Position numbers and translations under genes: made by a program
From: Desulfolithobacter dissulfuricans
Lineage (GTDB): Bacteria > Desulfobacterota > Desulfobulbia > Desulfobulbales > Desulfobulbaceae
Assembly (NCBI RefSeq): GCF_025998535.1
Contig: NZ_AP024233.1
Location: 3,124,001 to 3,188,000 of the forward strand
DNA length: 64,000 nucleotides
Direction: 5' to 3'
Shown here: in pieces, positions 1 to 64,000 of the stretch
Numbering within the stretch: position 1 is the first letter of the stretch
Layout: each line of letters starts with the position of its first letter
Notes under the pieces: model-generated
What the model was told of the DNA's origin: nothing
Databases searched by the model: none
Seen by the model: the letters and a program-made list of their open reading frames with translations, nothing else

Positions 1-1863
1 CTCCAGTTCCACCTCGGGATACGTCTTGCCCAGCAGGGCAAATTCCGGTGAACCAAGATACTGCTCCACCAGGTCGTTGAGGAGACAGAGTTCCCGCACG
101 CTTGCCGCGCCCCGGGCCACAGTAAGCAGGTCGGCGACAATGGCAGCCGCCCGCCGGCCGGAATCGCGGATGGCGGCCAGGATTTTTCTCTGCGGGCTCT
201 CCGGCGGCGTCTCCAGCAAAAGCAGCTCCGGATAGTTGATGATCCCTGAGAGGATATTATTGAGGTCGTGGGCCACGCCACCGGCCATCATGCCGATCAT
301 CTCCATCTTTTCCGCGCTGCGCAGCCGCTGTTCCATCTCCCGATGGAGTTCCTGGGCCCTGACAGTGGCGGAGATATCACGGATCACCAGAAGCGCGCCC
401 CTCAATTCGTCCTCGCCGCAGGTAAAGGGCACCAGGGCCACATCGAGGTGCCGGTCCAGGTGGGGCTCGTAATACTGCCGGTGCTGCAGCTTGTCGCAGC
501 AGATCTCCCGGAAACAGTATTGCGGCGGCCTGCTCGCGCCATGGATCAGTTCGTAGCAGTAGCGCCCTGCCACTTCCTTGACCGGCACTCCAACCATGTT
601 GGCAAAGGGAATGTTGGCCCGCCGTATCCGGCAGTCCGGGGTGATGATGGCGATCATGTCCGGCACGGCATCAAAGGTGCGCTCCCACTCGGTTTTGGCC
701 CGATGGATCTGCTGCTCCACCTGGACCCGGGCCGTGATCTCCTTCCGGAGCTTTTCCATCCGTTCGTTGAGCTGCCGGGCCATGATATTCATTGCCTGGC
801 GCAGCACCTGCAGTTCCTCCAGTCCGTGGCGTTCCAGGGGAATCTGATAGGAAGGATCCCTGGATATCTTTCTTGTCTGGTCGACAATGGTCTTGAGAGA
901 GCGCAGAAGATGCCTGGCCTGGAAAAAGAGCAGAAAAAGGAGCAGGCCCGCGACCAGCAGACTGGTCCTGGTGATAATGAGGGTCCGCTGCCAGAACCGT
1001 TCCCGTTCCTGCCGCACCTTCTGACCGGCCCAGGCAAAGATATCCATCATTCCCTGCCGGTTCTGTGCCAGGCTGCGGCCCACGGCCTTTTCCTTTTTCT
1101 CCAGAGCCACGATCCGCCTGAAATTCTGTTCGAAGATCCGCCCGTTTTCCAGGAGCGCCTCCACCAGCAGCCTGTCCTGGTCCTTGCGGGACGAGGCGGC
1201 AAAGCTGTCCACCGCACTGTAGAAGGCCCGCATGTTGGCTGAGAAGCTGGAACTCACCTGCCGGAAATCGTACAGCCCTTTAAGCGCTCGAAAATCACTG
1301 AGAATATCAGAGAGGAGATGCTGCAGTCCCACGGCTTCCTGAATGACATCGGGCTCCCGCCCGGAAGAAGCGGAATCGTTGCCGGCAGGAGAGGCAGAAG
1401 CCCCTTCCGGACGGGATCGGCCGTCGGCCTGGAGTATCTGCCGCAGCGTCAGCAGGTGGTTTTCATGGGCCGCACTGATCGCATTGGTCAGTTCCGCCAC
1501 CCGGTGCTGGACATCGCGCCGCAGGTGGGAAAGTTCACTCTTGTTTTCCTGGGACGAGATAAGCAGGTCAATGCGCTGTTCGGGCAGGTCGGATTTCCGT
1601 TCGTGGCAGGTGGTGCATCTGCGGCCGAATTCCTTTTCCCGGAGGATGAGCTTATTGTACTGAAACGGATCTTCCAGCAGGCGGGATTCATCCACGGCCA
1701 GGCGGAGGAACTGGCTCTCCATCTCCAGCATCCGGGCATAGGTGTTGTTGAGACGGGTGAACCGGTGGTTGAAAAAGAAGGTAAGCCCCAGAAGAATCGT
1801 AAAGAGGAGCAGCCCGGAGAGCATCATGTAGAAGTTGCCCCGAATGGATCGCGAATGCAGCAT
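1..1863 (-). CDS. Membrane sensor histidine kinase with periplasmic CxxCH motif (partial)
   Basis: Read on the minus strand this frame stays open from an ATG at 1863 to the window edge, giving the first 621 residues. The start is set by an AAGGAG box 8-9 bases upstream. Residues 14-31 form a first membrane helix and a second follows near residues 300-320, so about 270 residues face the periplasm. That region carries one c-type heme motif, C83-T-T-C-H87. A HAMP-like linker, a PAS domain (about residues 390-500, rich in Cys) and a HisKA domain with the H-box GGVAHDLNNILSG (His about 532) follow. The ATPase domain lies beyond the edge. By family it should autophosphorylate in response to a periplasmic signal and pass phosphate to a response regulator. 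Heme attachment, and hence redox or gas sensing, is inferred from the single motif. Confidence 0.88.
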   Translation of the reverse strand, partial: MLHSRSIRGNFYMMLSGLLLFTILLGLTFFFNHRFTRLNNTYARMLEMESQFLRLAVDESRLLEDPFQYNKLILREKEFGRRCTTCHERKSDLPEQRIDLLISSQENKSELSHLRRDVQHRVAELTNAISAAHENHLLTLRQILQADGRSRPEGASASPAGNDSASSGREPDVIQEAVGLQHLLSDILSDFRALKGLYDFRQVSSSFSANMRAFYSAVDSFAASSRKDQDRLLVEALLENGRIFEQNFRRIVALEKKEKAVGRSLAQNRQGMMDIFAWAGQKVRQERERFWQRTLIITRTSLLVAGLLLFLLFFQARHLLRSLKTIVDQTRKISRDPSYQIPLERHGLEELQVLRQAMNIMARQLNERMEKLRKEITARVQVEQQIHRAKTEWERTFDAVPDMIAIITPDCRIRRANIPFANMVGVPVKEVAGRYCYELIHGASRPPQYCFREICCDKLQHRQYYEPHLDRHLDVALVPFTCGEDELRGALLVIRDISATVRAQELHREMEQRLRSAEKMEMIGMMAGGVAHDLNNILSGIINYPELLLLETPPESPQRKILAAIRDSGRRAAAIVADLLTVARGAASVRELCLLNDLVEQYLGSPEFALLGKTYPEVELE

Positions 1864-1917
1864 TATCTATCTTCTCCTTACTGCCGTCTTCGGGACATGC
1901 CAGAAAATGGTTCGGCG

Positions 1918-2100
1918 TCAACCATTACCATGCATCCCCCGGAGTTCCACACCGGTTCGCCGGTTTATCTCCTCCGGATCAGGCAGCGGGAGGGAAGCCG
2001 TTATGGTGTCCTGGTCCGCTGCCGATACCGGTGACCGGACCGGCAACAGAAGGGCTGGTACACGGGCTGAAAAACTGGCGGGAACGACAGGGTGGTACAT
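1918..2100 (-). CDS. Possible 60-residue leader protein upstream of the kinase
   Basis: A short frame starts at an ATG preceded by GGAG at about six bases and ends 54 bases before the kinase start, in the same direction. The N-terminal half is moderately hydrophobic with Pro and Ala and could be a secretion signal, ending near SPVSAA; the C-terminal part is polar and ends RGMHGNG. I do not recognise a family. Its ribosome site and position favour a real small gene co-transcribed with the kinase, but a GC-rich chance frame is about as likely. Confidence 0.3.
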   Translation of the reverse strand: MYHPVVPASFSARVPALLLPVRSPVSAADQDTITASLPLPDPEEINRRTGVELRGMHGNG

Positions 2101-2248
2101 CACGATCTCCGAAACATGGCACAGCAGAACATTTTTCTGCTAATGGGTATTTCTCTTTTTATACCATAAAGTGGCACTCAATTGAAGGCATGGTTTACTT
2201 TATTGCCTTGGCCGGTATCCGTTGCCGCAAAAGCCTTTTGCGCTTTCA

Positions 2249-2432
2249 CCTGAATCAGTGAAGCTGGAATTTCGCCGCAACCGCCAGGTAAACGAAGACT
2301 CCGGGAAGAGATCCATTGATTAGAGTGACGCTCTATCAATCGTTGATGATGCAGCGAATGGTACCTGTCCTTTTTGATGGTGACTCAAGTAAGATAACAA
2401 AAAAGCAATAATTTTTCCGTCACTGATTCAGG
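2249..2432. mobile_element. Short inverted-repeat element, copy 1 (no transposase)
   Basis: The element begins CCTGAATCAGTGA (2249-2261) and ends with its exact complement TCACTGATTCAGG (2420-2432). The first 110 bases align with the element at 49854-50012, sharing long blocks such as AGTGACGCTCT and CAATCGTTGATGA. The alignment shows an 18-base gap at 2275, where the other copy has one 18-bp repeat unit. No reading frame of useful size is present, so it looks like a MITE-type passenger element. Its right end overlaps the last codons and the TGA stop of recD. The stretch 2101-2248 before it holds no gene or clear signal that I can see. Confidence 0.7.
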
Positions 2433-4321
2433 TTGCAGGCAGAATCGGTGGCCAGGAGGTCGGCAAGACCGGAAAAACGGACGACCCGGCGCTGGACAGC
2501 GGTGTGCAGGGTCTGCACGGACGAACAGATGGTCAGCCTGCCACTGGCCCGGGTGATCCCGGTATAGAGAAGTTCCCGGGTCAGGAGGGGCAGGTATCCT
2601 CCGCCCCGACCGCCATCCTGCCCGGGCAGAAGAAGAAGGACATGTTCAAACTCCGAGCCCTGGGCCTTGTGAACGGTTATGGCCCAGGCGGTCTCATGAC
2701 GCGGTAACCGGGCCGGAGCCACGGGCCGCAGGGTCTTGTCCGGGCGGAGGAACCAGGCCATGAGCTGCCCCTGTCCGTCGGGCCAGAGCACCCCGATATC
2801 CCCGTTGTAGAGTTTGAGCCCGTAATGATTGGCCAGGATCATGACCGGCCTCCCCCGGTACCATCTGGTTTCCGGCGGAATCAATCCCTGGCGGCGAAGC
2901 ACCTGTTCCACCAGGCTGTTCACCCCGGCAACCCCGAACGTCCCCTGGCGCAGAACACAGAGGATCCGGAACCTGTCCAGGGCCGCCAGGGCCTCGCCAC
3001 CATCCCTGGCCGTAAAAAGCGGCCGGTAACGGGCCACGATCTCCCGGGCCAGCCATTCCCGCTGCCCGGGACCGGTGGCGGAGACCAGGGTAAGATCCGT
3101 TCCTCCGGAGGCCATGATTTCTTCCAGCTCCCGGCCATCACCCCGGTTGACCGCCCGGGCCAGGCGACCGATGCCGCTGTCATCATGAAACCGGTAACTC
3201 TTGCGCAACATGACCACAGCATCGTTGAACGCGGGAGGGGACGGGTCACCCGGTTCCAGCGCCATACCGGTGAGCCGGCCCATGACCTGACACAGCCCGC
3301 CGGACCAGCCCGCATCCGCCCGACTGCAGAGATCACCAAACAGGCTGCCCGCCTCCACCGAGGCCAGCTGATCCCGGTCACCCAGGAGGACCAGGCGGGC
3401 CTGGTCCGGCAGGGCGTCGAGCACACTGGCCATGAGCTCCAGATCGATCATGGAGGCCTCGTCGATGACCAGAACGTCCAGGGCCAGCGGACGACTCGAA
3501 TCGTGCCGGAAACGGCCGGAACCCGGCACCACCCCGAGAAGCCGGTGCAGGGTCATGGCCCGGTCCGGAACGTCGATGTCCAGGTCGGCAAGAAAATCAC
3601 GGATCCCGGCCGACTGCAGCACCTTGCCAATGGACTCCTGCAGCCGGGCTGCGGCCTTGCCCGTGGGCGCGGCCAGGCCGATACGCAGGGCGCCGCCGTG
3701 CATACCCTGCAGCAGGGCCAGCAGCCGGGCCACTGTATGGGTCTTGCCGGTACCGGGCCCGCCCGATATCACCACCAGCCGTTTTACCAGCGCCAGGGCG
3801 GCCGCGGCCCGCTGCCAGTCCACTCCGTCGGCAACCGGGCCAAACAGCCGCCTGAGCAGGGAGGCTCCCCTGGCAGTATCCACCTCCTCCAGCGAACAGC
3901 TTTTTGCAAGCAGCCTCCGGGCGACCGCCTGTTCATAGCGGAAATAACGGCCCAGGTAGAGCCGGTCACGCCTGTCCAGCACCAGGGGCGTCGAGGGGTC
4001 GCCGGAGACAACCCCGGACTGCAGCAGGCTGCGGCGCCAGCTGTCAAGATCCGGTGCCAGCAGCGGGGGCGGATCTTCCCCTCCCGGCGCCACTCCGAAA
4101 ACCGGCCGGCCGGCCACGGTTTCCAGGGGCAGACAGACATGACCTTCGCCAACGGCCCTGCTGGCCAAGGCTGCAGCCAGCAGCAGCCAGGGCTGATCAC
4201 CGCCGGCCAGCCGCTCGAGAAACAGGGCCACGTGCCGGTCCAGGTCCCGGAGCTGGCCGCTGTCAACCGCCTGCTTCAGCAGGTCCGCCATCTGCCTGTC
4301 TGCGCCATCCGGCCCCATCAT
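2420..4321 (-). CDS. recD: RecBCD exonuclease, alpha subunit RecD
   Basis: RecD is the 5'-3' helicase motor of the RecBCD helicase-nuclease that processes double-strand ends. The 633-residue product has the Walker A motif GGPGTGKT near residues 187-194, Walker B LVIDEASMID, the following LLGDRDQLASVE segment, and the C-terminal superfamily 1B motif AWAITVHKAQGSEF. The length is normal (E. coli 608). The start ATG overlaps the recB stop as ATGA, so translation is coupled as the third gene of recC-recB-recD. The last residues (NLNQ) and the TGA stop fall inside the right inverted repeat of the element at 2249-2432, so the native C-terminus has been replaced or trimmed. Confidence 0.95.
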   Translation of the reverse strand: MMGPDGADRQMADLLKQAVDSGQLRDLDRHVALFLERLAGGDQPWLLLAAALASRAVGEGHVCLPLETVAGRPVFGVAPGGEDPPPLLAPDLDSWRRSLLQSGVVSGDPSTPLVLDRRDRLYLGRYFRYEQAVARRLLAKSCSLEEVDTARGASLLRRLFGPVADGVDWQRAAAALALVKRLVVISGGPGTGKTHTVARLLALLQGMHGGALRIGLAAPTGKAAARLQESIGKVLQSAGIRDFLADLDIDVPDRAMTLHRLLGVVPGSGRFRHDSSRPLALDVLVIDEASMIDLELMASVLDALPDQARLVLLGDRDQLASVEAGSLFGDLCSRADAGWSGGLCQVMGRLTGMALEPGDPSPPAFNDAVVMLRKSYRFHDDSGIGRLARAVNRGDGRELEEIMASGGTDLTLVSATGPGQREWLAREIVARYRPLFTARDGGEALAALDRFRILCVLRQGTFGVAGVNSLVEQVLRRQGLIPPETRWYRGRPVMILANHYGLKLYNGDIGVLWPDGQGQLMAWFLRPDKTLRPVAPARLPRHETAWAITVHKAQGSEFEHVLLLLPGQDGGRGGGYLPLLTRELLYTGITRASGRLTICSSVQTLHTAVQRRVVRFSGLADLLATDSACNLNQ

Positions 4322-7300
4322 CCCACCTCTGCTTCCCGGCCCTGGCAGGCCCGGTCAAGAGATTCAATCAGTTCCCGCTGCGGCCGGGCATGGAAGATGC
4401 CCGTACCCGGCGGGTTAGCCGGCGCCATGCCCCGCAGGAACAGGTACAGGGCGCCGCCCATATGGGTGTCGTAGTCATAATCCTTCAGCCGGATCCGCAA
4501 ATAGCGGTGCAGGGCCAGGATATAAATAAGGTACTGCAGGTCGTAACGGTGCTCCAGCATGGCCTGGTTCAGCCTGTCCGGACAATACTCTTCGACCCCG
4601 GAGCCGAGAAAGTTGGACTTGTAATCCACCACCCAGAAACGGCCGCGGCCGCGGAAGACCAGGTCGATATAGCCCTTCATCAGCCCGCGCAGAACTCCGG
4701 GTTTTTCAGGCAGCGGGGCCATACCGTACTGCTCGAGTATCTCGTTCCAGCGGCCGATGCGCAACCCGTCCAGGGAAAAATAGAACCCCATCTCGCATAT
4801 CCTGCTGTCGGGTTCCACCCGGGCAAGGGTCAGGCCATCGACAAGCGGAGTGGTGACCACCTGTTCCATCCAGCCGGTGACCACCTCTGCCCAGCTACCG
4901 TCAATGCCGGCTAGTCCGAGCTGATCCGTGACAATGCGGTGCAGCCGCTGTGTGTTGAAAACAGACAAAGCCTCAGGCGAACCGGCGCCAGTCTCTGACA
5001 CACCGTCTGTCTGCGACACACTGTCACCGGCCAGGAACTCCTCCAGGATGCCATGCAGACAGGTACCCGCCGCCGCGCCTCGGGGGAAACCGAACCGGTC
5101 CCGACCTGCCATAACCACCTCCTCCCCCGGCCCGGCAGTGTGTCGCAGACAGACGGTGTGTCGAAGACTGACGGGATCGGTTTCCAGTGGCTCATCGGCC
5201 TGTTCCAGCTCCGGCTCATACCCCGAGACCAGGCCTGAATAACTGGTGATACGCCAGCCGGTATCGACGTGTCCGGTGAAGACCCGGGGAGCAATCTCGG
5301 CCGGCATGGTCATCGCCGCGGGAGTGTGTCGCAACCGGACGAGCTCCTGTCCGGCCAGCTCCTCCGGGACGGCCTGACCCACGGTGATCACCTTCCGGTC
5401 ACCGGCCCGGGCCGCGGTGCTGCGGGCGAGCTCGTACAGCTCTTCCATGATCCGGTCCCCGGAAAGTTCCTTCACCGGGACCACCCGGCCATTCCCGTCC
5501 CGATGGAGGAGCCAGGCCAGGGCAGAATACTCCATGGACCGGAACCGGCCCCAGCAGATCACCGTGCCATAGACAGCCCTGGTCACGGCCACGTAGAGAA
5601 GGCGCAGGTCCTCGGCCAGCCTCTCCTGCTCGGCCTGGCGGTAATGGCCCTCGTCATCGCTGCCCAGGTCCACCTGACGGGCCAGGGTATGCGGATCATG
5701 GAAGGCAAAGGGTCTGTTGCGGTCACACACCTTTCCATCCCAGAGAAAGGGCAGAAAAACCATGGAGTACTGCAGTCCCTTGGCCTTGTGGATGGTCACG
5801 ATCCGGACCAGGTTCTCGTCACTTTCCAGCCGCAGCTGCTGACTTTCGCTCTTTTTTTCCGCCTCCGAGCTCTGCAGCTGCTGATCAAACCAGCGGACCA
5901 GTCCGGCCACAGAGGTGGCCGTGCGACTCCAGGCCTCCTGCAGCAGCTCGGCCAGGTGCATGTAATTGGTCAGCTGCCGCTCGCCGGAGACAGTGCGCGG
6001 GACACTGACAGGCTGCAGCAGCCGGTTGGTCACCCCTTCCCGGGCCACCAGATACTGCAGCATGGTAACCGGCCCATGCTCTTCCAGCCGCTGGCGATAT
6101 TCCTGGAGCATGGCCAGCCGCTCCTCCCAGGCGGCCTCGTCGTGGCCGAGCCGGTCGAGCCCGGCCGCATCCAGGCCAAAGAGCGGACTCACCAGAGCCA
6201 GACGGACCAATCCCTCGTCTTCCGGGTTTTCCAGGGCCAGGAGCAGATGGAACAGATGCTCGGCTTCGGGACTGCCAAACACCGACTCCTGGCTGTAACA
6301 GACCGAAACAATATTATGCGCAGCCAGAGCCCTCTGCATTACCGCCGCCTCGCGGTGGGTACGGACCAGGACCGCGATATCGCCCGAGGCCAGGGGCCGG
6401 GCCCCGATCCCGGTGCCGATCAGAGCCCGGCCACCAAGCCCGGCGGCCAGCAGGCGGCTGATCCGGGCCGCGCAGAGCGCAGCCGCCGCCTCCCTGCCCC
6501 TCTCGCGGGCCAGAACGCCACCGGAGCGGGGCCCGGCCAGCTCTTCGGCGGGCAGAACGAGAAATTCCATGGCCGGCAGCTCGGTACCGTCCACCAGCAG
6601 CGGTTTTTCCTCCTCGATCCGGCCGGCGGCCTGCACCGGATGCAGGCGAATATCACTTGCGAAGATAAAGCTGTCCCGGGCACCGAAAAGGTGGTTCACC
6701 GCCTCCACCATGGCCGCGGTGGAGCGGTAGTTGGTGCCAATGGTGAAACGGTTTTCCTCCGGTGTATCGCGACGGGCCTGGATATAGGTGAAGATGTCGG
6801 CCCCGCGAAACGAGTATATGGCCTGCTTGGGATCACCGATCATGAACAGACCGCACCGGTCGTCCCGGCCGGCATAGATGGTTTTGAAAATCCGGTACTG
6901 GACCGGATCGGTGTCCTGAAACTCGTCCACCATGGCCACCGGGAAACGGGTCCGGATGCGGCGGACCATCCGGCCATCGGTGTCCCGCTGCAGGGCCCTG
7001 TCAAGATGATGGAGCAGGTCGTCGAAGTACATGGCGTCCTGTTCCTTCTTACGCTGGTCCAGCTCCCGGATCATATAATCCCTGGCCTCGGTCAGGATCG
7101 CTATCCTCCTCCGGGCAAGCAGCCGGCCATGGGCGGTAAAAAAACTGTCAAAGAGGAAAAAAAACGGGTGCTCCGGCCGGGTGCCCTTTTGCTTCATCCT
7201 CTTTTCCATCTCCGATCGGGCCAGCAGTTCGATGGGCGGAACCAGTCGCCAAACCAGGGTTTCTTCGTCCGCCAGGCGGTCCATGCCGGTCAGGGCCTGT

Positions 7301-8064
7301 TCCACCCGCTCCGGGGAATAGCCCTTGCGCTTGTCGCGACTGAGGCCCGTGGCCGAGGTCAGGGCCTCGGCGACCTCTTCCCGCACCCCGGGCCAGACCT
7401 GCTGTATCTCCCTGAAACGATCCTCACAGGTCTGGCGCAGATCGTCGAGCTCTTCCCGGTCTATGGCTGGAAAACAGCGCACGCCTCTTTCCAGTAGCGG
7501 GCCGTCAAGGGCACCCAGGATCTTTTCCGGGCCCGCCCACTGTTTCAGGATCCAGGCGGTCTCGGGCGGCTCCAGGCCATAGAACCGGCTCCGCCAGAAA
7601 TCTTCCATGATCTGCTGCCGGAGCAGGCTCTCGTTCTCGAGGAATTCGGTGTCAAAGGACATACCTGATTCCACGGCATGGTCCTGGAGAACCCGCTGGC
7701 AGAAACCGTGGATGGTGTGGATGGCTGCCTCGTCCATACGGGCCAGGGCGTCCTGGAGGAGCGTGGCCCCCTCCTCCCGCCCAATCCGGGCCAGCAACCC
7801 CTCCAGGAGCTGGTCACCGGAGGCTGCCGGTCGCTGCTCCAGCAGGTCCAGGGCCTCACGGATCCGGTTCCTGATCCGGTCACGGAGTTCCTCGGTGGCT
7901 GCCCGGGTAAAGGTCACCACCAGGATCTCGTCCACCGGCAGCCTCTTTTCGAGCAGAAGACGGAGGTAGAGAAGAACAATGGTGTACGTCTTGCCGGTCC
8001 CGGCCGAGGCCTCGATCAGCTGCCGGCCGGCCAGGGGAAAGGTCAGGGGGTCAAGCGGCTGCAT
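4318..8064 (-). CDS. recB: RecBCD exonuclease, beta subunit RecB
   Basis: RecB supplies the 3'-5' helicase and the only nuclease of RecBCD. The product is 1248 residues. Walker A (EASAGTGKT) lies at residues 18-26, motif II is VDEFQDTDPVQYR, motif VI LLYVAVTRA is present, and the C-terminal nuclease carries DLVFRGRG and the catalytic DYKSN at about residue 1147. I choose the ATG at 8064, behind GGAGGA, rather than the upstream in-frame ATG at 8082; it overlaps the recC stop by 14 bases. Three in-frame insertions of the 18-bp repeat (4986-5023, 5137-5174, 5323-5341) sit between the helicase core and the nuclease. They add SVSQTDGVSETG-like and VSLRHTVCLRHT-like segments that are not part of the family consensus. 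Confidence 0.95.
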   Translation of the reverse strand: MQPLDPLTFPLAGRQLIEASAGTGKTYTIVLLYLRLLLEKRLPVDEILVVTFTRAATEELRDRIRNRIREALDLLEQRPAASGDQLLEGLLARIGREEGATLLQDALARMDEAAIHTIHGFCQRVLQDHAVESGMSFDTEFLENESLLRQQIMEDFWRSRFYGLEPPETAWILKQWAGPEKILGALDGPLLERGVRCFPAIDREELDDLRQTCEDRFREIQQVWPGVREEVAEALTSATGLSRDKRKGYSPERVEQALTGMDRLADEETLVWRLVPPIELLARSEMEKRMKQKGTRPEHPFFFLFDSFFTAHGRLLARRRIAILTEARDYMIRELDQRKKEQDAMYFDDLLHHLDRALQRDTDGRMVRRIRTRFPVAMVDEFQDTDPVQYRIFKTIYAGRDDRCGLFMIGDPKQAIYSFRGADIFTYIQARRDTPEENRFTIGTNYRSTAAMVEAVNHLFGARDSFIFASDIRLHPVQAAGRIEEEKPLLVDGTELPAMEFLVLPAEELAGPRSGGVLARERGREAAAALCAARISRLLAAGLGGRALIGTGIGARPLASGDIAVLVRTHREAAVMQRALAAHNIVSVCYSQESVFGSPEAEHLFHLLLALENPEDEGLVRLALVSPLFGLDAAGLDRLGHDEAAWEERLAMLQEYRQRLEEHGPVTMLQYLVAREGVTNRLLQPVSVPRTVSGERQLTNYMHLAELLQEAWSRTATSVAGLVRWFDQQLQSSEAEKKSESQQLRLESDENLVRIVTIHKAKGLQYSMVFLPFLWDGKVCDRNRPFAFHDPHTLARQVDLGSDDEGHYRQAEQERLAEDLRLLYVAVTRAVYGTVICWGRFRSMEYSALAWLLHRDGNGRVVPVKELSGDRIMEELYELARSTAARAGDRKVITVGQAVPEELAGQELVRLRHTPAAMTMPAEIAPRVFTGHVDTGWRITSYSGLVSGYEPELEQADEPLETDPVSLRHTVCLRHTAGPGEEVVMAGRDRFGFPRGAAAGTCLHGILEEFLAGDSVSQTDGVSETGAGSPEALSVFNTQRLHRIVTDQLGLAGIDGSWAEVVTGWMEQVVTTPLVDGLTLARVEPDSRICEMGFYFSLDGLRIGRWNEILEQYGMAPLPEKPGVLRGLMKGYIDLVFRGRGRFWVVDYKSNFLGSGVEEYCPDRLNQAMLEHRYDLQYLIYILALHRYLRIRLKDYDYDTHMGGALYLFLRGMAPANPPGTGIFHARPQRELIESLDRACQGREAEVG
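4986..5023. repeat. 18-bp dispersed repeat, site 1 (two units, in recB)
   Basis: Two abutting units on the plus strand, the second (5004-5021) exactly CGTCTGTCTGCGACACAC and the first degenerate at three positions, followed by TG. On the coding strand of recB it is translated as SVSQTDGVSETG. Confidence 0.9.
5137..5174. repeat. 18-bp dispersed repeat, site 2 (two units, inverted, in recB)
   Basis: Two abutting units in the opposite orientation to site 1, GTGTGTCGCAGACAGACG followed by GTGTGTCGAAGACTGACG. RecB reads through it as SLRHTVCLRHT, a different frame from site 1. Confidence 0.9.
5323..5341. repeat. Degenerate 18-bp repeat unit, site 3 (in recB)
   Basis: A single unit, GTGTGTCGCAACCGGACG, matches the canonical complement at 14 of 18 positions. 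It is read in recB as VRLRHT, the same frame as site 2, and looks like an old, decayed copy. Confidence 0.5.
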
Positions 8065-9100
8065 CGTCTTCCTCCAGTACATCCAGGACCGGGTCCCAGA
8101 TCCGGGTCAGTTCCCGGAATCCCTGATCCAGGGGATCACGCCCCCGGAGGGCGATCCGGTAGGCCAGATCCTGCTGTTCTCCCGGTGTCTTGAACGAATC
8201 ATACCAGACCTTCTCGGCCTCCCGCTGTTCCGCCCCCCTGCCCGTTCGCCTGGCCCTGGCCCAGGCAAGGCTGGTCCCGGGAAAGAAATGAAGTGGTTCC
8301 CTCAGGCCGCACTGGTACCAGTGGAGCAACTCCGCCAGCTGTTCCCGGGCGGTTTCCACCGGCTGGAGAGAGAGAACAGAGTCCGTGGCCAGGTGGAAAC
8401 TGCGGTGCCCCGTACCCTCCGGCGCCGCCAGGTTCAGCACCAGATGCAGGACCCAGAGCCGGATCAGATCACCACCCTTCCACCTGGTGGGTCGCCAGGT
8501 CACCAGCCCTTTGGCGTGGAGCCCGTCCAGGGTGCCAACCAGCCGGATTCCCGCCACATCCAGGTCAACGGACACCGGCTCCCGCCGTTCCTGGCCAAGC
8601 ATCGAGAGATTGCGCACCAAAAATGACGTCCTGTCATACAGCTCCGCCATGAGGCTCTCACCAAAACCACCGTGGGGCAGCAGCCCCCGAGCCCGGAGCC
8701 TGCGACTGCACTCCCCTGGCTCCCGGCCGGAGAGCAGACAGTCCACGCTCTGCCTGGCCAGCTGGTAGCGCTCCAGCGCGTCCGGGGCAAACGGCTCGTT
8801 TTCAGCCAGGGCCTCCTCGCCCACCCACAACCGCAACCCGAGCCGTTCCTGGAGAAAAAAACGGACCGGATGACTCCAGAACCTGGCCAGGAGATTGATA
8901 TCAACGCTCTCCCATGCACCGCCCGGGCCGCTGTCGTCTCCAGGATCGGACAGGGCCTGACGGACAAAGGCTGGAGAATCGACCCGGGGGTCCCGGGGGG
9001 GCAGCCAGTGAGCGGCATGACTGCGGTACACCGTACCGGTGAAACAGCTCGCGGAAAAGGGTTGCAGGGGATACTCCACGGTCAGCAGCGCGCTGACCGG

Positions 9101-9138
9101 CAGTGTGTCGGAGACAGACGGTGTGTCGGAGACAGACG
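9101..9138. repeat. 18-bp dispersed repeat, site 4 (two units, in recC)
   Basis: Two identical abutting units GTGTGTCGGAGACAGACG, preceded by CA. RecC reads it as SVSDTPSVSDTL. Confidence 0.9.
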
Positions 9139-9826
9139 AATTCCCGGCCCCGGCGGCCACGGAACTGCGGTCGATATAGTCACGCAGCTCGCTGACCACC
9201 ACCGAAGGCGGCAGCAGGCTCATGTCCCGCTGATCCCGGCCGATCCAGGAAATATGGAGATGCTCGCGGGCGGAAAGCAGGGCTTCGAGGAACAGGTACC
9301 GATCATCGTCACGCCGGTTGCGGTCGCCGATCCGGGGTTCCCTGGCCATCAGGTCAAAGGAGAGCGGCCGCTGCACCCGGGGGAAATCACCATCGTTCAT
9401 ACCCAGCAGACAGAGAACCCGGAAGGGTATGGCGCGCATGGGGACCATGTTGCAGAACGTGACCTGACCGGACAGAAACGGATAGGGCGCCGGAGCACCG
9501 TTCAGGGCATGCTCGAGCCAGGCGCGGACCAGGTTCTGCTCCAGGGGTTCGGTGAACCCGGCCCTGGAGCAGGTGGCGCCAAAGCGACCGATGGTCTCCC
9601 GCAGCTGGACCAGGCTGTACTGCTCCTCGCTCTCCACGCCGGTAAAGAAATCATCCAGCAGGGCGACCAGCACCTCCTGCCAGCGTGAAGGGGCGGCCGG
9701 CTGGCGGAGGCGGCGGCTCCAGAACCGCAGCCGCTCGACGAGAGAGGCCAGGACACCAAGGAGATGGGTATCACGGGAAGAGAGATCACCAAACGGCTCC
9801 ATGTCCTCCCAGGGCCTGGGGGTGGA

Positions 9827-9854
9827 CGACACACCGTCTGTCTGCGACACACTG
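9827..9854. repeat. 18-bp dispersed repeat, site 5 (one full, one partial unit, in recC)
   Basis: A full canonical unit at 9835-9852 preceded by the last eight bases of another. It ends three bases before the G9 tract where the recC frame breaks. Confidence 0.9.
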
Positions 9855-9856
9855 CA

Positions 9857-9865
9857 GGGGGGGGG
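9857..9865 (+). repeat. Homopolymer G9 tract at the recC frame break
   Basis: Nine consecutive G on the plus strand (C9 in recC). The two recC frames join exactly here. Tracts of this length are prone to slippage in replication and to miscalling in sequencing. Confidence 0.9.
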
Positions 9866-9967
9866 AGGGAAGGGCCGGCCACGTGGCCGAGCAGCAGGCG
9901 GTCCAGACCAAAGGCCCAGGTGTGCAGGCCGGAACCGGGAGCTTCCCCTGCTCCTCTGCCGGGATCC

Positions 9968-10005
9968 TGGCTGTCTGCGACACACCGTCTGTCTGCGACA
10001 CACTG
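9968..10005. repeat. 18-bp dispersed repeat, site 6 (two units, in recC)
   Basis: Two abutting units, the second (9986-10003) canonical. RecC reads it as CVADRRCVAD, yet another frame of the same unit. Only about 110 bases separate it from site 5. Confidence 0.9.
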
Positions 10006-10997
10006 CGAGCGGTGGGCCTGGTCGAGGCCCCAGCGGATGCCGGAGTGCCCGACCAGGGTGCGCAGCCGGCTGACATCATCCCCGGTCAGGCCGAGACCGT
10101 TCCGGACAGCCCCGGTTTCCAGCAGGGCCAGGACCTGGGGCGCGGTCATCCGTCCCGAGAGGACATCCAGCAGGTCGAGAAAGGTCCGGATAACGGTATG
10201 GTGGGCGGCGAGGGAACGGTCGGCCAGGGACCAGGGAATCCGGCCGGGCTCTTCCGCCGTCCCGAAGACCCCGGCAATGGCCCCGTGGTACCGTTCGATA
10301 TCCGGTGCCATGACCAGGATATCCGAGGGCAGCAGGTCGGGATGCTCCTGGAAAAGTTCCAGCAGCCGGTCGTGGAGGACCTGCACCTCGCGCAGCTCAC
10401 TGTGGCAGGAGTGAAAGGTGATGGACCTGTCTTCGGGCCGGACGATAAAAGGGGAAGCGTCGGCGTCACTGCGGTCATGGAGATTAAGGATATCCTGCTG
10501 CACCGAACCGAGCAGGCAGGTTGCATCTTCCTCCTGGTAGAGATCGTATTCCCGGACAGGAACGGAACCGTCATCGACCGTCCCGAGCAGGAGTCGAAAA
10601 AAGTCCCGGCCCACCCTGCCCAGGGAGGCCAGCAACGGATTGCCCTGGGCATAGAACCCACTGACGTCAGCCTGCTCCTGCCGCCGCCAGTTCTCCCGTT
10701 TCCTGGCCAATTCCCGGCCGGAGACCACGTCTTCCCAGAAACTGCGACAGGGGCTCAGATGAAAGAAATGCACCTCGGTGAACGTGGCCACGATCCGGAG
10801 CACCTCGAGATAAGCCGGGGCCAGGGAGCTGATTCCGAAAAGACAGACCCGCTCCGGCAAGGCGTCAAAGCCGGACCCCCTGATCCGGCCGGACGAGAGC
10901 ACCTCTGCGCAGCGAGCCCGGAGCCTGTGGAGTAAAGCCGCCCGATGCGGTTCATCACCGCCGACCAGAGCCCGCCACAGGATGGCCTGCCAGCTGT

Positions 10998-11035
10998 CAT
11001 CTGTCTTCGACACACCGTCTGTCTGCGACACACTG
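10998..11035. repeat. 18-bp dispersed repeat, site 7 (two units, in recC)
   Basis: Two abutting units, CATCTGTCTTCGACACAC then the canonical unit, translated in recC as SVSQTDGVSKTD. Confidence 0.9.
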
Positions 11036-11563
11036 TCTTCGCCCCGTTCCCAGGCCAGGATCATATCCGGCCGGAACACCAGGTACTGGTCAAAAAGATC
11101 ACTGATCCGACCGGCGAGCTGAAACCGTTTTCGCTGATCGGTGTCGGTGTGAAGGTAAGAGGCCAGCTCACCAAAACCGGGTTGCCGGCACAACTCGGGC
11201 AGCAGGGCCATTATCCTCCACTGCAGTATGTTGCGGTCAAAGGACGACTCTTCGGGCAGCGGCCCGAGAACCGTGGCAAACACGTCCCAGACAAAACGGG
11301 CTGCCAGCGGAAAAGCCAGGTTGGCGGCAATACCGGAGTGACGGGCAAGCTCCAGGGAAAGCCAGCGCCCCATGCCCGGGCTCTGGACCACCACGATCTC
11401 AGGAGCCAGGGGATCACGAAGCGGCGTCCCCAGCACCGCGGCCAGGGCCTGCAGCAGATGCTCCTGCCTGTTGGACTGATAGAGAAAGAGGTTACCCATT
11501 CCCGGTTCCTGACTTATCGTTGTTGATGGCAAAAATGTTTTTCTTGTGCCGCGCACCATCTGC

Positions 11564-11569
11564 TATACT
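11564..11569 (+). promoter_or_regulatory. Possible -10 element for the hybrid kinase gene
   Basis: TATACT lies about 130 bases before the kinase start, in the 200-base gap between divergent recC and the kinase. No convincing -35 box is paired with it at 16-18 bases. I see nothing else in this gap. Confidence 0.25.
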
Positions 11570-11700
11570 GCAAGAGAAGCTGTTCTGCCACAGATGTAAC
11601 TCCCTGGATGAAATCAGGTACCCCACCGGCACGCCCGGCGTGTTTCTGAAGCCCGGGCAGGTTCAGCATAGAGAACGACCACCACAGGTCAGGCTGACAT

Positions 11701-14568
11701 ATGATGAAATATCTCTCACTTACCAGGATCCTCCTGGTCCTGCTGACCATTGCCTGCCTCAGTGGCCTGTTCTACCTTCCCTACCGTTCGGTCCGCACTG
11801 AAACCATCGAGGCCTACAACAAGGAACAGTTCATCCTCGCCTCCCAGGCGGCCCGGGAAATCGAAGCCTTCTTCAATACCTGCACCAGCGCTCTGTACTA
11901 CCTGGCCAGCCAGCCCTCGATCATTCGGCTCGACAACATCGGCCGGAGGCTCATGGAAGACTTCCACACCATCCATGCAACGGAAATTTCCGCGGTAACA
12001 CGCATTGATGCCACCGGTCGTATAATTTATACCGTACCTTTTGACAAGAAAGCCATCGGCGCAGATGTTTCCAGTCAGCCCCACAACAAAAGAATCATGG
12101 AAACCCATAAACCCGTGGTCAGCGAGGTCTTCATGGCCGTCCAGGGTTATCCGGCGGTGGCCTATGTCTATCCCGTCTTCGACGGCGCCACCTACCAGGG
12201 GACGATCAGTTTTCTGATCCCCTTCGAGGAACTGGCCAAAAGATATGTATCGGCCATTGAACAGGGCAACAAAAGCCGGGCCATCCTGATCAGCCGCACC
12301 GGGGTTGGCCTCTACTGTCCGCTGGATACCCTGGAAGAAAAAATCGCTCATCCGGCCTGGTCTCTGAAGGACCGGCTGACCGACTCACCGAGCATGCTCC
12401 GGATGATCGAAGAGATGATGGCCGGCAGAACCGGCCGGGCCGTCTTCACCGTGCCCCACTCCATCCACTCGCCAAACGGTGGCGCCACCATGCACGCGGT
12501 CTACCGGCCCATTCACCTCCCCGACAACAACTACTGGTCCATTGCCGTGGCCACACCGGAACACCTGGTGCTGCAGACCATGACCGATTTCCGCAACAAG
12601 TGGCTTCTGGCCACCACCATTGCCATATGCGTGGTCCTGGTGCTGAGCTTTTTCCTCTCCTGGTCACTGGCCACCAGTACCGAGGAACACCGGCGCCTGG
12701 CCGTGGAGGCCCAGCTGCACCGGCTGCTGGAACATCTGCCCATCGGGGTTGTGCTCTGGGACCAGGACGGCCGGATGATCTACGCCAACCGCGCTGCCCT
12801 GGAGCTCCTGGAGGAATCCCGGGAGGAGGCGATCCTTGGCCGAAAGATGCTGGATTTTATCGATTCCGAGTTTCACGACCAGTTCCGCAGCCGCCACGAA
12901 CAGCTGCTGCGCCGGAAACCCGTCCCGGCCACCACCTACAAGATCATCACCAGTAAAAACAATTGTCGGACCGTGGAGGTCGACACCGTTCCGTTTCATT
13001 TCAACGAACAGCCCTGCCTTATATCCCTGATCCAGGACATCACCGAACGGTTCGCCGCCGAAGAAACCCGCAAACGGCTGGTCACGGCCATTGAACAGAC
13101 CCGGGAATCCATCCTCATCACCAACCGCGAAGGTATCATCGAGTATGTCAACCCGGCCTTCACCGCCATCACCGGCTACTCCCGGGAAGAGGCCCTGGGC
13201 AAGACACCCAGTATCCTGCGCAGCGGTAAACATGACCAGGCCTTCTACCGCTCCATGTGGCAGACCATCACGTCGGGCGAGGTCTGGCAGGGGCGGATCG
13301 TCAACCGGAAAAAAGACGGCAGCCTGTTCGTCGAGATGGCCACCATTTCACCGGTCCGGGACAAGGAGGGCAAGATCACCCATTTCGTGGCGGTCAAGCG
13401 GGATATCACCCATGAGGTGGAACTGGAAGCGCAACTGCAACAGGCCCAGAAAATGGAGGCCATCGGCACCCTGGCCGGCGGCATTGCCCACGACTTCAAC
13501 AACATTCTCGGGGCCATCATCGGCTTCACCGACATGGCCCTGCTGCTGTGCGATCCCGACTCACCGGTCTACGAAAACCTGGAACATATCCGTCAGGGCG
13601 GCCAGCGGGCCACCGATCTGGTCCAGCAGATTCTTACCTTCAGCCGCCGCGGGGCCACGGCCAAACACCCGGTTTCCGTGGCCCCGCTCATCAAGGAAAG
13701 CCTCAAGCTGCTGCGGGCCTCCCTGCCGGCCACCATCAGGATCAACCGGCAGATCAAGGCACCGGACGCCAAGGTCCTGGCCTCCCCGGTCCAGATTCAG
13801 CAGATCATCATGAACCTGTGCACCAATGCCTTCCATTCCATGGGCGAAAAGGGTGGACAGCTCGATATCATCCTGGAAACCGTGCCACAGGGAGAGGACA
13901 AGACGACAAACTGGGTCCGCCTGGTGATCCGGGATACAGGCTGTGGGATTGACAAGGAGATCCTGAACCGGATCTTTGACCCCTTTTTCACCACCAAGGA
14001 ACCGGGCCAGGGCACCGGCATGGGGCTCAGCGTGGTCCATGGAATCGTCCACGACCTGGGCGGCATCATCAAGGTAGAATCGACTCCGGGAGAGGGATCG
14101 ATCTTCACCGTGCTGCTGCCGGCCACCGGCCAGGGACTGGAACCGGAGCTGGTGGAAACCGACGAGCCCCTGCCCCGGGGCAACGAGCATATCCTCATAG
14201 TCGACGATGAGCGCGATATCTGCACCACCTACCGGATGATGCTCGGTCACCTCGGATACCAGGTCACCGACCTGTGCAATCCAGAAGAGGCCCTGGAGTA
14301 TCTGCGAAAAAATCCCGAGGCCTTTGACCTGGTGATCACCGACCAGACCATGCCGGAGATGACCGGCCTGATCCTGCTCCATGAAATCCTGGCCATCAAC
14401 CCGGACCTGCCGGTGATTCTCTGCACCGGCTATTCGGAGCAGGTCGATGAACCCAGGGCCCGGGAGGCCGGAGCCCGGGGCCTGCTCATGAAACCCATCG
14501 ATCTGCAGGCCATGGCCAGGACAGTGCGACGGATTCTGGACGAGGCAGGCAACAGTACCGGGAACTGA
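11701..14568 (+). CDS. Hybrid sensor histidine kinase (Cache-PAS-PAS-HisKA-HATPase-REC)
   Basis: A 955-residue membrane kinase. Residues 7-25 form a first membrane helix, a periplasmic Cache-type sensing region spans about 35-295, and a second helix lies near 300-320. Two PAS domains follow (about 340-460 and 465-585; the second has the typical EYVNPAFTAITGYSREE). The HisKA H-box is GGIAHDFNNILG with His597, then N-box MNLCTNAFHSM, G1 RDTGCGID and G2 GTGMGLS. A C-terminal receiver has HILIVDDE and phospho-acceptor Asp881 in VITDQTMPEMTG. It should signal through an internal His-to-Asp relay; its output partner is not adjacent. Start at the first of two ATGs; the ribosome site is weak. It is transcribed away from recC. 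Confidence 0.93.
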   Translation: MMKYLSLTRILLVLLTIACLSGLFYLPYRSVRTETIEAYNKEQFILASQAAREIEAFFNTCTSALYYLASQPSIIRLDNIGRRLMEDFHTIHATEISAVTRIDATGRIIYTVPFDKKAIGADVSSQPHNKRIMETHKPVVSEVFMAVQGYPAVAYVYPVFDGATYQGTISFLIPFEELAKRYVSAIEQGNKSRAILISRTGVGLYCPLDTLEEKIAHPAWSLKDRLTDSPSMLRMIEEMMAGRTGRAVFTVPHSIHSPNGGATMHAVYRPIHLPDNNYWSIAVATPEHLVLQTMTDFRNKWLLATTIAICVVLVLSFFLSWSLATSTEEHRRLAVEAQLHRLLEHLPIGVVLWDQDGRMIYANRAALELLEESREEAILGRKMLDFIDSEFHDQFRSRHEQLLRRKPVPATTYKIITSKNNCRTVEVDTVPFHFNEQPCLISLIQDITERFAAEETRKRLVTAIEQTRESILITNREGIIEYVNPAFTAITGYSREEALGKTPSILRSGKHDQAFYRSMWQTITSGEVWQGRIVNRKKDGSLFVEMATISPVRDKEGKITHFVAVKRDITHEVELEAQLQQAQKMEAIGTLAGGIAHDFNNILGAIIGFTDMALLLCDPDSPVYENLEHIRQGGQRATDLVQQILTFSRRGATAKHPVSVAPLIKESLKLLRASLPATIRINRQIKAPDAKVLASPVQIQQIIMNLCTNAFHSMGEKGGQLDIILETVPQGEDKTTNWVRLVIRDTGCGIDKEILNRIFDPFFTTKEPGQGTGMGLSVVHGIVHDLGGIIKVESTPGEGSIFTVLLPATGQGLEPELVETDEPLPRGNEHILIVDDERDICTTYRMMLGHLGYQVTDLCNPEEALEYLRKNPEAFDLVITDQTMPEMTGLILLHEILAINPDLPVILCTGYSEQVDEPRAREAGARGLLMKPIDLQAMARTVRRILDEAGNSTGN

Positions 14569-14638
14569 CACGCCCTGCCCTTCCGGATCCCGTCCCCTCA
14601 GCCCCTTTTCGCCCCGGCCACCCCTGCCGGCCGCCGCT

Positions 14639-14657
14639 CGTCTGTCTTCGACACACT
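14639..14657. repeat. 18-bp dispersed repeat, site 8 (single unit at the tolC-like stop)
   Basis: One unit, CGTCTGTCTTCGACACAC, at 14639-14656. The TAG stop of the TolC-like gene (14656-14658) is formed at its edge, so the unit marks or created the end of that frame. Confidence 0.8.
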
Positions 14658-16128
14658 ACCGTGATCCGGCATCATCCGTGGTCGTGGCCGACCTGGCAAA
14701 GGCGGCCAGGTTCTGGCCGGTGGCCGCCAGCAGCCGCTGGCGGGCCAGGTGGTAGTTGACCAGAGCCTGGGCCAGACGGACATGGGTGGTGGTCAGGTTG
14801 CGCTGGGCCTCGTTGAGCCGGACAATGGAAGCGGTCCCGGCCTGGTATTCCGCCTCGGCCAGCTCCCGGTTTTCCCGGACCAGCTCCACGGTTTGCCGCT
14901 GGAGCTCGACCTGTTCCTCGGCCGCCTGCAGGAGTGCCATGTCCTGGCGTATCTCGGAGGCCACCCGGTTGCGCAGATCGGCATACTGGTAGCGCAGCTC
15001 CCGCAGCCGTAACCGCGCCTCGACCTGCCGGGCCCGGTCACCCCCGCCCGAATAAAGATTCCAGCCCAGGCTGAGCATGATACTGGAACCAAAATCATCC
15101 ACCCCGAGTCCCATATCACCCTCCCGAGCGCCGTTCACACCCCCGGACAGCTGAAGACGGGGATAGTCGCTGGCTTTCGCCATCCCGGCGGCGGCTTCGG
15201 CCTGCCTTATCTGCATGGCCAGCGTCTGGATATCCGGCCGCGTCTCCAGGGCCTCGGCAAGCAGCCTGCTTACCTCTGCCTGCCGGTCCACGGCGGCAGG
15301 GTCCGGGCAGATCACCTCCCGGTCCAGCGGTGCCAGCTTCATGTTCGGGGGCAAGGCGCCTTCGGGCAGTCCGAGCAGGGCAGCCAACCCGTAGAGCGCG
15401 GCCTCGTACTGACGCTTGCCCAGCAACAGGGCGGTGCGGGCCGAATTGAGCTGGACCTTCATATTGAGCACATCGCCCCGGGAGCCGGTGCCCACTTCAA
15501 AGCGATTCTGCGCGTCCTGAAGCTGCTGGGCATAGAACCTGGCATCGGCGGCGGCGATCTCCACCGCCGTCTGCTGGAGCTGGGCATTATAGAAAGCCTC
15601 GGCCACCGCGGCCAGGAGCAGACGCCGGGCATCCCGGCGGGCCGCCTCCAGCGATTTCTCCCCGAACTTGGCCTGCTGCTGGTTGAATTTGCGGTAAAAG
15701 CCGTCAAAGAGAACCCAGGTGGCCTGCACGCCGAGGGAATAGTCATCAACGGTCCGGTCGGCAGTACCGCCATAGAGCATGGCCATATCCCGGGCCGCTT
15801 CATAGTCGTTATCCGACAGCCGGACCATCCGGCCCGAAGCGCTGAGATCAAGCGAGGGGTACCAGGCAGCCATGGCCTGCCTGACCCGGGCCCGGGCCTG
15901 TTCCAGCCGGGCGCCAGCCGCCGCCATGGAGGGATTGGCCTCCAGGGCGAGGTGCTGGGCGGCCTCGAGATCGAGGGCTGTACTCTCCTCCTTCCCCTGA
16001 ATCTGTGCCGGCAATGGAGCGGACTTGCCTCCAGGTAGCTCCCCGGCCTGTGCGGCCATACTCCAGCAGAAAACGACCAGAAAAAGCATCAGCTGCAACC
16101 GTCTGCCTCCAGCGACCCTTTGTTTCAT
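14656..16128 (-). CDS. TolC-family outer membrane efflux protein
   Basis: The 490-residue product is the outer membrane channel for the adjacent RND pump. It has a signal peptide (positive start MKQRVAGGRRLQ, hydrophobic LMLFLVVFCWSMAAQA) and two repeats of the outer membrane efflux family rich in Ala, Gln and Arg heptads, as expected for the coiled-coil tunnel. I choose the ATG at 16128 because GGAGAA lies five bases upstream and the signal peptide starts there; longer frames upstream lack this. It is the last gene of marR-adaptor-pump-tolC, with a 126-base gap after the pump. Its stop codon lies at the edge of an 18-bp repeat unit, so the extreme C-terminus may not be ancestral. Confidence 0.9.
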   Translation of the reverse strand: MKQRVAGGRRLQLMLFLVVFCWSMAAQAGELPGGKSAPLPAQIQGKEESTALDLEAAQHLALEANPSMAAAGARLEQARARVRQAMAAWYPSLDLSASGRMVRLSDNDYEAARDMAMLYGGTADRTVDDYSLGVQATWVLFDGFYRKFNQQQAKFGEKSLEAARRDARRLLLAAVAEAFYNAQLQQTAVEIAAADARFYAQQLQDAQNRFEVGTGSRGDVLNMKVQLNSARTALLLGKRQYEAALYGLAALLGLPEGALPPNMKLAPLDREVICPDPAAVDRQAEVSRLLAEALETRPDIQTLAMQIRQAEAAAGMAKASDYPRLQLSGGVNGAREGDMGLGVDDFGSSIMLSLGWNLYSGGGDRARQVEARLRLRELRYQYADLRNRVASEIRQDMALLQAAEEQVELQRQTVELVRENRELAEAEYQAGTASIVRLNEAQRNLTTTHVRLAQALVNYHLARQRLLAATGQNLAAFARSATTTDDAGSR

Positions 16129-16254
16129 TCTTCTTCTCCGGTATGCCATACAAGATTTCATGCTTCCTGCCCAAAGGCGCCTCCCTCCCTGGACTTTTTT
16201 TCCATTTAAGTCGCCCGTGTCCGCCGGCGCAAGCACAACCACTATAAAAAAACT

Positions 16255-19200
16255 TCAGCCGGCCCGATCCGTGCTTTCCTGCCATGGCAGGGGAGGCTCC
16301 GTTGCCGGCTGCCTTCGGCCGGATGCCGGTTCCACCGTCTCCCTGGTGGGGCAGGTACCGGTCCGCAGTCGGACCGCCAGCCGACGCAGATCATTGACAA
16401 TGGCCAGCAGGGACGGGATGAGCACCAGGGTCAGCACAGTGGCAAAAGTGACTCCAGCGGCCAGGGACAGGGCCATGGGGATAAGAAACCGGGCCTGGAG
16501 ATCCGTCTCCATGATCAGGGGAGCCAGCCCGCCCACCGTTGAAATGGAGGTGAGCATAATGGCCCGGAACCGTCGGGCCCCGCCTTTCTTGACGGCCTCG
16601 AAAAAAGTCATGCCTTCGGCCAGGTTCTCGTTGATCCGCTCGATGAGGACAATGGCGTCGTTCACCACCACCCCGGTCAGAGCCACCATGCCGAACAGGG
16701 ACATCATGGAGAGATCGTATCCCAGCAGCAGGTGCCCGATGATGGCACCGATAATACCGAACGGCACGGTGAAAAGGATGACCAGGGGCTGGAGATAGGA
16801 ACGGAAAATGGTCGCCACGATGACATAGATGCCGAGCACCGCCAGGGGAAAGGTCACCTTGAGGCTGGAAAACGATTCGCGCATGTTCTTTTTCGCCCCC
16901 TGGAGCGACACATGGAGGCCGGGAAACTTGCGCTTAAGCTCGGGGAAAAAGGTGGCCGAGAGGTCGGCATAGATCTCCCCGGCATTGGCCCGGCGGGCGT
17001 CCACATCCGCGGTCACCGCCACGCGCCGCAAACCGTCGGTGCGAACAATGGCGGAAAATCCCGGACCATAGGAGATATCGGCCACCGAGAGAATGGGCAC
17101 CTCGGCCCCGTCCGGAGTCCGGATCCGCAGCCGTTCAAAGTCGGAAAAACGGCTCCGCTCGGCCCGGGTGAGCCGCACCTTGACCCGGATGTCGTCGCGC
17201 CCCCTCTGCAGCCGGTACGACTCCACGCCGAAATATCCCGCCTGCACCTGGCGGGCCAGGTCTTCCGCCGTCAGGCCCAGCGCCCGGGCCCCGGGTTTCA
17301 GGGCCAGGCGGAACTCGTTCTTGCCCGGACTGTAATCGCTGCGGATCTGCGTCACCCCGTCGTAAGAGCGGAGTTTGTCCATCACCAGGCCGCTGGCGGC
17401 CAGGATCTGTTTCATGTCCCTGCCCTGGAGCCATATCTCGATTTCAGGTCCACCCGGACCGGCGGACAACCCCTCAAAGGTCAGGGAACGGGCCCCGGGA
17501 ATCTGACCGATCTCACGCTCCCATTCCACCAGCAGTTCATTGGAGTGGACACCCCGCCGGGCCGAATCCAGGAGAATGAACTGGACCGAGCCCATGTTGG
17601 GCCCGGTACGGCCCATGGTCCCGGACAGGGTCTGGCCCAGCAGCCGCAGCCGTTTCTCGATCATGGGCTCACCGGTCCGGGTGGGAATCCGCTCGGCCAC
17701 CCGGACAAACCCCTCTTCGATCCGGTCCAGGGCCCTGAGCGTCACCTCGGGCGGCGTACCGTCGGGAAACTCCACCGTGGAGGTGATGACAAACCCATCG
17801 ATCTTGGGAAAGACCTGAAATTTCACCAGACCGCTGCGAACCAAGCCAAGCGACAGAAGCAGGACCGCCAGGCCAGTGGCCAGGGTGACGTACCGGTATC
17901 CCAGGACCCGGTCGAGGAAAGGGATATAGTGCCGGGACACGAAACGCTCCATGCCCTCCTGGGTAAACCGCTGCATCCCGGCGAGCACTCTGGCCAGGCG
18001 ATTTCCGGGCCTGGTCGAACGGTTGAGATCCGGCAGATGGCTGAGATGGGCCGGGAGGAGAAACAAACACTCGACCAGCGAAATCAGCAGGCAGGAGATG
18101 ACCACCACCGGCAGGATGGCAATGAACTTGCCCATGATACCACCGATATAGGCCAGCGGAATAAAGGCAACCACGGTGGTGAGAACCGCGGCAATAACCG
18201 GCATACCCACCTCGCTCACCCCGTCCACCGCCGCCACAAGTGGCCCCTTGCCCAGCTTGCGGTGCACATAGATGGACTCGCCCACCACAATGGCATCGTC
18301 GACCACGATCCCGAGCACCATGATGAACCCGAACAGGGAAACCATGTTGATGGTCGCGCCCATGGACCAGAGGATGAACATGGCGCCGGCCAGGGAGATG
18401 GGAATACCCATGCCGGCCCAGAAACTGAGCCGCAGGTCGAGGAAAAGCCAGAGGAGAAAAAAGACCAGGGCCATGCCGAGGAGACCGTTGCGGGTCAGCA
18501 GGTTGATCCGAGCCTTGAGGGCCTTGGTATTGTCGTAAAAATCGGTCAGCGACACCCCGGGGGGCAGCTGGTCCTGTTTCTCCTGCACATAGCGGCTCAC
18601 GGTCTGCGATATCTGCAGGGAATCCTCGGTACTGGTCTTGAACACCATGACAAAGACCGATGGCCTCCCGTCGATGATGGCCACCACCGGATCTTCGGTG
18701 AACCCGTCCCGGATATCGGCCAGGTCACCCAGACGGATCAGCTCGCCTCCCGGACCGGTGAAGACTACGATCCGGGCCAGCTCCTCGTCGGTGTACTTCC
18801 GGTCCACGGTCCGGATCCGGACCTCTTCGCCCCGGGTCCGGATGGTGCCGCCATGCAGATTGATACTGGCCCGGCGGATGGCCGAGGCCACCTGGGAGAG
18901 CGTCAGTCCATACTCGCGCAGACGTGCTTCGGAGATCTCGATGGAGATCTCGTAATCCCGGACCCCGAAGACCTCCACCTGGGAGATACCGTCCAGCAGT
19001 CGCACCTCGTCCCGCACCCGCTCGGCCCAGGTCTTGAGCTGTTTTTCGCTAAGCTCCCCGGAAAGGGCCAGCAGCATCACCGAATCACGTATGGTGATCT
19101 CGGTGGTCACCGGCCGTTCCGCATCCACGGGAAAGGTGGAAATGGCATCGACCCGGGCCTTGATGTCATCGAGCACCTCGCTGACATCATAGCCCTCGCT

Positions 19201-19488
19201 CACCTCGACCACGGCCGAGCCGATCCCCTCGGACGAGGTGGTGGTGTACTGCTTGATGCCCTCGACATTTTCCAGGGCCTCTTCCAGCTTGAGACAGATT
19301 CCCTCCTCCACCTCTTCCGGGTCAGCTCCGGGCCAGACCACCCGGATGGAAATTCGGTCCAGGGAAAACTGGGGAAAGGACTCCCGGATCATGGACGAGG
19401 CGGCCAGGATACCGGCCATGAAAATCAGGACCAGGACGATATTGGCGAAGACAGTGTTGCCGGCAAAGGCGGCCAGAACTCGTCTCAT
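16255..19488 (-). CDS. RND-family efflux pump, inner membrane subunit
   Basis: A 1077-residue proton-driven transporter of the AcrB/HAE1 type. Features seen are the N-terminal helix, the first periplasmic loop with VVWPGADPEEVEEGI, a central block of helices with FGFIMVLGIVVDDAIVVGE (proton-relay Asp pair in helix 4), a second periplasmic half and C-terminal helices including MVALTGVVVNDAIVLIERIN. Length is normal. The start ATG overlaps the stop of the adaptor gene (ATGA). Together with the adaptor and TolC-like protein it should form a tripartite exporter; drug versus metal substrate cannot be told from sequence. The operon begins with a MarR regulator, which favours toxic organic compounds. 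Confidence 0.94.
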   Translation of the reverse strand: MRRVLAAFAGNTVFANIVLVLIFMAGILAASSMIRESFPQFSLDRISIRVVWPGADPEEVEEGICLKLEEALENVEGIKQYTTTSSEGIGSAVVEVSEGYDVSEVLDDIKARVDAISTFPVDAERPVTTEITIRDSVMLLALSGELSEKQLKTWAERVRDEVRLLDGISQVEVFGVRDYEISIEISEARLREYGLTLSQVASAIRRASINLHGGTIRTRGEEVRIRTVDRKYTDEELARIVVFTGPGGELIRLGDLADIRDGFTEDPVVAIIDGRPSVFVMVFKTSTEDSLQISQTVSRYVQEKQDQLPPGVSLTDFYDNTKALKARINLLTRNGLLGMALVFFLLWLFLDLRLSFWAGMGIPISLAGAMFILWSMGATINMVSLFGFIMVLGIVVDDAIVVGESIYVHRKLGKGPLVAAVDGVSEVGMPVIAAVLTTVVAFIPLAYIGGIMGKFIAILPVVVISCLLISLVECLFLLPAHLSHLPDLNRSTRPGNRLARVLAGMQRFTQEGMERFVSRHYIPFLDRVLGYRYVTLATGLAVLLLSLGLVRSGLVKFQVFPKIDGFVITSTVEFPDGTPPEVTLRALDRIEEGFVRVAERIPTRTGEPMIEKRLRLLGQTLSGTMGRTGPNMGSVQFILLDSARRGVHSNELLVEWEREIGQIPGARSLTFEGLSAGPGGPEIEIWLQGRDMKQILAASGLVMDKLRSYDGVTQIRSDYSPGKNEFRLALKPGARALGLTAEDLARQVQAGYFGVESYRLQRGRDDIRVKVRLTRAERSRFSDFERLRIRTPDGAEVPILSVADISYGPGFSAIVRTDGLRRVAVTADVDARRANAGEIYADLSATFFPELKRKFPGLHVSLQGAKKNMRESFSSLKVTFPLAVLGIYVIVATIFRSYLQPLVILFTVPFGIIGAIIGHLLLGYDLSMMSLFGMVALTGVVVNDAIVLIERINENLAEGMTFFEAVKKGGARRFRAIMLTSISTVGGLAPLIMETDLQARFLIPMALSLAAGVTFATVLTLVLIPSLLAIVNDLRRLAVRLRTGTCPTRETVEPASGRRQPATEPPLPWQESTDRAG

Positions 19489-20744
19489 GGGTGCTCACCG
19501 GAGGGGCTGGGGATGTCGTCTGTCTCTGACACACCGTCTGTCTCTGACACACTGCTGATGGAGAGCAGGGCGTTCTCCAGGGGATTTTCCAGCCGGGTGG
19601 TGATCACCAGGTCGCCTGGTTTCAGGCCGGCGGTGACCAGGGCCCGCTCCTCTTCGACCCGGGCCACCTCCACCTGCCGGGTCTGCAACCTGCCATCCAC
19701 GGCCACATAGACCCGGTTGTCAAAGGTGACCGCCCGGCGCGGCAGGACAAAGACGTTCTCCAGGGCGGTACCGGGAATCGCCACCCGGCAGTACATGCCC
19801 TCGACCAGGGGAACCCCAGTCCCGCTATCCGGTTTCGCAGATAGACGCAGGGCCACCACCACGGTCCGGCTTTTGGGATCGAAACGGACCACCCTGTCCA
19901 CCACGGCCTGCCCCTGGACCCGGGCATCCTCGACCCACTGCACCCTGCCCGTTACCGGCAGGGGCGTCCCGAACCAGTATCCATCGCCGGCCCGGCCGTC
20001 AAACCGGAGCCAGCGGGCCGCCTCGCGGCTGTCCAGACCGACCTCGATCTCCAGGTCCCGGTCATCGACCAGGGTAAAAAATTTCCGGCCAGGGCTCACG
20101 TAGCTGCCCTCTTCCACCTGCACTTCGGCGATCCGGCAGGTGAAAGGGGCCCTGATGACACACCGGTCCATGCGCAGCCTGGCCAGCCGCATGGCCTGTT
20201 CCAGCTGCCGGATCTGGTTGCGGACCGCGTTGTAATTGCTCTCCGCCCGATCAACGCTTGTGATGGTGCCGGCCCTGTTACGCTTATAGAGTTCCCGCAC
20301 CCGCTCCAGCTCCCGGCGGGCCAGCACCTGGTCGCGCTCAAGAATCTCCAACCGGTCCCGGGCTGTTTCATATTCCAGCCGGTAATCGCTATCATCGATG
20401 ACCACCAGCACCTCTCCGGCCTGAACCTCCACCCCTGATTCCAGGTCACCCCTGCCGTCGCGTTCCCGGCCATAAACCGAGACAACCCGGCCGGAAACCT
20501 CGGCCGATATCTCCACCCTGCTCCGGGAGCGGATTTCACCATACCCGTCAAGGGAGATAGTCACCTGACCGGGCTGCACGGCCATCACTTCGACCGGCAG
20601 GGCGTGTTCGCCCGGAGCGTTGTGCCGTGGTGGTTTCTTCATCTTCTGGAGCAGGACAAAGCCACCGGCGCCACCACCGAGAATCAGCAGGCACAGAATA
20701 AGCCGCAGGAGGAGAGAGGGGGAGGGTTGGGTTGTGTTCATCAT
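19485..20744 (-). CDS. RND efflux periplasmic adaptor (HlyD/AcrA type)
   Basis: A 419-residue membrane fusion protein. A single N-terminal helix (LLLRLILCLLILGGGAGGFVLL) anchors it, then a biotinyl-lipoyl-like half (VEVMAVQPGQVTISLDGYGEI), a coiled-coil hairpin (about residues 115-200), and beta-barrel and membrane-proximal domains. I start at the ATG at 20744, which overlaps the marR stop (ATGATG over TGA), not at the longer frame. Two 18-bp repeat units (19517-19554) code for SSVSETDGVSETD just before the C-terminus, so the last roughly 20 residues are repeat-derived and probably disordered. The gene is coupled to the pump gene by a four-base overlap. Confidence 0.92.
   Translation of the reverse strand: MMNTTQPSPSLLLRLILCLLILGGGAGGFVLLQKMKKPPRHNAPGEHALPVEVMAVQPGQVTISLDGYGEIRSRSRVEISAEVSGRVVSVYGRERDGRGDLESGVEVQAGEVLVVIDDSDYRLEYETARDRLEILERDQVLARRELERVRELYKRNRAGTITSVDRAESNYNAVRNQIRQLEQAMRLARLRMDRCVIRAPFTCRIAEVQVEEGSYVSPGRKFFTLVDDRDLEIEVGLDSREAARWLRFDGRAGDGYWFGTPLPVTGRVQWVEDARVQGQAVVDRVVRFDPKSRTVVVALRLSAKPDSGTGVPLVEGMYCRVAIPGTALENVFVLPRRAVTFDNRVYVAVDGRLQTRQVEVARVEEERALVTAGLKPGDLVITTRLENPLENALLSISSVSETDGVSETDDIPSPSGEHP
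19517..19554. repeat. 18-bp dispersed repeat, site 9 (two units, adaptor gene 3' end)
   Basis: Two identical abutting units CGTCTGTCTCTGACACAC. The variant has CTGACA, which puts a TGA in one of six frames, but not the one used here (SVSETDGVSETD). Confidence 0.9.
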
Positions 20745-21292
20745 CTGCCTGTACGGTTTCCATTCATGTCTGCAGCTCCGGACCCGGACCGGGAAACACC
20801 TCCCTGGCGGCCGAGACGCTGCTGGAGGACCTTTTCCACCTGCTGCAGGACCCTGTACCACTGCTGGGCGGTTTCCGGCCCCAGTTCGCGCACCAGGTCG
20901 ACAAAGGAGGCGATCATCTGTTCCTCGATCCGATCAAGATCGTCAGTGGCATCCGGACTCAACCCGATCACCACCTTGCGCCGGTCGGCCGTGGACCGTT
21001 CCCGGACCAGCAACCCCTTATCCACCAACCGTTCCACCATCACCGACACCGAGGGCGGCGAGACGCCGAGCAGGTCCGCCAGTTCGGTGAGGGTCAGCTC
21101 CTGCTGACCACGCACGGTGAGCAGCAGATTGAGCTGGGCCAGCGACAGTTCCCCGTGGCAGCAATTATCACCCCGGGCAGCGGTTCCAGCCAGTCCCTGG
21201 AGCAGGTGCCGGCGCAGCATCTTGCCCACCGTGAAGATATACCGGGCCTGTTTACGCAACAGGGCAGCGTCTGTTTCCTTGTTATCCAACAT
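20741..21292 (-). CDS. MarR-family transcriptional regulator
   Basis: A 183-residue winged-helix regulator. The DNA-binding domain spans about residues 55-125, with recognition helix LADLLGVSPPSVSVMVERL and the wing RSTADRRKVVIGLS. The start at 21292 follows AAAGGAG at a good distance; an ORF extension upstream is not needed. MarR proteins repress as dimers and release DNA on binding ligand. It is the first gene of the efflux operon and probably represses it: a 15-bp perfect palindrome overlaps the promoter just upstream. Confidence 0.92.
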   Translation of the reverse strand: MLDNKETDAALLRKQARYIFTVGKMLRRHLLQGLAGTAARGDNCCHGELSLAQLNLLLTVRGQQELTLTELADLLGVSPPSVSVMVERLVDKGLLVRERSTADRRKVVIGLSPDATDDLDRIEEQMIASFVDLVRELGPETAQQWYRVLQQVEKVLQQRLGRQGGVSRSGSGAADMNGNRTGR

Positions 21293-21361
21293 CAACTCCT
21301 TTCCCTGTCCCACCACAACCCGGCAAGACCGGGCCCTGACCATTATTTAACAAAACAAACA

Positions 21362-21376
21362 ATTAGACTGTCTAAT
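21362..21376. promoter_or_regulatory. Palindromic operator, probably MarR site
   Basis: ATTAGAC-T-GTCTAAT is a perfect palindrome with 7-bp arms, 70 bases upstream of the marR start and overlapping the predicted -10. Size and position fit MarR-type autoregulation. Confidence 0.65.
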
Positions 21377-21401
21377 AAATAAAAGGCAAAAAAAATGTCA
21401 A
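21372..21401 (-). promoter_or_regulatory. Sigma-70 promoter of the marR-efflux operon
   Basis: On the minus strand TTGACA (21396-21401) is followed after 18 bases by TATTAG (21372-21377). The -35 is perfect; the -10 matches four of six and lies inside the palindromic operator. Confidence 0.55.
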
Positions 21402-21506
21402 GGGATAAACACCCCTCTCCCGACGACAGGCAGGATTTCCGACATGAAAAAAGCAAAAAAAAAGCCGCGCATGAGCGCGGCCGGGCTGGAAAACAGACAA
21501 AAAACC

Positions 21507-22130
21507 TCAGACAGCGTCGGGGTAAGGGAAATCCGGCTCCTTGAGCAGTTTGAACATTCGCTGCTTGGTCTTGGTCTTGCTGTCATGGTACAGTACAAGC
21601 TCCCGGATCAGGGACAGAACCTGCTCTTCATCGGCACCGCGGACCACCCGGCGACCGATCTGGGGAAAAGCGCCCAGCTTGCCGCCCACGTACACATCCA
21701 TGCCCTTCGGGGTTCCGACGATACCGATATCCGTGGTCAAAGACCCGGGACAGGCCACGGTACAGCCGCTGATGGCGATTTTCAGCTTGGGCTTCACCGG
21801 CGCCATACCGGCCAGCAGTGAGGAGATCTTTTCCTCCAGACCAAAAGTGTCAATCCGGCCGAATTTACAGTGCGGGGTGGAGACGCAGACCTTGGGCAGC
21901 GGGTGCTTGACCTGACCCTTGAACCGGGCTCCGACCCGGCTGGCCAGCTCATCCATGATGGCCTGGCGGTCGCTCTCCTTCACCTCCAGCAGCCGCAGGT
22001 TCTGGGTCGTGCTCAGATAGAGAGTGAGCTGATATTTCTGCACCACATCGTTGACTGCCTGCAGAAATTCCGGGCTAACCAGCCCGGCCCCGCAGAGAAT
22101 GGTCAGTGACTCGGTTTTCTCCTGTTCCAT
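21507..22130 (-). CDS. Small single-domain sulfite/nitrite reductase-like siroheme protein
   Basis: The 207-residue product carries the complete siroheme/4Fe-4S Cys pattern of sulfite reductases, CVSTPHC (C-x5-C) and CTVAC (C-x3-C), plus the N-terminal ferredoxin-like half (LRLLEVKESDRQAIMDEL). It matches in size the low-molecular-weight assimilatory-type sulfite reductase known from sulfate reducers (about 220 residues), which catalyses six-electron sulfite reduction in vitro; its cellular role is not settled. It stands alone, with no DsrA/DsrB or siroheme genes nearby. The AGGAGG box is 12 bases from the ATG, longer than usual. An out-of-frame ATG two bases after that box opens a 12-codon frame overlapping the start. 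Confidence 0.85.
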   Translation of the reverse strand: MEQEKTESLTILCGAGLVSPEFLQAVNDVVQKYQLTLYLSTTQNLRLLEVKESDRQAIMDELASRVGARFKGQVKHPLPKVCVSTPHCKFGRIDTFGLEEKISSLLAGMAPVKPKLKIAISGCTVACPGSLTTDIGIVGTPKGMDVYVGGKLGAFPQIGRRVVRGADEEQVLSLIRELVLYHDSKTKTKQRMFKLLKEPDFPYPDAV

Positions 22131-22188
22131 TGACGACGCATGCCTCCTGAAATGTTATATTGGAAACGGTTGAATGGTAAAAAATTAT

Positions 22189-22360
22189 GTAATTACCACT
22201 GAAATTCAGCCACTGATGGATAAAGGTGTCGGCGTCACTTGTTGCACGGGTGTCTGTGGCCTGGATGGCCACAGTCAAGCCCCCAGGGACGGGTTTATGG
22301 CGTCCCGTGAAACAAGGGAGGTCGACACCGGTTTCAATGCCAAGGATTGATGGTAATCAG
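22189..22360. mobile_element. Structured short transposable element with target duplication, copy 1
   Basis: The 172-bp element is flanked by a perfect 10-bp direct repeat AAAAAATTAT (22179-22188 and 22361-22370). Its ends are inverted copies, GTAATTACCACTGAAATTC on the left and, read inwards from the right, CTGATTACCATCAATCC. Inside are an outer stem pairing 22225-22250 with 22304-22329 (22 of 26 match), a hairpin CTGTGGCC/GGCCACAG (22254-22274) and a second hairpin GGGACG/CGTCCC (22286-22306). No coding frame fits. It resembles a MITE whose transcript would fold as a three-way junction. The right duplication contains the stop codon of the J-domain gene. Confidence 0.75.
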
Positions 22361-22366
22361 AAAAAA

Positions 22367-22681
22367 TTATTTCCGCCGCCGGCTCCAGAGCGGATCCTGA
22401 CCGAACCGGTCCATCCACCAGTCCTCGGCATCATAGATATCGTGTTCTCCGGGACGGAGCGGGAAACGGTAGTCCTTTATATAGCGCATGAGCAGCTCGT
22501 AGGCCGCGGTGATCCGGTACATGATCGCCTCGGTCTCCTGATCCGGCTTACCGGCGGTATCGGGATGATATTTCTTGCACTGCCGGTGATAGGCCCGCTT
22601 GATCTCACCCAGGGTGGCCCGATCACCCAGGCCAAGCAGTTCCCTGGCCTCCTCCACCGCCTGCCGCCATTCCTTACTGTT
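22367..22681 (-). CDS. Short J-domain (DnaJ-like) protein
   Basis: A 104-residue protein that is little more than a J domain. It has helix II basic residues (KRAYHRQCKKY), the essential HPD loop (KYHPDTAG) and helix III (ITAAYELLMRYI), followed by a short charged tail ending WSRRRK. J domains stimulate DnaK ATPase; without a zinc or client-binding domain it probably targets DnaK to a specific partner. I prefer the GTG at 22681, behind AGGGAAG, over the longer frame from a GTG at 22723 that starts inside an 18-bp repeat. It overlaps the plsY stop by eight bases. Its own stop lies in the target duplication of the adjacent element. Confidence 0.85.
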   Translation of the reverse strand, partial: NSKEWRQAVEEARELLGLGDRATLGEIKRAYHRQCKKYHPDTAGKPDQETEAIMYRITAAYELLMRYIKDYRFPLRPGEHDIYDAEDWWMDRFGQDPLWSRRRK

Positions 22682-23315
22682 CACAGTCCGTGGCTTCCCT
22701 GTTTTCGTCTGTTTTCGACACACTCCAGCTCTTCTCGGTCCCGCTGAGCAGCCGGCCGATGTTCTGGTAATGCTTGATCCAGATCATGACCGCGACAAAG
22801 GCCCCCAGCCACAACTTCCAGGCAGGCTCGCCCAGCAGCCAGAGCCAGAGGATCACCGTGGCCGAGGCCAGGAGCGAACCCAGGGACACATAACCGGACA
22901 GCCAGACTGCGGCCACGAAAACCACCAGGCAGCCGAGCACGGCCATCGGTGCCAGGTACAGAAACACCCCAAGGCCAGTGGCCACCCCCTTGCCGCCCCT
23001 GAATCGGAGATAGAGCGGAAACATGTGGCCGATAATGGTCGCGGCCCCGCACAGGGCAATGACCAGGGTGTGCTGCCCCTGGCCACTGGTGAAGAAACCG
23101 GCCAGGTACATGGGCATAAAGCCCTTGGCAATATCGAGCAGCAGAGTCAGCAGCCCCAGTTTCTTGCCCAGCAGCCGGGCCACGTTGGTGGCCCCGATAT
23201 TCCTGCTGCCCCGGGTACGAATATCGATTCCGCTGGGGCGCGACACCAGCAGACCGAACGGTATGGCCCCGATCAGATAGGAGAGCAGGATAAGGAGAAT
23301 GTCTTGTGGCGCCAT
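22674..23315 (-). CDS. plsY: Glycerol-3-phosphate acyltransferase PlsY
   Basis: PlsY transfers acyl groups from acyl-phosphate to glycerol-3-phosphate, the first step of membrane phospholipid synthesis. The 213-residue integral membrane protein has the family signatures SYLIGAIPFGLLVSR, GSRNIGATNVAR and FRGGKGVATGLG. The C-terminus ends SVSKTDENREATDCEQ, part of it encoded by a single 18-bp repeat unit (22706-22723), beyond where the family usually ends. It is translated right after a 65-residue gene (four-base gap) and overlaps the J-domain gene. Confidence 0.95.
   Translation of the reverse strand: MAPQDILLILLSYLIGAIPFGLLVSRPSGIDIRTRGSRNIGATNVARLLGKKLGLLTLLLDIAKGFMPMYLAGFFTSGQGQHTLVIALCGAATIIGHMFPLYLRFRGGKGVATGLGVFLYLAPMAVLGCLVVFVAAVWLSGYVSLGSLLASATVILWLWLLGEPAWKLWLGAFVAVMIWIKHYQNIGRLLSGTEKSWSVSKTDENREATDCEQ
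22706..22723. repeat. 18-bp dispersed repeat, site 10 (single unit, plsY 3' end)
   Basis: CGTCTGTTTTCGACACAC, one mismatch from the TCTTCG variant. Read in plsY as SVSKTD, and in another frame it supplies a GTG that could start the J-domain gene. Confidence 0.85.
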
Positions 23316-23319
23316 GATG

Positions 23320-23517
23320 TTATCTTCGGTTCAGGTTACACTCGCAGGTGAGGCTGATGGCCTGACCGAGACGCTGAAAGAATTGGTGCGCCTCTGCCGA
23401 GTCGGGATTTCGCTTAAGCTCGTCTTCATACATGGTGAAAAGCCGGGTGATAACGTGCGCCGCCTCATCCTCGGCCAGTTCACCCAGGGCTTCCCATATA
23501 TCGTTTGGATTGTTCAT
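23320..23517 (-). CDS. Small conserved-looking hypothetical protein
   Basis: A 65-residue acidic, mostly helical protein with two Cys near the C-terminus (TCECN). A strong GGAGGGG ribosome site lies just before the ATG and the stop is four bases before plsY, so it is very likely expressed and coupled to plsY. I do not recognise the family; the helix-turn pattern resembles TPR-like repeats but is too short to say. Confidence 0.7.
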   Translation of the reverse strand: MNNPNDIWEALGELAEDEAAHVITRLFTMYEDELKRNPDSAEAHQFFQRLGQAISLTCECNLNRR

Positions 23518-23787
23518 GACCCCTCCACGGGATTAAAATCACCTAACTGGCAGAGCCTACAAAAAATTCCCTGGAAAAACAAGACAGACGCCCTTCTTTT
23601 CAGTGGCGTTTGCCCAACCTATCCGGTATGTATGCAGTTATAAATGAAGACGGAGTGACACGGATATCTGGAGTCTCTCCCATGACATATGCAGGACAGG
23701 TGTCCTGCCCGACCCCACCCCCTCCGCGGTGATGGCACGGCGAGGGAAAGGGTTGTTTTTCTATTCCTGAACAAGCAGCAGCAACCG
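23518..23787. other. Divergent intergenic region
   Basis: 270 bases between the 65-residue gene (minus) and def (plus). It must hold both promoters, but I could not find a convincing -35/-10 pair. No gene, repeat or stable hairpin stood out. Confidence 0.5.
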
Positions 23788-24300
23788 ATGGCCGTACTAA
23801 AAATACTGAAATACCCTGACCCGATCCTCAGACAGAAGGCAAAGAAAATAACCGTCTTTGACGACAAGCTCAAAAAACTGGCCGCAAACATGGGTGAGAC
23901 CATGTACGATGCCCCGGGCGTCGGCCTGGCCGCCAACCAGATTGGTGTTCTGCAGCAGATCATTGTCGTTGATGTTTCCAAAGAGGAAAACGAGAAGAAA
24001 TACATTGTCCTGATCAACCCGGTCATCTCCAACGGAGAAGGCGAGGTGGTGGATGAAGAGGGGTGTCTCAGCGTCCTCGACTACACCTCCAGGGTCCGTC
24101 GCTTCCGCAAGATCCACGTTTCAGCCCAGGACCTGGACGGCAAGCCCCTGGAATTCGACGCCGAAGACCGGTTTGCCCGAATCATCCAGCACGAGGTGGA
24201 TCATCTGCACGGCAAACTGTTCATCGACCGGATCAGTGCCCTGAAAAGGGGGTTGTACAAGAAAAAACTCAAAAAGATCCTCAAACAGAGGGGAAAATGA
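23788..24300 (+). CDS. def: Peptide deformylase
   Basis: Removes the N-formyl group from new proteins. The 170-residue product has all three catalytic motifs: GVGLAANQIG, EGCLSV (metal-binding Cys) and HEVDHLHG (two metal-binding His and catalytic Glu). I start at the ATG at 23788 (MAVLKILKYPDP), which matches the family N-terminus; the frame is open further upstream but without family similarity. It overlaps fmt by four bases (ATGA), the usual def-fmt pairing. Confidence 0.96.
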   Translation: MAVLKILKYPDPILRQKAKKITVFDDKLKKLAANMGETMYDAPGVGLAANQIGVLQQIIVVDVSKEENEKKYIVLINPVISNGEGEVVDEEGCLSVLDYTSRVRRFRKIHVSAQDLDGKPLEFDAEDRFARIIQHEVDHLHGKLFIDRISALKRGLYKKKLKKILKQRGK

Positions 24301-25265
24301 ACGATCAGACGGAACATGCGGCTCCAGACAGAAAGCTCCGCATCCTGTTCATGGGCACGCCGGACTTCGCAGTGCCCGCCCTCCAGGCCCTGCTCGAGGG
24401 TCCGGATAACGTCATCGGCGTGGTCTGCCAGCCGGACAAACCCCGGGGCCGGGGCAAAAAGCTGAGCCCGCCGCCGGTCAAGGTGGTGGCCCTCCAGCAC
24501 GACCTCCCGGTCCTGCAGCCCACGTCCATCCGCACCGACGAGTTCCTCGACCAGGTCCGGGAAATGAACCCGGACCTGATCGTGGTGGCGGCCTACGGCA
24601 AGATCCTCCCCGGCCGACTCCTCAACCTGCCGCCCATGGGCACCATCAATGTCCACGGCTCACTGCTCCCCAAATACCGGGGCGCCGCCCCCATCCAGTG
24701 GGCAGTGATCAACGGCGAGACCGAGACCGGGGTAACCATCATGCAGATGGACGAGGGCATGGACACCGGCGATATCCTCCTTCCGGCCCGGATCGAGATC
24801 ACCGACGAAGACACGGCCGGGACCATGTTCGAAAAACTGGCCCGCCTGGGCGGCGAGACCCTGCTCAAGGCCATCGCCGGCCTCAAGGACGGAACCCTGA
24901 AGCCCATCCGCCAGGATGACAGCCAGGCCACCGAGGCGCCCATGCTGAAAAAGGAAATGGGTCACCTGGACTGGTCCCGCCCGGCCAGGGAACTGCACTG
25001 CCTGATCCGCGGGCTCGACCCCTGGCCCTCGGCCTATTCGTTCCTGGACGGCCGGCGCTACCGTTTCTACAGTCCGGCCCTGGTGGAAGGCGCTGTCAGC
25101 GAGCCTCCGGGCACCCTCTGCCGGGCCGACAAAAACGGCCTGCTGGTGGCCACCGGCGACAACTACCTTCTTGTCCGGGAAATCCAGCCTGAGGGCAGAA
25201 AACGGATGAACATCCAGGCCCTGCTCTGCGGCACGGATCTGCCGGTGGGCAGCCAGTTCTCCTGA
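24297..25265 (+). CDS. fmt: Methionyl-tRNA formyltransferase
   Basis: Formylates Met-tRNAi for initiation. The 322-residue product has FMGTPDFAVPAL, the catalytic region INVHGSLLPKYRGAAPIQW with Asn and His, and the catalytic Asp in MDEGMDTGDI, then the C-terminal OB-like tRNA-binding domain. The ATG overlaps the def stop. A longer frame upstream is only antisense-like read-through of def. Confidence 0.96.
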   Translation: MNDQTEHAAPDRKLRILFMGTPDFAVPALQALLEGPDNVIGVVCQPDKPRGRGKKLSPPPVKVVALQHDLPVLQPTSIRTDEFLDQVREMNPDLIVVAAYGKILPGRLLNLPPMGTINVHGSLLPKYRGAAPIQWAVINGETETGVTIMQMDEGMDTGDILLPARIEITDEDTAGTMFEKLARLGGETLLKAIAGLKDGTLKPIRQDDSQATEAPMLKKEMGHLDWSRPARELHCLIRGLDPWPSAYSFLDGRRYRFYSPALVEGAVSEPPGTLCRADKNGLLVATGDNYLLVREIQPEGRKRMNIQALLCGTDLPVGSQFS

Positions 25266-25278
25266 GCCATTGCCGATC

Positions 25279-26463
25279 ATGCGTATCGGATATCTCGATT
25301 GTTTTTCCGGCATCAGCGGCGACATGCTGCTTGGGGCCCTGATCGGCGCCGGGTGGCCGGAAAGCGAGCTGCACCACTGCGTGGAAAGCCTTGGCCTGGA
25401 AGAAGTCCGGGTCCAGGTTTCACGGGAAACCATCCAGGGACTGGGAGCGGTGCGGGTCCGGGTGGAGAGCGACAGATCCCAGCCGCTGCGCCACCTGCCG
25501 CAGATCCGGAAGGTTCTCGAGCAGTCGACCCTCCCGCTCCGGGTGCAGCGCAGGACCATGGACGTCTTCCACAGGCTGGCCGAGGCCGAGGCAGTCGTGC
25601 ACGGCTGCGCCGCCGACGAGGTTCATTTCCACGAGGTTGGGGCCGTGGACGCGCTGGTGGACGTAGCAGCGGCCATGGCCGGCCTGGACCGGCTCGGGAT
25701 TGAGCATCTCACCTGTTCTCCCCTGCCCATGCCCACCGGCTTTGTCCGCTGCGCCCACGGTGAATTGCCCCTGCCGGCCCCGGCGGTGTGTGAACTCCTG
25801 CGCGGAGTACCGGTCTACGGCGTGAACCTGGACCAGGAACTGGTCACCCCCACCGGTGCGGCCCTGGTGCGGGAACTGGCCCGGGAGTTTGGTCCCCTGC
25901 CGCCCATGTGCCTGGAACAGACCGGTTACGGCGCCGGCACCATGCAGCGGCGGGACGGACGGCCCAATCTCCTGCGACTCATGGCCGGCAGCGGTTTTCC
26001 GGCCCGGGAAGCGCAGCGGGTAGAGGTGATCGAAACCCACCTGGACGACTGGAACGGGGAGCTGTGGCCCCATGTGAGCCAGCGGCTCATGGACAGCGGC
26101 GCCCTGGATGTGAGCCTGACTCCCATGCTGATGAAAAAGGGCCGCCCCGGCTACCTGCTCCGGGTACTGGTCGAACCGGCCCGTGGCCCGCAACTCAGGC
26201 AACTGATACTTACCGAGACCAGTGCCATCGGCCTGCGCAGCCGGATGGAGGAGCGCACGACCCTGCCCCGGCGGAGCGTCATCCTGGAGACGCCTTGGGG
26301 ACCCGTCCAGGCCAAGGAGATCGACACGCCGTCCGGCCCGGTCATCACCCCGGAATACGAGGCATGCCGCCTCCTGGCCACAGAGCACGGAATCGCCCTG
26401 CAGACCGTGTACCGTACCATTACCGCCGCAGCCGCCACCGGCCGGAAATATGACAAGGAATAA
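25279..26463 (+). CDS. larC: Nickel-pincer cofactor biosynthesis protein LarC
   Basis: LarC inserts nickel into the pincer nucleotide cofactor used by lactate racemase and related enzymes. The 394-residue product has the family start RIGYLDCFSGISGDMLLGAL, the FHEVGAVDALVDV segment and ETHLDDWNGELWPHV at the start of the C-terminal domain. In Lactobacillus the two halves are joined by programmed frameshifting; here both lie in one frame. I start at the ATG at 25279 (MRIGYLDCF) rather than an upstream TTG. LarB, LarE and LarA are not in the window; the neighbours are general housekeeping genes. Confidence 0.92.
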   Translation: MRIGYLDCFSGISGDMLLGALIGAGWPESELHHCVESLGLEEVRVQVSRETIQGLGAVRVRVESDRSQPLRHLPQIRKVLEQSTLPLRVQRRTMDVFHRLAEAEAVVHGCAADEVHFHEVGAVDALVDVAAAMAGLDRLGIEHLTCSPLPMPTGFVRCAHGELPLPAPAVCELLRGVPVYGVNLDQELVTPTGAALVRELAREFGPLPPMCLEQTGYGAGTMQRRDGRPNLLRLMAGSGFPAREAQRVEVIETHLDDWNGELWPHVSQRLMDSGALDVSLTPMLMKKGRPGYLLRVLVEPARGPQLRQLILTETSAIGLRSRMEERTTLPRRSVILETPWGPVQAKEIDTPSGPVITPEYEACRLLATEHGIALQTVYRTITAAAATGRKYDKE

Positions 26464-26469
26464 GGACCC

Positions 26470-26928
26470 ATGGATCGGTTGTTCATGTTCATAGCCACCG
26501 GCGCCTGGACCGGCTACCTGCCCAAGGCCCCCGGCACCTGGGGTTCGGCCCTCGGGGTGGCCATCTGGCTTCCCCTGCGGACCCTGGGGTTGCCCGCCTA
26601 TCTCGGGGTGACCGGTTTGCTGCTCATCGCTGGCACCATTGCCGCCGGGGCGGCGGAGAAAATCGTTGACCGGGGCGACCCGGGCCTGGTGGTGATCGAT
26701 GAAATCGTCGGCCAGCTCATCGCCCTGGCCATGGCCCCGGCCCATCCGCTGGCTGCCCTGGCCGGATTCGCCCTCTTCCGGTTTTTCGACATACTGAAAC
26801 CCTTTCCCGTAAGCTGGCTGGACCAGCACATCCACGGCGGACTGGGAATCATGCTCGATGATGTGATGGCCGGAATCTATGCCTTGCTGGTCCTGCAGAT
26901 CGGGTTGCGCCTGGTGTCTCTTTTCTGA
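26470..26928 (+). CDS. pgpA: Phosphatidylglycerophosphatase A
   Basis: Dephosphorylates phosphatidylglycerophosphate to phosphatidylglycerol. The 152-residue membrane protein has the family motifs YLPKAPGTWGSA, VVIDEIVGQ and FRFFDILKPFP, and several helices. It begins six bases after larC and is likely in the same transcript. Confidence 0.94.
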   Translation: MDRLFMFIATGAWTGYLPKAPGTWGSALGVAIWLPLRTLGLPAYLGVTGLLLIAGTIAAGAAEKIVDRGDPGLVVIDEIVGQLIALAMAPAHPLAALAGFALFRFFDILKPFPVSWLDQHIHGGLGIMLDDVMAGIYALLVLQIGLRLVSLF

Positions 26929-27001
26929 TTTTTTTCTTCAAGGAACCGAAGGCAGCCTATACAATGAGCTTGGCGGCACAATCCTTTCCCCACCAGGAGA
27001 C

Positions 27002-27796
27002 ATGACCGGTATCATCGATTTCCACACCCATGCCTTTCCCGACCAGGTGGCCACCAAAGCGCTCCCGGCCCTGGAAAAACGCAGCGGCGTCAAAGCCTAT
27101 CACGACGGAACCGTCTGCGGCCTGCTGGCCTCCATGGACCGGGCCGGTATCGACACCTCGGTCATCTGCTCCATTGCCACCCGTCCCGAACAGTTCCAGG
27201 CCATCTTCGACTGGTCAGCCTCTATCCGCTCGGAAAAAATCATCCCGCTGCCCTCTGTCCATCCTGCCGATCCCGAGCTGAAAAAACATATCTGGACCAT
27301 CGGTAAAAAGGGTTTCAAAGGGATCAAGATGCACCCCTTCTACCAGGAGTTCGTCATCGACGATCCGGCCCTGGACTCACTCTACGAGGCCCTGATACGG
27401 GAAAACCTGCTGCTGATCCTCCACACCGGCCAGGACATCGGCTTTCCCGACTCCGACTGCGCCTCGCCCCGGCGCATCCTCAACCTGGTCACCCGGTTCC
27501 CTGACCTGCGACTGGTCACCACCCACCTCGGCGGCTGGAACATGTGGGACGAGGTCCGGAGGCTGCTCACCGGCCGCCCCATCTACATGGAACTCTCCTT
27601 TTCTCTGGATTTCCTCGATCAGATCCGCCTGCGGGACATGATTACCTCCCATCCGCGCGGCTATATCCTCTTTGGCTCTGACTCACCCTGGTCCGACCAG
27701 GCCACCACCCTGAAAATGCTTCGACGGCTCGACCTGGACGAAGATCTCTTCCGGGAGATTGTCCGGGAAAACGGGCGGACGCTGCTGGGAATCTAG
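27002..27796 (+). CDS. Amidohydrolase-family metal-dependent hydrolase
   Basis: A 264-residue TIM-barrel hydrolase. The metal-binding IDFHTHAFP motif is at the N-terminus, IKMHPFYQEF and HLGGWNMWDEV follow, and the terminal Asp motif LFGSDSPWS is present. The pattern fits the ACMSD/amidohydrolase-2 group, which includes decarboxylases and lactonases; the substrate cannot be assigned. Start at the ATG at 27002 behind AGGAGA (short spacing). It ends eight bases before the convergent sigma-54 regulator. Confidence 0.85.
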   Translation: MTGIIDFHTHAFPDQVATKALPALEKRSGVKAYHDGTVCGLLASMDRAGIDTSVICSIATRPEQFQAIFDWSASIRSEKIIPLPSVHPADPELKKHIWTIGKKGFKGIKMHPFYQEFVIDDPALDSLYEALIRENLLLILHTGQDIGFPDSDCASPRRILNLVTRFPDLRLVTTHLGGWNMWDEVRRLLTGRPIYMELSFSLDFLDQIRLRDMITSHPRGYILFGSDSPWSDQATTLKMLRRLDLDEDLFREIVRENGRTLLGI

Positions 27797-27804
27797 AAAA
27801 CTTC

Positions 27805-29175
27805 TCAACTCAAACCGTATTTTTTCATCCGTTTCCACAGAGTTACCCGGCTGATACCGATTAACTCGGCCGCCTTTGTCCTGTTGCCGCCGGTGGCTTT
27901 CAGGGCTCGCTGGATTCGGCTTTTTTCATCGTCACCGGCGAGCCGGGCCGATGACTTCTGCAGACTGGCGCCGCAGGCGCTGCGAGGCCTGCCATAGAGA
28001 TAGGCCGGCAGATGGGCCACATCGATCTCTTCGTCGTGGCAGAGGACAAAGGCGTACTCAAGCACATTTATCAACTCGCGAACATTCCCGGGCCAGGGAT
28101 GGGAGAGCAGCAGATCCATGGCGTTCCTGGTGATGCCGGAGATGGGCTTGCCGGTCTTGAGTTCAAGGCGGCGTATCAGATGCTTGGTGATCACCGGGAT
28201 GTCGTCGCACCGCTCCCGCAGGGGCGGCACATGGATGGGAATAACCGAGAGCCGGTAGTAGAGATCCTGGCGAAAGGTCTCCTTGTGCATCATCTCCTCC
28301 AGGTCGCGGTTGGTGGCCGCTATCACCCGGACATCGATGGTTATGGTCCGGTTGTCTCCCACCCGCTCCAACTCCTGCTCCTGCAGAACCCGCAGCAGCT
28401 TGGTCTGGGTCGAGAGCGGCATGTCGCCGATCTCGTCCAGGAAGATGCAGCCGGTGTGGGCAGCCTCGAACCGCCCCTTGCGGGAACGGTCGGCCCCGGT
28501 GAAGGCCCCCTTGACATGGCCGAAAAGCTCGCTTTCCAGCAGACTCTCGTTAAGGGCGGCGCAGTTGACCTTGACAAAGGGGCCCTGCCGGCGGGGACTG
28601 AGGTGGTAGAGGGCGTCGGCCACCAGCTCCTTGCCGGTGCCCGACTCGCCGTAGATGAGCACCGGCGCATCCGACAGGGCGGCGCTCTCGATGAGCTGAT
28701 ACATGTTCTGCATGACCGTCGACACCCCGATCATGCCGTGGAAGCTGTCCTCGATCTTGAGCTGGCGCCGCAGAGCCCGAATCTCGGCCTCCCGGGAGAG
28801 GACCGGGGTAATGTCGGTCAGATTCTCCACCCCGGCGACGATGTTGCCGTCCTCATCCCGCAGGACCGTGGCGTTCTTGTACACCTGCACCCGCCGGCCG
28901 TCCTTGCACTTGAAGGCGCAGCGCAGGTTGCGCACCTTGCCCCTGGTGAACAGGCCGCAATGCTTTTCCCCGTTGTTCCTGCTCTCGTCAAAACAGCTGC
29001 TGCAGGCAAGTATTTCACAGGTATTACCCACCAGCTCCTCCTGGGAATACTGCAGCAGTTCCTGCAGGGCCTTGTTCACGTAGAGGATGGTCCCGTCGGT
29101 ATCGACAATCATGAGTCCCTCGGTCATGGTGTCGATCACGTGTTTCCAGTTCTCGCAGAAGTATTCGGTGATCAC
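27805..29175 (-). CDS. Sigma-54-dependent activator with Cys-rich PAS domain
   Basis: An enhancer-binding protein of 456 residues. The N-terminal PAS domain (about 10-125) holds six Cys, in CEILACSSC, EKHCGLF and LRCAFKC, a pattern suited to a metal or Fe-S centre or redox thiols. The AAA+ domain has Walker A GESGTGKE, the sigma-54 contact loop GAFTGAD and Walker B IFLDEIGD. The C-terminal Fis-type HTH is KATGGNRTKAAELIGIS. There is no receiver domain, so the PAS probably senses directly. I choose the GTG at 29175, five bases after GGAG; a TTG at 29238 is possible but would put coding sequence over the palindrome. Divergent from the octaheme cytochrome gene, its probable target. Confidence 0.9.
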   Translation of the reverse strand: MITEYFCENWKHVIDTMTEGLMIVDTDGTILYVNKALQELLQYSQEELVGNTCEILACSSCFDESRNNGEKHCGLFTRGKVRNLRCAFKCKDGRRVQVYKNATVLRDEDGNIVAGVENLTDITPVLSREAEIRALRRQLKIEDSFHGMIGVSTVMQNMYQLIESAALSDAPVLIYGESGTGKELVADALYHLSPRRQGPFVKVNCAALNESLLESELFGHVKGAFTGADRSRKGRFEAAHTGCIFLDEIGDMPLSTQTKLLRVLQEQELERVGDNRTITIDVRVIAATNRDLEEMMHKETFRQDLYYRLSVIPIHVPPLRERCDDIPVITKHLIRRLELKTGKPISGITRNAMDLLLSHPWPGNVRELINVLEYAFVLCHDEEIDVAHLPAYLYGRPRSACGASLQKSSARLAGDDEKSRIQRALKATGGNRTKAAELIGISRVTLWKRMKKYGLS

Positions 29176-29229
29176 GACAGCTCCGTTCCTGGTTTTGAAA
29201 AGTTCATCGGCCGACCAACACAATGTAAA

Positions 29230-29250
29230 GGTTAACAAGAAACGTTAACC
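29230..29250. promoter_or_regulatory. Inverted repeat, probable upstream activator site
   Basis: GGTTAAC and GTTAACC are perfect 7-bp arms separated by seven bases. The site lies about 125-145 bases upstream of the sigma-54 promoter for the octaheme gene and in the leader of the activator gene, the usual distance for an enhancer of a sigma-54 activator. Confidence 0.6.
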
Positions 29251-29374
29251 GAAACAATACCGAAACATACCTATTAACAGAAAAGACCGTCTCCCTGCAA
29301 AGGGCTCACCCTCTCCTGCCAGGTAACCACATGATATTCAAGATATTTTTCTGGCCACTGTCCTTGTCGCCTTC

Positions 29375-29390
29375 TGGCATCATCCTTGCT
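29375..29390 (+). promoter_or_regulatory. Sigma-54 promoter of the octaheme cytochrome gene
   Basis: TGGCAT-N5-TTGCT matches the consensus TGGCAC-N5-TTGCW at all but one position, with exactly ten bases between the invariant GG and GC. It lies about 70 bases before the cytochrome start. Confidence 0.75.
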
Positions 29391-29460
29391 TCTTCAGGCA
29401 AGACGAGATTGAAGACAACACATTGTATCTTTTTATAGAATGCAACAAAGGAGGAAAAGA

Positions 29461-30926
29461 TGAACAAGATGTACAGAACAACGCTTACCGTTTTTTCCGC
29501 AGCTCTGCTCATGGTTGGTGGCCAGGCCATGGCGGCGGAGGTGCCGGAAGATCACGCTGAAATCAGCGGCCCCTTTGCGACCCCCATGGACGTGACCCGG
29601 GCCTGTCTCGAGTGCCACGAGGACGCGGCCAGCGAGGTGATGCGGTCCTCGCACTGGACATGGGCCAGGGAGCAGGAACTCGAGGGCAAGGGCAAAGTGG
29701 TACGGGGTAAAAAGAACGCGATCAACAATTTCTGCATCTCCATCAAATCCAACTGGCCGCGATGCACGAGCTGCCATGTCGGATATGGATGGAAAGATGA
29801 TACCTTTGACTTTACCGATGAGTCGCGGGTTGACTGTCTGGCCTGCCACGATACCACCGGCACCTACAACAAGGCCAAGGATGCGCCGGCCGGCGCCGGC
29901 ATGCCCGCCGGATACACCGGCAATCCAAAATTTGACAAAAAACCGGTAGACCTGGTCAAGGTGGCGCAGAATGCCGGAAAACCGAGCCGCTTGAACTGTC
30001 TGATCTGCCATGCCAATGGCGGTGGCGGCAACAATGTCAAGCATGGAGACATCGACATGTCTCTGGTGAAGCCGAGCAAGGAGATCGATGTCCATATGGC
30101 TGCCGACGGAAACAACTTTGCCTGTCAGGAATGCCATGCCACCGAGCAGCATAATATCAAGGGCAATGCCCTGCTCGTTTCGCCCGGCGGTGACAATCCG
30201 GTCAACTGTACAGACTGCCATGACGCCGCACCGCATAAAAATTCACCGGTTCGCGGTACCCTGAACAAACATGCCAAGCGGGTGGCCTGCCAGACCTGCC
30301 ATATCCCGTTCTTTGCCAAGAAAGATGCCACCAAGATGTCCTGGGACTGGTCCAAGGCGCAGGATCCCAAAACCCTGCCCAAGGATAAGCGGATTATCAA
30401 GGAACACGGCCACAAGGTCTATATCTTCAAGAAGGGCAAATTTGTCTACGAGCAGAAGGTTATGCCAACCTATGCCTGGTACAATGGTAAAGCCGGTGCG
30501 TATCAGCTGGGCGACAGGATTGACCCCACCGTCCCCACCAAGCTCAATTATCCGCTTGGCTCCAAGGATGATCCGGATGCCAAGCTCATGCCGTTCAAGG
30601 TACATAAGGGCAACCAGATCTATGACACCAGGAACAAGTACCTGATCGTGCCCAAGGTGTGGGGTCCCAAGGGAGATCCGGATGCCTACTGGGTGAATTT
30701 CGACTGGAAAAAGGCTGCTGCTGCAGGCATGAAGGCTGCCGGCCTTAAGTTCAGTGGCGAGTACGGTTTTGCCCCGACCCTGACCTACTGGCCCATCAAC
30801 CATCAGGTATCTCCGGCCAAGGACGCCCTGCGCTGCAGGGATTGCCACGGTCCCGAAGGACGGATGGACTGGAAGGCGCTGGGTTACGAGATGGATCCCA
30901 AGGACGCCAAGCTGAAGCGTAAATAG
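29461..30926 (+). CDS. otr: Octaheme c-type cytochrome, tetrathionate reductase family
   Basis: A 488-residue periplasmic cytochrome with a signal peptide (cleavage near AMA-AE, residues 25-26) and eight CxxCH motifs: CLECH, CTSCH, CLACH, CLICH, CQECH, CTDCH, CQTCH and CRDCH. Motif number, spacing and length fit the octaheme tetrathionate reductase family, whose Shewanella member reduces tetrathionate, nitrite and hydroxylamine in vitro; the in vivo substrate is uncertain. AAAGGAGG precedes the ATG. It is a single-gene unit with a sigma-54 promoter upstream and a strong terminator downstream, which points to inducible control by the divergent activator. Confidence 0.9.
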
Positions 30927-30949
30927 GCAGGTCAGATTCTGCCGAAATA

Positions 30950-30988
30950 CAACAGGCCCTGCTCCGCGATGCGGAACAGGGCCTGTTG
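30950..30988. terminator. Rho-independent terminator between otr and dapL
   Basis: A GC-rich hairpin with 18-base arms and one mismatch (CAACAGGCCCTG paired with CAGGGCCTGTTG, then TCCGC with GCGGA) and a three-base loop follows otr and leads into TTGTTGTTT. It could also serve dapL from the other side. Confidence 0.8.
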
Positions 30989-31046
30989 TTGTTTGAACAT
31001 GCAATTCGAGGCCGTCCTCCGGATACGGACGTCCCTGCAAACAGTC

Positions 31047-32270
31047 CTACGCCAATGCCTGCCGGATACGCTCCATGGCCCGGGCCACATTTTCATACGA
31101 GTTAAAGGCGGAAAGACGGATGTAGCCCTGGCCGCATTTACCAAAACCCGCACCCGGGGTGCATACCACACCGGCCTTGTTGAGCAGCAGGTCAAAGAAC
31201 TCCCAGGAATCCCGATCTCCCCATATCCAGATGTAGGGTGAATTCTTACCACCCACATATTCAAATCCCAGCTCTCCAACAGCCTTGGCAATCAGATCGG
31301 CATTATTTAAATAATAGCCGACCAGCTCCCTGATCTGGGCCTTGCCCTCATCGCTGTACACCGCCTCTGCAGCCCGCTGCACCGGGTAGGAGACACCGTT
31401 GAACTTGGTGCAGTGCCGCCGGTTCCACAGCGGATGAATCGGCTGCCTGTTGCCCTGGCTGTCATAGGCCACGCATTCCCTGGGCACCACGGTATAGGCA
31501 CAGCGGGTGCCGGTGAAGCCGGCATTCTTGGAAAAGGAACGGAACTCGACGGCCACCTCGCGCGCACCCTCGATCTCGTAAATGGAATGGGGCAGGGAGT
31601 CATCACGGATAAAGGCCTCGTAGGCGGCGTCAAAGAGAATCAGTGCCTTCTCCTCCCTGGCATAATCCACCCAGGTCTTGAGCTGCTCTTTAGTGATGGT
31701 CGAACCGGTCGGATTATTGGGAAAGCAGAGATAGATCAGATCCACCGGTTCGGAGGGCAGCTCCGGAACATAGTTGTTCTCTTTCGTGGAATCGAGATAC
31801 ACCACGCCCTCGTAGCGGCCATCACGGAACTCACCCGTACGGCCGGCCATGACATTGGTATCGAGATAGACCGGATACACCGGGTCGGGAATGGCCACCC
31901 GGGCGTCAGTGGAAAACAGCTCCTGAAAATTTCCGGTGTCGCACTTGGCACCATCCGAGACAAAGATCTCATCAGCCGAGATATCCGCCCCCCGGGCCTG
32001 GAAATCATGTTTTGCAATGGCCTCGCGCAGAAAGGCGTAGCCCTGTTCCGGGCCATAACCGTGGAACCCGGCGTCGGTGGCCATCTCATCCACCGCCTTG
32101 TGAAAGGCGGCCACGCAGGCCCCGGGCAGAGCCCGGGTCACGTCACCGATACCGAGTTTGATGATATCCATGTCCGGGTTGGCATCCTGGAAGGCTGCCA
32201 CCCGCTTGGCGATATCGGAAAAAAGATAGGACGCCTGCAGTTTCAGGTAATGTTCGTTAATATGGAGCAT
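31047..32270 (-). CDS. dapL: LL-diaminopimelate aminotransferase
   Basis: Converts tetrahydrodipicolinate directly to LL-diaminopimelate for lysine and peptidoglycan synthesis, a one-step route used by Desulfobacterota, chlamydiae and plants. The 407-residue fold-type I aminotransferase has [31 protein letters not shown] and the PLP lysine in [13 protein letters not shown]. The ATG at 32270 ([11 protein letters not shown]) is preceded by GGAAGGG and matches the family N-terminus. It follows lptC in the same direction by about 65 bases. Confidence 0.95.
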
Positions 32271-32334
32271 AATCCCTTCCAATACATTGTTTTTTTCGGT
32301 TTCCGGCGGCATTTCTGACCCCGGGCGGAGAACC

Positions 32335-32907
32335 TCAGAAATCCACCACCACCCGGTCAGAAAAATCATACCAGCTCGCCACCAGGTCGTATTCCATCCG
32401 CCCGGCCCGAAGGGTGAAATCCGGGCTGGTTATCTCCACCTCCACCGGGCTGATCACCATCTTGGTGTCATCATAGTAGTGGAGCAGGTCAGTCAACATC
32501 TCTTCGCCGCGGGCCGGTTTCTGCAGGACCACATTGTCCTCCAGAATCAGATGACGCCGGGAGATATGATAGGTGCCCTTCCTGCTGGTTATTTCCATCT
32601 TCTCGCCGTCCCCACCGGTATAGACCGCCTGAACATCGACCATGAGGATCTCGTTTTCGTTTTTCCCGGTCCGGGCCCGGCTGGCATGGATAACCCAGTC
32701 CACCCGGCCCTGGCTGGCCAGGGTGATGGCCACGGAATCCATGGTGAAGTTCTGGCTCACCCCGGGGCCGGTTCCTTTGACCGGGGTGGCGGTCACCCGG
32801 GGCTTGAGAAAGGCAGTGACTGGCGGTTTCCACAGCGGAGCGGTCAAAAAGAGGACCAGCGGCAGCAGCCAGAGCAGGTTGCGTGGATTCCTGACCAGCC
32901 GGATCAT
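32335..32907 (-). CDS. lptC: LPS export ABC transporter periplasmic protein LptC
   Basis: LptC links the inner membrane LptBFG complex to LptA in lipopolysaccharide transport. The 190-residue product has an N-terminal membrane anchor ([16 protein letters not shown]) and the beta-jellyroll repeats of the OstA/LptC fold ([21 protein letters not shown] is spread across the middle). It overlaps kdsC by four bases. LptA and LptB, which often follow, are absent; dapL follows instead. Confidence 0.85.
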
Positions 32908-33539
32908 ATGTATTTCCTGAGGAACCGGGCCAGATCGCCACGGGCCTCGAGAATCAGGTCACAGACCTCGCGGACCGCCCCGTGACCGGCCGGCCGGTGG
33001 GTAACGTAATCAACCCGCTGGCGCACCTCGGGAACCGCTGTGGCCGGGGCGGCGGCAAAGCCGACCCGGGTCAGAAGCGGCAGATCCAGCCAGTCGTCTC
33101 CCATGTAGGCGGTCTGCTGGGGACGCAGGCCGGTGCGGGTCAGGATCTCCTCATACACCGTCTGCTTGTCCCCCCGACCCTGGTAGACATGGGCAAAGCC
33201 CAGGTCCCGGGCCCGCCGGCTCACGGCCTCGGAACTGCGGGCCGTGATCACCCCCACCTGGATGCCGGCGTCCTGCAGCATGCGCAGGCCAAAGCCATCC
33301 TGGGTATTGAACCCTTTGGATTCGCCGCCATCATGGGTATAGATGATGGTCCCGTCGGAGAGAACGCCATCCACATCCAGAAGCAGCAACTCCACCTGCC
33401 GGGCCCTGGGCAGGGCCTGTTGCCAGGCCTCGTCCCGCTCCACGGGCCGATTCTTTTCCCGGGCCCGCGCCAGCAGGGCCGCGGTCAGGTCGCAGTCCGA
33501 GTAGCCGCCGGGGCCGGTGGGGCAGGAACCATTATCCAT
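32904..33539 (-). CDS. kdsC: KDO-8-phosphate phosphatase
   Basis: Removes phosphate from KDO-8-phosphate in lipid A core synthesis. The 211-residue HAD hydrolase has [13 protein letters not shown] (nucleophile Asp), GVITARSS, and [13 protein letters not shown]. About 40 residues precede the HAD domain, a bit longer than typical. The ATG at 33539 follows GAGGA and overlaps the kdsA stop by eight bases. Confidence 0.93.
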
Positions 33540-34380
33540 TCTGATCCTCGTCAAGGGCCGCCCGGATGGCCAGCAGCTGCCGCAGGAGCGGCTCCACCTG
33601 ATCCAGGGGCCAGCTGTTGGGCCCATCGCACAGGGCCTTGTCCGGATCCGGATGGACCTCCATGAACAGTCCGTCGATGCCGGCCGCCATGGCTGCCCGG
33701 GCCAGGGTGGGCACAAATTCCCGCTGGCCGCCGGAGCTGCCGCCGGTCCCGCCCGGGAGCTGGACCGAGTGGGTGGCATCAAAGACCACCGGACAGCCGA
33801 AGCCCCGCATGACCGGCAGGGAGCGCATGTCCACAACCAGGTTGTTGTAACCAAAGCTGGCGCCACGCTCGGTCAGAAGGATCCGGTCGCAACCGCCGTC
33901 ACGGAGCTTGCCCACCGCGTGTTCCATGTCCCAGGGCGAGACGAACTGTCCTTTTTTCAGATTGACCGTCTTGCCGGATTTGGCCGCCGCCACCAGCAGG
34001 TCCGTCTGCCGGCATAGAAAGGCGGGAATCTGGATGATATCAAGCACCTCGGCCGCCATCTCCACCTGGCCCTGTTCGTGGACGTCGGAGACCACCGGCA
34101 CCCCGACCTCCTCACGGATCCGCCCCAGCTGGCGCAACCCCTTTTCCAGGCCAGGCCCACGGAACGAACGCAGCGAGGTGCGATTGGCCTTGTCAAAGGA
34201 GCCCTTGAAGACGTACGAGATGCCGAGCCGGGCGCAGATATCCTTCATCTCCCGGGCTATCTCCCAGCCCAGTTCCCCGGACTCCAGGACACAGGGTCCG
34301 GCCAGGAGCAGCAGTGGCTGGCCCGGGCCAACCGTAATGGTCCTGCCTTCCGGCAGATTATTGAGGGTAATGGTCTGCAT
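33532..34380 (-). CDS. kdsA: 2-dehydro-3-deoxyphosphooctonate aldolase (KDO-8-P synthase)
   Basis: Condenses arabinose-5-phosphate with phosphoenolpyruvate to KDO-8-phosphate. The 282-residue barrel has LAGPCVLES near the N-terminus; the Cys at this place marks the metal-dependent class. [11 protein letters not shown] and [13 protein letters not shown] are also present. It sits downstream of pyrG (CTP is needed for CMP-KDO) and upstream of kdsC. Confidence 0.96.
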
Positions 34381-34422
34381 GAGTGGGTACCGATTCCTGC
34401 CAGGGCAGTGTCCTTACTTTTT

Positions 34423-34472
34423 CCTAAATTGAGCGATTTTCATTTGCAGATGGGTGAAACGCTCAATTTAGG
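34423..34472. repeat. 13-bp inverted repeat over the pyrG stop codon
   Basis: CCTAAATTGAGCG (34423-34435) and its exact complement (34460-34472) flank a 24-base loop. One arm contains the last codons and TGA of pyrG. Read on the plus strand it is followed by TTTTTGTTTT and looks like a terminator, but the transcribed direction is minus, where no T-run follows. It may be an RNA processing or attenuation hairpin between pyrG and kdsA. Confidence 0.7.
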
Positions 34473-36118
34473 TTTTTGTTTTCAAGCGAGGCCCGGATAA
34501 ATTCCCGGAACAGCGGATGGGCCTTCATGGGTTTGGATTTGAACTCAGGATGGAACTGGCAGCCAAGGTACCAGGGATGATCCCGCAGTTCGACAATTTC
34601 CACCAGTTCGTCGTCGGGCGAGGTACCGCTGATCACCAGACCGGCCTCCTGGAGCTGATCGCGAAACTGGTTGTTGAACTCGTAGCGGTGCCGGTGGCGT
34701 TCGCTGATCTCGTCCTGCTGGTAGGCGTCATGGGCCAGGGTTCCCTTTCTCAGCTTGCAGGGATAGGCCCCCAGGCGCAGGGTCCCGCCCATGTCGGAGT
34801 TCTCGTCCCGGATCTCGGTCTTGCCGGTGCGGAAATCGTACCACTCCTTCATCAGATAGATGACCGGATAGGACGTCTCCCGGTCAAGCTCGGTGGAATG
34901 GGCCCCTTCCATGCCGGCGATGTTGCGGGCGAATTCGACCACCGCCAGCTGCATGCCCAGGCAGATGCCGAAAAAGGGAATCCTGTTTTCCCGCGCATAG
35001 GTGATGGCCCGGATCTTACCTTCCATACCGCGACTGCCGAAACCACCGGGCACCAGCAACCCGTCGCACTCCCTGAGCAGGGTCTCGGGATCGTCCTCCT
35101 CCAGGTCCTCGGCACTGATGTACTTGAGCTCCACCCTGGCGTCGTTGGCAATGCCGCCGTGGACCAGGGCCTCGTGCAGGCTCTTGTAGGACTCCTTGAG
35201 ATCGACATATTTGCCGGTGATGCCGATGGTCACGGTGTGTCTGGGATTCTTGATCTTCTCGACCAGCTCCTCCCAGGGCTGAATATGCGGAGCCCCGGTC
35301 CAGATGCCGAGCTTTTCCAGGATCCGGTCGTCCAGGCCTTCCTCATGCAGCTTGAGGGGCACCTCGTAGATGGTGTCCACGTCAATGGCGGTGATGACCG
35401 ACTCCGGCTCCACGTTACAGAACAGGGCGATCTTTTCCTTCAGCCCCTTGTCCAGCGGCACCTCGGTACGGCACATGAGGATATCGGGCTGGATTCCCGA
35501 GGCCAGCAGTTCCTTGACCGAATGCTGGGTGGGCTTGGTCTTGACCTCGCCGGCGGTCTTGATGTAGGGAACCAGGGTCAGATGGATGAACAGCGTGTAT
35601 TCGCGGCCGAGATCACCCCGCAGCTGGCGGATGGCCTCGACAAAGGGCAGCCCTTCGATATCACCGATGGTGCCGCCGATCTCGATGATAGCCACGTCCA
35701 CGGTGCCGTCGAGCTGGAGGACCGCCGCCTTGATCTCGTCAGTGATATGGGGGATGACCTGGACCGTGCCGCCCAGGTATTCACCCCTCCGCTCCTTCAT
35801 GATAACCGAGTAGTAGATCCGGCCGGAGGTATAGTTGTTGATCTGGGCCATGACCGCGTTGGTGTAGCGCTCGTAATGCCCCATGTCAAGATCGGTCTCG
35901 GCGCCGTCGTCGGTGACATAGACTTCGCCATGCTGAAAGGGATTCATGGTGCCGGGGTCCACATTGATATAGGGATCCAGCTTCTGGAAGGTCACCGTCA
36001 TTCCCCGGCTTTCCAGCAAGGCACCGATTGCGGCGGCGGCAAGCCCTTTTCCCAGCGAGGAAAGAACGCCACCGGTAATAAAAATAAACTTGGTTTTCTT
36101 GGTCGGTTGTACTTTCAT
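34463..36118 (-). CDS. pyrG: CTP synthase
   Basis: Converts UTP to CTP with glutamine. The 551-residue product has the synthase domain ([20 protein letters not shown] at the N-terminus, [13 protein letters not shown]) and the class I glutamine amidotransferase domain with nucleophile Cys in FFGICLGMQ. The ATG at 36118 behind GGTGG gives the family start ([17 protein letters not shown]). Its last codons form one arm of a 13-bp inverted repeat. Confidence 0.97.
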
Positions 36119-36189
36119 GCCACCACCTGTACTGCTGGAAAAAGAAAATGGCAGCACCAAGCTGGTGCCGCCTCCCGGAAACCGGGTAA

Positions 36190-36218
36190 ACTATACACCA
36201 TCAAGTAGACCTTGACAA
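36190..36218 (-). promoter_or_regulatory. Sigma-70 promoter of pyrG-kdsA-kdsC-lptC
   Basis: On the minus strand TTGTCA (36213-36218), 17 bases, then TATAGT (36190-36195), about 70 bases upstream of the pyrG start. Confidence 0.6.
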
Positions 36219-36336
36219 CGAAATCCACAATCCCCTCCGGCTGGATTTCCCGGCAGGGACAGGCTATAGTGGGGCAACGATTCTGACCCTGTCACCCCGA
36301 CATCTTACAGTGCGGTGACCCCGGAGAACCACCACC

Positions 36337-37224
36337 ATGCCCGTACAGAAAAGAAAGACCAGGAACCTGGTCGGCCTGCTCGTCATGCTCTGCGGCCTGC
36401 CCCTGCTCTCATCCTGTGGACGGCAGGCCCACCCGCCCGCAACCCGCATCCCGAACCAGGCCCAGACGCCCCCACCGGCCGGGAGCGACGCCGCACCCCT
36501 GGCCACGATTCCACAGAAAACCATCGTGCCCGGGAGCAGAAAACATGCGGTACCTCCCCTGATCAGGCTCACGGCCACCAGGACCAAAAAAACAGTTTTC
36601 AGGGAGGCAAAGGAACCTTCGGCTGAAACAGTGGTGATCGATGGCAGAAGCTATGCGGTGCCCATCGCCTGGCTGGGACAGAAAATCGAGGAACCCGGCC
36701 CCGCACCGGCGGAACTGGCCCGGGTTCCGGCCCACCTCGTTCATGACGGCGGGACCATCTACCTGGCCAGGGCTGCCCGCGACGCCCTGGTGACCATGGC
36801 GGAAGCGGCCCGGAAGAACGACATCCTCCTGACCATCGATTCCGGCTATCGCTCCACCTGGTACCAGAAGAAAATCTTCGCCCGCCAGCTGGCAAAAGGC
36901 AAAACCTTTGCCGAGATTGCCCGGTTCGTCGCCCCACCCGGCTATTCCGAACACCGGCTCGGCACTGCGGTGGACTTCAGCCCCAGCAACTGGCGCTTTG
37001 CCGGAACCCCCCAGTACCAGTGGCTCCGCCGGCATGCCGCCTTCTTCGGCTTCACCGAAACCTACCCGGAAAACAATCCCCGCCACCCCTGGGAACCCTG
37101 GCACTGGCGATACAGGAGCCCAGCCGAAAATCCCGATATACAGACAGCGACAGCTCTGCAACGGCAAGAAGATATGCGCAAGGCCGGGAAGACACACCCC
37201 CCTCAAGAAAGGAGCAAGGATTGA
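36337..37224 (+). CDS. D-alanyl-D-alanine carboxypeptidase-like lipoprotein (VanY, M15 family)
   Basis: A 295-residue predicted lipoprotein (lipobox LLSSC, Cys27) that should trim D-Ala from peptidoglycan stems. The peptidase M15 domain fills the C-terminal half: SGYRSTWYQ, the zinc motif GYSEHRLGTAVDF, and EPWHWRY with the catalytic Glu and third zinc His. A Pro-rich linker of about 100 residues precedes it. Single gene, divergent from pyrG. Confidence 0.9.
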   Translation: MPVQKRKTRNLVGLLVMLCGLPLLSSCGRQAHPPATRIPNQAQTPPPAGSDAAPLATIPQKTIVPGSRKHAVPPLIRLTATRTKKTVFREAKEPSAETVVIDGRSYAVPIAWLGQKIEEPGPAPAELARVPAHLVHDGGTIYLARAARDALVTMAEAARKNDILLTIDSGYRSTWYQKKIFARQLAKGKTFAEIARFVAPPGYSEHRLGTAVDFSPSNWRFAGTPQYQWLRRHAAFFGFTETYPENNPRHPWEPWHWRYRSPAENPDIQTATALQRQEDMRKAGKTHPPQERSKD

Positions 37225-37317
37225 AGTAACAGCGTCAGGCCGTTGACGACCTCCAGGCTGGTCCGCCACCCTGAGCCGCATGGCCTGATGGCGCTGCACA
37301 TCCGGTGAAAAAGAAAA

Positions 37318-37346
37318 AGCCCGCTATCAGTGACCGATAGCGGGCT
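37318..37346 (-). terminator. Terminator of the tRNA-Ser gene
   Basis: A perfect 11-bp stem (AGCCCGCTATC and complement, 7-base loop) read on the minus strand is followed by TTTTTCTTTTTC, downstream of the tRNA 3' end. Confidence 0.85.
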
Positions 37347-37379
37347 GCAAGGACCCGGACAAATTTTTCGTGTAAAAAC

Positions 37380-37469
37380 TGGCGGAGGGACAGGGATTCG
37401 AACCCTGGGTGGGCGTAAACCCACAACGGTTTTCGAGACCGCCCCGTTCAACCACTCCGGCATCCCTCC
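37380..37469 (-). tRNA. serU: tRNA-Ser (anticodon CGA)
   Basis: The 90-nt class II tRNA folds with acceptor GGAGGGA/TCCCTCC, discriminator G and an encoded CCA end. The anticodon loop CTCGAAA gives CGA, reading UCG. The long variable arm (TGTGGGTTTACGCCCAC region) and the T-loop GGTTCGAATCC are present. Confidence 0.96.
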
Positions 37470-37481
37470 GTATGCAGGCAA

Positions 37482-37510
37482 AAGGTACCCTCTCTTGCTT
37501 AGAACGTCAA
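37482..37510 (-). promoter_or_regulatory. Promoter of the tRNA-Ser gene
   Basis: On the minus strand TTGACG (37505-37510), 17 bases, TACCTT (37482-37487). The predicted start is a few bases before the tRNA 5' end at 37469. Confidence 0.5.
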
Positions 37511-37586
37511 GACAGACCTGTCCCATTGACAGCCGGCCTGCAGCTGTTTACAATCCAGGTTCCCTCACCACCCAGGAGAGTCCCAC

Positions 37587-38099
37587 ATGATCACCCCGCA
37601 ACAACGTTATTTTTCCCGACACCTTTCCCTGGTTCTCGGCCTGGTGCTCCTGGCAGGATGCGCTGCCGTGCAGTCCGGACTGAGCACCCCCAAAGTCAGC
37701 CTGGCCGATCTCAGGATCCAGACCGTCCGCCCCCTGGAAACCGTTTTTCTTGTTGAGCTGCGGATCATGAACCCCAATGATTTTCCCCTGAGCATCGCCG
37801 GCATCACCTGTGATCTGGAGATCAACGGCCGCCATTTCGCCAGCGGCATCAGTGACGGCCAGATCCGGATTCCCGCCTTTGGCGCGGCAACGGTGCCGGT
37901 GACCGTGTACGCTTCCATGGTGGACGTCTTTTCCTCTGCCTTCAAAGCGCTCCAGGGTGTCAACCGCCCGGCACCCGAGGCCAGACCACTTCGGTATGTG
38001 CTCAAAGGCAAGGTGCGCCTGGCAGAAAGCCTGAACCTGTCCGTACCCTTCAGCACCGCAGGGGAAATCCCGCTGACCGATACCATGCACCGCCCCTGA
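37587..38099 (+). CDS. LEA14-like (WHy domain) lipoprotein
   Basis: A 170-residue predicted lipoprotein (lipobox LLAGC, Cys25). The rest is one LEA type 2/WHy domain: LADLRIQTVRPLETVFLVEL and IMNPNDFPLSIAGITCDLEI are typical, forming a beta-sandwich. Function in bacteria is unclear; such proteins are linked to desiccation and stress. AGGAGAG lies upstream of the ATG. Confidence 0.8.
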   Translation: MITPQQRYFSRHLSLVLGLVLLAGCAAVQSGLSTPKVSLADLRIQTVRPLETVFLVELRIMNPNDFPLSIAGITCDLEINGRHFASGISDGQIRIPAFGAATVPVTVYASMVDVFSSAFKALQGVNRPAPEARPLRYVLKGKVRLAESLNLSVPFSTAGEIPLTDTMHRP

Positions 38100-38279
38100 T
38101 CCACACCTCCGGGAGGTCGGGCCGGACACGGAGTGCAGGGCTGTGCCTCCGGATCAATTCAAGTCAAGTTGACACGGCAACATAAGGACATAATGTTTTT
38201 ATCACCAGGGATACCTTATGATGACGGTAGCGGTTCAAAGCCGCCTCAACGGTGAAAAACCAACAGGGGAGGGCAAGCC

Positions 38280-38849
38280 ATGCTGACAGAGAAACAGGGC
38301 CAGATCTTGCTGCGACTGGCCAGACAGACTATCATGGAGCGGCTCGGACTGCCGGTCCGGAAACCGGTGAGCGCGGATGAACTCAGTGATCCGGCCCTGC
38401 AGGAAAAACGCGGAGTCTTTGTCACCCTGAACAAACATGGTATGCTGCGGGGCTGTATCGGCAGCCTGGTGGGCACCGAACCCATTGTCGTGGGCGTGGA
38501 GCGTAATGCCATCAATGCGGCCTTTCATGATCCCCGATTTCCGCCGGTGACGGCCGACGAGGTGGATGAGCTGCAGATCGACATCTCGATCCTCTCCCAG
38601 CCCCGAGAACTGACCTATACCGACGGCAAGGACCTGATTCGCAAACTGCGGCCCGGCGTAGACGGGGTTATCATCCAGGGTGGGGGAGCCAGTGCCACGT
38701 TCCTGCCCCAGGTCTGGGAACAGCTGCCGGCCCCGGAGCTCTTTCTCACCCATCTCTGCCGCAAGGCAGGGCTGCCGGATAACGCCTGGATGAGTGGCGA
38801 GCTGACCGTGCTCACCTACCAGGTACAACATTTTGAAGAAAACCGGTAA
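38280..38849 (+). CDS. amrA: AMMECR1-domain protein
   Basis: A 189-residue AMMECR1-family protein with the signature LRGCIGS after GVFVTLNKHG, and the later block DISILSQPREL. Bacterial members are often found with Memo-like and radical SAM proteins (AmmeMemoRadiSam system), but those partners are not adjacent here. Ribosome site GGGGAGGG. The biochemical role is unknown. Confidence 0.85.
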   Translation: MLTEKQGQILLRLARQTIMERLGLPVRKPVSADELSDPALQEKRGVFVTLNKHGMLRGCIGSLVGTEPIVVGVERNAINAAFHDPRFPPVTADEVDELQIDISILSQPRELTYTDGKDLIRKLRPGVDGVIIQGGGASATFLPQVWEQLPAPELFLTHLCRKAGLPDNAWMSGELTVLTYQVQHFEENR

Positions 38850-38873
38850 GTACGGACCGGAACGGATCTGCTT

Positions 38874-39500
38874 ATGAAGGAAATTTTTCTCCCGCCCGAA
38901 CTCTCAAGTGAACTGGCCGATATCTACGCCAAAATGCAGGAAGGCTATGATGAAGTGGCCCGCCGCATAACCATGACCTGCACCGGTTGTCCGGACAACT
39001 GCTGCGATTCCTGGTTCCAGCACCACACCTACAGCGAGTGGGCCTACCTGTGGGAAGGCCTCCGGGCCGTGGACGATGACCTGCTGGAGCGTATCCTCAA
39101 ACGGGCGGAGGAATACGTCCGGGAAAGCAAAAAAATCCTCGCCCGGGGCGAACGTCCCCAGCTCATGTGCCCGCTCAACGAAAATGGATTGTGCGCCCTC
39201 TACGATCACCGGATGCTGATCTGCCGCATGCACGGAATCCCGGCAACCATGACCCGGCCCGACGGACAGCTCCTGCGCTTCCCGGGATGTTTCCGCTGCC
39301 AGGAAATCGTCGAAAAGCGGTATGAGGACGAAAATGAGGCTCCGGCCATGGACCGCACCCCGCTGCTCAGGCGGCTGGCCGCCCTGGAAAACGAGCTGCT
39401 CGGCAACCGCCGCCACCTCTACCCCAGGGTCAAGAAGACCATTGCCGAGATGATCGTTGAAGGACCACCCCGGATTCCCAAATCCCACTGCGAAAAATAG
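38874..39500 (+). CDS. CxxCxxCC-type metal-binding protein (YkgJ-like)
   Basis: A 208-residue protein with a Cys cluster CTGCPDNCCDSW, then CPLNENGLCALYDHR and CRMHGIP, the arrangement of the zinc/iron-chelating YkgJ family, and a further CFRC. A charged helical C-terminal region follows. It starts 25 bases after the AMMECR1 gene and is likely co-transcribed. No enzymatic role is known. Confidence 0.75.
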   Translation: MKEIFLPPELSSELADIYAKMQEGYDEVARRITMTCTGCPDNCCDSWFQHHTYSEWAYLWEGLRAVDDDLLERILKRAEEYVRESKKILARGERPQLMCPLNENGLCALYDHRMLICRMHGIPATMTRPDGQLLRFPGCFRCQEIVEKRYEDENEAPAMDRTPLLRRLAALENELLGNRRHLYPRVKKTIAEMIVEGPPRIPKSHCEK

Positions 39501-39550
39501 TCCGAAAATGGCCCTGGCGACCTTGTCCCCCCCACCCGTGAGGAATGCGC

Positions 39551-40534
39551 ATGCAGTCTCTTGTTGATATCCGTGAACAGCTGATCCACGGCCAGGAACT
39601 GGACCGGGAAACGGCCCGGCGCCTTGGCCACACTCCAGACCCGCAAGCCCTGCACCAGCTGGCCGATGATATACGCCGCCATTTCATGGGCAACCGGTTC
39701 CACCTCTGCTCCATCATCAACGCCCGCTCGGGCAACTGTTCCGAGGACTGCCGGTTCTGCGCCCAGTCGGCCCGCTACCGGACCGACATCCAGCGCTATG
39801 ACGTGGTAGCCATGGACACGGCCATGGAAATGGCCCTGGACAACGATGCCCACGGCGTGCACCGCATCTCGCTGGTCACCAGCGGCCGGAGCGTCAACGA
39901 CCCCGCCCTGGATCGGCTGGCCACCATCTACCAGGAGATGGCCCGCAGGACCTCCATGGACTTCTGCGCCTCCATGGGGCTCCTGGACAACCACAGGGCC
40001 CGCCGCCTGCGGGAAATGGGCGTAAGCCGCTACCACTGCAACCTGGAGGCGAACCGCGCCTTTTTCCCCACCGTCTGCACCACCCACAGCTGGGAAGAAA
40101 AGGTCGAAACCCTGCACCATGCCAGGGAGGCCGGCATGTCGCTGTGCTCCGGCGGTATCATCGGCATGGGCGAAACCATGGAAGACCGCATCGAGCTGGC
40201 CTTCGAGCTGCGCGAACTGGGGATCAAGTCCATTCCCATCAACATCCTGACACCCATTGCCGGCACCCCGTTCGCCAGCCTTGAGCCCCTGCCCCTTACA
40301 GAAGTGCTGACCACCATCGCTCTGTTCCGGCTGATCAACCCGAACGCGGTCATACGCATGGCCGGCGGCAGACAGCAGCTGGAGGAGGAACAGTACCGGT
40401 GCTTTACCGCCGGGGCCAACGGTGCCATTGTCGGCAACTACCTCACCACGGCCGGGCCCTCGATAAGCGACGACCTGGAGCGGCTCGAAGCGCTGGGATA
40501 TACCTTTGCAGAGCCCGCACCCAGTCCCCGGTGA
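39551..40534 (+). CDS. bioB: Biotin synthase
   Basis: Radical SAM enzyme inserting sulfur into dethiobiotin. The 327-residue product has the 4Fe-4S motif CSEDCRFC (Cys63, 67, 70) and the residues for the second cluster including CSGGIIGMGE. The second ATG at 39551, with GAGGA seven bases upstream, is the better start. It heads a run of genes ending with bioA; the rest of the biotin pathway (bioF, bioD, bioC) is not in the window. Confidence 0.95.
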   Translation: MQSLVDIREQLIHGQELDRETARRLGHTPDPQALHQLADDIRRHFMGNRFHLCSIINARSGNCSEDCRFCAQSARYRTDIQRYDVVAMDTAMEMALDNDAHGVHRISLVTSGRSVNDPALDRLATIYQEMARRTSMDFCASMGLLDNHRARRLREMGVSRYHCNLEANRAFFPTVCTTHSWEEKVETLHHAREAGMSLCSGGIIGMGETMEDRIELAFELRELGIKSIPINILTPIAGTPFASLEPLPLTEVLTTIALFRLINPNAVIRMAGGRQQLEEEQYRCFTAGANGAIVGNYLTTAGPSISDDLERLEALGYTFAEPAPSPR

Positions 40535-40544
40535 TCGGCAGTCC

Positions 40545-41171
40545 ATGAAAGTACTGACCGTTGCCGACCGGGAAATGCCCGAACTCCTGGAAAAACCTGA
40601 ACTCACCCGGGGCGTCCGGCTGATCCTCTCCTGCGGCGACCTGGCCCCGGAATACCTGGCCCGGCTCCGGAGCTTCATCAATGCGGATCTCTACTACGTG
40701 CCCGGCAACCATGATATCCGCTACCAGCAGTCCCCGCCCATGGGCTGCACGGACCTGTCGTGCAAAATAATCACCACCCACGGGCTGGCAATCCTGGGCT
40801 TACCCGGCTCACGCTGGTACAATGGCGGTGTACATCAGTACCATGAAAGCGAAATGCGCAGCATGATCCGGCGGATCTTCATCTCTCCGGCCAATTATTT
40901 CGCCCGCTGGAGGAAACCGCTCGACATTGTCTTTGCCCATGCGCCGCCCCGGCACATCCACGATGCCGAGGATCGCTGCCACCGGGGCTTTCGCTGCTTC
41001 AACACACTGATAAAAAAATACCGGCCCAGATACTTCATCCATGGCCACATCCATGCCCTGTTCGGCCGCAACGCCGACAGGATAACCGATGTCGGACCCA
41101 CCCGGGTCATCAACAGTTATGGTTACCATGTTTTCGAAATCGAGCCCGTCTCGCCTGAGCAGCCTGCTTGA
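40545..41171 (+). CDS. Calcineurin-like metallophosphoesterase
   Basis: A 208-residue phosphoesterase with metal ligands in SCGDLAPEYL, PGNHDIRY, FAHAPPR and HGHIHALFG. The first motif (usually GDxHG) is partly altered at the N-terminus (VADREMPEL). The substrate cannot be assigned. It lies ten bases after bioB and overlaps the next gene, so probably one transcript. Confidence 0.85.
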   Translation: MKVLTVADREMPELLEKPELTRGVRLILSCGDLAPEYLARLRSFINADLYYVPGNHDIRYQQSPPMGCTDLSCKIITTHGLAILGLPGSRWYNGGVHQYHESEMRSMIRRIFISPANYFARWRKPLDIVFAHAPPRHIHDAEDRCHRGFRCFNTLIKKYRPRYFIHGHIHALFGRNADRITDVGPTRVINSYGYHVFEIEPVSPEQPA

Positions 41172-42261
41172 CTGCTTCAAAAAAGGGATAGGAGCCGGAC
41201 AACCGTCCCGGGAAGCCACTGATGGCCCCAAACGGTTCAACGAGGTATGCGAGGCCGAACAGGCCCATGAGAGTGTGGATCGGGGCACCTCCCAGGTCGA
41301 GGTGGCCCGCATCGTGGGCACGGTAGGCCGCTACCAGGACTTTGATGCCACGTTCAAGCTCAAGGACCGCGACGGCAACGCCCGCTACCAGGCCATCCTC
41401 CGGGCCATGCGCGACGGCAAGCCCATGCCGCCGGTGGCCCTGTACCTGATCAAGGACGAGTACTACATCCTGGACGGGCACCACCGGGTCATGGCGGCCC
41501 GGGAACTGGGACGCGACCGGATCAGCGCCCGCATCGTCGAGCTCCTGCCCTCCAGCGAGACCATCGACAACAAGCTCTACCTGGAGAAGATAGAATTCCG
41601 GGACAAGGCCGGACTCATCGATTCCATCCAGCTCACCGAACCGGGCCAGTACCACCACCTGGAAAAGCAGATCTGCCGCCACCAGCAGTTTCTTATCCAG
41701 GAAAAGGGCCAGGAGTACACCTACCAGCAGGCTGCCGCCGACTGGTACCAGACCATTTACCAACCCCTGGCCGCCCTGATCAGAAAGAGCGGCCTGGCCA
41801 AGTCCTTTCCCGGCCGGACCGTGGACGATCTCTATCTCTACATCTCGGTCCAGCAATGGGAAAAAGGCGCGGCCCGACATTACGGCATCGGGATCGACAG
41901 ACTGATCCCCCGTGACATGGAGGCATTCCGGAAAAAAATGGCTGACCTGAAAAAAAACGAATACCCGGACATGAAGTACAGGATCACCTTCTTCGTGCTC
42001 CTCAACGTGGATGGCAGACAGGAGCGGCGGATCATCGACCGGCTCATGGCCATCGACGAAGTGAGCGAAGTCCACTCGGTGCACGGCGCCATCGATCTCA
42101 TCATCAAGGTGACCCTGGAACGGGACCTGCTCTCCTCGGATGCGGAACTGATCTCCCAGTTCACCCACACCAACATCCGCACCCTCAAGGGCGTCCACTC
42201 CTCCCAGACCCTGATCCCCGGCATCTCCAGAATCAAGGGCCAGGACACCCTGGCCCCATGA
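41089..42261 (+). CDS. ParB/sulfiredoxin-like domain fused to a RAM (AsnC-type) domain
   Basis: A protein of up to 390 residues. Residues about 70-150 form a ParB/Srx-like domain with [20 protein letters not shown], the nucleotide-binding DGHHR motif. A helical middle region (about 160-290) has no family I know. The last 90 residues match the small-molecule-binding RAM domain of Lrp/AsnC proteins ([17 protein letters not shown]). There is no helix-turn-helix, so it is not a typical regulator. The start at 41089 has AGGA six bases upstream but overlaps the previous gene by 83 bases; ATGs at 41119 and 41128 are alternatives. It overlaps bioA by four bases. Confidence 0.8.
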
Positions 42262-43589
42262 CCTCCATGCCCTGCAGTCCGGTAGAAAGAATGGACCAGG
42301 AACAGCTGCTGGCGTTCGACCGTAACCATATCTGGCACCCCTACACCTCCATGACCGATCCACTGCCGGTTTACCCGGTCCGCTCGGCCTCCGGGGTCCG
42401 GCTGCGCCTGGCCGACGGCAGGGAACTGATCGACGGCATGTCGTCCTGGTGGGCCGCCATCCATGGCTACAGCCACCCGGTACTCATCCAGGCCCTCCGG
42501 GAGCAGGCCGACGAGATGGCCCACGTGATGTTCGGCGGCCTGACCCATGAACCGGCCGTGGCCCTGAGCGAGCGGTTGGTCCGGATCACCCCGGCCCCCC
42601 TGGACCGGGTCTTTCTCTGCGACTCCGGCTCGGTGAGCGTGGAGGTGGCCCTCAAGATGGCGCTCCAGTACCAGCATGGCCGCGGCTGCCCGGAAAAACA
42701 CCGGATGCTGACCATCCGCGGCGGCTATCACGGTGACACCTTCCACGCCATGTCGGTCTGCGACCCGGTGACCGGCATGCACACCATCTTCTCCCATGCC
42801 CTGCCCCGCCAGCTCTTCGCCCCCCGGCCCATGTGCCGTTTCACCGACCCCTGGGACCCGGAGGACATCGTCGAGACCGTGCGCCTGGTGGAAACCCACC
42901 ACCGGGAAATGGCGGCGGTGATCGTCGAGCCGGTGGTCCAGGGCGCGGGCGGAATGTGGTTCTATCATCCGCAGTATCTCAAAGAGCTGCGGGCCCTGTG
43001 CGATCAGTTCGATCTGTTGCTCATCTTCGATGAAATCGCCACCGGCTTTGGCCGGACCGGCAAACTCTTTGCCATGGAACACGCGGCCATCGTCCCGGAC
43101 ATCCTCTGCCTCGGCAAGGCCCTGACCGGCGGCACCATGACCCTGGCCGCAACCCTGACCACCGGTGAGGTGGCCGAGACCATCTCCAATGCCAGCCCCG
43201 GCGTGTTCATGCACGGCCCCACCTTCATGGGCAATCCCCTGGCCTGCCGGGTGGCCGCCGCCTCCATCGACCTGCTGCTCGATACCCCCTGGGAAGAGAA
43301 AATCCAGGCCATGGAAGAACAGATGCGAGCCGAACTGGCCCCGGCCGCTGATCTGCCCGGAGTCGCCGATGTCCGTGTCCTGGGCGGGATCGGGGTGGTG
43401 GAGATGGATGAGGCCGTGGACGTTGCCGTCCTCCAGAAGTTGTACGTGAAAGATGGAGTCTGGATCCGTCCCTTTGGCCGCCTCATCTACCTCATGCCGC
43501 CCTATATCATCGAGCCGGAGGACCTGCGACGCCTGACCACGGCCCTGGTCCGGAGCGTCGAATATCTTCACCACCGACAGGATGGGTGA
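42258..43589 (+). CDS. bioA: Adenosylmethionine-8-amino-7-oxononanoate aminotransferase
   Basis: Transfers an amino group from S-adenosylmethionine in biotin synthesis. The 443-residue fold-type I aminotransferase has [30 protein letters not shown] and the PLP lysine (K287) in CLGKALTGG. The ATG overlaps the preceding stop (ATGA), tying it to the bioB transcript. Confidence 0.95.
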
Positions 43590-43592
43590 CCA

Positions 43593-44696
43593 ATGAACCG
43601 AGAACTCGTCAACAAAACCGTACTCCTGGCCCTGGTTCTCACCATCTCCGGCCTCTTTCTCAACATGATCAGCCAGTTCCTGATGCCCATCTTCCTGGCC
43701 GGCCTGTTTTCCGCCCTGGCATCCCCCATGTACCACTGGCTGGAAGACCGGCTGGGCGGCCGCTCCAGGCTGGCCTCCATACTGACCATCCTCGGTATCG
43801 TCTGCCTGATCCTTCTGCCGCTGGGAGCGCTGCTCGGGGTGGTGGTCACCCAGGCCATCCACGTGGGCCAGTCGGTGACCCCGTGGGTCCAATCCTTCCT
43901 CCAGGAGCCCTCGGCGCTTTCCCACTACCTGGAACGCCTCCCCTATTACGAGGAATTTCTTCCCTACCGGGACCTGATCATCCAGAAAGGCGGCGAACTG
44001 GTGGGCCACGTGTCCACCTTTCTGGTCAACTCCCTGTCCTCGGCCACCCGGCTGACGGTCAACGCGGTGGTCATGACCATCATCATGCTCTATGTGATGT
44101 TCTACTTTTTAAGCGACGGCTACCTGCTGCTGGAAAAGATCCTCTATGCCCTGCCCCTGGAGGACCATGACGAAAAACGACTCCTTGAACGTTTCACCTC
44201 GGTGACCAGGGCCACCATCAAATCCACCATGATCATCGGCCTCATCCAGGGGGTCATCTGCGGCATTGGCTTTCACCTGGCCGGGATCCCCAGTCCAGTC
44301 TTCTGGGGCACGGTCATGGCTGTCCTGTCCATCATTCCGGCGGTGGGCACGTCCCTGGTCTGGGGTCCGGCGGTGGTCTTCCTGGGCCTGGCCGGCGACT
44401 GGACCGGGGTCGCCATCCTGGTCATTACCTGCGGCGTGGTCTCCGGCAACATCGACAACCTGCTCCGGCCAAGACTTGTGGGCAAGGACACAGAGATGCA
44501 CGACCTGCTGGTCCTGTTCGGCACCCTTGGCGGAATCGCCATGTTCGGCCTGCTGGGCATTATCATCGGCCCGATTATTGCCGCGCTCTTTGTCACCATC
44601 TGGGAGATTTACGCCGACTCGTTCAAAGACTACCTGCCCGAGGTCAAATCCATCCTCGGCGAGCGAAAAGGCCGCCCCGGAGATGACGACCGCTGA
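43593..44696 (+). CDS. AI-2E family (PerM-like) membrane transporter
   Basis: A 367-residue integral membrane protein of the AI-2E/PerM family with eight or so helices and the C-terminal family pattern SIIPAVGTSLVWGPAV and VGKDTEMHDLLVLFG. Members include an autoinducer exporter and cation antiporters; the substrate here is unknown. It starts four bases after bioA. Confidence 0.88.
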   Translation: MNRELVNKTVLLALVLTISGLFLNMISQFLMPIFLAGLFSALASPMYHWLEDRLGGRSRLASILTILGIVCLILLPLGALLGVVVTQAIHVGQSVTPWVQSFLQEPSALSHYLERLPYYEEFLPYRDLIIQKGGELVGHVSTFLVNSLSSATRLTVNAVVMTIIMLYVMFYFLSDGYLLLEKILYALPLEDHDEKRLLERFTSVTRATIKSTMIIGLIQGVICGIGFHLAGIPSPVFWGTVMAVLSIIPAVGTSLVWGPAVVFLGLAGDWTGVAILVITCGVVSGNIDNLLRPRLVGKDTEMHDLLVLFGTLGGIAMFGLLGIIIGPIIAALFVTIWEIYADSFKDYLPEVKSILGERKGRPGDDDR

Positions 44697-44819
44697 CATC
44701 CCGAAACCGCCCCCGCCAGGTCAGGTCCCCAGGGAACGCTGCTCTTTCGAGTTGTCCGTTTTCTCTCCCGCCGGCAACGATTATTGCACACTCCTGCCTG
44801 TTTTTGCGTTTTTTCCTAA

Positions 44820-44994
44820 CCCGCATATTTCACAATGATCGTGGCGAAAGGCCTGAAAACGCAGTGAATGCAAGGAACAGCTTCAAAAAGAGCCGCAGAC
44901 ATATTGAAATATTTCGAGGACTCTTTTTGAAGCTGTGACGCAGCAGGCGAGGTGTTTTCAGGCCTTGCAGTAGATCGCTTGTGAAATATGCGGG
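44820..44994. repeat. 175-bp near-palindromic element
   Basis: The ends CCCGCATATTTCACAA (44820-44835) and its exact complement (44979-44994) are inverted. Further in, AGGCCTGAAAAC (44849-44860) pairs with 44954-44965 and AGCTTCAAAAAGAG (44879-44892) with 44921-44934. The whole piece can fold into one long hairpin or cruciform. It contains no gene. It fills most of the 408-base gap between the transporter and the next gene; a MITE or the relic of an insertion sequence is likely. The remaining flanks show nothing clear. Confidence 0.75.
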
Positions 44995-45104
44995 CTAAAC
45001 ATTTCTCCTTGGCCATCCGATCAGATCGATAAGGAATATACCGTCACGGAGGACGGTTATTTCACAGGTTCACCGTTTCACCATTCGACCAGGGAGGGTC
45101 CGCC

Positions 45105-46190
45105 ATGATCATCACCGATTCCGCTATTCTCATGTCCAGTTCCCGTACCGCTGTAGAGCGCGATAAAGAAGAGGAGTCCCTTGTGTACTGGAAAAAGGGA
45201 CGGGATTCAGAGCGACTTCAGCATCATGGAGGGGAAGGAAAATTAAAAAAACTTGCCGAAAAAATTACTGAAAACGAGGCGGTCCAGGTAAAGATTTCCC
45301 AGGAGGCCAGGCATCGGAAAGCGGTCAGGGGCGAGGCCGGGTCGCTGGACCCTGAAGACCGGTCCATGTATGACCTCAAAACCCAGCTTCTCAAGGCCCT
45401 GATAGAACGGCTAACCGGTCGAGAAATCAAAATTTACGAGCCTGGCAACCTGGTATCTGAAGGTGAGGTTCCAGATGATGTCCCGGCTGCCGTGCCTGAA
45501 GAAGACGCGGCAATGGCGTCGGAAGGATGGGGCCTGGAATACCAGTACCTGCAGTCCCACTATGAATATGAATCCACCAGCTTCACTGCCTCCGGAACAA
45601 TCAGGACCGCGGACGGCCAGGAAATCAGCTTTGATCTGAGCCTGAACATGAGCCGCGAGTTCTACAGTGAACAGTCCCTGTCCATCAAGGCAGGAGACGC
45701 GCTCAAGGATCCACTGGTAATCAACTTCAGCGGTACGGCAGCCCAGCTTACCCAGACCAGCTTCCAGTTTGATCTGGATATGGATGGCAGCGAGGACCAG
45801 CTCCGTTTTGTCGGCCCGGGATCCGGTTTTCTGGCGCTCGATCGCAACAATGACGGGATCATTACTGATGGATCGGAACTGTTTGGCGCCCGTACCGGCG
45901 ATGGGTTTAACGAACTGGCCGCGTTTGATGAGGATGGCAACGGCTGGATTGATGAAAACGATGTCATCTACTCCCGCCTGCGTATCTGGAGTCAGACCAT
46001 GTCCGGAGAGCGGCAGCTCTTTGCCCTGGGCGCAAAAAACATTGGCGCCATCTACCTTGGCCACGAGACTACTCCCTTTACCCTCAAGGACGAAAACAAC
46101 GAGACCCAGGGTCAGATCAGAAGCACTGGTGTCTTTCTCGGCAATGACGGTCAGGTCGGAACCGTTCAGCAACTGGATATGAAAATCTGA
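45105..46190 (+). CDS. Protein with EF-hand/VCBS-like calcium-binding segment
   Basis: A 361-residue protein preceded by a strong GGAGGG site. The N-terminal 130 residues are charged and probably helical or disordered. A beta-rich middle (about 135-240) leads into LDRNNDGIITDGSELFG and FDEDGNGWIDENDVIYSRL, Dx[DN]xDG loops seen in large secreted calcium-binding repeat proteins. There is no signal peptide, and no RTX repeats or secretion genes adjacent. Export and function are unknown. Confidence 0.75.
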   Translation: MIITDSAILMSSSRTAVERDKEEESLVYWKKGRDSERLQHHGGEGKLKKLAEKITENEAVQVKISQEARHRKAVRGEAGSLDPEDRSMYDLKTQLLKALIERLTGREIKIYEPGNLVSEGEVPDDVPAAVPEEDAAMASEGWGLEYQYLQSHYEYESTSFTASGTIRTADGQEISFDLSLNMSREFYSEQSLSIKAGDALKDPLVINFSGTAAQLTQTSFQFDLDMDGSEDQLRFVGPGSGFLALDRNNDGIITDGSELFGARTGDGFNELAAFDEDGNGWIDENDVIYSRLRIWSQTMSGERQLFALGAKNIGAIYLGHETTPFTLKDENNETQGQIRSTGVFLGNDGQVGTVQQLDMKI

Positions 46191-46313
46191 GAACAGGCCC
46201 GAAGCGCCGCCCATCATCCGGGACACCGCCGGGAAGCGTAGAGCGGCCTGGTCCCGAAGCCAGGAACCTGAAACGCCCGGGCGTTCCCATGTTCAGCGGC
46301 TGCCGGGGAGATG

Positions 46314-46811
46314 CTACTGGCTGAGCTGTTTGAAATTTTCGTCGGTTATTTCCGGGACACCGAAGTTCTTGAAAACCACCCGGCCACTTTTGTCCGTGAC
46401 GATGATGGTCGGTACGCCCTGTACCCCGTACTGTCTCGAAATCGTCCCCTGCTTGTCAAAGAGTACCGGGTAGTTCATACCGGTGGATTCCATGAAAGCA
46501 CGGGCCCGTTCCGGGGAATCGTTGAACCCCACGTTTATCCCGAGAAAATACATTCCCCGGGACCCGTATTTCTCCTGGAGCTCGTTGACCCTGGGCACTT
46601 CCCGTTTGCAGTTGGGACACCAGGAGGCCCAGAATATCAGCATGATCGGCTGTTTGCCGATTACCTGGCCCAGATCCACCTGACGGCCGTTCATGTCGGT
46701 GCCGGTAAAGGGCGCAACGGTATCGCCCACCTTGATCGCCCCGCTGGCCGTCAATGGCAGCAACAGGAAACAGAGAGAAAGAAAAAGAAAAGGTATGGAT
46801 CGTCTAAGCAT
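46314..46811 (-). CDS. TlpA/ResA-type periplasmic thioredoxin
   Basis: A 165-residue exported thioredoxin-fold protein. The signal peptide (FLFLSLCFLLLPLTASGA) is followed by the AhpC/TSA-Redoxin fold with WCPNC active site and the cis-Pro region GVPTIIV. Such proteins reduce apocytochrome or other periplasmic disulfides, taking electrons from CcdA. The ccdA gene lies upstream in the same direction but is separated by a transposable element; without that element the two would be about 50 bases apart. GGAGG precedes the ATG. Confidence 0.9.
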   Translation of the reverse strand: MLRRSIPFLFLSLCFLLLPLTASGAIKVGDTVAPFTGTDMNGRQVDLGQVIGKQPIMLIFWASWCPNCKREVPRVNELQEKYGSRGMYFLGINVGFNDSPERARAFMESTGMNYPVLFDKQGTISRQYGVQGVPTIIVTDKSGRVVFKNFGVPEITDENFKQLSQ

Positions 46812-46896
46812 CTGGTCCTCCGTTAGAAAAAAAAATATGTGATTACCATCAAAGCTCAGCTGTCACCGACAGGAGGGATAACATCGCTTCTTCTCT

Positions 46897-47131
46897 CTAC
46901 CTGTGGAACAACTCGTGATCACCGCTTCCATGAGAAGGCTTGTCAAGAAAAGTTCGACGTGGCGAACCATTTTTTTTATAAATCCCTGTAACGTCAGGCT
47001 TCCATTCGCATTCATATAAAGAGCTCAGCCATAAGCTCGATGCATCGTACAATCCGTCGTGGAAGCTGCAACCTCCGCGGCGGTCTTTGAATATGTCACT
47101 GGCTGATGACGGACCGAGCGGTGTCACGCAG
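46897..47131 (-). pseudogene. 3' fragment of a frame interrupted by the IS110 element
   Basis: Read on the minus strand, 77 codons ending in TAG at 46897 follow in phase from the shared CTGCGTGACACCGC at the IS boundary. Joined to the 5' fragment at 48401-48554 it gives an unbroken frame of 124 codons. The product is not recognised. No ribosome site is seen, so it may not be a gene. Confidence 0.35.
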
Positions 47132-48414
47132 TCTTCCGGACGGGACGTTTTTTTGAGGGAGATATTAAAAACTCTCAACTGCCTTTGGAAACAGAAGGAA
47201 AAACATCCTTTTTTCCCTTTGTTCACTCTCTGGTTCAACCGGGTTTTCTACGCAGCCTTTGCCAGGGGGCGAGATTGCGGTTTGTAAAAAGGGTCATATA
47301 TCTCACCGTGCTGCCAGAGGCGATGCATGAGTACCGCCAGTTTTCTGGCTACGGCAACCACGGCACGACGCTTTGCGTTTTTACCTCCCCTGGCTGCCAG
47401 GCGAAGACCAAATCTTCGTAAATTGCAATCCTCTCCAAAAGGTCCCAGGATGTACTGGGCCGAACCGACCAGTAACCTCCGCAGATAGGGGTTGCCCGCT
47501 TTGGTTATCCGAAGCTGCCTGTCGGTTTCTCCTGACTGGTCGCGGCGGGGAGTCAGGCCAAGAAAACATCCAACCTGTCTACTTTTGCCAAATCGTGCCG
47601 GGTCTTCCACGATTAATAGAAAGGCCAGGGCCGTCAGAGGACCAACTCCTTTTATGGCCCGCAATAATTCGGTCTCCGGGTATCGCTCCGCACTGATACG
47701 CTCTATTTCCCTGTCAAATTCTTTGATCTGGGACGTAATCTGGCCGATAATTGTCAATACAGGCTCCAGAGCGCCACGTAAGTCTTCAGGAAGATGTTCA
47801 TCTGCCTGCCGGTGAAAACTGTCTGCGCTGCATCCCGGCAGGCGATATCCCAGCGCCTTGACACTGCCACGAACATGGTTGATCAGGCTGGAGCGGTTCC
47901 TCACCAGGACATCCCTGGCCTGCAATATCTCCAGATCAATCTGGGCCTGTTCGCCCCTGTGGTTGACCGGATAGAGCAGATCAGGATCCATCCGGGCTAT
48001 GCGGGCCAGCATTTCAGCGTCTCTGGTATCTGATTTATCGTTGCTGTCCCAGATGGCGCGTAATTTACGAGGGTTGCCAACCAAAACATGGCAGCCCAGC
48101 CTGGATAACAGCCTGCTGATCCAGGCCGAATGGGTACCGGCTTCAAGGGCAACAGTTGCCCCTTTATGGGGTGAGAAAAACTCACTCAACGCCTCTCTGG
48201 TATTAGTAACCGTATCTCGACGCACGATTCGGCCTGCATGATCAACAATACAGATAACATGATTTTTATCGCCAAGGTCCATTCCGATTGTTACATTGTG
48301 CATGGCTGGTTCTCCCAGGTTGTGCAGCATTCGACTGCGGTTATTCTTGAGCGTGTTTATAACACAGCTCGCGGGGAATCAGCCTTCTCATTTTACCTCC
48401 GCGGTGTCACGCAG
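47118..48414 (-). mobile_element. IS110-family insertion sequence
   Basis: The transposase gene is bounded by a 14-bp direct repeat GCGGTGTCACGCAG at 47118-47131 and 48401-48414, giving an element of about 1.28 kb, typical for IS110. There are no long terminal inverted repeats, also typical. IS110 elements encode a bridge RNA in a non-coding end; the region upstream of the transposase (48304 to about 48414 or beyond) is the candidate. Confidence 0.7.
47248..48303 (-). CDS. IS110-family transposase (DEDD recombinase)
   Basis: A 351-residue RNA-guided-type recombinase. The N-terminal RuvC-like domain has the acidic residues in IGMDLGDKNH, ALEAGTHS and DKSDTRDAEMLA. The C-terminal transposase_20 domain has AIKGVGPLTALAFL, FLGLTPRRDQSG and RITKAGNPYLRRLL. 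It appears complete. I start at the ATG at 48303 (MHNVTIGMDL) with GGAG nine bases upstream. Confidence 0.93.
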   Translation of the reverse strand: MHNVTIGMDLGDKNHVICIVDHAGRIVRRDTVTNTREALSEFFSPHKGATVALEAGTHSAWISRLLSRLGCHVLVGNPRKLRAIWDSNDKSDTRDAEMLARIARMDPDLLYPVNHRGEQAQIDLEILQARDVLVRNRSSLINHVRGSVKALGYRLPGCSADSFHRQADEHLPEDLRGALEPVLTIIGQITSQIKEFDREIERISAERYPETELLRAIKGVGPLTALAFLLIVEDPARFGKSRQVGCFLGLTPRRDQSGETDRQLRITKAGNPYLRRLLVGSAQYILGPFGEDCNLRRFGLRLAARGGKNAKRRAVVAVARKLAVLMHRLWQHGEIYDPFYKPQSRPLAKAA

Positions 48415-48554
48415 GTGACCGGGTAGCCGACGAAGTGGCGGCAGGCCATGCCCCGCTCTGCGGGGTAATGCCGGAAACAGGTGCCGGAGCAACTGGTCTC
48501 TGCGATGGTTGTCTGCGGGCCTTGCGAACCATGGGCCATCCCTGCCAGGTACAT
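48401..48554 (-). pseudogene. 5' fragment of a frame interrupted by the IS110 element
   Basis: From an ATG at 48554 47 codons run in phase to the 14-bp repeat at the IS boundary and would continue in the fragment at 46897-47131. Contains Cys-rich MACRHFVGYPVTC. No recognised family or ribosome site. Confidence 0.3.
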
Positions 48555-48740
48555 CAGGGTACCGCGGGAGCGGTACCTGGGGTGATGGAACGTTCACCGC
48601 AGGAGCGGAGGAACGAGAAGTCCGGGCGGTTTTTGTTGCTGCCCGGCTCCGTGGCTCGCAGGCGATGGTATCTCTTCTTCAAGCTGAGGTTCGGTGGTAA
48701 TCACAAAAAAATAAGATTTTCTGGTGTCTGCATCATCATC

Positions 48741-49439
48741 TCAAAGAAACATCCTGCCGGCCTGGATCAGGAAATACTCAGCCAGGCCGATCATGAAAAA
48801 GCCCATCACCTTCTTGATCATCACCATCCAGGTCCCGGAACGGGGAATACTGGCCAGCACTCCGGAGAAGGTTCCCACCACCAGCAAAATGGCGCCCATT
48901 CCAAAGGAGAAGATAAAGAGCAGCGAGGCGCCGAGAATCAGGTTGCCGGTGGTGGCCACGTAGGCCAGCAGGGCCCCGAGCACCGGCGCGGTGCAGGGCC
49001 CGGCGATCAGGCCCGAAGCCATGCCGACAGCGAACACCCCTGGAACACCGTTGATCTTCGTGGTTATCCTTGGCGCAAAGGTCGGCAGCTGAAAGACATC
49101 GAGCATACCAAGGCCCAGAAGCAGAATAATGTTGCCGACCAGGAAAAAGGTCCAGGGACTGGTATTGATGGTGCCAAAGAACCTGCCGGTGGCAGCGGCA
49201 AAGAGCCCGAGAGCGGCATAGGTGCAGGCCATGCCCACCACATAGGCCATGGAAAGCAGGAACCCGCGCCCCCTGGAGCCACCCACATTGGCATTACCGA
49301 TCACCCCGGCGGTGATGGGAATCATCGGGTAGACACAGGGGGTCAGGCTGGCCAGCAGGCCACCGACATAGGCCGCCACAAAGGCCAGCAGCATGGAACC
49401 CTGCAGGTAGCTGTCTATCTGGTTAAGAAACTGTTCCAT
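48741..49439 (-). CDS. ccdA: CcdA/DsbD-type thiol-disulfide membrane transporter
   Basis: A 232-residue membrane protein with six helices that moves reducing equivalents across the membrane for cytochrome c maturation. The redox Cys pair lies in helix 1 (LASLTPCVYPMIP) and helix 4 (IAGPCTAPVLGA). Length is that of short CcdA rather than DsbD. It is the natural partner of the TlpA-like protein downstream, from which a transposable element now separates it. The organism needs such a system for its multiheme cytochromes. Confidence 0.92.
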   Translation of the reverse strand: MEQFLNQIDSYLQGSMLLAFVAAYVGGLLASLTPCVYPMIPITAGVIGNANVGGSRGRGFLLSMAYVVGMACTYAALGLFAAATGRFFGTINTSPWTFFLVGNIILLLGLGMLDVFQLPTFAPRITTKINGVPGVFAVGMASGLIAGPCTAPVLGALLAYVATTGNLILGASLLFIFSFGMGAILLVVGTFSGVLASIPRSGTWMVMIKKVMGFFMIGLAEYFLIQAGRMFL

Positions 49440-49853
49440 AAAAGCCTGTATCGCAAACTCCAGGTTGTATGAAGAATTATCTGGTGCATCCTGTCCACAG
49501 GCCCTGGAATCGGCCCGCCTTTCGGCTTGACGGCCGGCCCGCCAAACATATGATCAGGTGTTCATACGCTAATACCATCAGCAGAAATTGCAACGTCCTT
49601 TTACCACTCCATGGTATCAGCTACCGGGCAAAAAGCCCTGCCAACCCATGGCAACGCCTCATTTTTTCGTAATTTTCCCGGCCAGGCACACAGCCTACAC
49701 CTGCCCGGCCCTCTCCTCAGCCATTCCGCACCCGGCCTGGCCGCATTCTTTTTTCTGTTTGCCCGGTACGGTCCGGGAACGCAATAAAGGTCTGCGCAAA
49801 ATATTGACAACAATGGCCCTGGTGTCAATTGTCTTCACTAAGAGCTACTACTC
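49440..49853. other. Intergenic region upstream of ccdA
   Basis: About 410 bases without a credible gene. The one thing noted is an inverted repeat ATTGACA (49803-49809) and TGTCAAT (49823-49829), 13-base spacing, near the right end; the left arm contains a good -35 box (TTGACA) directed to the uspA side. It could be an operator or promoter for uspA. Confidence 0.35.
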
Positions 49854-50012
49854 CCTGAATCCGTGAAGCTGGAGTTTCGTCTGTCTTCGGCACACTGCCG
49901 CATACGCAGGTAAGCGGAGACTCCGGGGAAGAGGCCCATTGACTGGAGTGACGCTCTGACAATCGTTGATGACGCAGCGGATGCGGTGAAAGTACAGCTT
50001 CACGGATTCAGG
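49854..50012. mobile_element. Short inverted-repeat element, copy 2 (perfect 18-bp ends)
   Basis: The ends CCTGAATCCGTGAAGCTG (49854-49871) and its perfect complement (49995-50012) bound a 159-bp element. It is a paralogue of the element at 2249-2432. It carries one 18-bp repeat unit that copy 1 lacks. No reading frame. It lies in the leader of uspA, 63 bases before its start, and would be part of any transcript made from upstream. Confidence 0.8.
49878..49895. repeat. 18-bp dispersed repeat, site 11 (single unit inside an element)
   Basis: CGTCTGTCTTCGGCACAC, one base from the usual TTCGACACAC. The aligned position in the paralogous element at 2249-2432 lacks 18 bases here, so the unit was gained in this copy or lost in the other. 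Confidence 0.85.
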
Positions 50013-50075
50013 TACTCGCGAGACGGGCAGCTCAGGAACGACTTCTTTTACTACCAGGAACAGGAGGTACTGAAA

Positions 50076-50525
50076 ATGGCAGAAGTTGAGATCAACAAAG
50101 TGATCATCCCGGTCGACTTTTCAAGCGTTACCAACAAGGTGGTCGACTATGCCACCGGTGTGGCGGAAAAGCTGGGCGCCCATGTTATCTTTTTCCATGT
50201 GGTCAGTGACTTCAAGGGATATGAGATGATGCTGGTCCACCCCTCTTTCAACCAGATGATCGAGGATCTGAAGAAGGCGAGCAAGGCAAAGATTGAGGCC
50301 CTGGTGGAAGATCACAAGGACCTCAAAAAAGGAGCGGAAGGCAGGGTCGCGGTCGGTGATGCGGTGGAGGAGATCATCGCCCTGGCCGAAGCGGAAAAGG
50401 CCGACATGATCATCATCGGCACCCATGGCACCAGGGGACTGGAGAAAATCCTCATGGGCAGCACCGCGGAAAAAGTGGTGAAGAAGGCACCGTGTCCGGT
50501 TCTCACCTTCAACCCGTTTAAATAA
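50076..50525 (+). CDS. Universal stress protein, UspA family
   Basis: A 149-residue UspA-fold protein. The first strand is KVIIPVDFSS and the ATP-binding signature is GTHGTRGLEKILMGSTAEKVV, the ATP-binding subclass. AGGAGG lies eight bases before the ATG at 50076; an in-frame ATG at 49986 starts inside the mobile element and is unlikely. Single gene. Confidence 0.93.
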   Translation: MAEVEINKVIIPVDFSSVTNKVVDYATGVAEKLGAHVIFFHVVSDFKGYEMMLVHPSFNQMIEDLKKASKAKIEALVEDHKDLKKGAEGRVAVGDAVEEIIALAEAEKADMIIIGTHGTRGLEKILMGSTAEKVVKKAPCPVLTFNPFK

Positions 50526-50671
50526 CCCCGATATAACCCCGCCACCCAGCCCGTGGTTCACCATGAAAATCACCGCATCCGGTCGTCAGGGACGGATCGC
50601 AGCCGGGGGTTTTCATGATGAACCCTCCGGGTCTGATTGTTTTCCCCTTTGCCCCCTTTATTTCCGACTTC

Positions 50672-51202
50672 CTATTTTGGCGCATACTTGTAGAGCTTTC
50701 TCTGCAGGGTCCGGCGATGAATGCCGAGCTTCTTGGCCGCACAGCTGATATTGCCGTTGCAGTCCGCCAGGACCCGCTGGATGTGCTCCCACTCCACCCG
50801 GGCCAGGGACGGGGGCAGGATATCTTCCGGCGGCGTCTCCAGCTCCACCCCGCTGTCTCCGGAAAAAGCTTTCAGTATTTCATCGATATCAGCCGGTTTT
50901 GCCAGATAGGACACCGCACCGAGCCGGATGGCCTCGGTGGCCGTGGCAATGGAACCGTAGCCGGTAAGGACGACGATTTTCAGCTCGGGAAGCCGGGCCA
51001 GGGCATCCCGGACCAGCAGCAGACCGTTCTTTCCCGGCATCTTCAGGTCGATCACGGCCATGGTCGGTTCCTCCCGGCCGATGAGTTCCATGGCCTCGTC
51101 GTAACAGGAGGCCGTACAGGTGGCATACCCCCGCCGGACAAAGGCCCGGTTTAACCGGTCCCGGAAAAAATCCTCGTCATCAACCAGTAAAACTTTTTCC
51201 AT
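50672..51202 (-). CDS. regA: RegA/PrrA-family response regulator
   Basis: A 176-residue regulator with receiver (VLLVDDEDF, phospho-acceptor Asp52 in VIDLKMPGKNG, LTGYGS, Lys in YLAKPAD) and a short Fis-type helix-turn-helix (NISCAAKKLGIHRRTLQRKL). This two-domain form without an AAA+ module is the RegA/ActR/PrrA group, which controls redox and anaerobic genes. Its sensor lies 113 bases upstream in the same direction. Confidence 0.92.
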   Translation of the reverse strand: MEKVLLVDDEDFFRDRLNRAFVRRGYATCTASCYDEAMELIGREEPTMAVIDLKMPGKNGLLLVRDALARLPELKIVVLTGYGSIATATEAIRLGAVSYLAKPADIDEILKAFSGDSGVELETPPEDILPPSLARVEWEHIQRVLADCNGNISCAAKKLGIHRRTLQRKLYKYAPK

Positions 51203-51315
51203 CAGTCCTGCTCCGATCTATAAAAATACTTTTTTTGGTGTCGATTCAGGGCGCTGTCCCGCAGACAGGCCTGGTCCGGACTGGCCGCCCTGAAGAGGGC
51301 GAATAAAGGGATCCG

Positions 51316-52659
51316 TCAATTCTTCCGGATCTTTTCCAGGGCCAGGGTCAGCACCACCCGCGTTCCCTGCCCCTCAAGCGGCTCGATGGTCAGCCCGCCG
51401 CCAAACTGCTCAGCCATACTCCTGGCGAGAAAGAGCCCGAGTCCCAGGCCGGAGCCCTTGGTGGTAAAGAAAGGCTCGGTGACCAGGGAGGCCATCTGGC
51501 TGTCGATCCCGTCACCCTGGTCCCTGACCTCGACCCCGAGATGCCGGGTCGTGGTGAACCAGTACATGGTCACCGGCCGGGGGTACGGCGAGGCCTCGAG
51601 ACCATTTTTCACCAGCCCCTTCACGGTCCGGCACAGGGAACGGAAGGGCATGGTGATCTTCAGGTTGCCAGGTTCGATGGTCACCACCACCCGCTCCTGT
51701 TGTTCCGCTGTCAGTTCGGCAAGAATCTGCTGCACCGCCTGCTCGATGGTAAACTCCCGGATTTCCTCCCCCAGGTGCTCTCCAGCCCCGGCAGCCATCT
51801 GGTAGAGGATCTCCTTGCAGTCCGCCACCTGCTTTCTGATCAGCCGGGCATCCTCGAGCAGTTCGCCATCCTCTCCCTGTTCTTCCAGGGCGTGGATCAT
51901 CTCGCACGACACCACGGCCACCGTACTCAGCGGGGTGGAAAGCTCATGGGCCGCGCCGGCGGCAAAGGTGGCCAGCGAGGCCAGCCTTTCATTGCGTTCC
52001 CGCTCCTTTTCCAGGGCCTGGAGCTCGATCCGGTGCCGGGTGAGGGCCTTCTGGATCTTGCTGACAAAGAAGACGATAAACAGCGAGGTAACAATGAAGG
52101 CTCCACCCATCCCCTTGAGATGCAGCTGAAAGGAGCCGATCAGGCAGTCAATGCGCTGGATGTCCGCCGGATTGTCCATGTTGCGGGAAAGGGCCAGGGC
52201 GGTGATGAACGGGGAGGGAAAGTAGAACAGCAGGCTGTAGCAGAGCAGAGTGGTTGCGGTGATGAGCCAGGAACATCGCTCTCGGAGGATAATGGCCCCG
52301 GTGACGATATGAATCAGGTAGAGAAAAACAAAGGGATTGATGGCCCCGCCGGTGACATAGAGAAAACCGGTCAGAAGGAAGGTATCCAGCAGGAGAATGA
52401 CCAGAATCATCAGGTTGGACACCTGGAAATTATGGTGATGACGGTAATGGAGGTAGAGGTTGGAGATCACTTCAAAGAAAATTATGGCGGAAACCGGCAG
52501 GATGGGGACCGCAAGCCCCATCACCAGCCACACCGCAACGATCAGGACGATCTGACACAGGACCTCCCCCCAGCGCAGCATCAGGAGCCAGGGCAGGGCC
52601 ACATCCACCTGCTCTATGTGAACGTGACGAAACGGTGATCTGAGTCGGGAAAAAAACAT
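51316..52659 (-). CDS. regB: RegB/PrrB-family redox sensor histidine kinase
   Basis: A 447-residue membrane kinase with six helices in the first 220 residues. The quinone-binding motif of RegB, GGxxNPF, is present as GGAINPF. The H-box is AAGAAHELSTPLST, and a Cys in QVADCKEIL sits where RegB carries its redox-active Cys. ATPase motifs DQGDGI and GSGLGLGLFLA follow. It should respond to the quinone pool and oxygen and phosphorylate RegA. The start is uncertain: ATG at 52659 or an in-frame TTG at 52680; neither has a clear ribosome site. Confidence 0.92.
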   Translation of the reverse strand: MFFSRLRSPFRHVHIEQVDVALPWLLMLRWGEVLCQIVLIVAVWLVMGLAVPILPVSAIIFFEVISNLYLHYRHHHNFQVSNLMILVILLLDTFLLTGFLYVTGGAINPFVFLYLIHIVTGAIILRERCSWLITATTLLCYSLLFYFPSPFITALALSRNMDNPADIQRIDCLIGSFQLHLKGMGGAFIVTSLFIVFFVSKIQKALTRHRIELQALEKERERNERLASLATFAAGAAHELSTPLSTVAVVSCEMIHALEEQGEDGELLEDARLIRKQVADCKEILYQMAAGAGEHLGEEIREFTIEQAVQQILAELTAEQQERVVVTIEPGNLKITMPFRSLCRTVKGLVKNGLEASPYPRPVTMYWFTTTRHLGVEVRDQGDGIDSQMASLVTEPFFTTKGSGLGLGLFLARSMAEQFGGGLTIEPLEGQGTRVVLTLALEKIRKN

Positions 52660-52856
52660 GGGGCGTCTACTTGCTGTCAAGGGCAGGTCACAGGCATATC
52701 GGTCCCACCAGGAGGGAGTCCGAAGTGCTCTTTATGTTGCATGGCAGCATGCTATGCTATTTTTTAAAAAAAGTAAAATAAAATCTTGTAGTTACCAGCA
52801 TACCCCTCCGTTCATCGGGAAAATTTTACCAACGTTTTTCACCAGATGCGACAATA

Positions 52857-52873
52857 TGCCACATTGTGTGGCA
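52857..52873. promoter_or_regulatory. Palindrome between regB and the split-Soret-like gene
   Basis: TGCCACATTGTGTGGCA is a perfect palindrome (7-bp arms, 3-bp centre). Just before it GCGACAATATGCCAC resembles the spaced GCG(A/G)C...G(T/C)CGC type of RegA site. It lies about 100 bases upstream of the cytochrome gene and 200 from regB, so it may control either. Confidence 0.45.
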
Positions 52874-52974
52874 ACAAACTTTACGATATGTTCATACCGT
52901 CAATGAAGGTACATGTGGGGATCTGCCCTGGGCGATTCCCCAAAAAACGCACCAGCATGTGGAGGAGGAATATT

Positions 52975-53766
52975 ATGGAAAGACCGGATAAAAACTGTCA
53001 GAGCCCTTCCCGTCGTCAGATGATGATCGGAACCGCCGGAGTCATTGCCGCAGGAACGGCCCTTACCCAACTCGAGGGACTGTTCAACTCGGCTCAGGCG
53101 AAAGGCGGACCCACTGAAAAGTGGCCGTGGCCCTATGAAAAGCTCGATCCGGCCAAAACCGCTGAAATCTGCTACAATGAATGGTACCGTGTTTTCTGCG
53201 GCTGCGCGGTGATCAACTCCATATTCAGCCAGCTCCGCGAAAAAATCGGCGAGCCTTATACCTCGTTCCCGGTTGACGCCTTTGTCTTCCTGGAAGGCGG
53301 TCAGGTAGGCTGGGGTACTATCTGTGGTTCTCCGGCCGGGGCCAATATCGTTGCCAACCTCATCATCGGTCCGCGGATCGCCGGTTCCCCCGTGGGTCAC
53401 CAGATCTCCGCCGATATCATGCAATGGTACTCCGAAGCCGACATGCCGGTGTTCACCCCGGCCAAACCGCGGCTCAAGAAGAAGCTGGTCAAGACCGTCA
53501 GCGACTCGCCGCTTTGCCATATCTCTGTTGGCAAATGGATGAAGGCCTCGGGATATCCGCTCAAGAGTGCTGAGAGGAAAGACCGCTGCGCCCGGGTTGC
53601 CGCCAGCACCGCCTACCGCCTGGTGGAACTGCTCAACGACTGGAAGGACGGCAAATATGAGGAAACCTCAGATTTCTCCGCTCCGTCCGAGTTCGGCATC
53701 ACCGGCCAGTACAACTGTGACGAGTGCCATACCGAAGTTCCAACTCCGCCCATGCCGAAAAGCTGA
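52975..53766 (+). CDS. Split-Soret cytochrome c-like protein (Tat-exported)
   Basis: A 263-residue protein with a twin-arginine signal (SRRQMMIGTAGVIAAG), a C-GCA motif block (CGCAVINSIF, the C_GCAxxG_C_C family) and one CxxCH (CDECH) near the C-terminus. This is the layout of split-Soret cytochrome c from Desulfovibrio, a redox protein of uncertain role. GGAGGAGG lies before the ATG at 52975. It is divergent from regBA, suggesting redox control by RegA. A terminator follows. Confidence 0.82.
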   Translation: MERPDKNCQSPSRRQMMIGTAGVIAAGTALTQLEGLFNSAQAKGGPTEKWPWPYEKLDPAKTAEICYNEWYRVFCGCAVINSIFSQLREKIGEPYTSFPVDAFVFLEGGQVGWGTICGSPAGANIVANLIIGPRIAGSPVGHQISADIMQWYSEADMPVFTPAKPRLKKKLVKTVSDSPLCHISVGKWMKASGYPLKSAERKDRCARVAASTAYRLVELLNDWKDGKYEETSDFSAPSEFGITGQYNCDECHTEVPTPPMPKS

Positions 53767-53885
53767 AAAGCCTCTCCATAACCGGGCTTTTTCAGGGATA
53801 TCCCATTCCGTTGCCGGGACCTGCCCGCTCTGGGTAACAGAGCCGGGCTGCCCGGCCTCCCGGAACACGCAAAAGCCTGCCCGCA

Positions 53886-53936
53886 AAGGGTTGTTCTCCT
53901 CCGACACGTCCGTGCCTGGGGAGCAACCCTTTTTTC
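53886..53936 (+). terminator. Rho-independent terminator after the split-Soret-like gene
   Basis: AAGGGTTG pairs with CAACCCTT across a longer stem with a TCTCC/GGGGA part, followed by TTTTTTC. About 120 bases after the stop codon. Confidence 0.7.
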
Positions 53937-54133
53937 ATGGCAGCCGGGAAGGAAACCTCATCCGCAGGCGGGATTCCCACAACGAGGTGTCTCGCCGTCG
54001 GCCAGGCTTTTACAAAAATGTCAAAAAGTCATTGACTTCCGACCCACACTCCGGTATTAGTTACCCTCATCTTACAAACCTATCCTTCCCATACAATTTC
54101 CATACAGTGATGCGCAAACATCCTGCAGACGTC

Positions 54134-54139
54134 TATAAT
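54134..54139 (+). promoter_or_regulatory. -10 element for the diguanylate cyclase gene
   Basis: A perfect TATAAT 26 bases before the translation start; the -35 region 17 bases upstream (TGCGCA) is poor. The rest of the gap 53767-54165 holds the terminator at 53886 and no gene. Confidence 0.45.
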
Positions 54140-54165
54140 AGTACCAGTTTTTCAGAGAGTTGCAC

Positions 54166-55032
54166 TTGGAATCATCCCTTTCACAGCTTATAAAGTTTTT
54201 TGTGGTCACCGGGATTTTCCTGCTCATCGCCGCCCTGTTTCCCATCCAGCGGTTGATCAGGCAGCTGCCGGAGGGGGCCAGCCTCAAGCCCAAGTGGCAG
54301 GTTCTGAACGGCCTGATCATCTTCTTCATAATCGGCTACGCCGCCTATACCATCGCAAACTGGCAAAAAGAGATAAGTTCGGCCGACCTGGTAGTCCCGG
54401 CACTCTTTTTCGGCGGGGCCGTGTTTGTCCTTCTTGTGGGCAGACTGGCCTATCAGACCGCCTCGGACATGAAGAAAATGGCCCTGCTGGAATGCGAAAA
54501 CATAACCGACCCGCTTATCGGCATCTATAATCGCCGCTACCTGGACCGGATCCTGGTCGAGGAGATCAAACGGGCCCACCGATACGGCTCCGACCTGTCG
54601 ATCCTGCTGCTGGATGTGGACTTTTTCAAAAAAATTAATGACACTTATGGGCACAGCACCGGAGATATCGTCCTCAAACAGCTGGGCCAGATCATCCTTG
54701 ATGAGGTGCGGGAAACAGATATGGTCGCCCGCTACGGCGGCGAGGAAATCGCCATCATTTTTCCCGAAACACCGGTGTCCAAAGCCCTGTCGCTGGCCGA
54801 AAGGCTCCGGCGCCAGGTTGCCAGAGCCGACTTTGTTCCACCCGACATCCACAGCGATCGCGAGATATCCCTGACCATCAGTATCGGGGTCGCCGGCCTG
54901 GACGACGAAACAACCAGTGCTTCGCTCCTCCTGGAAAAGGCCGACAAAGCCCTCTATGCCGCCAAGCAGGCCGGTCGCAACCGGGTGGTGGCCTGGCAGG
55001 AATTCATGGGACCTTCGTCACCGAATTCCTGA
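54166..55032 (+). CDS. Membrane diguanylate cyclase (GGDEF)
   Basis: A 288-residue protein making cyclic di-GMP. Three hydrophobic segments (about residues 8-25, 45-62 and 75-92) anchor it, then a GGDEF domain starts with DPLIGIYNRRYLDR. The active site is RYGGEEIAIIF (GGEEI), and RxxD (RETD) five residues upstream is an intact inhibitory site. The start is TTG at 54166, six bases after GAGAG; a TTG at 54160 is an alternative. Single gene. Confidence 0.92.
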   Translation: MESSLSQLIKFFVVTGIFLLIAALFPIQRLIRQLPEGASLKPKWQVLNGLIIFFIIGYAAYTIANWQKEISSADLVVPALFFGGAVFVLLVGRLAYQTASDMKKMALLECENITDPLIGIYNRRYLDRILVEEIKRAHRYGSDLSILLLDVDFFKKINDTYGHSTGDIVLKQLGQIILDEVRETDMVARYGGEEIAIIFPETPVSKALSLAERLRRQVARADFVPPDIHSDREISLTISIGVAGLDDETTSASLLLEKADKALYAAKQAGRNRVVAWQEFMGPSSPNS

Positions 55033-55175
55033 AACAGGCCAGCTCCCGTCCAGACATTTACGACTCTTTCTCCCTCTCCCTGCAGCAGGACTACGTTCCC
55101 TGATGGCAAAGAGAGTTCATCCCTGACGCTGCCCCGGCCTCGAAGAGAGAGCTTCCCGGGAAAAATATTGCAATG

Positions 55176-55199
55176 CGATATATTTGAAGATATATATCG
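55176..55199. promoter_or_regulatory. ModE-like box upstream of modE
   Basis: CGATATAT-N8-ATATATCG, perfect 8-bp arms, ends five bases before the modE ATG, so it would block its translation start region or promoter: autoregulation. Confidence 0.65.
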
Positions 55200-55203
55200 A
55201 AAC

Positions 55204-55587
55204 ATGAAAGCACATCGAACCAGACGCAACAGCAAAGATTCGCTGGCGGACAAAGGATTGGCCTGCCGGGGCCGGATCTGGCTGCAGAAAAACGGGGCCA
55301 CCTTTCTCGGTACCGGTCGGGTCGTCCTCCTGGAACGGATTCGTGAACACGGCTCCATTGCCAAGGCCGCCCGGTCCATGGAGATGTCCTACAAGCATGC
55401 CTGGGACCTGGTGGACTCCATGAACCGTCAGGCCGGTGAACCCATGGTGGTCACCAGCAAGGGCGGCCGGGGCGGCGGTGGCACCCGGCTGACCGAGTGC
55501 GGTGAGAAGGCCATCGCCGCCTTCTGGGCCCTGCAGGAACGCTTTCACCGATTCCTGGAGGCCGAAACCAGCGAACTGGACCTGTAA
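55204..55587 (+). CDS. modE: ModE-type molybdate regulator, DNA-binding domain only
   Basis: A 127-residue winged-helix protein of the ModE/LysR-like type: LLERIREHGSIAKAARSMEM, YKHAWDLVDSMN and the wing KGGRGGGGTRLTECG. The C-terminal molybdate-binding Mop domains of E. coli ModE are absent, so molybdate sensing would need another partner or the MOP domain of ModC. The start at 55204 directly follows a ModE-like box. It lies upstream of modABC in the same direction, with a second identical box between. Confidence 0.88.
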   Translation: MKAHRTRRNSKDSLADKGLACRGRIWLQKNGATFLGTGRVVLLERIREHGSIAKAARSMEMSYKHAWDLVDSMNRQAGEPMVVTSKGGRGGGGTRLTECGEKAIAAFWALQERFHRFLEAETSELDL

Positions 55588-55611
55588 CCTGATCCTGGTG
55601 ATCCGAGTTAT

Positions 55612-55671
55612 CCGGGAATGTATGCACATCGATATATCTTTTTAAATATATCGATGTGCATACATTCCCGG
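55612..55671. promoter_or_regulatory. 60-bp palindrome with second ModE-like box, upstream of modA
   Basis: Perfect 26-bp arms (55612-55637 and 55646-55671) flank an 8-base centre. The core CGATATAT-N8-ATATATCG (55630-55653) is identical in half-sites and spacing to the box before modE. The long arms could also act as a terminator for modE. Confidence 0.75.
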
Positions 55672-55997
55672 GCAGGGACAGGACATTTTTGCAGCAAACG
55701 GGACAAAAATGAAACCCCTCCCGTAGCCGAAGCCACGTTGTCCCACTGACGCAGAGACGAAACAGCCTCCTTCGGCGCCCCCGGTCAGACCATGGAACGG
55801 GCCTGGTGTTGGTCTCCGGCAGCCCTGGCTCTGTGCCAGGAGAGAATGGCAGACAAAAAGGGCACGTATCTTGCGATATCACGGGCAGGGGTGACCGGCC
55901 AAAAAGGACCGGTAACCGTTGCCTGAAACCAGGCAAACCATTCCCGACCCGTACCGTCAACGGACGGATTGCAGGTGAACCGCAAAAGGAATCAGCC
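55672..55997 (+). promoter_or_regulatory. Long structured leader of modABC, possible cofactor-sensing RNA
   Basis: 326 bases between the ModE-type palindrome and modA hold no credible gene. Several hairpins are visible, for example TTGCCTG-AAAC-CAGGCAA near 55918 and CCTGG/CCAGG near 55830. A structured leader before a mod operon is a known place for molybdenum or tungsten cofactor riboswitches. I have not aligned it to that family. Confidence 0.3.
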
Positions 55998-56774
55998 ATG
56001 AAAAGATCTATTCCAGTCCTGCTCATAACCATCTGGATGCTGTCCGTTGTCCTGGCGCCCGGCCGGGTCGGGGCTGCGACGGTCCGCCTGGCGGCGGCAG
56101 CCAGCATGACCGACGCGGTCCGGGAGCTGATCCAGGCCTTTACCGCCGCTCACCCCGGGGTCACCATCCAGCCCAACTTTGCCTCATCCGGTTCCCTGGC
56201 CAAACAGATCATTCAGGGCGCGCCAGTGGATCTCTACATCTCGGCCAATCAGCGCTGGATGAACTGGCTCGTTGAAAACAGGGCCATTGATCCCGGGACA
56301 GCCCGGATCCTGGCCCATAACGCGCTGGTGTTTATCGGTCCTTCGACCACCAGGGCCCGGACCATGCTGGACCTCACCTCCCTTGCCCGCATCGGTATCG
56401 GCAGCCCCAAAAGTGTCCCGGCCGGCCAGTATGCCGCACAGGCCATGGAAAACGCCGGGATCTACAGGCAGCTCCTGGAGGACCGGTGCCTGGTGATGGC
56501 CAAAGATGTCCGCCAGGCCCTGCTCTACGCCGACCGGGGGGAGGTGGACGGCGCCTTTGTCTACCGGACCGATGCCCGCCTGGCCAGGAAAAGCACGGTT
56601 CTCTTCACCGTCCCGCCGGAACTCCACGACCCCGTGTCCTATCCCATTGGCCTGACTCCTGAAGGCAGGCAAAACCCGGAGGCCCGGGCCTTCTACAGCT
56701 TTGCAACCGGCCCGCTGGCAGCCGGGATCCTGAAGAGCTACGGCTTCACCCCGCCGGAAGGAGAACAGAGATGA
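55998..56774 (+). CDS. modA: Molybdate ABC transporter substrate-binding protein
   Basis: Periplasmic molybdate/tungstate-binding protein, 258 residues, with signal peptide (PVLLITIWMLSVVLAPGRVGA). The family ligand-binding segments AAASMTDAVRELI, FASSGSLAKQIIQGAPVDLY and GSPKSVPAGQYAAQAM are present. AAAAGGA precedes the ATG at 55998. Four-base overlap with modB. Confidence 0.95.
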   Translation: MKRSIPVLLITIWMLSVVLAPGRVGAATVRLAAAASMTDAVRELIQAFTAAHPGVTIQPNFASSGSLAKQIIQGAPVDLYISANQRWMNWLVENRAIDPGTARILAHNALVFIGPSTTRARTMLDLTSLARIGIGSPKSVPAGQYAAQAMENAGIYRQLLEDRCLVMAKDVRQALLYADRGEVDGAFVYRTDARLARKSTVLFTVPPELHDPVSYPIGLTPEGRQNPEARAFYSFATGPLAAGILKSYGFTPPEGEQR

Positions 56775-57454
56775 CCCTGGCCCTCACTCCGGCGGACATC
56801 CAGGCCATCGGCCTGTCGCTCAAGGTGGCCACCGCCGCCACCATCCTGGCCCTGCCCTTTGGCTTCGGCGCTGCCTACCTCCTGGTCTTCAGCCGCATTC
56901 CCGGACGGGCCCTGCTCGAAGGGCTGGTCAACCTGCCGCTGGTCCTGCCGCCGGTGGTCATCGGCTACCTGTTGCTTCTGCTCTTTGGCCAGGCAGGAGC
57001 CTTTGGTCCCCTGCTCCGGTTCCTGGATATCCGCATCATCTTTACCCTCAAGGGGGCGATCATTGCCTCCACCGTGGTCGGCTTCCCCCTCCTGGTCCGC
57101 TCCATTCGCATCGGCATGGAGTCCATCGACGAGCAGTATCTCCAGGCGGCCCGGACCCTGGGCGCCCGCTGGTGGGATGGCCTGTTCACCATCATCGTCC
57201 CCCTTTCCGGCCGCGCCATTGTCGCCGGCATGACCCTGATGTTCGCCCGCAGTCTCGGCGAGTTCGGGGCCACCATTATCCTGGCCGGCAACATCCCCGG
57301 GGTTACCCAGACAATTCCCCTGGCCATCTACGAGTACACCAATACCCCGGGGGGAGACTCCATGGCCCTGTCCCTGTGCCTGGTCTCCATCGGTCTCTCC
57401 TTTCTGGTCCTCCTGGTCAGCGAGGCCTCGGCCAGGTCGCTGAAAAAGAGGTGA
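56771..57454 (+). CDS. modB: Molybdate ABC transporter permease
   Basis: A 227-residue permease with five or six helices and the cytoplasmic EAA loop AARTLGARWWDGLFTIIVPL that contacts ModC. FARSLGEFGATIILAGNIPG is the typical ModB C-terminal block. Overlaps modA. Confidence 0.95.
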   Translation: MTLALTPADIQAIGLSLKVATAATILALPFGFGAAYLLVFSRIPGRALLEGLVNLPLVLPPVVIGYLLLLLFGQAGAFGPLLRFLDIRIIFTLKGAIIASTVVGFPLLVRSIRIGMESIDEQYLQAARTLGARWWDGLFTIIVPLSGRAIVAGMTLMFARSLGEFGATIILAGNIPGVTQTIPLAIYEYTNTPGGDSMALSLCLVSIGLSFLVLLVSEASARSLKKR

Positions 57455-57458
57455 GCCG

Positions 57459-58514
57459 GTGCGACTTGTTGTGGATGTGACAAAACAGGTCGGCGACTTC
57501 ACCCTGAGCGCCGATTTCACCCTTTCCCGGCAGCGGTGCGGAATATTCGGCCCCTCGGGCAGCGGCAAGTCCACCCTCATGCACATCCTGGCAGGGCTTC
57601 TCCGGCCGGACAGCGGCCGGATCACCCTGGACGGAAAAGTGCTTTTTGACCACGACCACAAAATCCACCTCCCTCCCCAGAAAAGGCGTATCGGGGTTGT
57701 GTTCCAGCATGCCCTTCTCTTTCCCCACATGAACGTGCGCCGCAACCTGCTCTATGGCTGGCGCCGCACCCCGATGGAGCAGCGATCGATCACGCCCGAG
57801 GCCATCATTGAGGTCCTCAACCTGGAACCACTGCTGGAACGGAGACCGACCAGTCTCTCCGGCGGTGAACGCCAACGGGTGGCCCTGGGCCGCACGGTGC
57901 TCTCGTGCCCCCGGTTGCTGCTCATGGACGAGCCCCTCACCGGCCTGGATCAGCTGCTGAAATTTCAGATCATCCCCTACCTGAGAAAGGTTCTGGATGA
58001 ATTCCACATTCCCCTGCTCTTCATCAGCCACAGCCTGCAGGAGATCCGTCTGATGACCGACGAGGTGCTGGTCTTTGACAGGGGCGGCGTGCAACAGTCG
58101 GTACCCACCGAAGAGCTGGCCCGGCGATACCTGGTCTCGGACCACCGGGGCTACGCCAACCTGCTCCACCTCGAAAATCCCCGGCCCCATGGCGACCTGT
58201 TTCGCTACAACTGGGGCGGAACCGAGCTGATTCTCACCGAGCCGGGTGGCGAAGGTGACAACCTCTTTGAACTGGGCGCCAGGGACATCACCCTCTTTAA
58301 ACAGAACCCGGTGGCCACCAGTGCCCGCAACCTGCTCTCCTGCCGGGTCACCGATGTGTTCGGCGACGGTAACCGGATCGGGGTGGAGCTGACCGTAAAC
58401 GGCGGCCAGTTGATTTCCCAGATCGTCCCGGAATCGCTTCAGGAACTGGACATTGCCCCGGGAAGCGAAATCGTTGCCGTGATCAAGGCCTCTGCCTTTC
58501 GTAAACTCTACTGA
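57459..58514 (+). CDS. modC: Molybdate ABC transporter ATPase
   Basis: A 351-residue ATPase with Walker A GPSGSGKST, signature LSGGERQRVALGR, Walker B LLLMDEPLTGLD and H-loop FISHS. The C-terminal MOP/TOBE domain (LLSCRVTDVFGDGNRIGVEL) can bind oxyanion and may allow feedback. Start codon GTG at 57459, four bases after modB. Confidence 0.95.
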   Translation: MRLVVDVTKQVGDFTLSADFTLSRQRCGIFGPSGSGKSTLMHILAGLLRPDSGRITLDGKVLFDHDHKIHLPPQKRRIGVVFQHALLFPHMNVRRNLLYGWRRTPMEQRSITPEAIIEVLNLEPLLERRPTSLSGGERQRVALGRTVLSCPRLLLMDEPLTGLDQLLKFQIIPYLRKVLDEFHIPLLFISHSLQEIRLMTDEVLVFDRGGVQQSVPTEELARRYLVSDHRGYANLLHLENPRPHGDLFRYNWGGTELILTEPGGEGDNLFELGARDITLFKQNPVATSARNLLSCRVTDVFGDGNRIGVELTVNGGQLISQIVPESLQELDIAPGSEIVAVIKASAFRKLY

Positions 58515-58708
58515 CCCTCCGAAAACCGGACCCCGCCCCACTACCGTTCCGGCAAGGTCTGGTCGCTGGAAGATGCTGTCAGGCTGATGATCTCTGTCCT
58601 GCTGGATACGGAACTCCTTGACAGATTCGGCCCTGGCGCGGTATGGCCAGTACCAGTCCGTAACATCCCCAACATCCCCCAGCAAACATCTGTCACAAGG
58701 AGTGCGAC

Positions 58709-59416
58709 ATGGCCGTCACCTTGCCGATGACCAGTGGCCGGGAAATCACCCTGCAGCCATCCAAGATCATAGCCCTGGGCCTCAACTACCTGGAACACAT
58801 CAGGGAAAGCCAGTCCGTAAATGTCCAGAACTTCACCGACGCCATCCCCGGGGAGCCGGTGCTCTTTCCCAAGACCCCCAACGTCCTCATCGGCCCGGAA
58901 CAGCCCATCGTCCTCCCCGCCCTGCTGCGGGAGTACGACTTTAAAGACTGCCGCACCGACTACGAGGGCGAGCTGGCCATCATCATCCGCGACCGGATCA
59001 AAAACGTCCCCGAGGATGAAGCCCTGGACCATGTCCTGGGCTTCACCTGTTTCAACGATGTCAGTCAGCGTAACTTCCAGCGCAGTGACAAGTCCGGCTG
59101 GTTCCGCGGCAAGTCGCTCGACACCTTCGGCCCCATCGGTCCCAGAATCGTCCCTCTGGAGGAGATCGGCGATCCCCAGAACCTTCGCATCCAGACCCGG
59201 CTCAACGGCAAGGTGGTGCAGGACTCCAACACCTGCCACATGATTTTCAAGCTGCCGGCCATCATCAGCTTCATCTCGAGAAACTTCACCATGGAGCCGG
59301 GCGATATCATCATCACCGGCACTCCCAGCGGCGTGGGGCCAATCCGGGCAGGAGACGTGGTCGAGGTGGAGATCGAGAACATCGGTATCCTGAAAAACCC
59401 GGTGATGGCCGAATAA
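58709..59416 (+). CDS. Fumarylacetoacetate hydrolase family protein
   Basis: A 235-residue FAH-fold hydrolase. The metal ligands lie in YEGELAIII and CFNDVSQRN, and KSLDTFGPIGP and GDIIITGTPSGVGP are the family blocks. Members cleave or decarboxylate acylpyruvates and oxaloacetate; the substrate is not predictable. AAGGAG is nine bases before the ATG. Single gene. Confidence 0.9.
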   Translation: MAVTLPMTSGREITLQPSKIIALGLNYLEHIRESQSVNVQNFTDAIPGEPVLFPKTPNVLIGPEQPIVLPALLREYDFKDCRTDYEGELAIIIRDRIKNVPEDEALDHVLGFTCFNDVSQRNFQRSDKSGWFRGKSLDTFGPIGPRIVPLEEIGDPQNLRIQTRLNGKVVQDSNTCHMIFKLPAIISFISRNFTMEPGDIIITGTPSGVGPIRAGDVVEVEIENIGILKNPVMAE

Positions 59417-59571
59417 AGCGGGCCAGTCCCTCTGGAGCGCCGTAACTGCCGGCCTCTGGGGAAAAACGACCTGCCCATCTCTTGCGCCCCGGAAAAATCA
59501 GCTTATATTTTTCTGATACCACCCTGTAAGCCTCCGGAGGGCAATTTCAGCGCAAGAGGGAGGGCGACACC

Positions 59572-60917
59572 ATGGCCCAGACGGTTCACGACGATGCGCA
59601 CCTGCAGGCCGCCAGTCAGGTCATCGGACATATAGCCGAGATAACCGAGGCCAACTTCTGCGTGGAACTCTGGAACGGTGAAATCATCCCCCTGGGCAGG
59701 AACGCCGATTCCCGATTCTGCATCACCATACGGGATCCCGGCGTGCTGGGCTGCATCCTCCGCCGGCCCACCCTGGAAACCCTGCTCATCCAGTACGCCA
59801 CCGGTGGCATCAGCTATCGTGGCGGCGACCTGATCACCTTCTACGAAAAAGCCCTCCAGCTCGACAAACCCCTGCAGCGCCTGGTCTCCCGAAAACTGAT
59901 CAAGCGGTTGAACAAGGGATTCATCCTCCGCAAGGGGCTGCCGCTCCTGCTGGCCTCCAGGAAGGAACGGAGGGTACCCTGCTACCAGGGAGACGAGACG
60001 CCGACCAGGAAGTCCCAGCGCGACGACCGGCGCCACATCCAGTTCCACTACGACCTGTCCAATGAGTTCTACGAACTCTTCCTCGACCCCGAAATGCAGT
60101 ACTCCTGCGCCTACTTCACCGACTGGAACAACTCCCTGGAGCAGGCCCAGCGCGACAAGCTGGACATGATCTGCCGCAAGCTGCGCCTCCAGCCGGGCGA
60201 CCGGTTTCTCGATATCGGCTGCGGCTGGGGCTCACTGCTGTGCCACGCGGCGAAAAAGTACAAGGTGCAGGCCCACGGGGTCACCCTGTCGGAAAACCAG
60301 TATCTCTATGCCAGAAACAAGGTGGAGCGCCTGGGGCTGCAGGACCGGGTGACGGTGGAACTGCGCCACTACCGGGAACTGGAAGGTCAGTACGACAAGA
60401 TTGCCTCTATCGGCATGTACGAACATGTGGGCATCAGCAACTACCCGGCCTACTTTGGACATATCCACAACCTGCTCCGACCCCGGGCATCTTCCTCAAC
60501 CACGGGATCACCAAACCGGCCAAACAGAGCAAACGGGAGTTCAACAAAGTATCGCCCGGACGAAAGATCATCCTCAAGTACGTCTTCCCGGGTTCGGACC
60601 TGGACCATATCGGCCATACGGTGGAAGTCATGGAGGCGTGCGGATTCGAGATCCACGATGTGGAATCCTGGCGGGAACATTACGGCCTGACCACCAGGAT
60701 GTGGTGCCAGCGGCTGGAAAAAAACAGGGAGCGGGCCGTGGCCCTGGTGGGGGAGGAACGGTACAGGATGTGGCTGGCCTACCTGGCCGGGGTCTCCTTT
60801 GCCTTCTATTCCGGATCCCTTGGCATTTTCCAGACCGTGGCCACCAAACGCGGCGGCCTCAACCGCTCGGGCATGCCGCCCACCCGGGCCGACCTGTACC
60901 TACCGGACGAAGAATGA
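59572..60917 (+). pseudogene. cfa: Cyclopropane-fatty-acyl-phospholipid synthase, frameshifted
   Basis: SAM-dependent cyclopropanation of membrane lipids. The first 300 residues match the family (HIQFHYDLSNEFYELF, YSCAYF, SAM site LDIGCGWGSLL, MYEHVG). At CCCCGGG (60481-60487) the frame breaks and the rest (IFLNHGITKP, WREHYGLTTRMWCQRL, SGSLGIFQTV) continues in another. One missing base, probably a G, explains it; the repaired product would be about 448 residues. GAGGGAGGG precedes the start. Either sequencing error or a recent mutation. Confidence 0.88.
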
Positions 60918-60927
60918 TCCGGGACGA

Positions 60928-61644
60928 TCAGGTACCCAGGTAAGCCTTGACGATATTCTCATCCTCGCGCAGGGTGGGCGCATCGCCCTCGATAACGATC
61001 TCGCCGGTTTCCAGCACATAGCCGTAGTCGGCCAGCTTCAGGGCCATCTTGGCGTTCTGTTCCACCAGCAGGATGGTCACCCCTTCGCTGTTGAGCCGTT
61101 CGACGATCCGCATGATCTCCCGGACCAGAAACGGGGCCAGTCCCATGGACGGCTCGTCGAGCAGCAGCAGCCGGGGACTGGTCATCAGGGCCCTCCCCAT
61201 GGCCAGCATCTGCTGTTCACCGCCCGAAAGCAGGGCCGCGTCCCGGTGCTGGCGTTCGTGAAGCACGGGAAAGATCTCAAATACATGCTCCATGCGCCGG
61301 CGACGTTCGGTATCGTCCTTGAGGGTAAAGGAACCCAGCTCCAGGTTCTCACGGATACTCATTCCCTTGAAGATCCGCCGTCCCTCGGGCACATGGATCA
61401 ACCCCCTGGCCACGATATCGTGGGACGGCATGCGGGTGATATCCTCGCCCATGAAACGTATCGTCCCGCCCGAAGCCTGGACCAGGCCGGAGATGGTCCG
61501 CAAGGTGGTGGACTTGCCGGCCCCGTTGGAGCCGAGCAGGGTCACTATCTGCCCGGCCTGGACAGAAAAGGAAATGGAGCGCAGGGCTTCGATCCGGCCG
61601 TAGCGCGCGGTTACATTTTCCAGTTCGAGGACCGTCTCGCTCAT
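60928..61644 (-). CDS. livF: Branched-chain amino acid ABC transporter ATPase LivF
   Basis: A 238-residue ATPase with Walker A GSNGAGKST, signature LSGGEQQMLAMGRAL and Walker B LLLLDEPSMGLAP, the LivF subtype (IFKGMSIRENLELG). Last gene of livH-M-G-F; its ATG overlaps the livG stop. Confidence 0.95.
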   Translation of the reverse strand: MSETVLELENVTARYGRIEALRSISFSVQAGQIVTLLGSNGAGKSTTLRTISGLVQASGGTIRFMGEDITRMPSHDIVARGLIHVPEGRRIFKGMSIRENLELGSFTLKDDTERRRRMEHVFEIFPVLHERQHRDAALLSGGEQQMLAMGRALMTSPRLLLLDEPSMGLAPFLVREIMRIVERLNSEGVTILLVEQNAKMALKLADYGYVLETGEIVIEGDAPTLREDENIVKAYLGT

Positions 61645-62417
61645 GCGGCCTCCTCTTCATCGCTACCCAGGTAGGCCTCGATGACCCGGGGATTATTCTG
61701 CACTTCCGCTGCTGTTCCCTCGGCGATCTTCTGGCCGTAATCGATCACCGTGATCTGCTCGGAAACCTTCATCACCAGCCCCATGTCATGCTCGATGAGG
61801 AGAATGGTCACGCCCAGCTCGTCGCGTATCCGGCGGATCATCCCCATAAGCTGCTGTTTCTCGTCGTGGTTCAGCCCGGCGGCAGGCTCGTCCAGCAGCA
61901 GCAGACGGGGCCTGGTCGCCAGGGCCCGGGCCCATTCCACCCGCCGCTGGTCGCCATAGGCCAGGTTGCTGGCCCTGCGGTCTTTCTTGTCCAGCAGGCC
62001 GACAAAATCCAGGCATTCCTCGCTGATGCGGCGGATCTCCTCTTCTTCCCGCCGCTGGGTCGGGGTGTGGAAAATCGCTCCCAGAGCCCCGGCCGAGGTT
62101 CGGCAATGCTGACCGGACATCACGTTTTCAAGCACCGACATGGATTTGAACAGACGCAGGTTCTGAAAGGTCCGGGCCATGCCCTTGCGGGTGATGCGGT
62201 GCGGCTTGAGGCCGGTTATCCTCCGGCCGTCAAAGATGATCCGGCCGGAGTCCGGCCGGTAAAAGCCGGTCAGGCAGTTGAAAACCGAGGTCTTTCCGGC
62301 GCCGTTGGGACCGATCAGACTGGCGATACTGCCCTTTTCCACCGAAAAGCTGAGACCACGGATGACCTGCAGCCCGGCAAAGCTCAGACAGAGATCAGTT
62401 ACTTCAAGAAGTGCCAT
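61641..62417 (-). CDS. livG: Branched-chain amino acid ABC transporter ATPase LivG
   Basis: A 258-residue ATPase with Walker A GPNGAGKTS, the LivG-type TFQNLRLFKSMSVLENVM, Walker B LLLLDEPAAGLN and H-loop IEHDM. The usual signature is altered to NLAYGDQRRVEWARAL, as common in LivG. It follows livM by 43 bases. Confidence 0.95.
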   Translation of the reverse strand: MALLEVTDLCLSFAGLQVIRGLSFSVEKGSIASLIGPNGAGKTSVFNCLTGFYRPDSGRIIFDGRRITGLKPHRITRKGMARTFQNLRLFKSMSVLENVMSGQHCRTSAGALGAIFHTPTQRREEEEIRRISEECLDFVGLLDKKDRRASNLAYGDQRRVEWARALATRPRLLLLDEPAAGLNHDEKQQLMGMIRRIRDELGVTILLIEHDMGLVMKVSEQITVIDYGQKIAEGTAAEVQNNPRVIEAYLGSDEEEAA

Positions 62418-62460
62418 ATCGTCGTTTCAGTGGGTTGAGTTACGCTCCGGGCGGACATCA

Positions 62461-63417
62461 TCAGGACCTCTTTTCCGGCCAGATGCCCTCGGGCCGGTAC
62501 AGCATGATCACCAGCATGACAATGGCAAAGACCAGCATCCGCATGGAACCGAGATCGCGAAACACCTCGGGAAAGAGCACCAGGGCAAAGGCGCCGACAA
62601 TCACTCCCGGGATCTTGCCCATACCGCCCAGGACCACGCCGAGAAGTATCAGCACCGACTGGGTGAAGGTGAATGTTTCCGGAGAGATGGCGGTCATCTT
62701 GGCGGCAAAGAAACAGCCCGCCACCCCGCCGAACACCGCCCCGATCACATAGGCGTACAGCTTGACGGAAACCCGGCCGATACCCATGGCCTCGGCCGCG
62801 TCCTCATCCTCGCGCACGTACTGCCAGGCCCGGCCCAGGCGAGAGTTCTGCAGCCGGTAGCTGATGAAACAGGCCAGGATGGCCAGCAGAAGAAACACGT
62901 AGTAGAAGTGATGGATCCCGCTCAGTTCCATGCCGAAAAAATGGGGCCGTTCGATGCCGATCAGGCCGCTGGCTCCACCGGTGATCTTCAGGTTGCGGGC
63001 TACGATGCGGACGATCTCGCCAAAACCCAGCGTAACGATGGCCAGGTAATCGCTCCGCAGCCGCAGGGTGGGCCCGCCGATGACGATCCCGGCCAGCATG
63101 GAGCAGGCCACGGCCACCGGAATGGTCAGCCAGAAGTTGACCCCGAACTGCGAGGTCAGGATACCGGTGGTATAGGCCCCGACAGCAAAAAAAGCCGCAT
63201 AGCCCAGGTCCAGCAGCCCGGCATAGCCGACCACGATATTGAGCCCGAGGCAGAGCACCGTATAGAACCAGGCATTGGTCAGCACCTCGAGCACGTAGTT
63301 GCTGGCCACAAGCGGGATCACCATGGCCACACCGGCCAGCACCATCAGCACCACCAGCCGGTTACGCTGCACCTGCAGCCAGCCCGGCCATCCTGTCATC
63401 ACACCAGGCGTTGCCAT
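62461..63417 (-). CDS. livM: Branched-chain amino acid ABC transporter permease LivM
   Basis: A 318-residue permease with about ten helices. NIVVGYAGLLDLGYAAFFAVGA and TLRLRSDYLAIVTLGFGEI are LivM blocks, and the EAA-type loop is QNSRLGRAWQYVREDEDAAE. It starts three bases after livH ends. Confidence 0.95.
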   Translation of the reverse strand: MATPGVMTGWPGWLQVQRNRLVVLMVLAGVAMVIPLVASNYVLEVLTNAWFYTVLCLGLNIVVGYAGLLDLGYAAFFAVGAYTTGILTSQFGVNFWLTIPVAVACSMLAGIVIGGPTLRLRSDYLAIVTLGFGEIVRIVARNLKITGGASGLIGIERPHFFGMELSGIHHFYYVFLLLAILACFISYRLQNSRLGRAWQYVREDEDAAEAMGIGRVSVKLYAYVIGAVFGGVAGCFFAAKMTAISPETFTFTQSVLILLGVVLGGMGKIPGVIVGAFALVLFPEVFRDLGSMRMLVFAIVMLVIMLYRPEGIWPEKRS

Positions 63418-63420
63418 GGG

Positions 63421-64000
63421 TCACATCCTCTCTATTTCGGTTTTACCAAGCAAACCGGTTGGCTTGAAGATAAGCAGCAGAATCAGGATGCCGAAGGAAA
63501 ACACGTCTTTCCATTCCGTACCAATCGCCGGAATCTGGGTGCCGAAGGCCTCGAGCAGGCCCAGGACCAGCCCGCCGAGCATGGCCCCGGGAATGGAGCC
63601 GATGCCGCCGATCACCGCCGCGGTGAAGGCCTTGAGCCCGATCACAAACCCCATGGCAAAATGAATACTGCCGTAATAGACCCCGGCCATGACCCCGGCC
63701 GCCGTGGCCAGGGCCGAGCCGATGAAAAAGGTCAGGGCTATGACCCGGTTGACATTGATCCCCATGAGCCGGCAGGCATCCTGATCGATGGCAATGGCCC
63801 GCATGGCCTTGCCGTAGAGGGTTTTGTGGACAAAGAGATAGAGCACCACCATCAGAAAGGCGGCCGAGACCACCAGCACGATCTGGGTGTAGGTGACAAA
63901 CACGTTGCCGATATCTACCCCGTCATAGCCGAGATCGGTGATAAAGGCCTTGTATTCGCCGTTGGTCAGAGCCATGACCGTGTTGGACAGCACCATGGAG
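63421..64000 (-). CDS. livH: Branched-chain amino acid ABC transporter permease LivH (partial)
   Basis: The C-terminal 193 residues of LivH; the frame is open to the window edge and the ATG at 63996 is internal, not the start. KTLYGKAMRAIAIDQDACRL is the EAA-type loop and GLKAFTAAVIGGIGSIPGA the family C-terminal block. The binding protein gene livK would be expected beyond the edge. Confidence 0.93.
   Translation of the reverse strand, partial: SMVLSNTVMALTNGEYKAFITDLGYDGVDIGNVFVTYTQIVLVVSAAFLMVVLYLFVHKTLYGKAMRAIAIDQDACRLMGINVNRVIALTFFIGSALATAAGVMAGVYYGSIHFAMGFVIGLKAFTAAVIGGIGSIPGAMLGGLVLGLLEAFGTQIPAIGTEWKDVFSFGILILLLIFKPTGLLGKTEIERM

Follow-up and report, generated by a model that had tools for sequence, protein, structure and literature searches.

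An 18-bp hairpin repeat, probably mobile, inside genes of Desulfolithobacter dissulfuricans

The 64-kb stretch of DNA analysed here, referred to below as the window, raises the question of how a single 18-bp unit came to lie, mostly within genes, at 12 separate sites. The published literature leaves open how CGTC-type palindromic repeats spread, no transposase having been found for them (PMC3733652). The family described here is small and sharply bounded, its borders follow a clear rule and its clusters point to moves over short range. With inserts in genes, the MurE-MurF fusion among them, it makes the mechanism directly testable. The repeat illustrates how proteins can gain new peptide segments without a frameshift, and the unit may be one of the smallest pieces of DNA able to spread.

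Distribution in the window and in other genomes

The sites found in the window are listed in Table 1. An earlier note on this DNA had given ten sites between 5 and 23 kb and one at 49.9 kb; the latter was recovered, but 11 sites were counted in the former group, between 4.95 and 22.7 kb. The arrangement it called usual, two abutting units, applies to half of the sites (6/12). The length of 18 bp is frame-neutral, both orientations occur, and the four translated peptides it had named (SVSQTDG, VCLRHT, SVSDTP and CVADRR) were all seen. Freedom of the canonical tandem from stop codons in six frames proved true by inspection but is a weak distinction, estimated to be shared by about 1 in 5 random 18-mers.

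Table 1 Sites of the 18-bp unit in the window and the two genes carrying four arrays each.
Feature	Position in window	Strand	Context or basis
Degenerate unit, 3 mismatches	4950..4967	-	in recB; gap in RecB ortholog rows
Two units, left one degenerate	4986..5021	+	in recB; ortholog gap
Two units	5138..5173	-	in recB; ortholog gap
Single degenerate unit, 3 mismatches	5324..5341	-	in recB; gap in most ortholog rows
Two identical units, C at position 10	9103..9138	-	in recC; ortholog gap
One unit with decayed shorter left neighbour	9835..9852	+	in recC; adjoins nine-G run at ~9857-9865
Two units	9968..10003	+	in recC; ortholog gap
Two units, exact 12-residue insert	10998..11033	+	in recC
One unit	14639..14656	+	at stop codon of outer-membrane efflux protein gene (14656-16242, minus)
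Two identical units	19517..19552	+	HlyD-type gene, near C-terminus
One unit	22706..22723	+	glycerol-3-phosphate acyltransferase gene, near C-terminus
One unit	49878..49895	+	outside predicted genes
recB, 4 arrays	4318..8082	-	Pfam UvrD-helicase, UvrD_C, PDDEXK_1; orthologs
recC, 4 arrays, two overlapping frames	8051..11559	-	Pfam Exonuc_V_gamma, RecC_C; tblastn frames

Two other dispersed families are also represented in the window. At 22192-22357 lies a MITE-like element, one copy of a family whose ends are GATTACCACTGAAATTCAGCC and GATTGATGGTAATC; a 13-mer of one end gave 10 matches in a 0.59-Mb sample, seven of them with the fuller end. A copy of another family, with inverted CCGCATATTTCACAA ends, lies at 44821-44993. 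The reading frame of recC switches between ~9874 and 9796, and most ortholog rows are continuous there. This stretch (9796-9874) contains a nine-G run (9857-9865), one unit and a decayed neighbour of the unit, and the switch may be a sequencing error, a phase-variable tract or a real frameshift; the unit is one possible cause.

The genome and its relatives were searched for the unit, as the earlier note had proposed. With up to three mismatches, 16 matches were found in the window, compared to a mean of 0.04 and a maximum of 1 in 100 dinucleotide shuffles. In the whole genome (3,596,428 bases, a single contig of 3.6 Mb), 54 units match CGTCTGTCTNCGACACAC with at most one mismatch when position 10 is left free, and 0 were found at the same setting in 56 relatives, of which at most 36 belong to the same family and none to the same genus. 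Allowing two mismatches gave 55 units in the genome, compared to 7 with the reversed pattern. The resulting catalogue holds 47 arrays and 69 units; it includes 2 arrays added by a sequence model that scored 150 of 1455 candidates, and older copies may be absent from it.

Within the order, the two-unit pattern is confined to 1 genome out of 257. Among 395 genomes of the phylum, 48 matches were found here and one each in 3 other genomes; these single matches look like chance, since the reversed control pattern matched once each in 11 genomes. The 77 relative loci that hold orthologs of the carrier genes contained no unit within 3 mismatches and 2 at 4 mismatches, and a TRF scan of these loci (431 kb) returned no tandem resembling the 18-bp unit. 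In two relatives that belong to a single genus, recB is adjoined by 23-bp tandem repeats (L071, 1219-1442; L072, 5457-5965). An exact scan of the GTDB genome collection returned 11 stretches, 8 of them from Nostocales. The 3 others, and one exact match in viral contigs, were rejected as the right-border T described below is missing. In a 0.61-Mb sample, no other CGTC- or GTAG-tagged stem occurred more than 3 times.

Structure, borders and placement in genes

The unit is an imperfect palindrome. One strand, GTGTGTC-GNA-GACAGAC-G, forms a short imperfect stem that starts TGTC and consists of 4 bp, a mismatch and 2 bp, closed by a three-base loop. Loops of the C-GNA-G kind are unusually stable in DNA, whatever the base at N. 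On this hairpin strand, position 10 of the unit is the middle loop base, where all four bases occur. The computed fold was -3.0 kcal/mol for the hairpin strand compared to -1.0 kcal/mol for the other strand; the hairpin is weak, with z values of -1.2 to -1.55 and 15 to 27 of 200 shuffles folding equally well. Across the 69 units, position 10 has changed 26 times, by transversion in 19 cases. Elsewhere in the unit (17 positions) the mean is 3.7 changes per position, mostly transitions (45/63, many at CG steps), as decay of the units would produce. Units start with CGTC in 57 of 69 cases, with TGTC in 5 and otherwise in 7.

Arrays consist of 1 to 3 units, always head to tail, and 20 of the 47 contain more than one. 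Every internal junction (22/22) lies at an offset of exactly 18; the decayed neighbours at arrays 6 and 35, which have length changes, were excluded from the unit count. Inverted neighbours within 200 bp were limited to arrays 30/31, which are decayed and 18 bp apart, and 31/32, which are 116 bp apart.

The flanking bases are nearly fixed. The base to the right of the array is T in 45/47 and the base to the left is a pyrimidine in 46/47. A strict count used 33 of 45 arrays, setting aside array 6 and those with a unit of more than one mismatch; T stood on the right in 33/33, and T or C on the left in 33/33. The second base on the right in these arrays is G in 19 and C in 10, and the third is C in 23. 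Read on the hairpin strand, the border is G-S-A, the unit, then R. The two arrays added by the sequence model, which took no account of flanks, obey the same rule.

Placement relative to genes was assessed with a simple reading-frame caller. In the window, 10 of 12 sites lie wholly inside genes and one is at a stop codon, much as the earlier note had described for its sites. Genome-wide, a gene fully encloses 38 of the 47 arrays; 2 others sit at a gene edge and the remaining 7 fall outside genes. A 400-kb background sample had a coding share of 0.873 with the identical caller (p 0.19 compared to 38/47). As the intragenic share is near the genomic coding share, a preference for genes is not supported: the copies show neither attraction to genes nor clear exclusion from them. 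The 38 intragenic arrays occur in both orientations and all three codon phases. Eleven of them lie within 25 residues of a protein terminus, compared to 4.4 expected, a count in which some N-terminal calls may reflect wrong starts; this excess suggests selection against harmful places. Carriers beyond the window include a MurE-MurF fusion, a penicillin-binding-protein-like gene, several cobalamin genes, an LpxB-Smr fusion, a methyltransferase/MTHFR gene, pdxA and others. MurE and MurF form one protein here (locus L050, 1757-4855) and in many relatives of the family.

Carrier proteins were compared with orthologs for recB (4 arrays, 28 rows), MurE-MurF (2 arrays, 27 rows) and recC (4 arrays, 17 usable rows). 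Short rows were dropped (1/29 for recB, below 1000 aa; 2/29 for MurE-MurF, 900 aa or less; 1/19 for recC, below 900 aa), as was a recC row in a wrong reading frame (L143). None of the RecB, RecC or MurE-MurF rows contained any of the six unit peptides searched. Gaps in RecB and MurE-MurF were inspected in 11 ortholog rows per site, and the other rows were covered by peptide motif. One MurE site spans 36 residues here and 24 in 27/27 rows. One RecC site spans 16 residues here and 4 in 13/17 rows, the flanking motif being missing in the other 4. These two sites are exact 12-residue inserts. The remaining sites lie in variable linkers where exact length is not judgeable and a few rows have residues of their own in the columns of the insert. 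Alignments to solved structures for the methyltransferase/MTHFR protein and CbiD showed gaps near the insert, at a divergence too great to prove length. By the ortholog comparison, the units are shown to have entered the genes after the lineage split from the compared relatives. The earlier note had suspected a selfish element; with the unit over-represented in the genome and missing from the tested orthologs at the same places, it is best read as mobile or selfish.

Spread of the unit and alternative explanations

Arrays are strongly clustered. In the genome-wide search, 24 of 36 arrays had a neighbour within 5 kb, compared to a random mean of 3.35 and a maximum of 15 in 5000 draws; the main clusters are the recBCD, mur and cobalamin regions. 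Arrays up to 15 kb apart share more variants than distant ones (p 0.001) in an array list enriched for neighbours in fetched regions, and the effect is marginal when position 10 is omitted (p 0.055 at 15 kb, 0.028 at 5 kb). In the two-unit arrays 26, 27, 34 and 39, the non-consensus variants of one unit are exactly those of the other. These arrays appear to have doubled where they stand, but with the register always preserved, which re-insertion at a rebuilt border explains better than slippage. A growth polarity test placed the older unit on the left in 6 arrays and on the right in 2, with 12 ties. The hairpin strand lies on the lagging-strand template in 25/36 (p 0.029), a bias confounded with gene direction. 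GC skew changes sign at ~3.39 to 3.44 Mb (L055, L141, L163), and dnaA is at position 416.

We place the chance that the repeat is a mobile element well over one half. The form of this reading that we consider rather probable is a lineage-specific, non-autonomous mobile hairpin repeat of 18 bp, REP-like, moved in trans and probably via single-stranded DNA. An enzyme of the Y1 HUH kind, either a single-strand nuclease or a transposase that recognises the hairpin, would act in trans, copying the unit and joining the copy at a site with the border bases. Insertion would add exactly 18 bp times n, as seen at the two sites where length could be judged, between nearly fixed borders with A on one side and a purine on the other of the hairpin strand. 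As the insert length is exact at those two sites, no target would be duplicated. Because each insertion would rebuild the site beside the new unit, further rounds would build up tandem arrays that stay in register; if near sites were favoured, both these arrays and the kilobase-scale clusters would result. With a length divisible by three and no stop codon, copies would survive in tolerant stretches of genes.

The Y1 route itself is possible, though we hold it at somewhat below even probability. Exact ends, the absence of target duplication at two sites and the C-T border fit the Y1 HUH enzymes of REP hairpins; C followed by T at the right border is the cleavage dinucleotide of the TnpAREP enzymes studied in the available part of PMC8266576. 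The pairing rule of GTAG guides, as far as that text gives it, would by analogy predict cleavage at G-A or G-C for a CGTC guide, in contrast to C-T. None of the five Y1_Tnp matches in the genome lies closer than ~36 kb to an array, and their loci (the match plus ~1.5 kb a side) contained no unit at up to 4 mismatches. An IS200-type protein encoded at 1,897,294 is a candidate enzyme. One of the five is a RAYT-like protein of 257 aa with NHVH and Y-x-x-x-NP motifs, resembling subclass 2.1, for which the available text of PMC6006769 gives no REP nearby. By eye, the gene for this protein (L168, 2525-3295; genome positions 3,342,524-3,343,294), also a candidate enzyme, is apparently flanked by its own inverted GGGGACAGGATA repeats. 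This sequence matches GGGGWSAS, the consensus given in the accessible part of PMC3733652 for TIR-associated tyrosine transposases.

Spread could also proceed without a dedicated enzyme, if template switching at replication or gene conversion copied units nearby and slippage doubled them. Such a process would account for the kilobase-scale clusters, for locally shared variants and for the identical units of arrays 26, 27, 34 and 39. Switching or a first round of slippage should, however, yield variable ends and registers, whereas every counted array comprises a whole number of 18-bp units, border bases are nearly fixed and internal junctions never leave the register, and enzyme-free spread is regarded as unlikely. 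RNA-mediated insertion, in which a small unit-containing transcript is copied into DNA at a nick, was reportedly suggested for cyanobacterial small dispersed repeats; it would suit the very small size of the unit and a core nearly that of a Nostocales dispersed repeat. Clustering as strong as that observed would be unexpected for a diffusible RNA, and this route is judged improbable.

Non-mobile explanations fare worse. Binding sites for dimeric proteins also typically show dyad symmetry around a free centre, as the unit does. A protein-binding site maintained by selection is nevertheless hard to reconcile with 38/47 arrays inside genes, in both orientations and three codon phases, and with their lack from the same genes in relatives; it is given a very low probability. 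Bacterial genes often contain tandem arrays of two units, so ordinary coding minisatellites or protein repeats arising separately in each gene were also considered. The recurrence of one 18-mer in genes that are not related to each other, across different frames and both strands, as well as outside genes, makes this the least credible account, and we regard it as highly improbable.

Comparison with known repeat families

Small dispersed repeats of Nostoc, which Elhai and co-workers are said to have described in 2008 as ~20 nt or little more and possibly mobile, resemble the 18-bp unit in size and possible mobility on that description. A core found in eight Nostocales genomes, CGTCTGTCTNCGACACGCT, differs from the unit plus its T at one position. 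With up to 3 mismatches, an extended pattern gave 140 matches in these genomes compared to 37 for the reversed control, and with up to 2 mismatches 91 matches that had all four bases at N, a freedom partly built into the pattern. At 25 Nostocales sites the T on the right persists, but the core is preceded by G at 24 sites and by A at the other, with no left pyrimidine; a longer right context is common to 17 of the sites, and head-to-tail doubles are absent. By a rough estimate, a core match at all but one fixed position is unlikely to have arisen by chance; shared descent, transfer and convergence stay open as its source. The repeats of Nostoc are named in the available parts of PMC3116915 and PMC2884548.

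A fuller version of the mobile reading can be offered tentatively, as rather unlikely. The 18-nt unit alone would be a complete non-autonomous element, among the smallest known, inserted exactly at G-S-A / R sites by way of single-stranded DNA; a strong preference for near sites, its own border included, would cause tandem growth in a fixed register. The core would be common to the Nostocales repeat because an enzyme of one kind, or the element, had crossed from phylum to phylum. The failure of the left-border rule in Nostocales counts against this version.

The earlier note knew of no description of this family. None was found in a literature search that covered few subscription papers; related kinds are nonetheless in print, namely CGTC- and GTAG-tagged repeats and intragenic REPs, including copies in recBCD genes. 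The nearest published kind in the literature available is the CGTC-tagged palindromic repeats (Di Nocera, De Gregorio, Rocco 2013, PMC3733652), which include RPE-4 and RPE-6 of Rickettsia conorii. According to the accessible text, these are mostly intergenic, have intragenic copies that include recBCD genes, and had no dedicated transposase found for them. The unit shares with them the palindromic form, intragenic copies that include recBCD genes, the tag at one end (CGTC, or TGTC or CCTC, in the published class; CGTC in 57/69 units) and the lack of an associated transposase gene, Y1_Tnp having been searched for here. It is nevertheless kept outside the class because stem, loop and dimer type differ. 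The unit has a stem of 4 bp plus 2 beyond a mismatch, without an initial A-T, and a loop of 3 bases; the published repeats have stems of 8-9 bp with A-T first and loops of 4-5 bases. Doublets are head to tail in 20/47 arrays, whereas the published dimers are mostly head-head with head-tail negligible. The unit is also shorter (18 bp compared to 20-40 bp), and its arrays are intragenic in 38/47. The three-base tail, unpaired and mostly CCA in the published class, is CAC in the unit, partly paired in the fold of one strand and free in that of the other.

GTAG REPs, REPINs and RAYT systems, in the available parts of PMC3116915, PMC8266576 and PMC6006769, are likewise short imperfect hairpins with a tetranucleotide at the foot. 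TnpAREP shares the C-T dinucleotide with the unit's right border. The tetranucleotide of a GTAG REP or REPtron is GTAG, a tag that the unit lacks. The rayt gene of a REPtron is flanked by the repeat, whereas no Y1 gene was found beside the unit. In a REPIN, as far as those texts describe it, two inverted units replicate together, whereas the 18-bp doublets are mostly direct.

Rickettsia palindromic elements, with which the earlier note had compared the unit, are also frame-keeping insertions in unrelated genes and are in general longer. RPE-1, for example, is a longer palindromic insertion in the available text of PMC3733652. The 18-bp unit is itself an imperfect palindrome, a point on which the earlier note needs correction. 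The comparison is apt: RPE-4 and RPE-6, as given in that text, end in CGTC, the first four bases of the unit.
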